A stretch of DNA of 64,000 nucleotides from Patiria miniata (GCF_015706575.1 NW_024037063.1:11346927-11410926); one strand, 5' to 3'. Shown: positions 1 to 64,000, counted from the first letter of the stretch. A program made the numbers and translations. The notes: generated by a model not told the origin, from the letters alone.

Positions 1-1189
1 TATGAAACTTGAAACACGTCAAAGTGGCTCATTATATCTTACTTGCATCTCTTCAGTTACGGATGACCAAGCACTGTTGAATTCAAAACAAAGTTCAAAA
101 ACCTCTTTTTCCAAGTTTGTTGAATAAGTGGCAAGATGCACTGTACAACGAAGAATGCACTGTCGCTGTGAAAAGTGCGTTAAAAGAAGTATGTTAGAGA
201 TGTTGGTTAACTACCATGATACATCATGTTGGCCATAAATAATTAGTCATTCCAAAGATTTTGTTTTCATCACAAAGTAGCAATCCAGTTGCAAAAATCT
301 CTCAAGTATCGCTTGCAATGGGCATAGCCAAAACAATGCCCAGTTAAGCCGACGCACAAGCTCTGTTTTAGGTACAATTTTGCATTAGGTATTTATTATT
401 TTAATGAGTAAACAAAACATTCTTTGAAATTATTGATTTAATAATGAAACATGATATCCCGCTAATAACACTTTCAACGCGTCTTCATCATCATCATCAT
501 CATCTAGCGGTCAAAACCAAAATCTGGTTCACCTCGCCACGCCAGGTGTCTTTATCCCTTATTATCCCCCCATTCAACATATAATCCACTGCGACTGCGC
601 ACTTTTTGTGGACAACTCAATTCACCGCCAAATCAGGCAAAAGTGGAATAGGTAGGTGTTTGGCCTTGTGATGTTAAACAAAATGTATGGAATGATCAAT
701 TACTCATGGACAACATTATTAAGAACCATTTATGCACTAACATCTCCAACATACCCCTTTTAGCGCACTGTCTGCAGCAACAGTGCGTACATCCGACGGC
801 TTAACTCACCACTTAAATTAAGCAATATTGAAACAGGTGTTTTTTGAACGCAGATAGTTTATGTATCAATGAAAAGCTAATGAACTGCTCTTTAAGATTG
901 AGACACATTGACACAGTTCAAGTTCATTACTTTTACATATCAGCCCATTGTTTTTAGATTACCTTTTTCTATACACCAGTATGTTTCGGAAAAAAAGCTA
1001 ATTCAGGAAAAATTTGCCATGTCTATACCACAACCTATTACAACGAAACAAAATCAACAAAGGTATTTGCGGTGAAACCTCTATTCTTATTCACAAAATG
1101 TTCAAAACCTTTTCATCTCCAACCCCCTGTCTATTGCTCCATAAGCAAAGGCTTTATTGCCAAGGCGGGAGTGTGTCAACTAAATATAG
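1..1189. other. No gene recognised
   Basis: No open frame here resembles a known protein. A short ATC/TCA trinucleotide run lies at about 484-505. The rest is AT-rich, non-coding-looking DNA; I see no match to the other repeats of the window. Confidence 0.5.
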
Positions 1190-2195
1190 ATTTTCCCGGC
1201 CAAGTAAGCAGATTTGGCGGCCAAATTGGCGACCAACCACCCATTTTTACCTTAATTTGTTTGCACGTTGAGATCAACATTCAATTATAATACCTGAAAA
1301 CACCAATCAATTTAACATTAAAAGCATATGATTTCACATTTTAATCATGCAATTTCAAAAATAGGGCATTCAAATTAAAATTGCACAAACGAGTATCCAA
1401 ATTTGCCGGAGCTTCCAGCTGTGTAAGTTTGGTCATTCGAATTCACCATTAAGCAAGCATATGTGAAAAGTAAGCAAAGTAATTCGAAGTAGGTCCATGT
1501 CGTTCCGTTGTTTGTTAGAATGAAGATTGAGTGTGTTTGTTACAATTTGGAAATATAGATATAAAAACCTCCCACAAGACTCTGCCACTAATCTGATCAC
1601 CATGCAAACTGTTAGATTGAAGTACTATATATAGAAATATCAACATGCCAGCTCATGGGCGTTACATGAGAATTTCAAATGTAGACAGTGGTCATTTGAT
1701 CGAAGCTTTCGATGGCAATGCCCAAGACTATCTTGAACCTGCAGACAATCTTGGCATAAACAGATCTATTGCTGCAGGTCAATTGTAGGTCTGAGATTTG
1801 GCAGACGGGAACAAGAGGAGGGGCCAAAAACACAAAAATGGACCACGACATGAAGCAGAAATAATCAAAAGGTGAAAGAAATGAAAAGGCTCAGATCGTA
1901 TACCTTCGTTTACTTTCATTTTGAATGCAGAAAGTGCTAAATAGAATGCGCGGAAATGAAAACGAAAACAAGAATCTCATGCAAATAACCTTAAACCAAA
2001 CCGACTGCTAAACTGAATGATCACTTAAACCAAATGACATAACTTCAATTTAGGATGTGTTAAACATAAAAATGTCCGGACTTAAACACGAATTTGAACA
2101 CCTGAAATCTAATACGAATCACGGGAATGACGACTATCCAGATGAATTCCAATGCTATTTTTGCGAAATTGGCCGGGGAAACCTATATTAAGTAT
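1190..2195 (+). repeat. Left member of an inverted paralogous segment (partner 59,766-60,745)
   Basis: Reverse-complementing this stretch gives a clear, gapped match to 59,766-60,745. Blocks visible in both include TTCGAATTACTTTGCTTAC (1,470s and 60,480s), the CACAGCTGGAAGCTCCGG block, and the run around CCTATATTA at the inner end. Neither copy holds a convincing reading frame, so the shared sequence is probably intronic, untranslated or an old dispersed repeat. The match stops at about 2,195, exactly where LINE sequence starts. Confidence 0.75.
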
Positions 2196-2776
2196 TAATC
2201 AGTATGTAGAGAGCCAATCCAAATCTGCGCTACTCAATTTATTGGTCAACCTTTTATTTAGCAAAAGATGATAATAATTATATTTCTGATTTCAATACAG
2301 TTACTCATGTTGTCCCCCAGGGCTCACTCCTAGTGCTGTTACTTTAATTGTGTACATCAATGATATTTCAGCTACTTCTGATTTACTTTCATTTATTCTT
2401 TATGCAGATGACACTAGCATTTTTTTTCTTTCTGATAAGCACCTCCCTACTTTATTTGATAATGTCAATCTACATCTGGTTAATGTTTGTGAGTGGCTGA
2501 AAGCCAACCACTTCTCTCTTTAAGAAATATTAACAAATGTAATTTTATGATTTTCCATAGTAAAAGAAAACTCAAAGCAATATTTCTAATCTTACTATTC
2601 ATTTGTTAAACGAAACAATAGCGTTTTGACAAAACTAAGTTCTTTGGTGTGATACTTGACAGCAAGTTGACTTGGACTCATCACATCAATGATATTGCTA
2701 GTAAGATTTCAAAATCCATTGGTAGTATACATAGACTCAAACACATTTTCCCAACTAAAATTCTCTGTACACTCTA
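2196..2776 (+). mobile_element. LINE reverse transcriptase fragment (CR1/Jockey-like), 5' part
   Basis: Three short in-frame pieces read as the palm of a non-LTR reverse transcriptase: VPQGSLL near 2,312, LYINDISATSDLLSF, then the catalytic box FILYADDTSIFF near 2,395-2,430, VCEWLKANHFSL, and after a break FFGVILDSKLTWTHHIND and IHRLKHIFPTKILCTLY (2,640-2,776). The order and spacing are normal for the family. Everything upstream of the palm is missing (5' truncation), and frame breaks show the copy is dead. The protein stops in mid-domain at 2,776 and resumes at about 8,934, on the far side of a 6.15 kb insertion. Confidence 0.8.
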
Positions 2777-2780
2777 CAGG

Positions 2781-3655
2781 GCGAGTAAAAAAACCCACAA
2801 AAAACCACGAAACCCAAATGTTGGGACCATTGTTTTAGTGAGGTTCTGCCTATTAGTGGAGCTGTTAAGCGAAAAATCGTGCACTTTGTGGTAAAAGCAT
2901 GAAATTTGGCATGTGGGGTCAAAATGGGCTAAAAATCATTTTAAGATCGGGACCCATCCTGGATCTTGCCCATTTTGGGGGCGGAGCTTGATTTTTCAAA
3001 AAAGGGGGTGCAAACAATACAAACTCATGAAAACTGTATTTAACATCAAATTTCGTTGTTTTTTTACGCTTTGAAATAAACTTAAACATGAAATAAGACA
3101 TTCTAGCATTCTAACACCTGTTAATTTTCCACCCATTTTGTGGGCGTGGTCTAAATGGTAAAAGAGGCGGTATATATTAGCAGTTTGGTTCTAATATGGA
3201 AAACATCATTCAGTTTGGTGGTAAAATTGGCATGTCCAATTGAAATGGGCGAACATAATTTTTAGAGGTGAACGCATCTTGGATCTTGCCCATTTGGGGG
3301 GCGGAGCTTGATTTTTCAAAAAGGGGAGTGCAAAAAAAGAAAACTCAGAAAACTGTATTTTACATTCACTTTGTAAATTCTAACATTCTAACGTGTTATT
3401 TTCACCCTTTTGCGGGCGTGGCCTAAATATGTAAAGAGGCGGTACATTAGAGCAGCTTGATTCAAACGAGGGAAAATCATCAATTTGGCTGGTAAAAACA
3501 CAACTTTTCTATCGATTAACTATGTTTACCATACACTGTAAAGATAAGTTTAAACGGTTGCAAGACTAATTGTTGCCCTTTAGGGGTGGAGCTTCATTTT
3601 AAAGAAGGCGGCTATAAAAAAAATCATATCTAAATTGTTATGATTGTCCACAAGT
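2781..3655 (+). repeat. About 320-bp tandem units, left inverted block
   Basis: Two to three diverged units share landmarks such as GGATCTTGCCCATTTTGGGG, GGGCGGAGCTTGATTTTTC and GGGCGTGG. The same landmarks occur in reverse complement at 7,905-8,465, so this block and that one form the inner part of the long inverted arms of the 2,777-8,932 element. Confidence 0.7.
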
Positions 3656-3662
3656 AACTTAC

Positions 3663-4146
3663 ACAGGGTGAGTCAAAAAAAGGAAACCCAAATGGCAGGA
3701 CAAATTTTTTTAATGAAGTTCTGCATGTAGCACTTTCAAAATCAAGATATGAAAGCCCAATTTATAAGCTTTGTTTTAGTACAAGAGTCATTCAAATCAC
3801 TTATGTACTTTGCAAGTTACAGAATTTTAAACACAAACACCGTCTTAAAAGTTCTGTCAGCAAAACGAAAACAATTCACATATAGGGGGATGCGCTCGAA
3901 TTGTTTTCGTTTTGCTGAAGGAACACACACCATTTTTTGTGATACGTGGACAGAACTTTAAAACAGTAGTTGTGTTTAAAATTCCGTAACTTGAAAAGTA
4001 CATATGAGTGATTTGAATGATTCTTGTACTAAAAGAAAGCTTATGAATCGGCTTTCATATCCTAGATTTTGAAAGTACTCCATGCAAAACGTTATTAAGA
4101 AAATGGTCCCGCCATTTGGGTTTCCTTTGTTGTTCACTCACCCTGT
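3663..4146. mobile_element. Palindromic MITE, ACAGGGTGAGT ends
   Basis: About 484 bp made almost wholly of two inverted arms of roughly 230 bp. Left-arm blocks (GTCAAAAAAAGGAAACCC, ATGAAAGCCCAATTTATAAG, TTTTAGTACAAGAGTCATTC, AAACACAAACACCG) recur in reverse complement in the right arm. No coding potential. The same arms form the ends of the 23,760-28,571 foldback-like element and occur around 8,466-8,932. Confidence 0.85.
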
Positions 4147-4332
4147 ATACTTACAATGGCGGCATTTCCTAATTGTGCATGTATTATAAACACTATGGGG
4201 ATCACAAGGAGAGGGAGGGGAATTAGGGGCGGCCCAATGAAGGATTTCTTGAAAGTGCTCTTCTAATATGTTTAATATATATATATATATAGGCATATAA
4301 ACATAAAAATGTGCACAGAATATGCGTCCATT

Positions 4333-4736
4333 CAGGCGCGGTTCTAGAACCAATATTTTTTTTTTTTTTGGGGGGGGCTAGCACGGTGGATCCAGAACTT
4401 TTTCAGGGAGGCGTGCTGAAATGTTGACCGGTTATTTTTTTCCAGACACTTAGGCCTCCGAAAATCAATAGGTGGGGAGGGGGGGGGGGGGGGGGTTCAT
4501 GCCATATTTTCAATGGGGAGCGCCAATAAAATCCTAAAATCATTCACACTATATTAACTAATGTACCCTTGTCACAGCTATTTCTTCTTTAGGGGGAGAC
4601 CGTTCGCATGTACATCACAATCCTTCTTTATGCCAATGCAATTGTTTTTTTTACAGAATTTATTTTTGGGGGGGCTAGACACAATTGTTGGGGGGCTACA
4701 GCCCCCCTAGGCCCCCCCCCCGTAGAACAGCGCCTG
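4333..4736. mobile_element. hAT-type MITE with 8-bp target duplication
   Basis: Ends are CAGGCGCGGTTCTAG and, inverted at the right, CAGGCGCTGTTCTAC. The element is flanked on both sides by the identical 8-mer CGTCCATT (4,325-4,332 and 4,737-4,744), the target duplication length of hAT transposons. The inside is G/C-run rich (poly-G at 4,370s and 4,480s) and non-coding, 404 bp in all. Confidence 0.85.
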
Positions 4737-5045
4737 CGTCCATTCCTTGCAGTGTGTACTGTTGGATTTATATTAGATGGATGTTGGGACTTGGGGGAGT
4801 AATGTGTTACTGACTGAAAAGGAGGGAATAATGTTGTTTTTTTTCGAGAAATTATGTAACTTCTTAAATAATGCGTTAGCAATGTCCAGTTTGCTGACGT
4901 CACGATCCTAAAACCTCACGAAGTCATTACGTTTTTCTATATAATATCTAAGGGTAAGTTTGGTAACATTTGGATGAATGGTTTTTAAATTAAAAATAGT
5001 CTAACTTTCTTGGACGTGCTAGGGGGTGCCCTTTCAGGCGTTTTT

Positions 5046-6165
5046 ATGCCCCGCGGCGAAGCCGAAGGGGCATACTGTTTCCGCCTTGTCCTTCCGTGGG
5101 TGGGTGGGTGTGTGAGTTTGTCTTACATTCCCTATGTGGACTTGTGAACAAAAGATGTCCACATAATGCAGGTTGTGTTAACGTTATGTGGACTAAGCCG
5201 TGTCCACATAACGTTTTGCCCTTTCTGGAAAACAGGTTTAGAGGCATTTTTGGGTTTGGTTTATCTGGGTGTGTGTGTGTGTCCGGACAAATCTTGTCAG
5301 CGCGATAACTTGAGAAATACTTAAACATATGAACTTCAAATTTGGTTCGTGTATTGTTCTCGGTTATCCTAAGAAGCCTATTGCATTTGGGACCGAAAGG
5401 TCAAGGGTCAATGTCACAGTGGCTGAAACAATAGAAATTTTGTCAGCGCGATAACTTGAGAAATACTTTACATATGAACTTCAAATTTGGTTTGTGGATT
5501 GTCCTTGGCAATCCTAAGAAGCCTTTTGCATTTGGGGCCATAAGGTCAAGGGTCAAGGTCACAGTGGCTAAAACAAAAGAATTTTGTCAGCGTGATAACT
5601 TGAGATATACTTTACATATGAACTTCAAATTTGGTTTGTGGATTGTCCTTGGCAATCCTAAGAAGCCTTTTGCATTTGGGGCCAAAAGGTCAAGGGTCAA
5701 GGTCACAGTGGCTAAAACAAAAGAAATTTTGTCAGCGTAATAACTTGAGATATACTTTACATGTGAACTTCAAATTTGGTTTGTGGATTGTCCTTGGTAA
5801 TCCTAAAAAACCTATTGCATTTGGGCCGAAAGGTCAAGGGTCAAGGTCACAGTGACTAAAACAAAAGAAATTTTGTCAGCGCGATAACTTGAGGAATACT
5901 TTACATATGAACTTCAAATTTGGTTTGTGTATTTTTCTTGGTAATCCTAAGAAGCCTATTGCATTTGGGGCCAAAAGGTCAAGGGTCAAGGTCACAGTGG
6001 CTAAAACAAAAGAAATTTTGTCAGCGCGATAACTTGAGAAATACTTTACATGTGAACTTCAAATTTGGTTTGTGGATCGTTCTTGGTCATAGGCCTATCG
6101 CATTGGGGGTCGAAAGGTCAAGGGTCAAGGTCACAGTGGCTAAAACAAAAGAAATCTTGTATTTA
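5046..6165 (+). repeat. Six-copy tandem array of about 144 bp with a GC-rich leader
   Basis: Six units start with TTGTCAGCGCGATAACTTGA near 5,293, 5,440, 5,584, 5,729, 5,873 and 6,017, each ending in AAGGTCAAGGTCACAGTGGC. The period is a multiple of three, so spurious open frames of 70-95 codons run through the array. A leader with the hairpin ATGCCCCGCGGCG...GGGGCAT (5,046-5,075) and inverted GTCCACATAA motifs (5,130-5,215) precedes it. Leader and array look like one repeat family. Confidence 0.85.
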
Positions 6166-6199
6166 TTCTGAGATCATAGGGTTTAGGGATTAATTCATA

Positions 6200-7720
6200 T
6201 AAAACCTACACGAACGTGTTTGCTTAATTTTCATTCATACAGATGCGAGTAAATGCTTCAAAATTGGAAGTACCAGTAAAAGCAAATGCCATGTTTTATT
6301 CATACGAACATGGTATCATTTGTACTTTATGAACTTTGTTAATATTAATTTTTCGCGATGAACATATAATAAATGCTGTAGCTTTTGCGCAGAATTATTT
6401 GCTTTATAATTTCAAGGTTGCCCCAACCCAGCCTTGTGAATGACAAGTGCATATTTGAAATCTGAAGCATTTACTCCTTTATATTCATACGAAACGTACA
6501 GATGGGAGTAATGCAAATGCCAGTTTTTATTCATACGAACTACCGTATGGTATTATTTGTACTTTTTCGTGATTAACATTAATAAATGCAGTAATTTTTG
6601 CGCATAATTATGTGCTTTTATATTTTCAAGGTAGCCCCAACCCAACCTTTAAATATGACAAGTAAATATTTAAAATTTGTAGCAATACTCCTTTTTATTC
6701 ATAAGAAACGAAGTAAACGCTTATAGTGTAGCAAAAGCTTAAAGGTAAAAGTAATTATTTTCAGAATTTAGCAAACGGTTTTTAGTAAAAGTGTTTGCTT
6801 AATTTTCATTCATACAGATGCGAGTAAATGCTTCAAAATGGTAGCAAAAGTAAATGCCATGTTTTATTCATACGAACATGGTATCATTTGTACTTTATGA
6901 ACTTTAATAAATGCAGTAATTTTTGCGCAGAAGTATTTTACTTTATAATTTCAAGGTTGCCCCAACCCAGCCTTGTAAATGACAAGTGCATATTTGAAAT
7001 CTGAAGCATTTACTCCTTTATATTGATACGAAACGAAGTATAAACGATAAATATTTTTTTGTCAGGTAATGAAACCAAGGATTCCTCAAAAGTTCATGCC
7101 CTAGGCACTGTAGCTCGCAAACCCCGAAACAAACGGTAGAGAGAAGACAATGAGAAGAAATTACAGTCTTAAAGGTGGGAGGAAAACCCCAGAAGAATAG
7201 TCTGGGGAAAACCCACGGAATCAGGTAGGGACTGAAAACCCAATCCACATGTAGACCATGGGTGCCGATGCACAGCGCATTGTGCACGTAAACTGCATTG
7301 CGTTCGTCGCGTTTGATGCGCTTTTTTTGTATCTGTCCTCCAGCACGTGACCCTCCCCGGTGCCGCTTTCCGTTTCGGTTATGATAGTTTTATTTTCTGC
7401 AAACTTATAAACATGTAAAGCTTTACATTTTGCAGGCCATTTACTCAAGAGCAAATGGTTTTAGTAAAAGTGTTTGCTTAATTTTCATTCATACTGATGC
7501 GAGTAAATGCTTCGAAAGTGGTAGAAAAAGCAAATGCCATGCTTTATTCATACAAACATATGGTATCATTTGTACTTGATGAACTTTAATAAATGCAGTA
7601 GTTTTTGCGCAGAATTATTTTGCTTTATAATTTCAAGGTTGCCCCAACCCAGCCTTGTAAATGACAAGTGCATATTTGAAATCTGAAGCATTTACTCCTT
7701 TTTATTCATACAAAACGAAG
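6200..7720 (+). repeat. Diverged tandem array of about 280-bp units
   Basis: Four units begin near 6,216, 6,500, 6,793 and 7,466. Shared blocks are TTGCTTAATTTTCATTCATAC, GATGCGAGTAAATGCTTC, TTTTGCGCAGAATTATTT and CAAGGTTGCCCCAACCCAGC. The second unit is partial. The gap between the third and fourth units is filled by a SINE (7,064-7,262) and about 190 bp of other DNA. Confidence 0.75.
7064..7262 (-). mobile_element. SINE family 1, copy 1 (head missing)
   Basis: Reverse strand. It shares the body of the copies at 39,068 and 47,278: the segments reading GATTGGGTTTTCAGTCCCTA, CCGTGGGTTTTCCCC, TTTTCCTCCCACCTTTAA and CCTTGGTTTCATTACC on the minus strand. The tRNA-like head with promoter boxes is absent. 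Confidence 0.8.
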
Positions 7721-7731
7721 AAAACGATTAT

Positions 7732-7888
7732 TAGGCCAAAAAAGGCTCTGGTTTTTGGTATGCGCGCGCGTCACCATAGCCATGCGCGTCGGCAATGTAA
7801 GATGATGTCTTTCAATGTAAGATGATGTCTCAAACCACCAAACTCACTGGTTCGACTGGAATCCTGCTGCTGCACAATTTTAACGTGT
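7732..7888 (-). mobile_element. Fragment of the TAGGCCAAAAAAGG MITE
   Basis: Matches, in reverse complement, the right part of the MITE at 33,502-33,864: TAGGCCAAAAAAGG end, GCGCGCGCGTCACC, GATGATGTCTCAAA, TGGAATCCTGCTGCTGCAC. It breaks off at AACGTG before entering the 300-bp repeat block. Confidence 0.75.
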
Positions 7889-7904
7889 TATTTCTCATAA
7901 AGTT

Positions 7905-8465
7905 ATTTCTCATGTCTAAGTTTATTTCAAGCATGAAGAACAAAGGAAAATGGATGTTAAATACAGTTTTTCTGAGTTTTTTATTTTTTGCACTCCCCTT
8001 TTTGAAAAATCAAGCTCCGCCCCCCAAAATTGTGCAAGATCCAAGATGTGTTCACCTCTTAAAATTATTTTCAGCCCATTTTAACTAGACCTGCCAATTT
8101 TCAGGATTTTACTACCAAACCGAATAATGTTTTCTATATTAGAACCAAACTGCCGCCTCTTTTGTACATTTAGGCCACGCCCACAAAATGGGTGGAAATT
8201 AACTGGTGTTCGAAAACTAGAATGTTATATTTTATGTTTAAGTTTATTTCAAACCATAGAAAAACAAGGAAAATGGATGTTAAATACAGTTTTCATGAGT
8301 TTGTATTGTTTGCACCCCCTTCAAGCTCCGCCCCCAAAATGGGCAAGATCCAGGATGGGTCCCGATCTTAAAATGAATTCTAGCCCATTGGGACCCCACC
8401 TGCCAAATTTCATGCTTTTACCACAAAGTGCACGATTTGGGCCAAAAATGGACCTAAGCAGCTCC
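7905..8465 (-). repeat. About 320-bp tandem units, right inverted block
   Basis: Reverse complement of the 2,781-3,655 block, with the shared landmarks AAGCTCCGCCCCCAAAATGG, GGATGGGTCCCGATCTTAAA and CCACGCCCACAAAATGGGTG. With the outer ends it gives the 6.15 kb element inverted arms of several hundred bases. Confidence 0.7.
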
Positions 8466-8932
8466 ACTATATAGCACTTTCAAAATCTAGGATATCAAAG
8501 CCCAATTCATAAGGTTTCTTTTAGTACAAAAATAATTCAAATCACTTATAATTCAAATCACTTATTTACTTTTTCAATTCACGGAATTTTAAACACAACC
8601 ACCGTCTCAAAGTTCTGTCCACGATCGGATCACAAGAAGGTAAGTGTCCTTTCAGCAAAACGAAAACAAATCACATAGGGATGTGCGTGAATTGTTATCG
8701 TTCCGCTGAAAGAACGCACACCTTTTTCTTGTGATCCATGGACAAACCTTTAAAACGGTGGTTGTGTTTAAAATTCCGTAACTTAAAAAGGACATGATTT
8801 GAATGTGTGATTTGAATGATTCTTTTACTAACAGATAGCTTATAAATTGGGCTTTTATATCCTAGATTTTGAAAGAACTTCACTAAAACAATAGTCCCGA
8901 TATTTAGGTTTCGCCTTTTTTGACTCACCCTG
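8466..8932. repeat. MITE-like inverted pair forming the right end of the composite element
   Basis: From TAGCACTTTCAAAATC (8,474) to the terminal TGACTCACCCTG, this reads as an inverted pair of the same arms as the 3,663-4,146 MITE. Its right arm is the outer end of the 6.15 kb element. Confidence 0.65.
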
Positions 8933-9760
8933 AATAGCTCTGTTATTCCCCCCTACCTAAATTATTGTGATATAGGGGGCCTAGTCTGGGAGAACACATT
9001 TCACACACACATTTACAAACTGTTCATTCTTAAAAAAAAAAGCCATTCGCTTAGTCTCCAAATCTCATTTTATTGTTCACACGGATCCTATTTTCAAACA
9101 ACTCAAACTACTCAACCTTGGAATTATTAATACAAACCCTATATCATCAGAACATCTTTATTTACAAATGCTTCAATAAACAACTGCCCGCCCACTTCCA
9201 AACACTCGTTTTTAATTTAATTTCAACATCCGTTACTACAACACAAGAACTTCTACTAACATTCATCTTCCAAAACACAGGACACAATTTTTTAAGACAC
9301 AATTTGATATATACTGGCGCAATCAACTGGAACAAACTTCCTAATGACATGAGAAACTCAACTACACTTTACATATTTGAAACTAAAATTAAGATGTAGG
9401 CCTACCAGTACAACAACTGCTCTTTGTAAAAACTTATCTGTATTTCCTTACTGAGTTTGTTTAATCCTTATAATATTATTGTTTAGTACCCTATTTAGGC
9501 TCGTATTAATGAAAGGTTTTCTGGGTTTTTTTGGGTGTGATTTGGTATTCTTTTGTTTGTCCAAATGTTTTGCCTAGCTGTCCGTCCGTCCGTTTTGTTT
9601 TGTATGCCATCCCCAGCTCAAGCAACCGCTTGCCGGGACATGCCTCCATTTTCACCTGTTGTTTCAAGTAACTTATTACATGTCCACTTGTTATACACCG
9701 AGTGTTAATCTACATTTACTTGTATTTTATGAAATTTATAATGGAAATAAATGTGAATGA
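8933..9760 (+). mobile_element. LINE reverse transcriptase C-terminus and 3' UTR
   Basis: Continues the LINE interrupted at 2,776. In-frame pieces read SSVIPPYLNYCDI, FILKKKAIRLVSKSHF, TDPIFKQLKLLNLGII and FQNTGHNFLRHNLIY...NWNKLPNDMR, the usual carboxyl end of CR1/Jockey-type ORF2. The stop is at about 9,397. The 3' UTR follows, ending near the ATGGAAATAAATG run at about 9,740-9,755. Confidence 0.75.
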
Positions 9761-10639
9761 ATTGACAAATTTAAATACAATATACATGAATAACTTAAAT
9801 ACATGAATAAAACAAAAGTGTTTTGAAAAAGCACACATGTAACATCCAATACTATAAGACGATTCAAGTTTATCAAATGTGTTTTTTTTATAGCTATTTT
9901 CTAACAATACATTTTCAATTCAAAAATTACCCACGTTTATAGTTGGCCCAGGGGAAAAGCTAGCTGTTGATATCATGTATCGATCATCATTAGCGGTTAT
10001 TCAACCAAACCCACACATATATAAACATGTACATCTTAACATTAGTACATAAAAGTCAAATGTATTGTAGTATGCCAGATACAATAGCCGCGAAAATATT
10101 ACAAGCGACTTATTTGTCCGAGCCGCATACGTATTCCTTATACGTACCCATCTGTAATAATAAACAATGGTTGCTAATACTATCCGCCAGACGATAACTT
10201 GATTCACTCACTGTTTTTCCCGCCCGGTATTAGAATTATTTATGTAAGGACGAGAGTACTCACATGGTGGATCTCATGCGAGTTGTTTTTTCTTTAAAAT
10301 AAGTTGAAATCTTGTAATAACACATTGGGTATACAGTGTTTATACGTCGGTGAAGGGAAACAACTTATTTGAAGTTGAAAATCTGTTTGGAGAGGAGAGT
10401 CGAATTCGTTGAGCTAAGGAGGAGGATGGCAGGGAGTAATCCCCAAGCTAGTGGTCTACGCCCTTCTTTTCCTCCCCCGTTCTCAATCTGAGAGAAAGCC
10501 TATGAGCATTTCAAATTAGATACTATATTAAGTGCCCCTCCTCTACCCCCTTTAATTTGATACCTGTGACACATCACGCCACTGTGTCTTGTTTCAACAG
10601 ATTATTCAGTTAGTTTGCATTAGGATTTTTTTCAAAATA
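9761..10639. other. No gene; relic of a MITE end
   Basis: AT-rich, no supported coding sequence. At 10,318-10,365 a segment with TATACAGTGTTTATACGTCG and GGTGAAGGG matches one terminal arm of the MITE at 21,484-21,768; its partner arm is absent. Confidence 0.6.
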
Positions 10640-11040
10640 ACAACTGAAATTGGTAAAGGGATTGCTATTTCTTTTTTCCTTTCAAAAAGTCAAAAACGAT
10701 AATTGGTAAAGGAATTCCTTTCCGTGTTTCTGTTTACAGAATTAAAAACAGTAAACGGTAAAAAGTTTGTTTTTCTGTTTTTCTTTTCACAGATGCATAA
10801 ACGGTGATTAGTTAACGATTTGCTCTTTCTAAAGACCAACTCCAAATCGTGCCCTCAAAGGGGATAATTACTTTCCCAGTAGGTAATAATTTTTCCTCCT
10901 TTTTATGAATTTCAAAACGGCACTTGTTAAAGGGGTACGCTTTTTCCTTTTTCTTTTAAAAATTCCAAAACAAAAATTGGTAAAGGGATTGCCATTTCTT
11001 TTTTCTATTCAAAAATTTAAAAAAATGGTAAAGGGTAATT
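10640..11040 (+). repeat. Short irregular repeats including left flanking direct repeat
   Basis: Several loose copies of a GGTAAAGGGATTG...TTTTTCTTTTC phrase. The block 10,720-10,890, with AAGACCAACTCCAAATCGTG and CCCTCAAAGGGG, is repeated in the same orientation at 17,262-17,440, on the other side of the 6 kb TGACGTCA-rich array. Confidence 0.7.
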
Positions 11041-11231
11041 AGCTGTTCCCAATTTCAATTGGGAACAGCTCTTGTTTTCGTTAAAGTTTTTTTTTTGGCT
11101 TTTCCGCAAAGTTGCGGAAAAGCCTTTGTTTTTGTTCTCATTTTTTTTTTTTTTTTTTGGCTTTTCCGCATTGTTGCGGAAAAGTCTTTCTTTTTGTTCT
11201 GATTTTTTTTCTTTCTTCTTCTTCTTCTTCT

Positions 11232-11265
<34 letters not shown>

Positions 11266-14200
11266 TTTTTCCCAAAACCCCATAGACTTTGTACACGTTT
11301 ATTCTACACGCCACTTTTGGCATTAATGTTTGTCATACATCATTCAAAGTTAGCATAAGCATAGCCCCTATAGCAAAGATGTGTCCCGAAGATTGACGTC
11401 ATGGTGACGTCATCGACTAATTTATTATAGATTTTTGAATATTTAATTTTTCCCATAGACTTTGTACACAGAAATTAAAAAAATAATTGTCGATTTTCAA
11501 AGGGCATTTTTGACTCTTTGCCAGTAATTCATTAACACCAATCTTTGTCCAAGCAAAGACCCTAATTCAAACAACAGTGTGGAATGATGACGTCATGATG
11601 ACGTCATCCTGTGTTTATTTATAGGCAATTAAATTGTGACACTTTTAATATTTAAAAATGCATAAGAAATCAACCGTACGCGTCCGCAGCATTCTGTTGC
11701 CGGCAAGTGGTAGAGCAGGTTAAGGTCTTCATTTCATTCAGTGTGCGTGCAATAGCGTGACCCTTGCTTCCGGTCGAAAAAGGCCCAAACCGGAAGTGGC
11801 TTATTATTTGAAAGTGGTAATAGATATGAACTTGCTTTTAACAGTGTTAGTCTCTTGGCCGATAGAATTCTTCAAATCATCTACCGATGACGTCATGCAA
11901 TCTTCGAGCGCCCTATACCGACAGGTTGAAAATTAGCAAAAATGTATTTTCAATAGATGTCTGTGGCGAAGTTTGTCGGAATCGCCTAAATATTGGTGTA
12001 TATAATGACCTTGACCCACTTAAGACGTGTGGGAAGTTTTAGGCAAATGACGTCATCAGTCCAGAAGTTATAATAAAAAGACCCTTTTTCATTTGAAAAT
12101 TCCTGAAAAATCAACCATGGCAGTTTTTATATTTGTTTTTACTTTAATTGTCGATTGAAGGGTAGGTCTAAAACATTTCAAAGTTTCGAGGCGATAAGCG
12201 AACTCGAACATACCCTGCGCACGCCTAAAACTTCACGTTGACAATACCTCTGCTTCAAAAGATGCACAGGACAGGACGTCCACAATGTACATGTACATGT
12301 ACATGCACGTACGTTGTACATAGGCACATACATCGTATGTCAGTCAGCCTGCAGCGCACGTGTTGCTGAGGTCAAATCCTGTCCACAGTGACCGTTTTAG
12401 CCGATTTTCGGCTAACTTTGACAGATTTTCTGAACTTCGGCTGAGAATTACTATGAGAAGGAAAAAGAAATCGTATTTTTTTACGCCTGTCATTTGATTG
12501 ACAATATTCCCAAGAGTTAGAATAGCAAGTAATATTTTATAAGAATGTTTCAGTTTAAAGGAAAATCACTAATTTAAAGGTGCAGTTTTTCTGCTGTGGG
12601 ATTTTTAACCTATTAACGTTTTCAAGCCACCATTTTCATAACTTGGCGATCTGGAATCGTCATCAAAGTTACAGCCAAGAAAAGAAGGAAAAAGAAATCG
12701 TATTTTTTTACGCCTGTCATTTGATTGACAATATTCCCAAGAGTTAGAATAGCAAGTAATATTTTATAAGAATGTTTCAGTTTAAAGGAAAATCACTAAT
12801 TTAAAGGTGCAGTTTTTCTGCTGTGGGATTTTTAACCTATTAACGTTTTCAAGCCACCATTTTCATAACTTGGCGATCTGGAATCGTCATCAAAGTTACA
12901 GCCAAGAAAGACCCTCATACAAAAATTATGCCAAGACTAAGACATCATGATGACGTCATCATCAAATGATTTATTATGGATTCATGAATAATTAATTTTT
13001 CTCATAGACTTTGTACACAGCTTTCTCCACAAGTCTTTCCCTATACAACACTGATATATCTTACTGAGTAGTTCTGAACTTCGGCTGAGAATTACTATGA
13101 GAAGGAAAAAGAAATCGTATTTTTCGCCTGTCATTTGATTGAAAATATTCCCAAGAGTCAGAATATCAAGTAATATTTGATAAAAAAGTTTCAGTTTAAA
13201 GGCAAATCACGTATTTAAAGGTGCAGTTTTTCTGCTGTTGGATTTTTAACCCATTGACTTTTATGTGTACACGTTTTCAAGCCACCATTTTTATAACTTG
13301 GCGATCTGGAATCGTCATCAAAGTTACAGCCAAGGAAGACCCTCATACAAAAATTCTGCCTAGACTATGACGTCACGATGACGTCATCACCTAATTTTTT
13401 TATTGATTTTTGAAAATTTACGTACATATTGTGAAGTCTTATATCTACAGAAATGTAAGTCCGATTGGGTTGAAACTTGGTATGTGGCTATACCAGGATG
13501 TGTTATAGATTAAAAATGAGGTGACGTCATGATGTCGTCATCCTGAGATTTTATATGAATATTTATTTGTTTGGACCTTTTAGCCATATCTCCCGAACGC
13601 AACATGCAAAATGCAAAATTCTTTGGACAGATTTTATGTTCATGAATATTCAGGGCATATTATTGATTAAAAAAAATCATAATGCGGAAAAGCCCTATGT
13701 TCTGTTGCAAACAGACATTGAGCTCTAGTTTTTTCCTTCTTCTTTTTGTCGCCAAAACCCCATAGACTTTGTGCACGTTTTTTCTCAGTGCCACTTTTGG
13801 CATTTATCTTTGTCAGACATCATTCAAAGTTTGCATAAGCATAGTCCCTATAGCAAAGATGTGTCCCGAAGATTGACGTCATGGTGACGTCATCGACTAA
13901 TTTATTATAGATTTTTGAATATTTAATTTTTCCCATAGACTTTGTACACAGAAATTTAAAAAACATTGTCGTTTTTCAAAGGGCATTTTCGACTCTTTGC
14001 CAGTAATTCATTTACACCACTCTTTGTCCAAGCAAAGACCCTAATTCAAACAACATTGTGGAATGATGATGTCATGATGACGTCATCCTGTGTTGATTGA
14101 TAGGCAATTAAATTGTGACACTTTTAATATTTAAAAATGCATAAGAAATCAACCATACGCGTCCGCAGCATTCTGTTGCCGGCAAGTGGTAGAGTAGGTT

Positions 14201-17030
14201 GAGGTCTCTATTTCATTCAGTGTGCGTGAAATCACGTGACCCTTGCTTCCGGTCGAAAAAGGCGAAAACCGGAAGTGGCTTATCAATTAAAAGTGGTAAT
14301 AGATATGAACTTGCTTTTAACGGTGTTAGTCTCTTGGCCAATAGTATTCTTCAAATCATCTACCGATGACGTCATGCAATCTTCGAGCGCCCTCTAGCGA
14401 CAGGTTGAAAATTAGCAAAAATGTATTTTGAATAGATGTGTGTGGCGAAGTTTGTCGGAATCGCCTAAATATTGGTGTATATGATGACCTTGACCCACTT
14501 AAGACGTGTGCGAAGTTTTAGGCAAATGACGTCATCAGACCGGAAGTTATAATAAAAAGACCCTTTTTCATTTGAAAATTCCTGAAAAATCAACCATGGC
14601 AGTTTTTATATTTGTTTTTACTTTAAATGTCGATTGAAGGGTAGGTCTAAAACATTTCAAAGTTTTGAGGCGATAAGCGAACTCGAACATACCCTGCGCA
14701 CGCTTAAAACTTCAAGTTGACAATACCTCTGCTTCAAAACATGCACAGGACAGGACGTCCACAATGTACATGTACATGCACGTACGTTGTACATAGGCAC
14801 ATACATCGTATGTCAGTCAGCCTGCAGCGCACGTGTTGCTGAGGTCATATCCTGTCCACAGTGACCGTTTTAGCCGATTTTCAGCTAACTTTGACAGATT
14901 TTTTGTTCATGCATGCGTATAGACAGGGACGTATTATAGCACTTTTGGCATTAATCTTTGTCAGATATCATTGAAATTAATTTTTCTCATAGACTTTGTA
15001 CACAGCTTTCTCCACAAGTCTTTCCCTATACAACACTGATATATCTTACTGAGTAGTTCTGAACTTCGGCTGAGAATTACTATGAGAAGGAAAAAGAAAT
15101 CGTATTTTTTCACGCCTGTCATTTGATTGAAAATATTCCCAAGAGTTAGAATAGCAAGTAATATTTTATAAAAATGTTTCAGTTGAAAGGAAAATCACGC
15201 ATTTAAAGGTGCAGTTTTTCTGCTGTGGGATTTTTAACCTATTGACATTGTACACGTTTTCAAGCCACCATTTTCATAACTTGGCGATCTGGAATCGTCA
15301 TCAAAGTTACAGCCAAGGAAGAGCCTCATACAAAAATTATGCCAAGACTATGACATCATGATGACGTCATCATCAAGTGATTTATTATGGATTCATGAAT
15401 AATTAATTTTTCTCATAGACTATGTACACTGCTTTCTCTATAAGTCTTTTCCTATACAACACTGATATATCTTACTGAGTAGTTCTGAACTTCAGCCGAG
15501 AATTACTATGAGAAGGAAAAAGAAATCGTATTTTTTTATCGTTTGCCATTTGATTGAAAATATTCTCAAGAGTCAGAATATCAGAGGTCAAATCCTGGCC
15601 ACAGTGACCGTTTTAGCCGATTTTTCGGCTAACTTTGACAGATTTTATGTTCATGCATATTCAGGGCATATTATTGATTAAAAAAAATCATAATGCGGAA
15701 AAGCCCTATGTTCTGTTGCAAACAGACATAGACCTCTAGTTTCCTTTTTTTTTTTTTTTTTTTTTTTTTTTTCTTTTTCCGCTTTTCCCATAGGTTTTGT
15801 ACACGTTTTTATTCTACAAGCCACTTTGGCAATTATTTTAAATCCGATCAACTTTAAACTCAGCATAGTTATTAAGCATCATCTGAAGATGTGTGCCGAA
15901 ACTTTTCGTCATGCTGACGTCATCACGTGATTTATTATAGAATTTTGAATATTTAATTTTCCCCATAGACTTTGTACACAGAATTTTTTTTTAAAATGTC
16001 AATTTTCAGAGGGCATTTTCGACTCTTTGCCAGTAATTCATTTACACCAATTTTTGTCCAAGCAAAGACCCTAATTCAAACAACATTGTGTAATGATGAC
16101 GTCATGATGACGTCATCCGGTGTTTATTTATAGGCAATTAAATTGTGACACTTTTAATATTTAAAAATGCATAAGAAATCAACCGTACGCGTCCGCAGCA
16201 TTTTGTTGCCGGCAAGTGGTAGAGTAGGTTGAGGTCTTTATTTCATTCAGTGTGCGTGAAATCACGTGACCCTTGCTTCCGGTCGAAAAAGGCCAAAACC
16301 GGAAGTGGCTTATTATTTAACAGTGGTAATAGATATGAACTTGCTTTTAACGGTGTTAGTCTCTTGGCTAAAAGTATTCTTCAAATCATTTACCGTTGAC
16401 GTCATGCAATCTTCGAGCGCCCTCTAGCGACAGGTTGAAAATTTGCAAAAATGTATTTTGAATAGATGTGTGTGGCGAAGTTTGTCGGAATTGCCTAAAT
16501 ATTGGTGTATATGATGACCTTGACCCACTTAAGACGTGTGCGAAGTTTTAGGTGCATGACGTCATCAGACCGGAAGTTATAATTAAAAGACCCTTTTTTT
16601 TTAGAAAATTCCTGAAAAATCAACCATGGCAGTTTTTATATTAGTTTTTACTTTAATTGTCTATTGAAGGGTAGGTCTAAAACAGTTCAAAGCTTCGAGG
16701 CAATAAGCAAACTCGGACATGCCCTGTGCACGCTTAAAACTTCAGGTTGACAATACCTCTGCTTTAAAACATGCACAGGACGTCCACAATGTACATGTAC
16801 ATGTACATGCACGTACGTTGTTCATATCGTATGTCAGTCAGCCCGCGCGCAGCGCACGTGTTGCTGAGGTCAAATCCTGTCCACAGTGACCGTTTTAGCC
16901 GATTTTCGGCTAGCTTTGACAGATTTTATGTTCATGCATAGTCAGGCACGTATTATTGATAAAAACAAATCATAATGCGGAAAAGCCGCATCTTCTGTTG
17001 CAAACAGACATAGATCTCTACTTATATGTC
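11041..17030 (+). repeat. Three-copy TGACGTCA-rich long tandem array (about 2.5, 2.0 and 1.3 kb)
   Basis: A hairpin at 11,041-11,076 (AGCTGTTCCC...GGGAACAGCT) precedes the array. Unit starts share CCCATAGACTTTGTACACG near 11,277, 13,758 and 15,787. Unit ends share ATAATGCGGAAAAGCC and TGTTGCAAACAGAC near 13,680, 15,692 and 16,975. Every unit holds several TGACGTCA palindromes, many in tight pairs such as GACGTCATGATGACGTCATC, and a TACATGTACATG run. Later units lack internal parts of the first. No coding sequence is supported. A TTC microsatellite at about 11,214-11,265 creates false lysine/glutamate-rich frames. Confidence 0.8.
12457..12911 (+). repeat. Apparently perfect 227-bp tandem duplication
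   Basis: The segment starting GAAGGAAAAAGAAATCG at 12,457 is repeated from 12,684 with no difference that I can see by eye, through TTACAGCCAAGAAA. The equivalent parts of the other units (13,100s, 15,090s) are single-copy and diverged, so this duplication is recent or an assembly effect. Confidence 0.8.
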
Positions 17031-17261
17031 TATATCTCGTACAAACAGACCTGTTCCCAAAAATATATTTTTTAGAACCAGCTTCTCTTCGGAAAATGTG
17101 TCCCGAACAAGACCATCACCGATTCATATTATAATTTCAATTTAATAGTAAAATTTGTTTAGAACAAATCATTGAATCATTTTGTACTGTGCAATAGACA
17201 ATCAAAAACATGTTGGGAACAGCTCTGTGGTTGTTCACTCACAACCACATAGTTCTAGTTT

Positions 17262-17440
17262 TGGTATTTTTTTTCTGTTTACAGATTTAAAAACGGTGAA
17301 CGGTAAAAAAGTTTGTTTTTCAGTTTTTCTTTTCACAGATGCATACAGGGTAATTGGTAAACGATTTTTTCTTCTTCTAAAAGACCAACTCCAAATTGTG
17401 CCCTCAAAGGGGCTTATTACTTTGCCAGGAGGTAATAGAA
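17262..17440 (+). repeat. Right flanking direct repeat
   Basis: Same orientation as 10,720-10,890 (TTTCTGTTTACAGA, CTTTTCACAGATGCATA, AAGACCAACTCCAAAT, GCCCTCAAAGGGG). The copies bracket the 11-17 kb array. The last bases of this repeat supply the stop codon of the neighbouring minus-strand exon-like frame. Confidence 0.7.
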
Positions 17441-17628
17441 AGACCCATCCCAGGTGTAGCTATTGCAACGCCACTGCAAGTTGTACCCGCTAGCGCCATT
17501 GGCTCGTGGACCGAAGTAGACATTGGTGACAACCAGACGATCTGTGGCTTCGTTTTTGCGAGGCAGTCCATTCCGTCCGCATAAGTTCCTATTAGTATTC
17601 GAGCTGCTCAAACACATCACCCGATCTC
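17417..17628 (-). pseudogene. Exon-like fragment, unknown extracellular protein
   Basis: The minus-strand frame after a good acceptor (pyrimidine-rich, ending CCTCCTCAG at 17,629) reads DRVMCLSSSNTNRNLCGRNG, then LPRKNEATDRLVVTNVYFGP and RANGASGYNLQWRCNSYTWDG. Two spaced cysteines, N-x-T sites and a W-C pair fit a secreted domain, but I do not recognise the family. The final codons and the stop come from a dispersed repeat (17,262-17,440), so the true 3' end of the exon has probably been lost. It lies downstream of the stop of the 18,488-18,838 exon on the same strand, so it is either a separate broken gene or an alternative exon of that locus. Confidence 0.4.
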
Positions 17629-17699
17629 CTGAGGAGGCGTAAAGTGAAGACCATAAAGTATGAGTGAAGTTGGTTTTGTCCAAACTTCATGCAATATCC

Positions 17700-18487
17700 C
17701 GAGTGAGTGGCGTAAAGCCGTGTCTGTGGGCGGGCAGGGTTGGGGATGACCATACAGTTAAATCGAACAATTTGCCCGGCCGTTGAAATTCGAAAAGCGG
17801 GTGGGGGGGGGGGGGCACTACGTGACACTTGGTGCGCTGTTCATGATACAAATGTACATGTACATACAATTCTATCAACTGTATATAATAATTTCTCCCC
17901 AGGTGGCAAAATATTTTCTGCAGGCTAATAAAGTAATTCATGTTAATACGCATGCGTCAAACATGTCACGTGATTGAACAAAATCGTGTGAGTAAAGTCA
18001 ATGTTACATAGTTAATATACGGCGTAAAACTCTGGCCTAATACGTTAGATCGCGTGGTAACAATGCTGCAGCTTGCGGGTTGAATCCCTGAAATTCAAAG
18101 TATATATTCCTCACTTTTCTCAAAAAGTAATAGTTCCTTTTTTATTGTTTTAATCAAGTAATATATATTTTCTGATTCGTGCCTCTGGAGGATTTTTTTT
18201 AAAGGAAGCAAAGTCCAAGAATTCCGTTACCAACTGACGCATGCGCATTATATTCATTAGCAATGGTTGCAGAAAAAGTAATTTGTCCCATAACACGCTG
18301 GGATAAGCAATGCATGACGGCCGATACAATAAAGATGGTCGACGCGGTACATCTTTCAATAGTAACAAATAAAGCAAATAATAAATGAAACACGTTATTA
18401 ACAGAACTCCAAGGCCTGACAGCAATTATGGAACGTTTGTCAACGTCAAATAAAAATAAATTAAAACGCCATGCATTGCAGTCGAAT
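17700..18487. other. No gene recognised
   Basis: A poly-G run lies at 17,803-17,814. The remaining sequence is AT-rich with no frame I can support. It includes what would be the 3' untranslated region and flank of the minus-strand exon ending at 18,488. Confidence 0.45.
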
Positions 18488-18838
18488 TTACTTAGTTTTT
18501 AATACAATGAAATGGTTACCTTCTTCATTAAACCGTAGTTCAGTGTTATCGTTGTTTGTATCCATCGGTATGTTGATAGAAACAGTCTGGAGTGAGGGCA
18601 GATAGAGGGCGTGCACGGTAGATGGGTTCGTGGAGTCGTCGGCTTGTACAGAAAAAGTCACATCGGTGCGGATCATGAAGTCACTGAAGGATAAGGTCTT
18701 GATAGCTTCAATCTCATCATCCGAGATGATAGCGAGATTGATTTCTGCCTCATCTTCGTCTGTGTAGTTCCAGACCGACTGCATGTTGCCTTTTCCGAAG
18801 CGTGCCCAGCCGCCAGGCATCTCACAGTACACGGGATA
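18488..18838 (-). CDS. Terminal exon of a secreted protein with a fibrinogen-like start
   Basis: The minus-strand exon opens after a strong acceptor (CCTTGGCAG) and reads YPVYCEMPGGWARFGKGNM, then about 97 more residues to a TAA stop, 116 codons in all. The VYCEM...GGW start resembles the fibrinogen-related and GGGW-type domain opening (Y-x-V-Y-C-D-M...GGW), usually extracellular. The rest is acidic and Ser/Thr-rich, with LSFSDFMIRTDVTFSVQAD in the middle, suggesting a beta-rich fold; it lacks the calcium-binding tail of true fibrinogen domains as far as I can judge. The exon begins in phase 0, whereas the upstream exon at 23,360-23,572 ends in phase 1, so a linking exon is missing or unrecognised. 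Family assignment is inference. Confidence 0.55.
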   Translation of the reverse strand, partial: YPVYCEMPGGWARFGKGNMQSVWNYTDEDEAEINLAIISDDEIEAIKTLSFSDFMIRTDVTFSVQADDSTNPSTVHALYLPSLQTVSINIPMDTNNDNTELRFNEEGNHFIVLKTK

Positions 18839-19064
18839 CTGCCAAGGAAATCAGATTATAGTGCGCCTGTCAGGTTTTGGCAACAAAATCATCTGGAGGT
18901 AGTATACATGTAGTTGTTAGGTAGTCTACATTACCTTACCCTGGTATGAGTGAACCAAGTGTTGGCTGGAGGGTGACCTCGGTATAGTTTGAATGTGTTT
19001 CCAAGAGGAGGTGAAATGTATGCTTAGAGTAACCGTCTTTCCGGTTAACAAGCTTTGTGCATGC

Positions 19065-21116
19065 AGTCCGTGGAACGAGAGGCCGAATACGCTTTAGTTT
19101 CGAGATTTTTATAAAACTGTTCAGACATGTAGATTATGATGTACCATGTCGAAAAAACTTTGTTTGCCGATCCACAGTTTGTTTGGGAATGAGAAAATCT
19201 GGGATAACAAACTCCGAAAATTCTGCATGAAAAAAATAAGAAACAGCGCCCTCTATTGACACAGTCAGAAACCTTTTTGCACGCAATGATTCGCTCGTAC
19301 CCCCGCCCTGCAAACAGGATGGAACGCAATGAGTGCTTGTCAGATGATACTTCTTTCAAGTTTCATATTACATGCATATTCTAGATGTTTGTTATTATTT
19401 CTCATCAGGATGCCAAACCTTTTTCATTACAGTTTGTCCAACTTGAAATGATCAAGTTTTAAGATTGAACGTTATGTATTAACTACATTAAAGTATAGTT
19501 AAACCGTACCCCAGATGAGAATCTCATGGTAACATCTTTTAGTTTGTCTTAAAGAAAAATTGTCATGCTTGACTTTTTTTTTAAACAGACCTCCCCCCCT
19601 TTCAATAGTAGTGACGCAGAATTTGAATAAGGGATTGTATATACATGTATCAGATAAGTTGAAGCGTCTTATTACAAAACCACTCAAAAATGACATCTCA
19701 AGTTCTCATAAATGTACTTAGGTTGATTTTAGTTTTGATTACACTTTAAAAAAAAGACTCAAAAAACTTAAAGAAGGCAATATCTGCAAATACTGTTTTG
19801 GTATTTTCTTATATTCCAGGAGCAATGTGGTTTAAGTAATCACAAAAAGAAATACAAATTTATTTGACATAATCTAATTGTATTTCAGTTATTTAATTTT
19901 TTTTGTGGGGGGAGGCAATTTGAACCTTCACAGTTTTTTCCCCACACAAGAAGAATGGTATTTAGATGACAAGTTTGTTTAATCTATACTGACTGTAGTT
20001 ACTAGTTTATTTTCGACTGACAAAACGAGCTATGTGAGCACCTGTATACACATCCCAGGCCGATTACATAATTGTTGTAACATGCACCAAAAGTCTCATC
20101 AAATTGAAAGAACCCACTTTCTGTTTGCAAACTTTTTGAAGAAGAGAACAATAATTTATAGTCCCCTATTTGGAAGCTTTGAGTGGCAGCATTACAACTG
20201 CAATTTGTTTCAGCTGAAACCGTCTAACCTTTTTTATTATTTTGAATAATTGTTTTAAGAACCGATTCATGTTTTGTTGTTGCTCCATCCATTCCGCGAG
20301 AACCACCAATAAACACCAACGGCCCACCCGCTTCCATTTTTTAGGCTGCATCAAATTTGTATCACGTGTTTTTTTTTTAACTTCAGGCATAACATTTTTA
20401 AAAGAAAACACAAATTCATATCAGAAGTTCAGATGCTCCACCAGATGCCACGCACTTCTATTATCATTGAAAACATGTTACCCTGGGATAAGAGTTCAAA
20501 ATTATTCTGATCTGGGGTTTAATCATACCGATCGATGTTTATGTAGCTAATACATTCGATCTTAAATTTAAAACTTGATCATTTCATGTTCGACAAAACT
20601 GTAACGAAGATATTTTGGCAAACCGATGAGAAATAAAAAAATCTAGAATATAATATGAAAGAAGTATATCATCTAGCAACTTGAGCAAGCACTCATTGGC
20701 CGAGCTTGGGCGGGTCTTGATCTTGACACAGGTATATCATTCTTGCAAACCCCGACTAAAAGGTGGTGTGGGATTATGTTCCGAGTGCAGTGTTCGTAGG
20801 TCGTGTTCCCGCCGTGATCGAGCACGAGAACAACGAAAATACCCGCGTCAAGAACAGACCGCCCGAACTCGGACGGCCATTGCGTGAGAAAAGGTTTCTG
20901 ACTTTGTCAATAGAGGGCGCTGTTGTTTATGTTTGTTTTTCTCATGTAACATTTTCGGCGTTTTTATCCCAGATTTTCTCATTCTCAAACAAACTGTGGA
21001 TCGGGGAACAAAGTTTTTTTGATATGGTACACCATAATCTACATGTATGTGAAGTTTTATAAAATTCGGCGAACCAGACCGCGTGGCGAGCGAAAAAAGG
21101 CCTCGTCCCACGGACT
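19065..21116. mobile_element. 2.05 kb long inverted repeat element
   Basis: The outer ends read AGTCCGTGGAACGAGAGGCC on the left and, reverse-complemented, AGTCCGTGGGACGAGGCC on the right. Matches can be followed inwards over about 500-650 bp: the ACAGCGCCCTCTATTGACAC block, AATGAGTGCTTG, ATACTTCTTTCA, GAAATGATCAAGTTTTAA and TTAAACC...CCAGAT. The arms are clearly diverged from each other and carry arm-specific insertions. No transposase frame is visible in the spacer. It sits in an intron of the minus-strand gene model. Confidence 0.75.
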
Positions 21117-21483
21117 AATGTTTTTGTAAAGATTTAAAGATTGTCCAACAAAATAGTGCACTATTTATTCTGCCAATATATATATATATATTTATATATA
21201 TATAATCTTAAAAATGCACGTTTCGGTCCAATTAACCCTCATTTTTTTGACTTCGCATTGCCATCTCAAAGGTGTTTTGGACTCCCCCTTTTTTGTTGTT
21301 GTTTTGTTTTTGTTTATGCTAATAAAATTATATGTTCATGATCACAGCTATTCGAATAACCAAAAGTTGCCAGATGTGAGTTTTTTGCTGTGGTAAACAT
21401 TCTGCTGTGTGTTATTTCTTTGTTAATTTAGTTCATGAAAGACAGTAAACATGCAAAAAATATGCACAAACAACCCAAGTGAG

Positions 21484-21768
21484 TCAAATTAGGTTTTGCC
21501 CTTCACCGACGTTTAAACACTGTATACTCAGTGTGTTACCTCCCGAGTGAGAGTTGGAAAAAATCACTCGGGTGTGACTCGAACCCACCATCTCCTGCTT
21601 TTTAGTGCAGAAGATGTCTTACCACTCGACCACCGAGCTAACGTGATCGGTTGGCTGGTTCGAATCTGATGTACATAGTAGCGGTTTTTTTCCAACGTTC
21701 ACTCGCCGGGAGGTAACACACTGAGTATACAGTGTTTAAACGTTGGTGAAGGGCAAAACCTAATTTGA
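21484..21768. mobile_element. 285-bp MITE with a tRNA-like core
   Basis: Arms of about 65-70 bp start TCAAATTAGGTTTTGCCC and are nearly perfect inverted copies (21,484-21,553 and 21,700-21,768). Between them, on the minus strand (about 21,566-21,638), is a tRNA-like sequence: GCTCGGTGGTCGAGTGGTAA as an A-box region, a 7-bp stem with an 8-nt loop at the anticodon position, GGTGGGTTCGAGTC as a B box, and a closing CACCCGAG stem. It looks like a tRNA or SINE head caught inside a palindromic element rather than a working tRNA gene. Confidence 0.75.
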
Positions 21769-21888
21769 TTTATATCACCCCGACGCAAAATTCCATCTTA
21801 TAATAACCCAAGTGAGCCTTATTTCGAGTTCATTTTTATTCACAGATTATCCCTGTAGAATGTTTTCCTGAATTGACACGTTGACTGC

Positions 21889-22335
21889 TCTATGTTCTGA
21901 CACCCCTATGTTTCGACAACCCTATGTTCCGACACCCCTATATATGTTCCGACAACTTTATGTTCCGACAATCTGCACATACTCCCAGTGAGGGTAAGGG
22001 TTAGGTTTAGGGGTATAATAAGGGTCCCTAAATGAATGTTACTCTGAATATTGTATGTAAAAATGCATTTCTGTATGCCGTATGAAATAATGATTGTAAA
22101 ATATTTGTATTTTTTGGTTACAATTTACGTATCTTTTTCAAGACAGTAAGGTGGCCTTGCTGTAGTGTCAATTGGTTACACCCCTATGTTCCGACACCCC
22201 TACGTTCCGACTACTCAACCTATGTTCCGACACCCCTATATGTTCTCACACCCTTATATTCCGACTGCACATATTCTTATCCCTATCCCTATCTCTACTC
22301 CTAACCCCAACCCTACCCCTTACCCTAAACCAACA
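21889..22335 (+). repeat. TATGTTCCGACACCCC minisatellite with telomere-like inner blocks
   Basis: Units of about 16-17 bp (CCTATGTTCCGACACC and variants) occur at about 21,889-21,975 and again, same orientation, at 22,178-22,270. On the inner side of the first block lies GGGTAAGGGTTAGG (21,990-22,015). Beyond the second block lies its inverse, CCCAACCCTACCCCTTACCC (22,275-22,330). The open frames here are repeat artefacts. Confidence 0.75.
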
Positions 22336-22339
22336 TCGC

Positions 22340-23340
22340 TTTCTACTTCACCTGTTTATTTCCAGCACCGAGGAGGTGGTACACACCGCTGGGTGGCTGT
22401 TCACAGACCTCCAGTATCTCACTGCATGAGGTGGCTGGGTTTTGCTCGGTGCCATTTGCACACGGAGTTGGTGGCTCTGTCAAATATTATGGAAGCCACA
22501 AATCAATGCATTGTTTCAGACGTTGGTATAAGACATAGCAGAAGAGAACCTAACCAAACACAACATGTCAGGTTACGTCACAACGCGTATCACAATTCGT
22601 AGTAACACAACAAATTACATGTTTAAACACGACACTGTTCAAAATAATACAACGTTACACCAAAACACATCACAGCTAACCCGTTACAACTCGTTACAAA
22701 ACATCACAACACAACTAAATCAACAATTAACACAACAAAATCAAACGTTTTTTCAACACATTACAACACAAGAACATACAACAAAAAGCACACTACTGCA
22801 CCATAATAGTCGATTTGGATTGGAAAGTTCGACCGCAGTCAGCGGTCAGTCTCAGCTGGACAGCTTTAGTTAGTCAGTCTTTTAGTTGGACAGTCTCAGC
22901 CAAACAAATTAGAGAGGCTTCCTAATTTTGCCGTATGTTGACTCCACAGCAATCATAACTGCGATTTGTGGTAAATGTGATAGTGACATGACATGTCATA
23001 GGGGCCTCATATTGTTACATGTTTACTTGACATCAATCAAACTGTAATCGGTTGTGAGCAAGACTTGAGGCATTTGGCTTCAAGCTTAGATTGCAAGGTT
23101 TAGGCTTCACGGTTTAGGCTTCAGGCTTTTGCTATATGTTGTATTGCTTTTGGTATACCTAGACCAAGACAAAATCGTAAATGTTCAGTTTGAGGCAGTT
23201 TATGGCAACAGTTAGTTACTCAGTCGGTCAATGAGTCAGTCAATGAATCAGTCAGACAGTTGCTCAGTCAGTCAGCGTCTCAGTCAATTACTCAGTCTCG
23301 TCAGTGACTCAGCAACAAATCACATTTCTGAAACACTGTA
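22340..23340. other. Low-complexity stretch, no gene recognised
   Basis: An ACAAC/CACAA-biased tract covers 22,570-22,800. Degenerate GTCAGTCA/CAGTCAGT repeats lie at about 22,845-22,900 and 23,210-23,310. The long frames in 22,165-22,873 have composition typical of low-complexity DNA and I do not support them as genes. Confidence 0.5.
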
Positions 23341-23359
23341 ACTTTGAAGTTGAACTCAC

Positions 23360-23572
23360 CGGAACAATTCAGCCATTTTCGAATCTCTGTTTGGTTGCTG
23401 CTGTGCAGAAAGGTGTCATAATACTTGATATCGAACGGTCTGCAGGGGGCCCGAGTGTTGAGTGAGCCGACACGGACCTCAGTGCACTGACAGGGATCCT
23501 TTACCGGGATAACCCAACGGTACCTGTTTTGGCAGGCGGGATCCGGCTCCTGGCCTATTTCACAGTACATCG
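23360..23572 (-). CDS. Internal exon of a secreted cysteine-rich protein
   Basis: 213 nt, phase 1 at both ends. The acceptor is TTGATATAG and the donor CCG|GTGAGT. It reads MYCEIGQEPDPACQNRYRWV, then IPVKDPCQCTEVRVGSLNT, RAPCRPFDIKYYDTFLHSS and NQTEIRKWLNCS, with six cysteines and one N-glycosylation sequon. The 5' phase matches the donor of the signal-peptide exon at 37,057-37,135 (first base of the split codon G, completed by CG to Ala), so I join the two: signal peptide followed directly by this mature N-terminus. Symmetrical phase 1-1 is typical of shuffled extracellular modules. I do not recognise the module; its MYCE start echoes the VYCE start of the 18,488-18,838 exon. Confidence 0.6.
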
Positions 23573-24019
23573 CTATATCAACAAGATAATACAACATAAT
23601 ACAAAGGTTATTCACAAATCGATTACCAAGCAGAGTTAGGCCTAATATGAATGGAGATTAGAAGCTCTGGTCCGCATTTTCCTCCATAATATCGGATGTA
23701 AACGCTGACCTCATAGCGCGCATGCGTGTATATGACATATTTCATGAATGAAGTTAATTAGGGTGAGTCAAAACAAGGAAACCCGAAAGGGCGAACCAAT
23801 ACTCTCTGCATGTAGCACTATCAATATCTTTGATATGAAAGCCCAATTAAAAAGATTTCTTTTAGTACTAGAATCATTCAAGTCACTTATATAATTTTTA
23901 AGTTACGGAATTTTAAACACAACCACCGTTTTAAAGTTCTGTCCGCGGATCACAAAAAAGGTACCGTAAAGTGTTGTTTCTACGAAAGCCCGTTAGTGCC
24001 ATCGAATGTATAAATTGCT

Positions 24020-25975
24020 CTTTTGCAAGTATATGTTTGGTGAACCTTGTTTTTTGCAAGTGTATGTTTGGCGAATCTTGTTTTTTGCAAGTCTATTTTT
24101 GGGAAATCTTGTTTTTTGCAAGTATAAATTTGGCAAGTCTTGTTTTTTCAAGTACTATGTTTGGCGAATCTTGTTTTTGTAAAGTCTATTTTTAGTAACA
24201 GTCTTGTTTTTTGGGAAGTATATGTTTCCCGAGCCTTGTCTTTTGCAAGAATGTTTGGCGAGTCCAGTTTTTGTGAAGTCTATTTTTAGTAACAGTCTTG
24301 TTTTTTGATGTATATGTTTGGCGAGTCTTGTTTTGTGCAAGTATATGTTTGGCGAATCTTGTTTTTTGGATGTATATGTTTGGCGAATCTTGTTTTTTGG
24401 ATGTTTAATATTTGGCGAGTCTTGTTTTGTGCAAGTACTATGTTTGGCGAATCTTGTTTTTTTGCAAGTATAAATTTGGTGAGTCTTGTTTTTTGCAAGG
24501 ATATGTTTGGCAAATCTTGTTTTTTGAAAGTATTAATTTGGCAAGACTCTTTTTTTTGCAAGTATAATGTCTCGAGTCTTGTTTTTTGCAAGTATATCGT
24601 CACCGACACCACGAAGTAACACCCATCTACATACCAGTAAAAACTAACAGTCGGAGAAAACGGCAACTAAAGTTGAACGCTTTCTAAAACAACACTTTGC
24701 GTCAAAACGACAGAGTATTTTCAGTTGGGTTTCTAGTTGTGGACACTTGATGAATTGAATTGATTAAATCTGCTGGTTTTCACTCGTTTGTGTATTAAAT
24801 AAACAAGAAATAAGAGAAAAAAATGAGTGTTAGTCTGTGAAACCGAAAAAGCTGCGAAACTGTAAATTTTCGTTTTCACGAAGTAACACTCTTCAATGTA
24901 TTTAACACGAGGAAAGTGCAATTTCAGGTCAGCGCGCGCGCGCTCATACAACTTGTTACAAGAAGAGTGTTACTTCGTGAAAACGTTTTTGCTCACTTGT
25001 GAGCAGAGTGCGCGCCATGCATTGCAATGGAAAATGGAACTTGAGTGTTACTTCGTGAAAACGAACATTGTCACTTTTGCGCAAAAGTTGCCATGGATAC
25101 TTAGCGTAATTATTAAAGTAAAGCTTTTGAAGCTTTGAAACTTCGTGCAATGGTAGGCCTTGATGAATAATGTTTAAAAATCCAAAAAACTGAAAATCGA
25201 AAAAAATAGGCTTTAACACGGTAGAGTGTTACTTCGTGGTGTCGGTGACGATATGTTGGAGAATCTTGTTTTTTGCAAGTATATGCTTGGCGAGTCTTGT
25301 TTTTTAGCAAGTATGTTTGGCGAGTCTTGTTTTTTGGATTTATATGTTTGGCGAATCTTGTTTTTTGGATGTATATGTTTGGCGAATCTTGTTTTTTGGA
25401 TGTTTAATATTTGGCGAGTCTTGTTTTGTGCAAGTACTATGTTTGGCGAATCTTGTTTTTTTGCAAGTATAAATTTGGTGAGTCTTGTTTTTTGCAAGTA
25501 TATGTTTGGCAAATCTTGTTTTTTGAAAGTATTAATTTGGCAAGACTCTTTTTTTTGCAAGTATAATGTTTCCCGAGTCTTGTTTTTTGCAAGTATATGT
25601 TTGGAGAATCTTGTTTTTTGCAAGTATATGTTTGGCGAGTCTTGTTTTTTAGCAAGTATGTATGGCGAGTCTTGTTTTCTTGAAGTCTATTTTTAGTAAC
25701 AGTCTTTGTTTTTTGGATGTATGTGTTTCCCGAGTCTTGTTTTTTGCAAGTATGTTTGCCGAGTCCAGTTTTTGTGAAGTCCATTTTTAGTAACGGTCTT
25801 TTTTTTTGCAAGTATATGTTTGGCGAGTCTTGTTTTGTGCAAGTAGGCCTATATGTTCGGCAAGTCTTGTTTTTTGCAAGTATACATTTAGCGAGTCTTG
25901 TTTTTTGGATGTATATGTTTCCCGAGTCTCGTTTTTTGCAATTATATGTTTGGCGAATCTTGTTGTTTTTAAATC
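24020..25975 (+). repeat. Left minisatellite arm, about 30-bp unit, interrupted
   Basis: Unit consensus is roughly TTTGGCGAATCTTG plus TTTTTTGCAAGTATATG, with variants (GGATGTATATG, AAATTTGGTGAG, AGTCTATTTTTAGTAAC). A block of about 230 bp within it occurs twice (24,345-24,575 and 25,345-25,570), so the array has duplicated internally. A 653-bp transposon splits it at 24,598-25,250. All long frames here, on both strands, are artefacts of the repeat. Confidence 0.85.
24598..25250. mobile_element. 653-bp DNA transposon nested in the minisatellite
   Basis: Near-perfect terminal inverted repeats of about 26 bp start CGTCACCGACACCACGAAGT and are followed by AACAC. The flanking minisatellite supplies ATAT on both sides (24,594-24,597 and 25,251-25,254), consistent with a 4-bp target duplication. 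Internally the subterminal motif CACGAAGTAACACTC recurs in both orientations (24,879, 24,969, 25,041), a pattern typical of transposase binding sites in non-autonomous elements. No coding frame. Confidence 0.8.
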
Positions 25976-26074
25976 TGTTAGGCGATGTGCATGAGGGCGC
26001 TGTTGTTTGTGATGAAAGTAGCCATGCCGATAGCAGAAGCAAACGGCATCTTATCCGGAAACTGCGAGCTCTAG

Positions 26075-26147
26075 GTCTTTTCCGGCGAAAAAATCACACC
26101 CGATATTGTAGACGTCGCCACCTTACTCTCCTTCAATACTGTTGAAG
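26075..26147 (+). other. Possible captured exon in the foldback core
   Basis: A 73-nt open stretch lies between an acceptor-like CTCTAG and a strong donor GAAG|GTGAGT. It reads VFSGEKITPDIVDVATLLSF then NTVE in one frame. It could be a fragment of a host gene carried by the element; equally it may be chance. I do not recognise the protein. Confidence 0.25.
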
Positions 26148-26221
26148 GTGAGTTGCAAACGTCTGGGCAACTGCATGGCTATAGATGGATGCACTTGCGA
26201 TGCGTTCAGAGTGGTATCAGT

Positions 26222-26400
26222 CAGTGGCGTAGCCATGAATTTTTCAGGGGGGGGGGGAGGGGATGCAACATTTCATGGGGGGGGGCGTCATGTAGATCAA
26301 TGATACTTTTTTTAGAAACTCAAAATCTCAAGGGGGGTGCGACTGGGGGGGGGAGGGGCGACAAGGTTTCATGGGGGGTCTGGTAATAAAAGAGGGGGAG
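26222..26400 (+). mobile_element. G-run MITE relic
   Basis: Starts CAGTGGCGTAGCCATGAA and continues in G-runs, as do many hAT-derived MITEs. I cannot find a matching right end, so only the left end is claimed. A GA-rich microsatellite follows at 26,392-26,425. Confidence 0.45.
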
Positions 26401-27117
26401 AGAGAAAGAGAGAGAGAGACAAAAAAAACTTTTGTCATTTAAATTTGTCTGATCACTGCTGGCATTGTTAATTTTCTTAAACATACTCCAAACATTTTTC
26501 CCAGTTGAGAGAGTTACAAGTATTCTCCACAATTGTATCCCTTCATAAAACATGTCTTATCCATTAAGCTAAGTATACTGTTACTATTCATAAAGAGACA
26601 ATGCACCGCTGACTTTTATCTTCAAAATGAGTAACAAGTTTAATACAATATGTAATTAAACATAGGACAAGAACAAGCCAAACAAACAAGTCTACTTTTA
26701 TTAATCATCATGTAGGGGGTAGTGTTGGACATATGATGAACTTGGATGGGTCATAAAAGTTCAGGGGTGTAGCAACATCTAATACATCAGTTCACGCAAG
26801 ATATTTCTCTTCACAATGTTTTTGTACTCTGTCTTTAGCACAATTCAAAATCAATGCATCTCTATCATCTCTAACAATTGAAAATCACATAATTTAAAAA
26901 CTTTAGATCGTAAATACTCGGACCGGATATTTGGTAACTAAATATTGAATGATTAAGTAGTGAGTAAGTTGTAATTGTAATGAAATAGGATGTGAGACAG
27001 TGAAAAAGAACAACTAATTTCTATGGAGGGCAGATGGTTATACTCTCCCAAAACCCTGACAGTTGAGGATAGTATCTTCCATCATGCGGTGGAACTTATC
27101 AGGATCATCAACTCCTC

Positions 27118-28250
27118 AGGAAACATATATACATGTACTTGCAAAAAACAAGATTTGCCAAACATATACTTGCACAAAACAAGATTCGCCAAATATGAAC
27201 TTAAAAAAACCACCCAAGACTCGCCAAACATACTTGCAAAAAACAAGATTTGCCAAACATATACTTGCACAAAACAAGATTTGTCAAATATGTACTTAAA
27301 AAAAAACAAGACTCGCCAAACATATACTTGCAAAAACATATACTTGCAAAAAACAAGACTGTTACTAAAATGGATTTCACAAAAACTGGACTCGCCAAAC
27401 ATATTTGCAAAAAACAAGACTCAAAAAACATAAACTTCCAAAAAAACAAGACTGTTACTAAAAATAGACTTCACAAAGAACAAGACTTGCCAAACGTATA
27501 CTTGCACAAAACAAGACTCGCCAAATATATACTTCCAAAACAAAACTCGCAAAACACATATATTTGTAAAAAACAAGACTGTTACTAAAATAGACTTCAC
27601 AAAAACTGGACTCGCCAAACATACTTGCAAAAAAACAAGACTCGGGAAACATATACTTCCAAAAAACAAGACTGTTACTAAAAATAGACTTCAAAACAAG
27701 ACTCGCCAAACATACTTGCAAAAAAACAAGGCTTGCCAAACAAATACTTACACAAAACAAGATTCGCCAAATATATACTTAAAAAAACAAGACTCTCCAA
27801 ACATATTATACTTGCAAAAAACAAGGCTTGGGAAACATATACTTGCAAAAAAAGACTTGCCAAATTTATGCTTGCAAAAAACAAGACTTGCCAAATGTAT
27901 ACTTGCAAAAAACGAGACTCGCCAAACATATACTTGCAAAATACAAGACTTGCCAAATTTATACTTGCAAAAACAAGATTCGCCAAACATATAATTGCAA
28001 AAAACAAGACTTGCCAAATTTATACTTGCAAAAAACTAGATTTGCCAAACATATACTTGCAAAAAAAACAAGATTCGCCAAACATATACATCCAAAAAGC
28101 AAGACTAAATGTATGCACAAAAAACAAGGCTCGCCAAATATATACATCCAAAAATCAACACTTGCTAAACATATACATCCACAAAACAAGATTCACCAAA
28201 CATATACATCCAAAAAACAACATTCACCAAACATATACTTGCAAAAGAGC
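27118..28250 (-). repeat. Right minisatellite arm, inverted
   Basis: The same unit as the left arm in reverse complement (CAAACATATACTTGCAAAAA, ACAAGACTCGC), about 35-40 units with point changes. Blocks such as GTTACTAAAATAGACTTCAC mirror the TTTTTAGTAACAG variants of the left arm. Confidence 0.85.
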
Positions 28251-28571
28251 AATTTATACATTCGATGGCACTAACGGGCTTTCGTATGTTTCAATATTAA
28301 AACGAATTAATTTACATAGGGATGTGTGTGATTTTTTTTTCCTTTTGCAGACAGAACACACACCTTGTTTTGTGATCCGTGGACAAAACTTTAAAACGGT
28401 GGTTGTGTTTAAAAATCAGTAACTTGAAAAGTACATGAGTGATTTAAATGATTCTTGTACTAAAAGAAAGCTTAATAATAATTGGGCTTTCTTTTACAAG
28501 TTCTACATGCAGAATTCAATTCAGAAAATGGTCCTGCCCTTTGAGTTTTTCATTTTTTTTTTACTCACCCT

Positions 28572-28994
28572 GTATAATACATCAGGTAATTTTGAGGTAG
28601 TTTACATGATTAAAGTAATACATCCCGTAATACTGGGGTAGTTTAAAAGTTTAAAATTCAAGAGCCTCTAACCATTGAGGGCCTGGTCTCTTACATTGAT
28701 TTCCCATACATCAAATTGACAGACTTCTTTGGGTAATATTTTGTACACCTCCTTGTTCTATTCAAGACCATGAAATATTTGCTAATTTTTCAGACATCTG
28801 TTCTTCTGCCTGTTTGTACTTTTGTTCAGAAACACTTAATAAACAAATACATAGAAATGTATAATTGTATTCAATTTACCAGAACAAGGAGGCGCCGCCG
28901 GAACGTTGGAAATAATGACCAGCAACTGCTATTATTTCCAATTTATTTGTGAGGAATGACCATGCATTTTGCCACGGTAATTTGAAAGGTAACA
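28572..28994. other. No gene recognised
   Basis: AT-rich spacer between two palindromic elements. No repeat or coding match seen. Confidence 0.5.
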
Positions 28995-29807
28995 GCCCGA
29001 TAGTCCGAAGGTTCGATAGTCCGAAGGTTCTTTAGTGTGAAGGGTCATTAGTCCGAAGGTTCGTTAGTCCGAAGGTTCGTTAGTCCGAAGGTTCAATAGT
29101 CCGAAGGTTCGATAATCCGAAGGTTCGGTAGTCCGAAGGGCCCATTAGTCCGAAAATAGAATAAGTTTAATTAATCCGAAGGTTCGATAGTCCGAATAGA
29201 CGATAGGGTTCAATAGTCCGAATCAACAATAAGGTTCGATAGTCCGAATAGATGATAAGGTTCGATAGTCCGAATGTACGGTAGGGTTCGATCGTCCGAA
29301 TTGACAATAAGGTTCGATAGTCCGAATTGATGATAAGGTTCTATAGTCCGAATGGGCAATACGGTTCGTCAGTATGACACTTCGGACTATCAGACCTTAC
29401 TGTTGATTCGGACTATTGGACCTTATTGTCGATTCGGCCTATCGGACCTTATTGTCGATTCGGACTATCGGACCTTATAGTCTTTCCGGACTATCAAACC
29501 TTATTGTCAATTCGGAATAATAAACCTTCGGACTAATGAACCTTATTTTCGTTTCGGACTTTTGAACCTTCGGACCGATTAACCTTATTCTAAATTCGGA
29601 CTATCGAACCTTCGGATAAATGAACCTTCGGACTAATGAACCTTCGGATTAATGAACCTTCGGAATATTGCATCAAATGTTCGAATGAACGAACCTTATT
29701 TCATTTTCGGACTAACGAACCCCCTCTTATGGAAATTTTGTGCATACGGAATATCGAACCTTCGGACTATAGAACCTTCGGACTATTGGACCTTCGGACT
29801 ATCGGGC
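28995..29807. repeat. Palindromic AGTCCGAAGGTTCGAT minisatellite
   Basis: Units of 16-17 bp in one orientation (AGTCCGAAGGTTCGAT) fill 28,995-29,375 and switch to the reverse complement from about 29,385 to 29,807. Outer ends GCCCGATAGTCCGAAGG are mirrored exactly. Inner units carry a longer variant with GATAAGGTTCGATAGTCC (about 33 bp). The whole 0.8 kb is a near-palindrome with no unrelated core. Confidence 0.9.
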
Positions 29808-30469
29808 AGCCCCTTTTTGAAAAGGGGGCAGATTGGCTAATAAAGTGCTGAGATGCAATGAGGAGTGGAACAACTCCCCCTGTAACTAACATCTAAGCAT
29901 TTAAGGGCATCTAAGCATTACCCACTCAAGACCCAAGTAGTCAAGATTGGAACTCAGAGGATGACTCTGATCCAAAACTCGATATTTTGGAATGGCAGTC
30001 TGCCAGGAAGCAAAACATTCATTACAATCCTCAATGTATATGTCTTGTAAGTTTCTCGGGAAAGGGTAACGCTAGGGAGTAAATTTGTCAAAAATACAAA
30101 GAGGCGCCTTCCAGGGCGGTCTGATGCTCGACTCTACACCCGTTCCGCGTGTGTCCAATTTATTGCTCTGTCATTTGGGCCACCTAGTGAGGCCGAAAGG
30201 GGCACTCTGACTAAAGGACAAAAAAAATATCATCAGACAATTATTTCAAAGCGTCCGTCCTTGAGATGTAACTCCATACAGTGTCACTGTTTGCAAAGTC
30301 ATGGGACAGCAGTTAATTCAAATGATAGCTCACACCAATTGGTCGTGGCCATTAATTTTGCGATACAGACAGCTTCTACAGACTGCTATTTGTCAGCCCT
30401 TGCCAACTCCTCTCAGTTTGCCTATTGGATAGAGTTGATAGTAATCACAACTAGCCGTGGTCTGCCTGT

Positions 30470-31065
30470 TTCATTAGGGTGCTTGGAACTTACCAACCCA
30501 TGGAACCAGGTTACCAAGACAGCCGACGGAACTACGATAAGCAACACTGATACACATTGCACTTCGCGATCGTCACATTGTCATTCCTACCACGCTTCAG
30601 CAACGCGCAATCGACATTGCACACGAAGGCCATCAAGGCATGGTCAAAAACCAAACAATTTCTCCAACAAAAAATTTGGTTCCGCGGACTGGACACACGA
30701 GTTGAAAACACCGTAGCTGATTGCCTACCATGCCAAGCCACAACCGTGGAAAAAGCCACTAGAGAACCGCTTCACATGATCTACCTGATGCACCGTGGAC
30801 ACATCTCAGTATCGACTTCAAACAACTGCCAACAGGTGACTACCTGCTTGTCGTGATCGACGACTACAGTCGTTATCCTGATATTGAAATCACAAGCTCC
30901 ACCTATGCAAAATTTTTCATCCCCAAGCTTGACAAAATCTTCGCAACCTTGCGCTGCCCACAGTTTGTTCGCAAACACAACTGTCCACATTTCAGAGTGC
31001 AGGATTCACATCATTTGCTATATCCATTGGTTTTGATCACATCCGCATCACACCAATCTGGCTGC
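30470..31065 (+). mobile_element. Ty3/gypsy fossil, integrase part
   Basis: Remains of the integrase region of a Ty3/gypsy LTR element. Scattered pieces resemble the zinc-binding part (KAWSKTKQFLQQKIWF, VADCLPCQATTVEKATREPL) and the start of the catalytic core (DDYSRYPDIEITSSTYAKFF). No gag, protease, reverse transcriptase or LTRs are seen near it. It is an old, clearly broken fragment with several breaks. Confidence 0.75.
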
Positions 31066-31719
31066 AAGCAAAGGCGGATCCGGGGGAGGGGGGCCAACGG
31101 AAATTTGATAATGATTCTTTCAAAATAAAGTATTACGTAACCCTTACAAATCGGCCTTCGCAGTCATAAAGCTGTAATTGCATAAGTACAGCGCTTATGG
31201 ACGTAATTAACCTTCCCAACCCTTCACTTTCTCGAAACCTCTAACCGCGTTTTTTTCAACTGCCTCTTAGCTGCAACCATTCGTTTCATTAAAGTATACG
31301 GTAAATTGGAGAGTGATACTCGTTAATTTTTTGGAGCCCAAGTGTGACTGTAAATTTATATGTATTTTTAAAACCTGATTGACAAAGAATTTACGGGGAT
31401 TTTGTTTCTACACAGTACAATATTTATGTTAGAAAGGGTAAGAGAAACATTAAACTGCAAATAAAAACAATAACAGATGAAAGCGTATTTTTTCAACTTT
31501 GGTGTAAGATAACTTTACAAAAAAGATATGAAAACTGCAAATATTTGGCGACGCTGCTGCCAAAAATATTCCGTGAAATTAGAGAGTTAACCATCGCACC
31601 ACTATGTGAAGCTATATGAGAAAATTGTCACTAATGGATTGGGTATACACAATAGAGCACAGCATGCACCCCCGTTTGGACTTAACAAAGCCGAAACGTC
31701 CGCTTTTGTTAAGTTTCAT
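31066..31719. other. No gene recognised
   Basis: A G-rich GGCGGATCCGGGGGAGG segment at about 31,073-31,096 may be the end of a hAT-type MITE. The rest shows nothing I can assign. Confidence 0.45.
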
Positions 31720-31723
31720 TTAA

Positions 31724-32248
31724 AGGGAATGTACATCATTGGCTGTTGCTGTTATTTTCAGAAATGAACTTTTTGAGGGGTTAGTATAATAGATCAAATA
31801 TTGTTAAACTGACATGTTTGAAATTTTGTGTTCGAAAATGCTGGAAAAATCAAGACAAACAAAAATTTTCAAGTAGTCTGGTTCCCGGACTCCACTAAAG
31901 ATAAAATGGATACATTTATAGACGCCAGAAAATTGTAAGGTAAGGGGATCCTGTCTAGCTGGCCTGCACCTGTTCATGAACATGTAACCAATAGCAAACA
32001 AAATTTGGACTGAAAGAAAGGGTAAATTTGGAGCAGAAGTCGAAAAATAGTTAGGTTTTTCCAACGATGGTCGGCCGACCAGCGTTGGAAATGTGTACAA
32101 AAATACAATTTTCTTGAAAATGACTTCACACCAGGTGCCATAATTTTACAGGTTGCTTAATACTGTCATTTACCAACATCCTAGTAAGGTATTTCGTAAA
32201 AACTTGGTAGTTTTATTTTTCGATGTTTGCAAATGTTGTTTATTCCCT
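31724..32248. mobile_element. TTAA-flanked MITE (piggyBac-like), 525 bp
   Basis: The inner ends read AGGGAATGTACATCATTGGC on the left and, inverted, AGGGAATAAACAACATTTGC on the right, with TTAA at both borders (31,720-31,723 and 32,249-32,252), the target of piggyBac transposons. A 130-bp internally deleted copy with the same ends is at 48,513-48,642. Confidence 0.75.
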
Positions 32249-32259
32249 TTAAGCAAGAA

Positions 32260-33501
32260 ATTGCTGCAGAGTAGTGTCCTTCGTGAAGGATAATAATCAT
32301 TGTGAAAATTAAGCGTTTACACCAGAAAACACATGTTCACTGAATCGTGTCGATGGCCAGCTTTAATTGGTCGTTAACGCAGTCGTGGTCATCAGCTAAC
32401 TAATTACTCCTTTAAATTTGCAAAGATGAAATTAAGCTGCTTCATCAATGCCCGTGAGTGTCTCTTGTCTTTATAACTCATTGTACACGCATATTGTAAG
32501 TTTAAAAGAGGTTTAAGCGCAAATTATAAGAGAAGGTGCAGTTAGCTTTATTGCTGGCCTGCTCATAATACTAATTATCGTTACAAGGCCGCGTGCGTTG
32601 CTCATTAGCAAGACTAATTAGAAAGGGCTCATCGTGAGGCACGATATGGAGCTAATTCTGGGTTCACTGAAAAGAAGGAACACATGATGGAAAACAATGC
32701 ATCAAATCAGATAGTATGATACCATTAATGACTCTTCTGTACATACAAAGTATATAAGTTCCACAATTTGAATAAGAGTACCCGGTTCTATTGTATTTTA
32801 AGCTGAATTTCTCAGCAATGCAGGGCCATGCGAATTTCAAACATTTAGTCAGCATGTGTACCAAATCTGAACCCCATGAGACTTTGGTGATGAAATAAAG
32901 CAAACCACCACCTTAGATGGACCAATGAGACCAGAGGAACATCAAAGTACATTTTGACAGTCATGGACATTTTTGGCGATTTGCTGTGAATGACAGGAAA
33001 GTCATTTTTGCCCACGTTTTGTCAAAAACTGTTTTTTGGGGGGCATATCTCTTACTTTCTATTCAAATTATTTCGTTCTTAGGATCAGTTTCTTTCAATT
33101 AATTTGCATTCAATAGCATATGCCACTGCCAAAGCCCCTATACCATATTTTTGGGATAAAGAAAATCATCATTGTTTTGTAATGATTTTGTCTACCAATC
33201 CCCACAAACGATAAACTTATGGTACCATTACGATCATCCTTTTTTGTGTAACCATAACTACATCATTTGTTGGGATTTGGGGACAAAATCCTGAAAAATC
33301 ATGATTTTGCCCCCCTCCCAAATGCGTATAGCACCCTTAAACAGAGACAAAGGATGCCGAATATTAACTTATTGAATGAAAATTGGCCTAAGAACGTTGT
33401 GCCAAATTATAAGTATTTGACCGAAATGTGCATGAATAATGCCAAAAGTATTGCTTTGAACCAAAAATGTCGTTTACAGAAGATATAGTATAAAGACTAG
33501 A
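32260..33501. other. No gene recognised
   Basis: AT-rich sequence with no repeat match elsewhere in the window and no frame I can support. Confidence 0.5.
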
Positions 33502-33864
33502 TAGGGCCGAAAAAGTCTCCGGTTTCTGGTATGGAGCTTGCCCAAAAAGTGGTGCGGCGACGCGGCTTTTTTTTTTTTACTTTTTTTTCTTCAAATGTCG
33601 GCTGATGACTGCAAATGGTGCCCGACTACATTTAGTGCAAAATATATGGGAGTCCAGAAAGGCCACATAAAGCTTATACTCGATCGTAAACCCATCTAAA
33701 AACACGTTAAAATTGTGCAGCAGCAGGATTCCAGTCAAACCAGAGAGTTTTGGCAGTTTTGAGACATCATCTTCATTGAAATAGTTTTTTTTTTTAATTT
33801 TGCCGACGCGCATGACTACGGCGACGCGCGCGCATACCAGAAACCGGAGACCTTTTTTGGCCTA
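33502..33864. mobile_element. MITE with TAGG(C/G)CCRAAAAAG ends
   Basis: Left end TAGGGCCGAAAAAGTCTCCG and inverted right end TAGGCCAAAAAAGGTCTCCG, both followed by GTTTCTGGTATG. The 363-bp body has ACGCGTC/GCGCGCG-rich subterminal blocks. A fragment of the same family is at 7,732-7,888. Confidence 0.85.
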
Positions 33865-34336
33865 GCATACAGAGAACCACAGAAGAATGCTATTTAAAGC
33901 CGTGATGGGGAGGTCCGGTTGGTGTTCTACAAAGGACAAGTTGCAGTCTTCAGTTGTGATTCACTTTTGTAACATCGTGGTTCACCTGGTTTACCTTTTG
34001 TCTACCACTGACCACGGTTCGCAGTTTTTTTGTAAAGCTATAGTCCATCATTTGCAGCCATCCGAAAAAGTAACTGGCGTATTATTGTTGAAAAACATAC
34101 TTGGTTAAAAAATAATAAGTGGACTAAACTCCCTATGAAATTAATCTTTCTGGCAAGCTATCATTTTGAAGTAATCAACGAAAGAAGGCCTTTCCAACGG
34201 TGCGTCTTAAAACGCACCGTAGGAAAATTTAATTTAGTAGTTCATTTTGTTATTCGGCGCAGCGCGCGCAAGCATTGGCACGACGCACAGGCGCGCGCGC
34301 CCTCTATAATTCGTCGGATCAGTGCGCGACATCGCG
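33865..34336. other. No gene; GC-rich segment
   Basis: A CG/GCGCGC-rich stretch at about 34,250-34,335 abuts the MITE that follows. The sequence 34,188-34,216 contains a short inverted pair (AACGGTGCGT...ACGCACCGTAGG). No coding sequence supported. Confidence 0.45.
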
Positions 34337-34338
34337 TA

Positions 34339-34494
34339 TAGACCGCTTGCAGATGTGTTCGATAATCGATGCGCGAAGGCGCGCGACGCCATGTTGTTGG
34401 ACAGGCGTATATCTATCCATGCACATTTTGTCCCATAACATGGCGTCGTGCACCTTCGCGCGTCAATTATCGAACGCGTCTGCAAGCGGCCTAT
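34339..34494. mobile_element. 156-bp palindromic MITE, TA flanks
   Basis: Inverted arms TAGACCGCTTGCAGA and TAGGCCGCTTGCAGAC, then TTCGATAATCGATGCGCGAA and its mirror, extending to GGCG...ACGCCATGTTGTTGG. TA borders on both sides suggest a Tc1/mariner-type insertion. Confidence 0.75.
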
Positions 34495-34499
34495 AGCTG

Positions 34500-35271
34500 C
34501 AATTCAAAACAATTCAAAACATGATTCAGCAACTTTTGATTTGAAATTGAGATCCTAGAATGCTGTTTTTCTCGGAATATACAGCTAAAGCTGAGCTGAA
34601 ACTTCATCAGGTTAGTTTTTCAGTATCCTTCATTAGATTTTGAACACTTTTGTTGCTTCAAACGAACAAAATGCACAAATTACAAATGATGGACTATATC
34701 TTTAAACGTCGTTGTTCACTTGTTGAATGCCGCAGTTCTCAAGCAGTGTGTTCGATTACTTCCCCCACGCTTACTCGTGCAAGCGCGACAGCGTTCGATT
34801 TACCTCTCCGTGACTTCTCGCGCTTACTCGAGCCTGGCCCAAGTGACCAACTCGCCGAGCCGGTTACTTGGGTAGGTATCCCATAAGGCCATGCAACGTC
34901 CAGCGGGCGCCTCAGGCCGAATCCGAAACGGGCTTCCACGAAGCATAGAGCTACAAACCCTATATAGCTCTATGCACGGAGCTACGGATACGAATTATTG
35001 TCAGCGCGTCCCCGCGTATTTTCACTGGGCGTGGACGTGCTCTAGACAGAATTGATTCGGATGCAGCCTGGGAATTCGGAATCGGAAAAATGTTGCAACC
35101 TGACGCCACTCCACGATTGTATACAAAGTCTATGGAGAGTCAAGACATTTTTTTCCTAACAGAAATGGAAATATTTCTCAGTCCCAGATTCATGTCTTAT
35201 CATCATTTTTGCAATGAATGATCTTCATTGAGATGATATGTGTAGAAAAAAGTGGTGTCAGGTTGCAACAT
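34500..35271. other. No gene recognised
   Basis: Contains an inverted CATAGAGCTA pair at about 34,943-34,975. No coding or repeat assignment. Confidence 0.4.
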
Positions 35272-35500
35272 TCCTCCCCCGTAAAAGGAAAAAAAGGAAG
35301 AAGAAAAGAGAGAAAAAAAAAGAGAAAAGAGGCGAGAAGTCATATTGGTGTAATTTTAATGGGTGCGGGAGGGGCAAAATATCCCGACCCCCTCTAAAAC
35401 TGATAAATCGAGAATAATTGAGAAAAACAGGATTTTTTTAAAAAAATATGTTTTGCCCCCCTATAAAAAAAAATAGAAAAAATCCTGGCGACGCCGATGT
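35272..35500. mobile_element. Relic of the CATGGGCGTCGC hAT-like MITE
   Basis: Shares CTGATAAATCGAGAATAA, GTTTTGCCCCCCT and ATCCTGGCGACGCC with the intact copy at 45,920-46,175. The left terminus is lost. Confidence 0.6.
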
Positions 35501-36114
35501 TTACAGCTCTTGCACGAAACTTAACCCCAAACCGTTCTGCGTATGTCTGTCATTACGCTGGGCATGTCTGTCATTACGCGAGGAGTCAGGCGCGAGTAAG
35601 CTGGGGGAAGTATTCGAACGCACTCATTCATTAAATTCATATCTATGGATACAGCGCGCACTGTTTGTACGCGTATGACTTATCGGTGGCCATTTTTGGA
35701 AGACCAGGGGAACTGGTCAAAAAGCAAAAATAAGTAAATGTATGGCGTATGGGAATACGCTATTTAATTATTATAGACACCAATGGTCATTACTCAGTAA
35801 CTTTTGAATTGAAATATTTTTTTTCCAGAATATTGTGTTTTCTCGAAATATACAGCATTCACAGAGCTAACGGGTTAGTTGTTAAATTCGATGTTGAGCA
35901 CTTTTGTTGCGTCAAACGAAAAAAATGCACCAATGACAAAATTTTATCTACTCTACCTTTGTTAAAATTCTGAATCCTATCAGAACTGGCGTATTCTGGA
36001 GCTTCTTGCGTACATTGTGCCCTCGACACATGTTTTTAGTGATTCAGTTTTATAAAATTGTATGCAAATCCTTTTAGATCTATACATTTTGTTGGTTTAA
36101 AATGTTGCACACAT
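35501..36114. other. No gene recognised
   Basis: AT-rich spacer before the inverted duplicated segment. No supported frame. Confidence 0.45.
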
Positions 36115-37445
36115 TTTCCTTAAATAATTATATATATAATTAACCAGATTTTTCTTTTCATAAGATCGAGGCTGCAGGGTGGTTTGACTTTCTGTTTGAG
36201 CATCAATTTGTTTAAATTTGTCGAAAAAATTTGAATTATGTTAAACAAAAGTATACTCATATAAAGAAATGATAAGATCTTGTTATCTGTTACTAGTTTT
36301 AATTTTCTGATCCAATAAGAATTCTCAAATGAAAGAAATATAAAAATGGCTTTTTGGGTAATGAATGCCATATTAGACTTCAGGTTGCAGAGCATTTGCT
36401 AATGCAAACGGGCCTTTTTGTCTTATACCAGCCCTCGTCGGGAAAGGAGAACCTTTTTTTTTGGTGACAAAAATGCTGAATGCCGTTCATTGATTTATTT
36501 ATATTTCCACTGAAGGTTTTGGCAAATTTGCAAGAAATTTGGCGATCATTGGCATCTTGGTTAAGTCAGTATGAAACCCAAATTAATTTTTGTGAAATTC
36601 CTTGTTTGGGATGGTAACCATTTTATAAAAAAGTATATAAACAAAATTGATTAAATTTTTCGTAAAATTTAGCAAGTTTTGAATGAATTAAATGTCTTTG
36701 GCATCTTGACTTCAAAACTCGACTTTGACCCCGGCGTCCAGTGATAAAACAATGTTGAACAATAATTGCAGCATCAAAGTAAGAAATAATGCAGCCCCAT
36801 CAGATTCAGAACACAATTGTTTCCCACAGAAAATGGTAATAATAAACCTCATCACGGAATATAATAAAGTTTAATAAAATGTATTAATTTGTTTTGCATT
36901 TTTTTTTTTTATGTAATACCCAAAACTAAACAAATAATAATATAAGGGGAATTAAAACAGCGCTTTTATTTGAATTGTCTTTGCATTGTTGGTGAGGTGA
37001 AGAAATGTAAACATATACCGGTATTTTTATTTTCCAAACTAAATCAATGGGCCTACCTTGAGTCCTGCGAAGCCTTGCAATCAGCAGGATCACAATGAAC
37101 GTCACCAGGAGTGCAGTACGAGCAAACGGCGGCATTTCTAGATGAAGTTTTTCCGGCTCTAAGCAGTATAGACGACGAGTCCGCGACGCAATAAATGACG
37201 GGAAATACAATTTGTGTCTTAATACGACAAGCTTTTCCTCGTCCACACCACTGACTAACGATCCCTCTACAGCTGTTATATTGCGACTAAACGGGAGAGA
37301 GCTCATTACATTATTATAATGCGATTTGCCGTTTCCATGGCAAGTCACCTTGGACAGAGCCAAACACTGAAAAACGTTGAAATCCAGTCTTTTCGACAAG
37401 GACAGAAAGCGAAACTCGAGTGACTGCAAACGTTCTTCAAACTTG
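36115..37445 (-). repeat. Left copy of inverted segment carrying a signal-peptide exon
   Basis: Reverse-complemented, this segment aligns with 57,960-59,225. Shared blocks: the exon itself, the 5' flank (GTTTCCATGG, CGTCGTCTATACTGCT), GGTATATTT...CACC beyond the donor, GGCAAATTTGCAAGAAATTTGGCGA and its partner, and TTTTTGTCTTATA. The copies differ by many substitutions and small indels, so the duplication is not recent. Confidence 0.8.
37057..37135 (-). CDS. First coding exon: signal peptide
   Basis: Reads MPPFARTALLVTFIVILLIA then RLRRTQ: a short basic start, a 12-residue hydrophobic core and a polar end, as in a signal peptide or signal anchor. The donor is CAAG|GTAGGC, phase 1. The inverted paralogue at 58,289-58,367 has the same length, phase and donor, and the substitutions between them (Phe/Cys, Arg/Gly) leave the hydrophobic core intact, which supports real coding. 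The next exon in matching phase on this strand is 23,360-23,572. The upstream open stretch to 37,429 is not conserved as protein in the other copy and is probably 5' UTR. Confidence 0.6.
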
Positions 37446-38352
37446 TAGTCTTTGTCGAGATGGAACTCTCCGCAAGGTAATTATTAATTCTCGCGTGAGT
37501 CATCATTGAACATTTTAATTCATAATGCCTGGAGAAAATTTCGATTATTCAAAATTAAACGCTCCGTAAATGTAAACAAACCGGTCAATTATTGCACAAG
37601 ATGTTGAAACTTAAGTTAGATGGCGAAAGAAATGAAGAGAATTGTCTCCATTTTAAAGCTAATTATAAATAATCCCCCTTTAACCACTAAGCTGCAAAAT
37701 AGGACCCAATCCTATTGTACCAGGGTACGAGATGGGGTGGGATGTGGCACTAGATAGTTACCAATATTTTATCACTATTATTTATTATTATTACTTTTAT
37801 TTTTGTTGCGCCACATAAGGCAGCAAGTAACTAAATAGATGATAATCCTTCAATGTACCCATACATGTTTGTGTCTCGTGTCCTGAGTACAGCAATACAA
37901 ACTAACATTATCAGCTCCAACATGTATTAACACTAGCTGGACAACACATGTGATCTATAGTCTGGTTCCCAGACCCCCAAAAATCTGACTATTTCTGATA
38001 AATTTTAGGTCAGGTAGCCACCACGGCACGTGACCAAGGCGGGAGGAATGCCTCCCGTTTCCGAAAATGCCCGAGGTTTGTAGAATGCAATTTGTCGACA
38101 CTATGGATAGCAACTGGGTATTCCGGGTATACACTTTTTTTGGTACCTACCATGCTTTAGAAAAAAAAATAGTTGATACAATAAATTCGCTGTTTGCATT
38201 AAAAAAAACCTTGAAATTTAATTGCATTCGGATACACGGAAATAATGGTCGTGAACAAACGTCACTCGAATAATCAGAGTTGTTTATCAAACCAGCACAT
38301 GTCATCATTGGTCGTCTCGATTCTCACTGCGGGCATTTCGCTACTCTGGTCT
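37446..38352. other. Intergenic spacer, possible promoter side of the minus-strand gene
   Basis: No coding sequence is supported. The stretch next to 37,445 should hold the promoter of the minus-strand gene, but I see no clear core element. Confidence 0.4.
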
Positions 38353-39067
38353 CTATGGTGTTCTATAGACGCCAAATCTGCGTCGCGTCGTGCTTTCACG
38401 TCGTGCCGTCGCGTCGTACCGTCGCGTCGTGACGTCGTCTGTCGCGTCGTGCCGTCGCCCGTCGCGTCGTGGCGTCGTGTCGTGCCGTCGCCCGTCGCGT
38501 CGTGCCGTCGCCTCTTAAATTACCGTTTCTAAGCACGTACGCTGTATGAGGAAGTGACGCACCTTCACACGTCGCGTCGTGCCGTCGTGCGTCGCGTCGT
38601 GCCGTCGCCCTTCGCGTCGTGCCGTCGCCTGTTACCTCGGCGCTTCTAAGTAGACTGCTTGAAGAGGCAACGCACACATTGCCCGTCGCGTCGTGCCGTC
38701 GCCCGTCGCGTCGTGCCGTCGCGTCGTGCCGTCTCCCGTCGCGTCGTGCCGTCGCCCGCCGCGTGACTGTATCTTTCTTGGCAATAGGTGGCGCCTTCAT
38801 TCTTCATGTACCTGTACTCTATGTCGCGATATGTCGTACAGTTTGTACACGGTTTGTGGGGAGGCCTATTATTAGTGGTTGCGGAGGTCCTACTCAATCA
38901 ATTTCAAAATACATAGACTATTTTCTGCTTCCGATTGCCAAACAACAAAGCACATATACACGCGATTCCGGGCATGAGCTTGAAAAACTAAACAACGTGA
39001 CATTGAAGCAGGATAGCCTATTGATCACATTGGATATTGTGTCCATTTTTTTTTCTTTCTTTCTTTT

Positions 39068-39326
39068 TGGTAATGAAACCAAGGGTCCCTCAAAAGTGCC
39101 TTAAGCACTGTAGCCCGGAAGCCTGAAGAAACCTGTAGAGAGAAGACAATGAAAAGAAATTACAGTTTTAAAGGTGGGAGGAAAACCCCAGAAGAATATT
39201 CTGAGGAAAACCCACGGAATCAGGTAGTGACTGAAAACACAATCCACATATTGGCCCGGGCGGGATTTCGAACCCGGGTCACAGCAGTGGAAGGCGAGGA
39301 AAGTACCGCTACGCCAACCTGACTTC
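39068..39326 (-). mobile_element. SINE family 1, copy 2, full length
   Basis: On the minus strand a tRNA-like head (AGGTTGGCGTAGCGGTACTT as A-box region, CCCGGGTTCGAAATCCCG as B box) is followed by the family body (GTGTTTTCAGTCACTACCTG, CGTGGGTTTTCC, TTTTCCTCCCACC). A TTTCTTTC run adjoins its 3' side on the plus strand at 39,050-39,066. Confidence 0.85.
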
Positions 39327-39364
39327 CCTAATAGTCAGGTCCTAATACATTCCATTCAAATTGA

Positions 39365-40130
39365 ATCAGTTTGCGATGCACTTGAAGCTATTCCTTCCTC
39401 CATGCTTGAAGTTACCGATAGCAGTATGTACGCAATACCCAAACCTACAAGAGAACACGCTCGCTGTCTCCTGGAACTTATCATGCATCGAAACATATTT
39501 GAATTCAATGGAAAGTTCTTCAGACAGAAAATTGGCGTGGCTATGGGAAGCGAATGCAGTCCAGAAATATGCGATATAACCCTGCAATCCTTCCATTGTG
39601 AGTTACATGAGATACAGGGACAACGTCTTAATAATATTTAACGGTAACGAAGACCAAGCCGGTGACCTCGTCCAAACTCTAAACCAAATTCATCCCACGC
39701 TCAAGTTCACGTCAGAGATTTCAAACAGTCAAGTCACCATCCTCGACCTCGTCATCTACAAAGGCGAACGGTTCCAAAAAGAAGGGAAACTGGATACTCG
39801 AGTAGCAACCAAAAAAACTGATACCTTTCAGTATCTTGCTCGAGATTCAGCCCACCGTGAGTCAGTGTTTGGCGGTTTGATTAAGGGAGAATTAATGAGA
39901 TATGACCGTATATGCACACACTCAAAATAATTTGAGGAGAAGGCTGAATTCTTCAAAGACAAACTTCAAAAACGCGGATACAACCAAGAAGACTTAGCCC
40001 TTCTTCCCTAAAAAGGCGAAACTCGCGTGAACTCTAAAAAGCGTGCAAAAACCGAAAAGAATATCCCGCTGGTCTTTGTTTCACCCTACCACCCACAAAT
40101 TAAACACCCAGCTCTTAAGCAGGCCCTTCT
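39365..40130 (+). mobile_element. Penelope-like reverse transcriptase remains
   Basis: In-frame pieces read HARCLLELIMHRNIFEFNGK, FFRQKIGVAMGSECSPEICD (the QxxGxAMG...SP motif of Penelope-like reverse transcriptases), MRYRDNVLIIFNG (catalytic box, RDN here where the family usually has a DD pair), HPTLKFTSEISNSQVTILDL, KKTDTFQYLARDSAHRESVF, GGLIKGELMRYDRIC and, further on, VFVSPYHPQIKHPALKQALL. The order fits the family and the spacing is close to normal. The N-terminal part and the GIY-YIG endonuclease are not visible. The frame changes at least twice, so the copy is dead. Confidence 0.75.
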
Positions 40131-41192
40131 GAAACACTGAAATATGCCCTGGTCCGATCAAGGATTAACCCATCTCCACCATCCAACCAAGAAAAAAAAC
40201 TTGGATGAGGAGAACGTACAAGTCCTTTTGGAACTTCTTGAAGAACAGAACAAACATAATGGTCATTTAGGCATGGATTTCGAAATAAAAATAAAAAATA
40301 AGAAATCCACTTAATCTGATCATTACAAGAAATGCTAACGCGTATAATATTATTAACCATCATTAGCAATAAAGTAAATACGTATAAAAGAATTAAACAA
40401 AGGGTGACTGATGAAGTGCGTAAAAAGGGCACAGAAAATATGCACTGTTTCCCCGACACACAAAAAAAAGAAAAAACAGGTGGGACGGCATATTATCACC
40501 GGTATAAATCAAATCATTAAGTGAACTAAAAACAAAAACCACATGTACACAAACCAGTCCCTGCGTCGCTTAAACACCGGGTGAGTTTTTTTTAAACTCC
40601 CGCTCTCCGGTTATCACCAATTTAATGGGCCCGCTGGCGAGGTATGTGTTGACAAGTTGTAACCCACCCATCACCGCAACCCAGCAGTGGAACTGATGTT
40701 ACTCCCTATATGCGTATTGAATTTCCAAAAAAGAAAAAAACCTTAACAAATACGCTCTAGGCAGTTTAGTCATATACTTACACAGGTATCCATACCAGTG
40801 CTTCTAAGTCTTAAATAAACGGAAATCTTCTCTAGCTGGTTGCAAATACAATGTTTTCAAAAAGATTCATCAGCTCGCAGAGCCCCTCGTACTCCAATTT
40901 TATCATACATCCCATAAAAAGAAAAGAATGAGGAACGGCCCTGAATGAAAAATGCTGATATCAATCCCATCTTCCTCCCTTGTTTTAAGCCCTTATTCAC
41001 GGCGGCAACTTTCTTGGAATTACTTTGGTACCAACAAGTTATTAGTATCAACAGATTGTTCCCTGAATTTTGCTCGCACAAAACTGGTTCTTCCTTGCTA
41101 TTTTCCTAGCCAGAAAACCACTTCTTTTTAAGAAAACACAAGTCTGATAAAAACTTTAATGCATGGTGGCGGCCAAACTCCATTCCATTTAA

Positions 41193-41628
41193 CCCTAAAG
41201 GGGCCGGGGGGTGGGGGGGGGGGGGGCGGAATCCCCCCCTCAACATTTTCCGCGATAGCCTCTAAAATTTTTCGCGACCCGAGCTGTTATGACTTTTTAG
41301 CCTCGAGCTTTGCACATCTTTTGATACCAAAAACATAAAAATCAGACAACGGGTTGCCGCGTAGCGAAAAATTTTCCGGCGGTATACGCCGTGAAAACTG
41401 AATTTTCGCATATACGTCGTGTACACAGAGCAGAATTGCCATTTGTCCATATGAATAATTAATTAGCCATAATTCCAAAACACTTTGACCTATAGTAATG
41501 AAATTTCTTGGGTAGGTTTAGGAAGAGTTGCTCTATGCATGCGCTGAGTTTCAACATTTTTCGTCAGTCGATGGAATCCGCCCCCCCCCCGGCTGAGAGA
41601 TGGTCAAAATAACCCGGCCCCTTTAGGG
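41193..41628. mobile_element. TTAA-flanked piggyBac-like MITE, 436 bp
   Basis: Ends CCCTAAAGGGGCCGGG are mirrored on the right (CCCGGCCCCTTTAGGG), both bordered by TTAA (41,189-41,192 and 41,629-41,632). G-runs follow the left end and C-runs precede the right end. No transposase. Confidence 0.85.
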
Positions 41629-42178
41629 TTAAAATGTAGTGGCGACATGTATGATTACGCCCCTTCCTATTAAACACAAGTACATGAAGAATGAAGGCGC
41701 CACCTATTGCCAAGAAAGATACAGTCACGCGACGGGCGACGGCACGACGCGACGGGCGACGGCACGACGCGACGGCACGATGCGACGGCACGATGCGACG
41801 GGCGACGGCACGACGCAACGGGCGACGGCACGACGCGACGGGCAATGTGTGCGTCGCCTCTTCAAGCAGTCTACTTAGAAGCACCGAGGTAACAGGCGAC
41901 GGCACGACGCGATTGGCGACTGCACGACGCGACGGACGACGGCACGACGCGACGGACGACGGCACGACGCGACGTGTGAAGGTGCGTCGCTTCCTCATGC
42001 AGTGAACGTGCTTAGAAACGGTAATTTAAGAGGCGACGGCACGACGCGACGGGCGACGGCACGACGCGACGCCACGACGCGACGGGCGACGGTACGACGC
42101 GACGGACGACGGTACGACGCGACGGCACGACGTGAAAGCACGACGCGACGCAGATTTGGCGTCTATAGAACACCATAG

Positions 42179-43020
42179 GTCTCGGGCCATGTGGCGGGCT
42201 TTCGGAACAGTGGACACAAGTTGTGCATTTTTGGTAATTTTTGGTCCCGTGCGACTTGTGGACTGGGCCCGTGATGGACTTTTGATTTGCCCTCCTTATC
42301 TGACTTGTGATTGGCCTGTGATTAACATGGGCTCGATAGGTGGGGGCCGGGGGGGGGGCACTTTTTAAAATTGGGGATATCATGTATCGTTTCCCTCCAC
42401 TTTTTTCGTCCCCAATAAAATTTGCAGCCTACGTTTGATTCTATAGCCTAGAATACGTTATTCAACGACTCCAAACTCGAATTTGATGTTTAAATAATGA
42501 TCTTTGTTAGTAAAATGGGTATAGATGTCAGAAATTGTCTCAGATCGCACCACAGATCGTTTAGAATCCAACATTTTTCAGGGCCCTGAAGCTGGCCCCG
42601 AACCCAGCATTCATGGCTTCGCGCTCGCATTAGTTCTGATCAAATGTATGGTCCCCCCCCCCCCAATTTTGAGAAGCGATTGACGCCCTTGGGCTTGATT
42701 ATAGGTTGGTAGATTACCAAACATTTTAATTGTATCATGTTTTTTTTTTATCTCGCTTATTCAATACACAGCTCATGATAATACGGCCTGGTAGATTCCC
42801 CAAACTCTCGTGCTATTTATAAATTCTCGTTTATGTCTTTGAATAATGTATGATGTTTTTTTGTGTCCTTGTGTAGGTTTAGTGCCAGTGGATTCTCCGT
42901 CGGCTGGCAATTTTTATGTATTTTATGCTAATGTTATTGCTATGCTAAGTATTTTAATTCTGAACTTTCATGTAAATTAAGTATAATTGAGCATATGGCT
43001 GCGAGAGTCTTTTATTAATT
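42179..43020. other. No gene recognised
   Basis: Poly-G (42,348) and poly-C (42,653) runs suggest old MITE ends, but I cannot pair them. No coding sequence supported. Confidence 0.4.
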
Positions 43021-43322
43021 CATGTCTTTTATTCATTAATCATAAATCAACAACAACCAAAAGACATGGAGAAAACCTAGAACATCATGAACATGAAAGA
43101 CGAATCAAAAGAAACAGTCTAAATGTCAATGAAGCAAGGAACTAGAAATTAATGTAGAAGTAAGAGACAAAAAAAAGGTCTGCAGAATTGACAAATTAAA
43201 TACTTAACAATTTAGCATAACAAGAAAAGCATAACAAGAAAAGCATAAACCAGGGAATAACGATTGCTTTGGCTAGGTCAAGGGAATATTGATGAGTGGG
43301 ATGGGCGATATGAAAGAATACC

Positions 43323-44138
43323 TTAATCTTGAGAATCAATCCAAACGGGGCTGTATTTTGAGTAGAAGATAACGAAGGATGAGACCAGTGCTGTTTTTGA
43401 CAGGTGAGTGGTGAGTTGCCGTATTTCGGTTTTTGTCATCAGATTGAATAGGGAGCGGATTTGTGTTTTGTTGTTTTCGTCTATGAAGCCTCTACTTCCT
43501 TTTTCCAAGGCGATGAGTTTGGAGTTGAAGCCTATCTCACACAAATCTCGTGTTAGGTTGGCATATTTTTGCATTTTGTAGTCATGGCTTTTAGTTATGT
43601 TAGTTTCGAATGGTACCGTAAATTCAACTATGGTGATGTCTTTGTTATGTTCGTCTGTTATGACAATGTCTGGCTCAAGTGTGGTTGGTAGTATGGATGG
43701 TGGGATGGTATTGCAGCCAGGAGCGTGTTTACCATCGAGATCGGCAAAGAGTTTGCGGTAAGAGCAGCTGTTGTACATTTTGTCTAGGGATTTACAGATT
43801 TCCAGTAAAACATTGTTGTGGCGATAGGTGTAACGGCCTTGATTGAGCATTACTGGGCAGTAATTGAGGATATGTAACAATGTTTCTTTGGATGTACACT
43901 TGGCGTCAACTAACTTACCCCAGAGGCAGAGATTAGTATTGACTGGTAGAGTATCTATGATTGCATTGAGTCCAAAGCGAAGAATTTTCCGAGGTAAATT
44001 ATACATTATTGATTTCCAAGTGATGTTGGATTTTTCCGTTTCCATAAGTTCTAGGAGACGGCCTTGTTTAGCAAGGGATTTGATTTTTGGATCCCATGCA
44101 TTAGCAATGTCCTTTGCTAATAAACTTAAATAAACCAT
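43323..44138 (-). mobile_element. LINE ORF2 C-terminus with restriction-like endonuclease (R2/NeSL-like group)
   Basis: An uninterrupted 271-codon frame. It begins inside the post-polymerase region (WKSIMYNLPRKILRFGLNAI), then has the zinc-knuckle-like CLWGKLVDAKCTSKETLLHI plus LNYCP with conserved C-x-x-x-C...H...C spacing, the RYTYRHNNVLLEI segment (R-H-N), and the endonuclease core PDIVITDEHNKDITIVEFTV, where the acidic residues of the PD-(D/E)xK-like site lie. These are hallmarks of early-branching LINEs with a restriction-like endonuclease. The polymerase itself is absent: a 5'-truncated copy, but with no break in what remains, so it is fairly young or constrained. The 3' UTR probably extends towards 43,020. 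Confidence 0.8.
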
Positions 44139-44189
44139 TAATAATAACTAGAAATGTGTTTGTGGACAAACACAAGCTGTTTCGGATAT

Positions 44190-44835
44190 TTAAAATACTC
44201 TGTGCACGTTATGAACAATTGATGACGCCACTTTAAATGTCGCAACACAACACATTATACGTACATATCAAGTTACAACCAAATTGAGCATGTATAGTTC
44301 TGTAGATATACGGCTTTAATATAAAAATGCCCCTTTAATTGATGTCTAATTACATTTGATGATGCCATCACTTGAATTTTCATCTATAACACATCCCGGT
44401 GTGGGTACATATCAAATTAAAATGCAATCGGATGGTTCTCTAGAAATAGGCCTTATAAAATTGCCCTTTAAATGTGACGTACGGTCACATTTAATGTGAT
44501 GACGCCATAGTGACGTCAAAATTTTCATCTCCAACATAATACCAAGTTTCCACCCAATCAGACTTGTACTTCAGAAGTTATAGCGATTTGAACAAATGCA
44601 CATTTAATATGACGTCACGTGACACATGATGACGTCATCGCTACGAAAATCATCGGCACCATCTTCGGGTTTTGGCCTAAGTGTCTGCCAAGTGTGAAGT
44701 CAATCAGACATAAAAGTGCCAAAGTGTATGGTTTGAAGAAAAACGTGTACAAAACCCGGGAGAAAAATGCATCTTCAATGTGACGTAACCTAACACCTGA
44801 TGACGTCATGATTTACTAAAGTGACAAAGTTGAGT
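44190..44835 (+). repeat. TGACGTCA-containing diverged tandem units
   Basis: Five or so loose units of about 115-130 bp, each moving from a CATTTAATGTGACGTCA-type phrase through AATCAGACTT to a question of AAGTTATAGCG-type text. TGACGTCA or one-off versions occur repeatedly (44,510, 44,610, 44,628, 44,800). It resembles the style of the 11-17 kb array but I see no long match between them. Confidence 0.6.
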
Positions 44836-45139
44836 GATTTCGTGGTATAGTATTGATCATGCCAACGTGAGAAATGTGAACGTTCAACCAATGAAAGGGC
44901 ACCGGATTTCATGGGAGTCCAAATCTCATGTGACACTGGAAAGTGTTTAAAACCAGCCAGTCATGTCTTTATCATCTGTTTAAAGAGTGGCCACGTGACG
45001 GGATCTCGACCAATAGGAATGGGTAAACTGTATTAGGTATTTATGAATGAGAGGTTGAACTGTACATGTAATAGTTGTACAATATTTAGTATAGTTGCTT
45101 TACAATCGTGCAGTAATCCCATATGCTTTTATTTTATTT

Positions 45140-45400
45140 CATTGTGCTGTATTGTATTTGTAATGTATTGTATTTGTACATAATGTCTAGTCATTTGTCA
45201 ATGGAGATAAATAATGTGATATGAAATTGAACTGTAGTTTTTATTCCTCCGACAGAAGCGATTTAAAACAAATTAAGTGCACCCTATAGCCCCTGTACCA
45301 TTATTCTAAACTCTCCTGATATAATACTACGGAATATTGGCTTCGTCTCACGTTCGGCTGCAGTCAAGCTTCATCTCTTGTCTCAAGTTGACAAAGCACA
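45140..45400 (+). repeat. Dispersed repeat, copy 1 (uninterrupted)
   Basis: Shares AATTAAGTGCACCCTATAGC, TCTCCTGATA, TTGGCTTCGTCTCACGTTCG and GCTGCAGTC with 50,140-50,550. It shows the empty target site (CCCTATAGCCCC at 45,282-45,293) for the MITE inserted in the second copy. Confidence 0.8.
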
Positions 45401-45575
45401 GTATACCATATTGGTCGCCTTTCTGCTGTCCAGACACCAAATTCCGAACAAGGCCGATGGTATTTTTTCTATTGGGTTCCAACGACCGAGTCGATGTGCA
45501 GTAGTACAGTGCATGGGTGACGGGTCAGTGCACTAGCTAAATGCAATACAATACAATACAATACAATTTTGCAAG

Positions 45576-45747
45576 CGCTATCGAAACACAAATCATGAAG
45601 CCTATAGTGTGTACAGTAGATTGAGCAACAGAAAGCAAACTCTCGTCGAATGGTTCAGTGGAAATACACATTTGTTGGCCGACGCCATTGCAGTGTCGAT
45701 GTCACAGGATACGGAATTGAAACTGCTTAGTGTTGGAGGAGGGGACG
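45576..45747 (+). CDS. Exon of a histamine N-methyltransferase-like protein
   Basis: 172 nt. The acceptor is CAATTTTGCAAG and the donor GACG|GTGCGT, phase 1. It reads RYRNTNHEAYSVYSRLSNRK, QTLVEWFSGNTHLLADAIAV and SMSQDTELKLLSVGGGDG. The end is the SAM-binding motif I (LSVGGGDG; histamine N-methyltransferase has LSIGGGAGE at the same point), preceded by the family's helical lead. Family members act in the cytosol and methylate small amines. Only this one exon is recognisable; the first exon should lie upstream past the AATAC microsatellite (45,542-45,566) and the rest between here and 46,899, but I find neither, so the gene may be a relic. It neighbours another methyltransferase on the same strand. 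Confidence 0.55.
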
Positions 45748-45919
45748 GTGCGTATAAATATATAATTAATATTAGGCCTACATTCTCACATAATTATTTC
45801 GTAAGGCTTTTTGTTTCTATCCTGTACATGTAGCAGCATTGTATATTTGTCTTTGAAAATCATTCTGACCTAGAAAACCTGTACGGTCATTTTATAGTTT
45901 ATGAGCAGTTTGCTGCAGC

Positions 45920-46175
45920 CATGGGCGTCGCGGGGGGAGGGTGCCCCCCCCCCCACCGGAAAACGAAAAAAGAAAAAAAAAGAAAAAAGGGGGAGGGGGG
46001 AGAGGAAAAACAGGTGCGAACCAATATTGCTGTTAATTTGATGGGGGGTTAGGGCAAATTCTCCCCTGCTTACACTCGGAAAAATGATAAATCGAGAATA
46101 TAATGGAAAAATTAAGGAATTTTGCGGAAAATTTGCTTTGTTCCCCCCTTCGAAAAAATCCTGGCGACGCCCATG
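45920..46175. mobile_element. hAT-like MITE, CATGGGCGTCGC ends
   Basis: 256 bp. Perfect 12-bp mirrored ends CATGGGCGTCGC. Flanking 8-mers GCTGCAGC (45,912-45,919) and GGTGCAGC (46,176-46,183) match at seven of eight bases, as an aged hAT target duplication would. The inside has G/C and A runs. Confidence 0.8.
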
Positions 46176-46689
46176 GGTGCAGCTAATCTAACACAGTGAC
46201 AGTAAAAATGCATTCAGCTATACAAATTAAAGCTGTCACGGCTAACTGCAATGTACGGGTCCTAGTAACAATTTGACTAGTTTTACGTTGGCTGTACCTT
46301 TTCATTCTTTGTACGTGCACGATATAAGGTTATATTGCTCACCATCATCTAAACGAACTATTCTACCTGCAGGTCATGTGGTAAGCCAGACCTTGTCCTG
46401 TCTCAGAGAAAGTTTAAGACATGACAAGATTTTGAGTTTGGATTATGAGGAACAAGTCATCAATTTTTTTCTGAACTATAAATGGCGATTTTGGTATGTT
46501 TTCCTTGCAAGTCCTCCCCCATTCATCGAGATTTGAGAAACGCCCATTTTTCGATGTACTCAATGGGTATTCATCAGTTCGTAGCACGCTAAATGATCAG
46601 TGGTGGGCAGCCGAGTTTTGTAATCTTTTTATTAAAATAGACATAACTTGGGAATAGAGTATGCAAATTACGTGAAAGTTTCACAGTTA

Positions 46690-46800
46690 CAAGTCAATAA
46701 AATGTACTTTGTTTCAATTTTTTTTTAATGAAATGGAGCAAGCCAAATATTTAAAAATATTTTTTTTCAAATTTGGTCACTTTCTGTTTGACTCACCCTG
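46690..46800. mobile_element. Solo end of the CAGGGTGAGTC element family
   Basis: Ends in TTGACTCACCCTG, the terminus of the family seen at 3,663, 2,777 and 23,760. No partner end lies nearby. It sits about 100 bp upstream of the start codon of the METTL27-like gene. Confidence 0.5.
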
Positions 46801-46898
46801 AAGTAAGTTCCAATTTGAAGTTCAGATCATTCCCCCGCTAATCAACAAAAACATCATCATCCTCGTCACCGTCGGAGAAAATTAAATCAACTTCAACA

Positions 46899-49807
46899 AT
46901 GACCGACGGTGATCTGCAGAGGATCGAGGGGGAGCTAGAAAAGAGGCGAACATTCTGCAGGAGGAGAGTCCACGAGGCGGTCTCCACAGAGGATTTAAAA
47001 GCTTTGCTGCAGGAAATGTACGCAGACTGGATCAAAAATGACGGCTATGAAAAGGTGTGTTCACAAAAAGACCCTCTGACAAAAACCAAAAAAAACACCC
47101 CAAAAACTGTATAGTAGGTTTTGACTGACCTTATGCGTTGAAGATATCTGAGAGGTACTTATTTTGTTGTTTTGATTAAGTAACAATGATTCTTACCCCC
47201 CCCCCCCCCCCCGTGCTAAAGATAAGTTTACTCCTGCCTATAGCAACACAATACCAATGCTCTCTAACTTCGCCATTAGGATTCAGGTTGGCGCAGTGGT
47301 TACTGTCCTCGCCTTCTACCGCTGTCACCCGGGTTCGATTCCTGTCCTGGTCTACATGTGGATTGGGTATTCAGTCCCTACCTAATCCCGTGGGTTTCAC
47401 CCAAAATATTCTTCTGTTGTTTTTCCTCCCACCTTTAAAACTGTAATATCTTCTCATTGCCTTGTAGGTTTTCTTAATACTTTCGGGCTACAGTGTCCGT
47501 AGGGTGCTTTTGAGGAATCCTTGGTTTCATTACCGGAAATTAGTATATATAAATAAATAACGCATTGTTAAAGCAGTATGGGTGTAGCTTTGTTTGGACA
47601 ATGCAGTGATCGAATTAATTAACCTGGCCAGCAACTAAATGGGCAGATATTTTGTTGTCAAGTATTGTCGGAAGTTATTAAAAGTGCATTTCCGTGCTGT
47701 TTTCGAGTTTCACCTCGAAAACTAGATTTGGTTTTTTAGATAGCACTTTTGAATGAGACAACGAACAGAATATCTACCCACGTTTAATGTCTTCACGAAA
47801 TTCAATTGTTGGCTGCCAGAGAAAAATTCGATATAAATTGAAAAATCGGTAGGGGTAAAAAAGTACTTAAAAAAAAAAGGTACCAGTTAAGTCACACCAC
47901 TTTTGAGAAAAGAAAAAAACTGTAAATAATTTTTCTACGATCATTAGTTAATTTAAGTTGTCCGTTTTTGCCATTTTTTCAAGAACCATTTTTTTTTACA
48001 AGTTATAAAAGGCACACTGCGGACAGGACTGTCTTTCTTCCTCTGTTTGCAGGCCAGTAAGTATACCTCATTGATAATTACGCGCACTTCGTGATTTGGC
48101 CGGCGTAGACAATTTCGGGGTTATTTATTGGCCTGCACCCCTCTTTGATGCGCATGAGTCAAGTAGACAGTTTGAACTTTCATTGTCACTGAAATTTAAT
48201 CACAAAACCCGTCCGCATTGAGGGCGCTCTTTGCAAGCTCTCTGTGCGGATTCTTTACATTTGAATGTTCGGCATTGTTTTGCAGGATATGGAAGTCCTT
48301 GGTTTCACCGCCCACATTGAATTAGCAGAGACTGTGTCACATTTCATCCCAGATAGGACCAGTCGACTGTTGGACTGTGCATCTGGAACCGGTCTCCTTG
48401 GGCAAGAGGTCTGTTTGTTCATCGGGATGTCTGTCTGGTTGTCGTCCTTGGGGCGGAGTACGTGGGGTGGGGGTTGGCGATAGATCAATGTTGTATAGGG
48501 CACTTCAATTAAAGGGAATGTACATAATTGGCTTTTGCTGTAATTTTCAGAAATGAACTATTTGAGGGATTAATATAATAGATCAAATATTAAAAACTGG
48601 GTAGTTATATTTTTCGATGTTTGCAAATGTTGTATATTCCCTTTAAGGTATAAGTTTAATGCTAAGTTTGTACCGGATTTTGAACAAATCGTTCACAATT
48701 AAGTCAATCACAAGTCAATTAAAAGTAAATTTCAATCACAAGTTAATCTCATATCAATCAGTATAGTCAATAACGACTCAATCACAAGCCAATCACAAGC
48801 AAATCACAAGCCAATCACAAGCCAATCACAAGTCAAAGTCCATCACTCAACCATGCGTAACTAATGTCTCATGGTTCTAAACGTCGCCATTTTGTGTTCA
48901 ATCGCAGCTTAAGAAACGCGGTTTCCTTCGCATTGATGCTCTTGACGCATCTAAGGAATCTCTAGATTACAGCCGGGAGAAACAGGTATACACTGATTAC
49001 CTCTGTGAGTATCTGGGACCCAATCGCCTGGCCATTGACGATGGTAAGTACAAAGTAAGTAAATTAAAGTATGTTCGATCTGAGCCATTATGGATCAACG
49101 GTGTCTGCCTTTTTTTGTTCTCTCATTCTGTGTTTGTTTTAATAACCTTTGTATCCTTCCCGATTCTTGATGTAGATACCTATGACGGAATCTGCATGTG
49201 TGCTGCTATGGGGAAAGCCCACGTCCGTCCCGACTGTTTCCCAGAACTGGTTCGCATCACTAAACCAGGTTAGTGTTTACAAAGAAACAGCTTCACGCGC
49301 TGATCATTGAGATCGTATGGTTTGCCCAGGCGATAAGACATTCATTATTTAAGCCCCGCCCGTGATAAAATGACCAATCACGACCATGATTGCGGCTGCA
49401 AACGGTCCAATGCGCATGCGTGTTGATGTGTGACGCGCGCGGCTAGAACATGTAGCGTTGCATTAGCGAATTGCACTACTCACGTACACAGTGGGCGGAG
49501 CTTAATATATCGGTTACTTAATATGTTCATGTCACTTGTTTTTTTTTCCAAGAAACTATCATAATCATGAATATAATCACGAATTTTCTTTCTTTTGTCT
49601 ACAGGAGGATACATTATTTTCAATGTGCGTGGAGAAAACCTCACCATTGACGACGTTCTTAAGAACGGCCGGTTGGATGACGTCATTCACAAGATGGCCG
49701 CCAAAGGAAAGTTTGAATATCTGGAGAAGAAGCGACAAATGTACATGCAGTGCAAATGCAATGGTAAAACGGAGTACTGCTACGCGTTTGTTTTGAGGGT
49801 GATGTGA
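46899..49807 (+). CDS. METTL27-like (WBSCR27-like) methyltransferase, five exons
   Basis: Exons 46,899-47,054, 48,286-48,408, 48,908-49,043, 49,176-49,268 and 49,605-49,807; all junctions are GT/AG and phases agree (0, 0, 1, 1), giving 236 codons, close to the roughly 245 of vertebrate METTL27. Exon 1 encodes a charged helical lead (MTDGDLQRIEGELEKRR) and YADWIKNDGYEK. Exon 2 has HIELAETVSHFIP and SAM motif I, LLDCASGTGLLGQE. Exon 3 has KKRGFLRIDALDASKESLDY with the acidic motif II. Exon 4 has YDGICMCAAMGKAHVRPDCF. Exon 5 has GGYIIFNVRGEN and the C-terminal strand pair ending FVLRVM. It is a soluble class I SAM-dependent methyltransferase; the substrate of this family is not known to me. No frame break is seen, so it is probably functional. 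Intron 1 holds a SINE and intron 2 a small MITE. The start is the first ATG after an in-frame-poor leader. Confidence 0.9.
47278..47535 (+). mobile_element. SINE family 1, copy 3 (intron 1 of the METTL27-like gene)
   Basis: The tRNA-like head has AGGTTGGCGCAGTGGTTACT (A-box region) and CCCGGGTTCGATTCC (B box). The body runs ATGTGGATTGGGTATTCAGT, CCCGTGGGTTTCACCC, TTTTTCCTCCCACC, then CTTTTGAGGAATCCTTGGTT. Same strand as the host gene. Confidence 0.9.
48513..48642. mobile_element. 130-bp deleted copy of the TTAA MITE (intron 2)
   Basis: Same ends as 31,724-32,248 (AGGGAATGTACATAATTGGC and TGCAAATGTTGTATATTCCC) with TTAA on both sides (48,509-48,512, 48,643-48,646). The middle is missing, joining at about AAATATTAAAAACTGGGTAG. 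Confidence 0.8.
48690..48842 (+). repeat. AATCACAAGCC simple array
   Basis: About ten loose copies of an 11-bp AATCACAAGYC unit in intron 2 of the METTL27-like gene, some expanded to AAATCACAAGCC. No function suggested. Confidence 0.75.
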
Positions 49808-50139
49808 AATAATGTACAACCCACAACCCAAGCAACTATTCAGCAACTTGTTGAACCCTCTTTTCTGATTATGTTTGAGTTTTTGTGACTGGGTAAATGG
49901 GGATTGGATTTGAAGGGTTGGGTGATACTGAGAGGTTAAATATCTTGAACACTTTTGTAACAAATACTTTAAAATACGCTGACGTGCATTATCATAGAGT
50001 TGCAAAACAGGAGCATCCTATTATGAACACCATTATAGGGCCCTACCGACTCCCATGAAAATTATCGCACTCCATTTCTGCCGTTTATCATTTTTGAACT
50101 AGTAGTGGCAATATATAACTTCGGATTTTGTATTTTATG

Positions 50140-50550
50140 TACATGTATAATGTGTTTTCCGTTGTGTTGTGTTTTTCAAAGGGAGATAACGTGATATCAA
50201 ATTTAATTGTATTTTTGTATTCCCCGATCAAAACGATTGAAAAACAACATAATTAAGTGCACCCTATTCGCTCTTTTCACACTTCCGCCATGGGCATGCA
50301 CAGCCTCGATCTGGCAACTTTACACAATTACTATAGCCGGTTCAGTGTTTTCCGTGTCGGGGCTCAGATCACTAAACCGGCTATTTTTATTGTGTAAAGT
50401 TGCCAGATCGAGGCTCTGCATGCCCAATGGCGGAGCGCGAAAAGAGCCAATAGCCCCTGAACCATTATTTTGAACTCTCCTGATACATAGAGTTTACGAA
50501 ATCTTGGCTTCGTCTCACGTTCGGCTGCAGTCGAGTCAAGCTTCATCCCT
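50140..50550 (+). repeat. Dispersed repeat, copy 2, interrupted by a MITE
   Basis: The same sequence as 45,140-45,400, with the MITE at 50,267-50,450 inside it. The two copies flank the methyltransferase gene pair in direct orientation, about 5 kb apart. Confidence 0.8.
50267..50450. mobile_element. 184-bp palindromic MITE with TA target duplication
   Basis: Arms TTCGCTCTTTTC / TTGGCTCTTTTC, followed by GCATGC, AGCCTCGATCTGGCAACTTT and ACACAAT, are mirrored over about 75 bp. TA dinucleotides border it (50,265-50,266 and 50,451-50,452), and the sister repeat at 45,285-45,286 shows a single TA: a documented empty site. This fits a Tc1/mariner-type non-autonomous element. Confidence 0.9.
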
Positions 50551-50599
50551 TAGTACTGCCGAGTACTTAGATTGCCGAGTACCATTCAAGTCCGAGTAC

Positions 50600-50740
50600 T
50601 TTGCCAACCGAGTACAAGTACCAAACTGGTCTCCGAGCACAATTACTTGTACTTCCGAGTACGAGTACGAGTACGAGGAGTACGAGTACGAGTACGAGGA
50701 GTACGAGTACTTGTATTTCTAAGTACGAGTCCGAGTACTT
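50600..50740 (+). repeat. GAGTAC microsatellite
   Basis: Repeats of GAGTAC and GAGTACGAG cover 50,653-50,712, with scattered CCGAGTAC copies on both sides. Confidence 0.85.
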
Positions 50741-51236
50741 GTTAATCGAACGACCATTTTGAGGAACACGTCGGCGTTTCACGTATGTTCCCGACCATTA
50801 TGACCGTTTGGTCGATTACGTCCGACAACAGATTTTGACGAGCAATGGCCAATTATGTCCGACCCATTGTGTCCGACGGCCGATTATGTCCGACCCATTG
50901 TGTCCGACGGCCGATTATGTCCGACTCATTATGTCCGACGGCGATTATGTCTGACCCATTGTGTCCGACGACAGATTATGTCCGACCCATTGTGTCCGAC
51001 TGCCAATTATGTCCGACCCATTGTGTCCGACGGCCGATTATGTCCGACTCATTGTGTCCGACCCTTTGTCCAACGGCCGATTATACCCGACCCATTATGT
51101 CCGACAGCCGATTATGTCCTACCCATTGTGTCCGACGACAGAATACGTCCAACCTATTGTATTTAGTTGGTCGATTACGCCGGATTCGTTCGGTTGTGTA
51201 CTGACATTATTAAATTATCTTTGGATTGTAACTGCA

Positions 51237-51395
51237 GATATTTGGCTATAGCGCCATCGCAGATTTGTAATTTGAAAAACTATAGGTAGAATAGGAACTT
51301 CTAATTTTTTTAAATGGATGTCATTGCTTGTTATTATACCTATATTTTTTTTCGAAGGACAAATCTGCAATGGCCCTATAGCCAAATATCTTTCT
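51237..51395. repeat. Hairpin repeat with AGATATTTGGCTATAG arms
   Basis: AGATATTTGGCTATAGCGCC...GCAGATTTGT is mirrored at 51,359-51,393 (ACAAATCTGC, GGCCCTATAGCCAAATATCT). Sequence just beyond (GCATGCCAATTTC...TATCATCAAATGAACAAT type) is shared with the hairpin at 57,028-57,172. Confidence 0.7.
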
Positions 51396-52074
51396 CAAGA
51401 CATGCCATGCCAATTTCCCTGCTTATATCATCAAATGAACAATTGCATCACTGTTCCCATTTTAATATTGAAGTGTATTCACGTTTTTACTTGAAGTTTC
51501 GTTTTAATACTTCAAACTCTTGTTATTATTATTATTACTATGTAGTTCTTGTTTTGTAGTTAAAACTTATTATGTAGTTAAAATTTATTGAAGTCTTTCA
51601 ATACTTATTGTAGTTGGCGAGATTCTTTGTTTACTTCATCGTCATCAACAGCATCAACCCTTGTTATCATTTTTTCTTGTAACCGTCTATACAAAAAAAT
51701 CTGGGCACTGTAAGACAAATCTGGTTTAATCAGTACTTTTTATTAATGAAAATAATACCATTTAGTGAAAGGAGATGGGTCATACATAAAACCACAGTTT
51801 TGATTTGCATTACATTTGATTTAACAGTAAGAAGTATCTAAAGAAATAAGTTCGGTCATCGTTGTAGTTTTAATGGTCAAATTCTTTGGTTTTTCTTTGA
51901 TTTTCCTCTGCCAGCGTTAACGGTACATTTGTATCGGCTTTTCTGTAAAACCGGTATACCTTTTGGTTAATCGTTTGATTTATATTTTGAGTAAATATCA
52001 AACCGGTATGATAATGTCGATGTTGATGATAATAATGTTGACAGTGGATGATTTGTATATATACTCTTGATGGT

Positions 52075-52417
52075 GGCATTGATGGCTTGTGCGTTAAGCG
52101 CTCGCCTCTCACCAAGGTGACCACGATTCGAATCCTGGCCGCGGATCGCATGTGAGTAGAGTTGTGCGTTGGTTCTCTCCTGTGCCACGAGGGATTTTCT
52201 CCGGGCCCTCCGGTTTTCCTCCCTCCGGAAAAATCAAACACTTTCGATCTCAGGCTGTGCTCTGTGGTCATATATGGGTCGATGTGGCCGGCAGCCATAG
52301 GCGCCTTTACGTGCCGGCGGCCAGACCACGTTGTAGCTGCGTCCTTCGCAATTCAGCATACCAGCTGCGAGTAAGGATGATTAGCCTCCCAAATTATTAT
52401 TATTATTATTATCTTAT
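52075..52417 (+). mobile_element. SINE family 2 with TTA tail
   Basis: The tRNA-like head has GTGCGTTAAGCGCTCGCCTC and CCACGATTCGAATCCTGGCC (B box). The body includes GGATTTTCTCCGGGCCCTCC and GGTTTTCCTCCC, a motif common in SINE bodies of marine invertebrates. The tail is a TTA microsatellite (52,395-52,412). Looks full length. Confidence 0.8.
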
Positions 52418-52419
52418 AC

Positions 52420-53590
52420 CGATTGAATTAAAATTCTGTGGACTGCGTTGAATTATTACTGTTATCAATATTCAAAATACAGTTACCACTGTTATCAATA
52501 TTCAGAATACCCTAAGTCGTCAGTGGCTTTAATAGTTTTAGTGGGACTGTCCACGTTAATTTTGGGTTAAGGTTGCCCCGAAGTAGCTACCAGAAGGGCA
52601 AAAATAGCCCAAAGGTCAACGTGTACCTACACATTTTCGCCACTATAGTTATTGATTCACCTCTGTATATTCCAAAACGAAACCACACTCTTGATATAAG
52701 GTAATATCAATTAAAAAAATGTAAACGCACAACCTTACAATACGTGACTTTTTTTGTATTATACCCTTCTTGTCTTCCACGATTATCTCTAATTTTAGGT
52801 CTCTTACTTGGTGCCCCTCCGTTTCAACGAAAAATCGCCAGCTCTTTACCACTATTATGCACAATTGAAACGATATTACATTTATCGATACTTGTCCAAA
52901 TTCTCCTTACCCCATTTCCAAACTACAAAAGAAAAATGCCTTAAATTACTGTAAAAAAAAAACCTATTTAAGGGAACGAAATTAAAGAAATAATGAATGA
53001 AAAGAAAATCAATGACAGTTAATGTAGTATCCACTAGACTACATCAGTGACTCCTTCTACTGAGTCGTTTTATTCATTATATTATTGCATGTACATGTAT
53101 TGTGCCATACGCTGCAATTATCCATGTAGGACCGACTTTGTGGTATAGAAAAAAGCTCGCCTCTCGTTAATGCAGTCCTCGGCACGTCTGTGGATAGGGC
53201 GCCCTCATTCGAGCGGTGCTTCACTGGATGTTTTTTTCCCACTTTTATTTTACCAACCGCCCTTTATAACATTAACAGGGTCCTGATTCCGATAAGTGTT
53301 GCAATTGCACTCAGTGAGGAAATTGCACTCTATGAAGAGATTCCTTCATAGAGTGCAAAACATAATTAGAACATTAAAAAGGCACTTGTGAGAGTAGCTA
53401 GAGCCTAAAATAGAGGATGAAATAAATCAGAAAATCAGATTCCTGGTATCCAATTCTGTTCAAATCCAATCTTACATTCATGAGTTAATGCTTCTTAATA
53501 CGGCCGCATTGTCACACTACGGGATACAGATAAGAATTGCCTTCCACATTATCAGCAATGTAGACCTACATGCAAGTTAAACAAAATCCT
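52420..53590. other. No gene; core of the 50.8-54.0 kb element
   Basis: AT-rich, with a short hairpin at about 53,315-53,362 (TTGCACTCTATGAAG...CTTCATAGAGTGCAA). No coding sequence supported. Confidence 0.5.
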
Positions 53591-54279
53591 CGATCGGCCG
53601 TCGGACACAATGGGTCCGACATAATCGGCCGTCAGACACAATGGGTCGGATATAATCGGACGTCGGACACAATGGGTCGGACACAATCGCCGTCGGACAT
53701 AATGGGTCGGACATAATCGGCCGTCGGACACAATTGGTCGGACATAATCGGACGTCGGACACAAAGTGTCGGACATAATCGGATGTCGGACATAATGGGT
53801 CGGACATAATCGGCCGTCGGACACAATGGGTCGGACATAATCGGACGTCGGACATATCGGGTCGGACATAATCGGCTGTCGGATATAATGGGTCGGACAC
53901 AATCGGCCGTCGCTCGTCAAAATCTGTTGTCGGACGTAATCGACCAAACGGACATAATGGTCTTGAACATACGTACATGAACAGCCACAGGCTTTTCATG
54001 TAGCGCGCAGGTACAGCCATGACCTCGTGACTTTTATTAGTATGCGTAATGCACGATACTGAAATCCGTCCATTCGCGTACTTCGCTATGCGCCAATAGC
54101 GAATACGTGGTACGGAAAATAGGCGCTAGCGGATGCCGGGAGGTGATTTCTGATATGCCGCTCAGTGATCCACATATTTAATATTTGTCAATATTATATC
54201 CCTGTGGGGGTTTGGTTTTCCCCAAATCCACATTTTTAATATTTAAATGTTGCACAATTGCTGACGTTCGCGCCACTTA

Positions 54280-55105
54280 AAAAAAGTTACTCGTAAAAAA
54301 GGGCGATTGTAAAAAAAAGGCGCTCATGAAAAAAAAACGCCTTTTTTTATACATGAGTGCACGTTTTTCACGAGTGCCCTTTTTTTCACAAGTATCCTTT
54401 TTTCACGGGTGGCCTTTTTTCACAAGTACCCTTTTTTTCATAAGTGTTTTTTTATCACAAGTGCCTTATTTTTATGAGCGCCTTTTTAGCTGCGGGGTAG
54501 CAGCTCAACAAATCATCATGTCTCTCCGTTAGTCCGTTAGTAAGTCCGCTGGTTAGTTAGTTAGTTGGTTAGTAACAAACGTTGACTCTGTCTATTACTC
54601 CTACATACTTTGACCGATTTCAACCAAACTCTGTCAAAAATATCAGTAGCCCAGCCCCAAAATATGTCACATGACCAAACTAGGGTTAAAGGTCATTAAG
54701 GGGTCACTGGGGTCAAAAACCTGATTTTTAAGCTATGACAGGAGCTTCTACATGTCACTTGGTGGTCGGTCGCTCTGTCCATCTATCTGTCACCGAAAAT
54801 TGACCAAAAGTATGGTGTTCCGTATGTGCCATCGGCGTCTTATTTTGAAGCTCTGGCAGGGATCTTTTTGATCGATTTCATGCAAGACTTCTTGCAACAC
54901 GGCCAGAGCTTATTGAAAACACTACTCCTTCTTGAAATAACGTGGCACAATGACGTGACTTCTGCATGAACACGAGTTCGTTTGCCCGCAGCTTCCGAGA
55001 TATTTCCGATCGAGCTTGTTTTCATGAGTGCCCTATTCTTTAAGAGTGCCTTTTTCACTAGTGCCCTTGTTTACAAAAAAAAAAAAAAATAGGCACTCGT
55101 TAAAA
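54280..55105. repeat. AAGTGCCCTTTTTTTC array with orientation switches
   Basis: Units of about 18 bp (CACAAGTGCCCTTTTTTT) occur inverted at 54,283-54,330, direct at 54,345-54,485, direct again at 55,020-55,070 and inverted at 55,075-55,105. The middle (54,486-55,020) is a unique-looking 530-bp block beginning with a small hairpin (AGCTGCGGGGTAGCAGCT) and holding GTTAGTCC/GTTAGTTAGTT repeats. Confidence 0.65.
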
Positions 55106-55199
55106 ATATTGGCAGGGGGGGGGGGATACCCCTTTACCCCTCCTCTGCCTTCGCCACCGAAGGGGGGTCAAGTTCCTGGGCACTGTATTTTTCTGAACA

Positions 55200-56680
55200 A
55201 TAATAATGATTAAAAATATAATTATAATAATTAATAATAATACTTTATTCGGCAAATTTATATACACACAATTACAATAAATACATTTATTGGATATTAA
55301 AACAAAAGGATACAAACAATAAGAAACCAACTAAACTGTACACACGAAAGACAGAACGTGGACAGTGCAGGGCTGCCAAGGAGAAAAACAAAAGTGAAAC
55401 AAAACACTGCCGCCAATAGGGCGTGTCTCTCCAACCCTGCACAATGACAGACACATAACACAGACCAAGCACACAACAATCAAAAACACCAACATTGCAC
55501 AAGAAAGGAAAGGTCCAAGGGAGTATAATGGGATTCAAAATATGGGCAGGGCAGAGGAGACTAAGAAAAGGAAGTGGAAAGGAGAACCCAGGAAACCCAG
55601 GAAGGGGAGGGTTAAACAGGGCCAATGGGAAGAGGAGGGCTACGACAGGAAATGGGAAGAGAAGCGAGAAAACCAACTGTAGAGGAGAGGGCTGGGAAAG
55701 GGGTATGGTGGAGAAATTTATCCAGCAGAGCAACAAAAAATGAGCAACGAAGAATAGCATTAAAATTGTGCTAAAAACAACAGCAGAGTGTGAAAAGGTT
55801 GTTTCAAGTTATGTCTAAGTAAAAATAATCGAGGATGAGATTACAGATTACAGATTAAGTTATCGGGATAAGTACTCCATTTCCTAACAAACTGACAGGG
55901 AAAAGAATATTTAAATATGGAGCATACAGGTGGTGAAAGGTCAACCGGGAGTGCGCATGTCTACAATTCACATTGAAAAAAGACGTACAAAAATCACCCT
56001 AATTGCCAGATGTCAATTGCTTGCAAACAAATGTCATGAATGAGAACTCTCGCCTGGCGCTAATGGTGCCTAAATGGGGGACGTCTATAAAGTCCAACGT
56101 CCCATTGGTCCGACGTTCCATTGGTCCGACGTTCCTTTGGTCCGACGTCCCATTGGTCCGACGTCCCATTGGTCCGACGTCCCATTGATCCGACGTCCCA
56201 TTGGTCCGACGTCCCATTGGTTCGACGACCCATTGGTCCGACGGCCCATTTGTCCGACGGCCCATTAGTCTATACGTCCCATTGGTCTGACATCCCATAG
56301 GTTCGAGGGTTAGGGTAAGGGTTAGGGTTGGGGTTAGGATTCAGGGTTAGGGTCAGTCAACCTGAGCCAATGGGTCGTCGGACCAATGGGACGTCGGACC
56401 AATGGGACGTCGGACCAATGGGACGTCGGACCAATGCGACGTCGGACCAATGGGACGTCGGACCAATGGGACGTCGGACACTGAGCCGCTCAGGGTAAGG
56501 TTGCTCTTGTCTACGTTGATGTAAGATGTGACGAGTGGCATACCTTTGGAACTTTTCAAGTTGATCAATGTGTTTAACTCTGTACAGAGACCAGACAGGA
56601 GAACAATAGTCGAGAACAGGCAAAACAATTGCTTTGTGACATATTTTACATGCGTTGTAGTCCTTAGCAGAAACTAGTGT
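55200..56680 (-). mobile_element. LINE reverse transcriptase C-terminus, split by a palindromic array
   Basis: Minus-strand pieces read LPVLDYCSPVWSLYRVKHID and KFQRYATRHILHQRRQEQPY then PERLS (56,640-56,480), then after a 390-bp interruption HLGTISARREFSFMTFVCKQ L (56,080-55,999), and further FPVSLLGNGVLIP. This is the standard C-terminal order of CR1/Jockey-type ORF2. The 3' end is near 55,200-55,250, where the minus strand reads CCGAATAAAGTATTATTATT, a plausible tail. 5'-truncated and dead. Confidence 0.75.
56090..56478. repeat. Palindromic GGTCCGACGTCCCATT minisatellite with TTAGGG core
   Basis: Units of 16-17 bp run plus at 56,095-56,300 and reverse complement at 56,372-56,478, ends mirrored (GTCCAACGTCCCATTGG / GTCCGACGTCCCATTGG). 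The core (56,303-56,356) is a degenerate telomere-like string of GGGTTAGGGTAAGGGTTAGG type. It interrupts a LINE reading frame, so it behaves as an insertion. Confidence 0.85.
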
Positions 56681-57027
56681 ACATTGTGCAATTAAGACAA
56701 ATAATGCAATTTACTGATCACCACCCCCAGCGTGTACATGACCCATGCCCATGCCAGCCTGGCCAGCTAGCGTGGCATGTTTAAACATATCAGATACTGC
56801 AGCCTGTCAAAATTATCAGGAGTCGGTTTGTGGTCCGTAGGCACGTGCAATTAGAATCATTGAATTGACACTGGTAACCTAAGCTGTCAATCAAAACAAT
56901 TGTTTTAACAATTGTGGGTCCGCGTATTTATTTCATATAAGTGTCCTCGGCATTTGTTTTTTGATTTTGTGATATGAAAGGACTTGGTGAGCAAGTAACC
57001 AAAATAATAACTTAAAAATATTTGGGG

Positions 57028-57172
57028 GATTGTTGATGATAAAAGCATGCCAATTTCCTACCTACATGGTCAGCCTATGTCTTAAGAAACATCTGCGATG
57101 GCCCAAATACTTTTCTCATGACATATTCTGATTGTGTGCCAAATTTCATGCTTTTATCATCAAATGAACAAT
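57028..57172. repeat. 145-bp hairpin repeat
   Basis: ATTGTTGATGATAAAAGCAT and GCCAATTTC are mirrored by AAATTTCATGCTTTTATCAT and CAAATGAACAAT. Related to sequence next to the 51,237 hairpin. Confidence 0.65.
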
Positions 57173-57959
57173 GCTATCGCCTTTCTACCATACTAGTACG
57201 GTGATGGCAATTGTGCTTCGATCGATCGATGAAAGGCTTGCACTGGGAAGGAAAAGAGACGGAACCAGCAGACAATTGAACGAGACTCAATTGAAGTGGA
57301 AAGCCGACTTCAGGTCACTGAGTAATTCAACGGAATTCGAGGCAAAGTTAATTAGGACTGAGCGGACTGCATGCAATTTGTCTTGTATAGGCCTTATGTA
57401 TGAGGAAGCCATTTTTGATCGTGTTCCCTGAATCCATTTTATAAATTGTAAACTGTTGAATGGAATGGTGCCAGACTTATGATTGGAGTGTGTGGCCTCA
57501 CTTTATTTTTTTCTTAAATGTGGCTTAAAACATAAGGGTATGTTTAATCTCAAATTTTAAATTATTCATCCAGAGCAGACTTAATTTGTAATGAAGTTTA
57601 TTTAATTGCTTTCATTTCTACTCGCAAGTTCCAAAAATGAAAAGTTTGCCTCGTTTGGTCAAGGTGAGGTGTCGTTTCCATGATTTCTTATTTTTACAGT
57701 TTAAAAACTACCCTTAAGTTTAAAAACTGAATACTATTTACTTATTATACTTCTTATATTCTATCCATAAATAGCTGAATCGATGATCAGTTAGTTTTAG
57801 AAAACTACTGAAGAAAAACATAATTTAAAACCTGATTGGTTCACTGCCACCTTAGGTTTGTGCATAAACAGCATGACTCGTTTGTCATCTATACCCATGA
57901 TTCAATGAGAATGTCAAAAAAGTTTAGCCACACACATGCAGAAAAAAATCGGTCAGGAA

Positions 57960-59225
57960 AGCGGACTACTTTGAACAAACTATTAAAAGGCTCCGCCAAA
58001 GATAGTGATTGAAAATGTGTGGAAAAGGCTGGATTTCAACGCTTTTCAGTGTTTAGCTCTGTCAAAGGTGATTTGCCATGGAAACGACAAATCGCATATA
58101 ATAATATACTGGGCTATCTACAAGAGTCGACGTACATCAGTTAGCTGACAGTAGAGTGATCGTTCGTCAGTGGTGTCGACAGGGAAAAGCTTGGTGGTCG
58201 CATCGGGTCACAGACGTATTTTCCGTCATTTATTGGGTCGCGGACTCGTCGTCTATACTGCTAAGAGCCTGGGAAACTTCACCTGGAAATGCCGCCGTTT
58301 GCTCGTACTGCCCTCCTGGTGACGTGCATTGTGATCCTGCTGATTGCAAGGCTTCGCGGGACTCAAGGTAGGCTCATTGATTTGGTTTGGAAAATAAAAA
58401 TACCGGTATATTTGCATCTTTTTCACCTCACCAATAAGTGTAAAGACAATTCAAATAAAAACGTCGTTTTTATTACCCCCTCCATTTAATTTATTTCTTT
58501 AGCTTGGGGGTAAAACATAATGATAGATGTAAAACAATGAATGGTTTGGGTAAAAACATATTAACTACGTTAGAATGTGTATTATTACCCCATGCAGCGG
58601 AAAAGCCAGTGTGCCCTAAATCGGATGGGGCTGCATTCTTGCTCAGTTTGATGCTGCAAGTTTTGCTCAGCATTGTTTTATAAGGGGGACCTGGGGCCAT
58701 TGTCGAGTTTTTAAGTCGAGGAGCCTAGGGATTCATTCATTTAAACTGGCTAAACTTTACAAAAAGCATTTTTTAAAATCGGTTACCATGCCCAATAAGG
58801 ATACCAATAATCGCTAAATCTCTTGCAAATTTGCCAAATTGTTCTGGGGAATAAAAATTGTCCCTCTGTGCTGATGTTTATATCAATGAAAACAATTGTG
58901 CATTTTGTCACCAAGAGATATAAGACAAAAAGCCCCGTTTACATAAGCAATCGCACTACACCTAAAAATCCAATATGACACACATCGGCTTTCATAATTC
59001 CAGCGCGATTTTCTTTATTACAGAGTAGTTTTTGGATAGGAAAATAAAAGAAAATAGAATGAGCAAGATCTTCAAATCTTCAAATAAGCAAAATCCAATT
59101 GAAAAAAAAAATGTAAAAAAATTGCGACAAATTTTAAATTATACTCATCCGAAAAACGTCAAAACTCCCTGCAGCATAGAATTTGAGAATTAAATTTTTG
59201 TTTCTATATATAACTATTTAAGGAC
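57960..59225 (+). repeat. Right copy of inverted segment with a signal-peptide exon
   Basis: Partner of 36,115-37,445 in reverse complement (see that entry for shared blocks). Immediately beyond it, 59,766-60,745 is the partner of 1,190-2,195, so this locus holds in about 2.8 kb what the other spreads over 36 kb, in the same relative order. Confidence 0.8.
58289..58367 (+). CDS. First coding exon: signal peptide (paralogue)
   Basis: Reads MPPFARTALLVTCIVILLIA then RLRGTQ; donor CAAG|GTAGGC, phase 1. Same length, phase and donor as 37,057-37,135 on the other strand. No following exon in the right phase is recognised before the end of the window, so the gene either continues past 64,000 or is a partial duplicate. 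Confidence 0.55.
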
Positions 59226-59765
59226 AAATTAGTGCCACATTTGAGAAAAAAAACCCGTTTGAATGAAATTGTAGAAGTTTGTAAAACAAGTTTGACCAAG
59301 TTTGACTAAAAAAGAAACACGATGAGGAGGTCACAATGTACCAAGAGGACCTAAATACACCACTCTCGATAAAATTCGGACTTGTTTGATAATAAATCCC
59401 TTACAAAAAACATTCTACTCAGTGTACGCGTAGTCAGGTTTGGAGGTGAAAGTGGCACAGACAGATGAATCTTGAGGAGGGGGCGGGACAGGTGATTGCC
59501 ATGAAGGCATATGAATGGAGCATTTGGTCCCGTGAATTTCTAGGCCTTATTTTTTTAACAGTGCATCAACGTGTGAATGAATAGTGGCACAACATGTTTT
59601 CGTTTTTATGTTCCCTATTTTGTTTCGTCTTAATTATCATGATTTTGCCCCTGATAAAAAGTCTGGCTGAAGGAAAAAACTAATATTGTCAATATCTTAT
59701 TTTTCAAAAAATTCTCTAAAGCTCATTGAATTATTCATAAAAAACAATAGATATTTTAAAGACAA
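59226..59765. other. No gene; intron-like spacer
   Basis: Separates the two duplicated blocks of the right locus. No repeat or frame recognised. Its counterpart on the left is the whole 2,196-36,114 interval. Confidence 0.5.
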
Positions 59766-60745
59766 TTCATAATAATATAGGTTTTCCCGGCCAATTTTGC
59801 AAAAATCGCAATCGAATTCATTTTGATAGTGGCCAATTTGAAGCAAAGTAGCTCCCTGTCGTCACTCTCGTGGTTTGCATTAGGTTTCAGGCGTTCAAAT
59901 TCGTTTTAAGACCTTACATTTTCATGTTAAACACATCCTAAATTGAAGGTTTGTCATTCGGTTTAAGTGATCATTTAATTTAGCAGTCGGTTTGGTTTAG
60001 AGTTATTTGCATGAGATGAGATTCTTGTTTTCGTTTTCATTTCCGCGCATTCTATTTAACACTTTTTTCATTCAAAATAAAAGTAGACGTGAAGGTATAC
60101 GATGCGAGGCTTTTCATTTCTTCCACCTTTTTATTTCTGCTGCATGTCGTCGTTCATTTTTGTATTTCTGGCCCCTCCTCTTGGCAGGTTTTCCCGTCTG
60201 CCAGATCTCAGATACGTTGCTACAATTGACCTTTTTTATGCCGAGATTGCCTGCAAGTTCAAGTTAGTCTTGGGTATCAAACGAGCACGGTCAACAATTG
60301 AAATTATCATGTAACGCCCTTGAGCTGGCATACTGATATTTCTAGTGCTTTAATCTTACAGTTTGCATGGTGATCAGAGTAGTGGCAGAGTCTTGTGGGG
60401 GACAGGTTTTTTATCTACATTTCCAAATTGGAACAAAAGCACTCAATCTTATTCTAACAAACGCCGGAACGACATGGACCTATTTCGAATTACTTTGCTT
60501 ACTTTTCACATATGCTTGCCTAATGGTGAATTCGAATGACCAAACTTACACAGCTGGAAGCTCCGGCGAATTTGGATGCTCGTTTTTGCAATTTTAATTT
60601 GAAGACCCTTTTGTTGAAATTGCACAATTAAAATGTGAAATCGCATGCTTCTAATGTGAAATTGATTTGTGTATTTAGGTAATTGAATGTTGATCTCAAC
60701 GTGCATTCAAATTCGTGCGAAAATGGGTGATTGATCGCCAATTTC
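59766..60745 (-). repeat. Right member of an inverted paralogous segment (partner 1,190-2,195)
   Basis: Reverse complement of the left member with substitutions and indels. The match includes CTCATGTAACGCCC..GAGCTGGCAT equivalents and the CAGAGTCTTGTGGG block. Confidence 0.75.
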
Positions 60746-61900
60746 CGAATTTTCCTAATCATTTTGATTAACAGCCATTCAATTTCTCGAGGTTTTTACA
60801 CATGTGATCAAATTGGGGTTTCTTTTTTGTTTTGGGGCATTCGATTACAATTCTTAGACACCAAGATTTTGCTCCGAAAATTGATTTCGTTTTTGTTTTG
60901 GGGAATTCTATTTCGTTTTGAAGCATTCAATACTTACTTAGTAGAATTTCTTAAATTTAGTCTTTGAAATCTTTTGACGGTTGACGTATGACTCATTCAA
61001 CCAAGCGAGTGTTGGTGCTCTCATAGCGTAACACCATGCTTTTCGTGTCTTTTTCGTGTAAGGGCAATCACGTGTAAGGGCAATCACGAAAAGAGAAGTC
61101 GTCGTAGTATTAGACTACACGTAACGCGAGAAACCATTTTGCACACTTATGGTTGCAGACCAGTAAATCGGTCTGAAATTGCCTACGCCGGCCCAATCAC
61201 GATTTGCATGCCCTCAAAATCTTTAGTATTTGAGCATATTGTGGGCCATGAACTGGAGGGTTTGTAAAAATTATGGGTGGAAGCCGTGCACAGGACTGTG
61301 AGCTTGTAGTTCCGTTCAATTTGGATGAAATTGGGGCCCTAAAAGCGCTCTATTTTGCAATGGAATGTAGGCATCGTTTTTCGAAATGCCGATGGGCTTC
61401 AGGACTATTTTAAGGGTTGATCATCTTCGGATGGAAATTTCTTCTAAAAGTCATCAGTTGACCCCCGTAAATTAAAAAGAAAATGAAAGATGATGAAATA
61501 AGCTTTAATTTGATGTGTGTCTCGAATACCGTGGAGAGTTGTGAGTATTTTTCCCGAATTTCTGAGTGGGAGCATTTATCATTGGGGTCAATGGAAGTTT
61601 ATTTACTGCTCTGGAACCTTTATACGACGGCTTGCACGGTGGCTGTAAGCTCAAACAGCGCTGGTTTTCGGAACTGTACAACTCATTTATGATTGACTAC
61701 ACTACATTGAAAAAATCCTAGATTGGGTTTCCCAAATTTTTTGTCACCATTACATTCCAGCGTAATTAACCATGGCTACAGCGCCTGATGTTAAAGTAGA
61801 ACCACTCGCAGCTGATTTTTGCATTGAAATGGTACATTTAGCTTATTTCAATTTTCAACACTGTGGGCTCCAAAACTGGATAGGTGGCGTTTTTCTGCTA
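60746..61900. other. No gene recognised
   Basis: Short similarity within the stretch (two GATTTCGTTTTTGTTTTGGGG-like phrases at about 60,820 and 60,890). No supported coding sequence. Confidence 0.45.
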
Positions 61901-61904
61901 GAAG

Positions 61905-62075
61905 CTTCGGCAGTTTCCAGGAAGTCTTCTATTTATTTGGTAAGCCTCGGCAGTTGCGAGCAAAGCTTAATTTTAAATTAGTAGGCCTCAGCAGTAGCAT
62001 GCAATTTTTTATTACTTATAAAGCCTCGGCAGGAGAAGGCCAACTTTATCATATACAACCTCGGCAAGTACTTGG
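61905..62075 (+). repeat. Degenerate GCCTCGGCAGT repeats
   Basis: Four copies of a GCCTCGGCAGT motif spaced 50-60 bp (61,905, 61,945, 61,984, 62,022 and a weaker one at 62,060). Confidence 0.6.
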
Positions 62076-62099
62076 TGGAAGTTTATTAAATTTTAATCA

Positions 62100-63050
62100 T
62101 ACCACCATAAACCCTCCGACTAGACATGGACACCTTGTCAGCCTACCTGACGAATCGGCGCCTAAAGCTCAGCGAGGGGGAAACGGTCTCAGCAACATTC
62201 CACCTGAACAACAGCAAGGCCAAACGAGAGCTGGATCTCCACAATAGACGACTGACCTTCCAGTTCAGTCCAACATACCTTGGAGTGGAGTGAGACAGGT
62301 CTCTCACCTACCAAAAACATCAGGCAGGCCTGCGTGACAAGGTCACAGCACGTGGAGCACTGACACCGCCTCACAGGCACAGGTTGGGGAGCCAGCGTCT
62401 CTACACTACGCACTTCCGCCCTGGCCCTACTTCTACGCTCCAGGTAGACAAGAGCCTAAACAACACACTCCGTGTCATAACTAGCTGACTGCGACCAACC
62501 CCAAGCGTAACAGCTCCCAGTTCTAGCAGGAATGTAACCAGGTGCCCTGAGAAGGAAAACCCAAGTTATGGTATTGGCTCGCCGTGCGCTCAACCAAGAC
62601 CACCAATACTCCATCAGGTCATCACTGAAGAAGCTGGACAACCCCGACTCAAGACATCCAGTCGCACCAGAGGGAACAGTCACTGCTGCCACAGGCACGC
62701 ACCAAGATAACAACATTCCAACGGACTGCCAACAAATGGTCGCAGCAGTGGCACCTGTCATCATCGCCCCTGAAGAACTACATCTCCAAGCCATTGAAGT
62801 CCTCTCCTGGCTCACCTTTCCTGGCACATATGGCTGAAGCTAAACCGCCTGCGAATTGGAGTGGTACGTTTCAATTTCAATATGTACACATGGGGATTCA
62901 CATCAAGCCTGGCATGCGACTGTGGAGCAGAAGAACAGACGACGAACGTAATCATCAAGGAGTGCTCTCTTCATCAACCACATAATGGAGCACAATGTTT
63001 GGCTAATTTTGAAGTTCCCACACAAGATTGGCTGCCAAATACCAAGAGTA
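62100..63050 (+). mobile_element. LINE reverse transcriptase C-terminus, decayed
   Basis: Pieces in different frames read LDTLSAYLTNRRLKLSEGET, VSATFHLNNSKAKRELDLHN, TFQFSPTYLGVE (the usual KYLGVTLDR block), VDKSLNNTLRVITS, LRPTPSV, and after a diverged interval TWGFTSSLACDCGAEEQTTN VI. This is the thumb and zinc-finger end of a well-spread invertebrate LINE class. Several frame breaks; the polymerase core is missing. Confidence 0.75.
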
Positions 63051-63544
63051 AGATCTAAGTCTACACCCCTGTTTGCAGCTTACGAAAGAAGATGGAATTA
63101 TGTAAATATCATGAGGAGCATGGGTTGACATCCTATTTTCTAAGCAGTGTGAATATGCTTTTTCTGTTGATCAGGTCAGAGGCTTTTGTCAGACCGATAC
63201 AGGCGATGTATAGTGGTCATCCCTGCTTACGGCATGTGCCCCGCTGTTGGCTAGGGGGAAATATCATGAACAGTTTACATCTTCAAGTTCTTAATTCGAG
63301 TTGTGATTCAGATTACACGCCAACAGTAGCCTTAGACCATCCCTAGGTTTGATTTTGTAGAGGGTTGGTGATGCTCGAATCAAGAAGTTCCTTTGGTATG
63401 TCCCTTGTTCAAAACAGTGACACGTACATAATTCCGTAGATCTTCCTGTTGGACAGGAGACCTCAGACAGGTGTCATTTGCCCCTGGAGCTTAATTGCAA
63501 TATGTACACATGGAGCTTAATTGCTACAATTAAGGGATTCGACG

Positions 63545-63990
63545 TCATTGTTAAGTTCCTCCATTAATGGCACGTCGTCGAAATAACCCGTGACAGGAAT
63601 GCTTTTGCTCTTCATTTTCTCGATTCTTGCATTAGCGACGATGCTAAAGATAGCATCGTAGTCGTTGGTCCATCTCTCCTACGTACTGGCTTCGGGATAA
63701 TCCAGGAGGCTTGCTCGATAGAATCATTGAAGCTTTCATACAAGTCAGGGTGAGGCATTCTTGTTCTTTTTCAAGTGTGGAAGCCAAGCCAGTACTAATG
63801 TTGGATTAGTCATGGACAGAGCCCCGCTTTGACTGCTTGACCAATGAGTGGGTTATTTACAAGGTCCTTCTGACTACAAGATATAGCTGGTCCCAATGAT
63901 GAGACAGTCTTCTAGCAGCCGAGGTGCAAATAGGCCAGGAGTCGTGATAAAAATTCCAACGGAGCATTGACGTTTCCTATGAGATTTATG
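63545..63990 (-). pseudogene. Decayed coding-like sequence, unrecognised
   Basis: Minus-strand stretches have protein-like composition, for example MPHPDLYESFNDSIEQASWI followed by IPKPVRRRDGP, and VANARIEKMKSKSIPVTGYF. They change frame and contain stops. I do not recognise a family; it may be a transposon remnant or an old gene fragment. Confidence 0.25.
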
Positions 63991-64000
63991 TGCTCTGTGG

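Follow-up and report, generated by a model that had tools for sequence, protein, structure and literature searches.

Of four short-unit tandem arrays, we find that three (arrays 2, 3 and 4) are best explained as foldback-like, non-autonomous DNA transposons, or the remnants of such elements, whose ends are built from tandem repeats, a reading to which we assign a probability of roughly two in three. The arrays lie in a 64-kb stretch of DNA, the whole of which is referred to here as the window, and an initial annotation had joined all four into one undescribed superfamily defined by a TCCGA core. We show that TCCGA does not unite the four arrays into a new superfamily because palindromic arrays that lack it are equally common in the window (three without and three with), which is the result that had been named in advance as refuting the proposal; a common origin is upheld for arrays 3 and 4, and perhaps array 1, but no further. 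The features are collected in Table 1.

Table 1. Arrays, elements and associated features, in coordinates of the window
Feature	Position	Strand	Description
Array 1, first block	21890..21971	+	16-bp unit GTTCCGACACCCCTAT, ~5 copies
TTAGGG-like island after first block	21991..22012	+	
Array 1, second block	22178..22265	+	direct, not inverted, relative to first block
TTAGGG-like island after second block	22281..22328	-	CCCTAA on + strand
E1	23760..28571	.	31-bp tandem arrays in palindromic layout inside an outer TIR, CAGGGTGAGTCAAAA; TA at fixed place outside TIR
Array 2	28995..29807	.	813-bp near-continuous palindrome; hairpin z -24.6
GGTCTC, 6-bp flank left of E5	38348..38353	.	identical copy at 42178-42183
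E5	38354..42177	.	ends TATGG..CCATA; palindromic 13/20/33-bp tandem arrays
E3 (array 3 element)	50781..53974	.	3,194 bp; outer TIR ACGTATGTTC..; 31-bp tandem TIRs (14+17); ~2.4 kb unique middle
E3 left tandem arm	50791..51160	+	
E3 right tandem arm	53593..53960	-	
E6	54279..54487	.	17-bp unit GAGTGCCCTTTTTTCAC, small palindrome; reverse score 57 vs null maximum 29
ORF pieces either side of array 4	56002..56668	-	..LPVLDYCSPVWSLYRVKHIDQLEKFQRYATRHI..PYPERLS, then array, then FIDVPHLGTISARREFSFM..
Array 4, left arm	56092..56306	+	16-bp unit GGTCCGACGTCCCATT
Array 4, centre	56306..56353	+	TTAGGG-like
Array 4, right arm	56367..56479	-	

Structure of the four TCCGA-containing arrays

Tandem Repeats Finder and direct reading place all four arrays where the initial annotation had them (21,890-22,265; 28,998-29,804; 50,791-51,160 with 53,593-53,960; and 56,092-56,479) and TCCGA is indeed present in each. 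A palindromic layout holds for arrays 2, 3 and 4 but not for array 1, which consists of two direct arrays and forms no hairpin; likewise, a unit of about 16-17 bp, or twice that, describes arrays 1 and 4 (16 bp), whereas array 2 is a mixture of 16- and 26-bp units and array 3 alternates between 14 and 17 bp. TCCGA or its complement TCGGA occurs 154 times in the window, with 98 of these occurrences in 2.4 kb of array, and its orientation is forward then reverse in arrays 2, 3 and 4 and forward only in array 1. Scoring of short-unit arrays for nearby reverse-complement copies identified six palindromic arrays in the window, namely arrays 2, 3 and 4 and those of E1, E5 and E6. Long terminal inverted repeats (TIRs) containing direct tandem repeats are found in arrays 2, 3 and 4, E1 and E5, and are absent from array 1.

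The left arm of array 2 is composed of a 16-bp unit, AGTCCGAAGGTTCGAT, and a 26-bp variant, which is the 16-bp form with 10 extra bases, and the right arm is the reverse complement of the left, such that one strand alone forms a hairpin that is all but complete. Its TIR end is GCCCGATAG; outside the two ends only CAG is shared (chance 0.22) and no convincing target duplication was found there.

Array 3 is built from a 31-bp dimer, TGTCCGACCCATTG + TGTCCGACGGCCGATTA, and its inverted tandem arms (50849-51038 and 53593-53782) are 92% identical. Beyond the array lies the non-repetitive outer TIR of E3, of 60 or more bp and with 90-91% identity between the ends, as a transposon end would have. This distinct outer TIR, along with the 2.4 kb separating the arms, means that E3 is not a local hairpin. 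No recognisable transposase ORF was found in the 2.4-kb middle and no clear target duplication at the ends. A third stretch resembling the E3 end, at 38,236-38,262 (85-89% identity over 27 bp), suggests that the family has further copies. A candidate palindromic 6-bp duplication at E3 (CACGTA/TACGTA) was dismissed because this third stretch retains ACGT as a part of the end itself.

The inverted arms of array 4 (56108-56223 and 56364-56479) are 94% identical. The array is short, neither an outer TIR nor a target duplication was found for it, and its flank contains GACGTCCC, an 8-mer of the array 4 unit. A minus-strand reading frame is split by the array and resumes on its far side; the two pieces presumably resemble the C-terminal part of the reverse transcriptase of a non-LTR retrotransposon (LINE), although searches of Pfam, PDB and genome contigs with them returned no LINE identity. 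The split frame suggests that array 4 interrupts a putative non-LTR retrotransposon.

Array 1 holds some 10 copies of its 16-bp unit in all, with seven TCCGA in the forward sense and none in the reverse. A search for inverted arms found none (reverse-unit score 16, below the null maximum of 20) and single-strand folding gave no hairpin (z 0.22). Its unit may resemble the TNPA site of En/Spm (CCGACACTCTTA); a link to En/Spm was set aside, the termini not fitting. Degenerate TTAGGG runs form only three islands in 64 kb, two adjoining the blocks of array 1 and one at the centre of array 4, while a control using shuffled hexamers other than rotations of TTAGGG gave zero islands. The chance of the islands landing in both arrays is ~2e-4, a post hoc figure that assumes two independent loci. 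These TTAGGG-like blocks are either carried by the elements or are telomere-like DNA that has patched breaks.

Palindromic arrays lacking TCCGA

Three palindromic arrays that the initial annotation had missed, at 24,021-28,246 (31 bp), 38,380-42,150 (13/20/33 bp) and 54,279-54,487 (17 bp), are all without TCCGA. The first of these forms the interior of E1 and has the tandem unit TTTTGCAAGTATATGTTTGGCGAATCTTGTT. Each of the five readable ends in the E1 family has the dinucleotide TA at a constant distance outside CAGGGTGAGT (chance ~1e-5, with ten offsets allowed), and on the strength of this putative TA target duplication E1 would be assigned to a type with a TA target, for instance Mariner/Tc1. 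At 3.66-4.15 and 8.47-8.94 kb lie two short relatives of E1 that bear the outer TIR and have no array, hence the array of E1 has been added to a TIR of the ordinary sort. The long ORFs within E1 are mostly translations of the tandem array.

E5, with the units CGTCGCGTCGTGCCGTCGCC and a 13-bp half, has the TA..TA termini and the 6-bp target duplication described for IS3EU/GingerRoot elements, and the chance of finding GGTCTC on both sides is 0.006 over 13 shifts. No IS3-like DDE transposase was found in E5, the interior ORF at 39231-39638 having no Pfam match, and E5 can be no more than a non-autonomous member of this group. With E5 carrying TA..TA ends and a 6-bp duplication and E1 a TA-target mark, the palindromic-array architecture spans two transposon types in a single window, and palindromic tandem arrays here thus sit in at least two such types. 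Together, E1 and E5 show that arrays of this sort in this genome lie inside real TIR transposons.

Conservation of the core and kinship of the units

The arrays themselves exceed chance; the 5-mer they have in common barely does. Unit shuffles show that chance alone readily gives a 5-mer common to three of the six palindromic arrays (P 0.46) or to four among all 15 short-unit arrays (P 0.57); sharing by four of seven, that is, the palindromic arrays plus array 1, is marginal (P 0.037) and should carry little weight as the counts are post hoc. The proposed comparison of the core with its neighbours gave a mixed answer. Ranked by conservation among circular 5-base windows, TCCGA lies near the top in arrays 2 (4/16 and 2/26) and 3 (1/31 and 6/31) but is middling in arrays 1 (6/16) and 4 (7/16), and it is not clearly better kept than the bases around it.

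Circular alignment of the units against shuffles and self-blastn indicate that arrays 3 and 4 are kin, that array 1 is a possible relative and that the relationship of array 2 is unproven. The array 3 units GTCCGACCCATTGT and GTCCGACGGCCGATTAT align with the array 4 unit GTCCGACGTCCCATTG at p 0.001 and 0.004, and the two array 3 units, A3a and A3b, with one another at p 0.0002; once the core is taken out, the only units still alike are A3a, A3b and that of array 4 (p 0.008-0.016). The best self-blastn match between arrays 3 and 4 has an E value of 6e-10, in further support of the kinship of their units. Array 1, the unit of which aligns with that of array 4 at p 0.015, may be a third relative; self-blastn links these two arrays through the telomere-like stretch only. 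Array 2 aligns with A3b at p 0.028, a value uncorrected for the many pairs compared, and with array 4 at p 0.20; minus its core, the unit shows no similarity to any other (p 0.12-0.95) and self-blastn links array 2 to nothing else in the window.

An exact search of viral contigs for each array unit gave no matches and the literal unit strings were not found in the papers searched. A looser pattern, GTCCGAC at a period of 16, picked out two viral contigs, L001 and L002. The former is actually an 8-bp repeat, and the latter, an unrelated contig rich in tandem repeats, has 20 direct copies of the 16-bp unit ATATGATCCGTCGGAC; both were set aside as matches. L002 does show that TCGGAC can recur every 16 bp elsewhere in arrays that are not inverted.

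Origin of the arrays and comparison with known systems

That the four arrays all belong to one undescribed superfamily, with nothing constant but a TCCGA core, a unit of 16-17 bp and a palindromic layout, we regard as very doubtful. It would agree with the occurrence of TCCGA in every array, its equal strand sense across the three palindromic ones, its place among the best-kept windows in arrays 2 and 3, the relatedness of units 3 and 4 (possibly also 1) and the telomere-like islands that connect arrays 1 and 4. It is at odds with the three palindromic arrays devoid of TCCGA and the chance-expected level of sharing among palindromic arrays, with an array 2 that is unrelated beyond the core and an array 1 that is not palindromic, and with TIR ends that differ between array 2 and E3. 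A variant, also distinctly unlikely, holds that a single transposase recognising (G/T)TCCGA(C) moves arrays 1, 3 and 4, and possibly 2, as divergent families, the unit evolving fast around a fixed core and some families having a standing TTAGGG block between or beside the arms; were this true, a fixed 5-6 bp core in fast-changing units would allow the co-evolution of transposase and site to be tracked.

The arrays could instead be hairpins of simple sequence, not transposons, that replication slippage and template-switch (fold-back) repair of double-strand breaks have enlarged in place, arrays 1 and 4 also receiving telomere-like DNA at the break. The lack of target duplications at arrays 2-4, the confinement of the window's TTAGGG-like islands to arrays 1 and 4, and the shortness of array 4, its want of an outer TIR and the 8-mer in its flank, possibly a seed, are all consistent with this, but the distinct outer TIR of E3, with arms 2.4 kb apart, and the occurrence of the same architecture in elements with transposon hallmarks make it unlikely. 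Published foldbacks with short tandem TIRs, Tm1 among them, code for a transposase that is Phantom-like (PMC3169594), which would point to Mutator-type (MULE/Phantom) foldback elements; this is most improbable here, given that the 8-10 bp duplication is absent at array 2, E3 and array 4, with none of up to 12 bp within the shifts tested, and that no transposase was found among the ORFs scanned in the window.

Under the preferred reading, that of foldback-like, non-autonomous transposons, we infer that arrays 2-4 have been mobile. Their TIRs would have grown through tandem duplication of a motif of ~14-17 bp, and arrays 3, 4 and probably 1 would descend from one GTCCGAC..CCCATTG-like unit, array 1 being a degraded or rearranged relative lacking inverted arms. 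Array 2 would represent a separate family, having TCCGA in common by chance or convergence. With Galileo as a model, the tandem units would probably serve as secondary sites, increased in number, at which a transposase supplied in trans binds. Copy number and unit could then change rapidly through slippage and through unequal exchange and conversion from arm to arm, processes that would keep the arms alike, and the ends of unrelated elements would have gained tandem repeats convergently. If this ordinary reading holds, the window is a compact natural comparison, in which TA-target and 6-bp-target types with palindromic tandem TIRs occur within 64 kb and one type has array-free short relatives alongside, and convergent growth of tandem TIRs, with its tie to transposase binding and satellite birth, becomes directly testable.

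The TU elements of sea urchin have an outer TIR of 15-bp tandem repeats and an 8-bp target duplication. By this description, TU elements closely resemble arrays 3 and 4 in unit length and layout, whereas no counterpart of their 8-bp duplication was found here. In Tm1 of root-knot nematodes the TIRs are likewise made largely of 13-15 bp tandem repeats in variable number, the copy number differing between arms and elements, but the target duplications of Tm1, whose unit is CGATTCAGTATCCGC, measure 9 bp and its transposase is Phantom-like (PMC3169594); neither feature was found here. Galileo, of the P superfamily in Drosophila, also has long TIRs with internal tandem repeats and strong variation in arm length (PMC3688188, PMC3573991); it differs in its much longer repeats (~210 bp, F subfamily), its P-type transposase and its THAP sites, which have been shown by footprinting and gel shift to lie in the TIR tandem repeats (PMC3688188). 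Tetris/DAIBAM of Drosophila virilis resembles E1 in that its long foldback form, which contains tandem repeats, and a short repeat-free form have an outer TIR in common, but it has a 220-bp unit and 8-10 bp target duplications; sea urchin is cited in the same report as holding foldbacks (PMC4079207). IS3EU/GingerRoot elements, with TA..TA termini and usually 6-bp duplications, match E5, which differs in that no transposase was seen in it and in its tandem-array TIR, not among the features listed for the group (PMC10045372). The possession of multiple binding sites has been termed a convergent trait of several transposon superfamilies (PMC3573991), and the tandem-repeat TIR architecture is a convergent trait of known superfamilies (PMC3573991, PMC4079207); the kind of element described here is already known, and the families of it are probably new.

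Retroelement-like fragments

The retroviral-type integrase core fragment, identified by its match to Pfam rve (4.6e-4), is the remnant of an LTR retrotransposon. An open reading frame lying within E5, a TCCGA-free element with palindromic tandem arrays, resembles a piece of a Penelope-like reverse transcriptase; a hand-joined stretch reached only E 0.066 against RVT_1. The minus-strand open reading frame, which resembles an R2/NeSL-type retrotransposon C-terminus, gave a weak match to Pfam zf-RVT (0.035).

Sequences related to or adjoining the array elements

The outer TIR of E1, a 4.8-kb element without TCCGA, is common to two short inverted-repeat elements that are without its tandem arrays. 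A 27-bp stretch adjoining E5 on the left matches, at 85–89%, the outer end of the element that bears array 3; the middle of this element, read by eye, contains a SINE-like region with a tRNA-like head. Three TTAGGG-like islands, the only ones in the window, all adjoin TCCGA arrays 1 and 4.

Coordinates of the features described
Feature	Position
Short inverted-repeat elements	3662-4151; 8469-8936
145-bp tandem repeat	5289-6160
Nested direct repeats	11236-17023
Dispersed pair	1223-2190; 59773-60744
TTAGGG-like islands	21991-22012; 22281-22328; 56306-56353
Integrase core fragment	30763-31125
27-bp stretch	38236-38262
Reading frame in E5	39231-39641
Minus-strand reading frame	43323-44147
SINE-like region	52080-52400
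Direct 16-bp array	L002:10768-11091

Other repeats

The window also holds a 145-bp tandem repeat in six copies, nested large direct repeats of ~1.2–1.3 kb (87–95% identity) that include a perfect 227-bp duplication, and an inverted, dispersed pair of ~1 kb, 81% identical. Outside it, an unrelated IMG/VR contig carries a direct array of 20 copies of the 16-bp unit ATATGATCCGTCGGAC.
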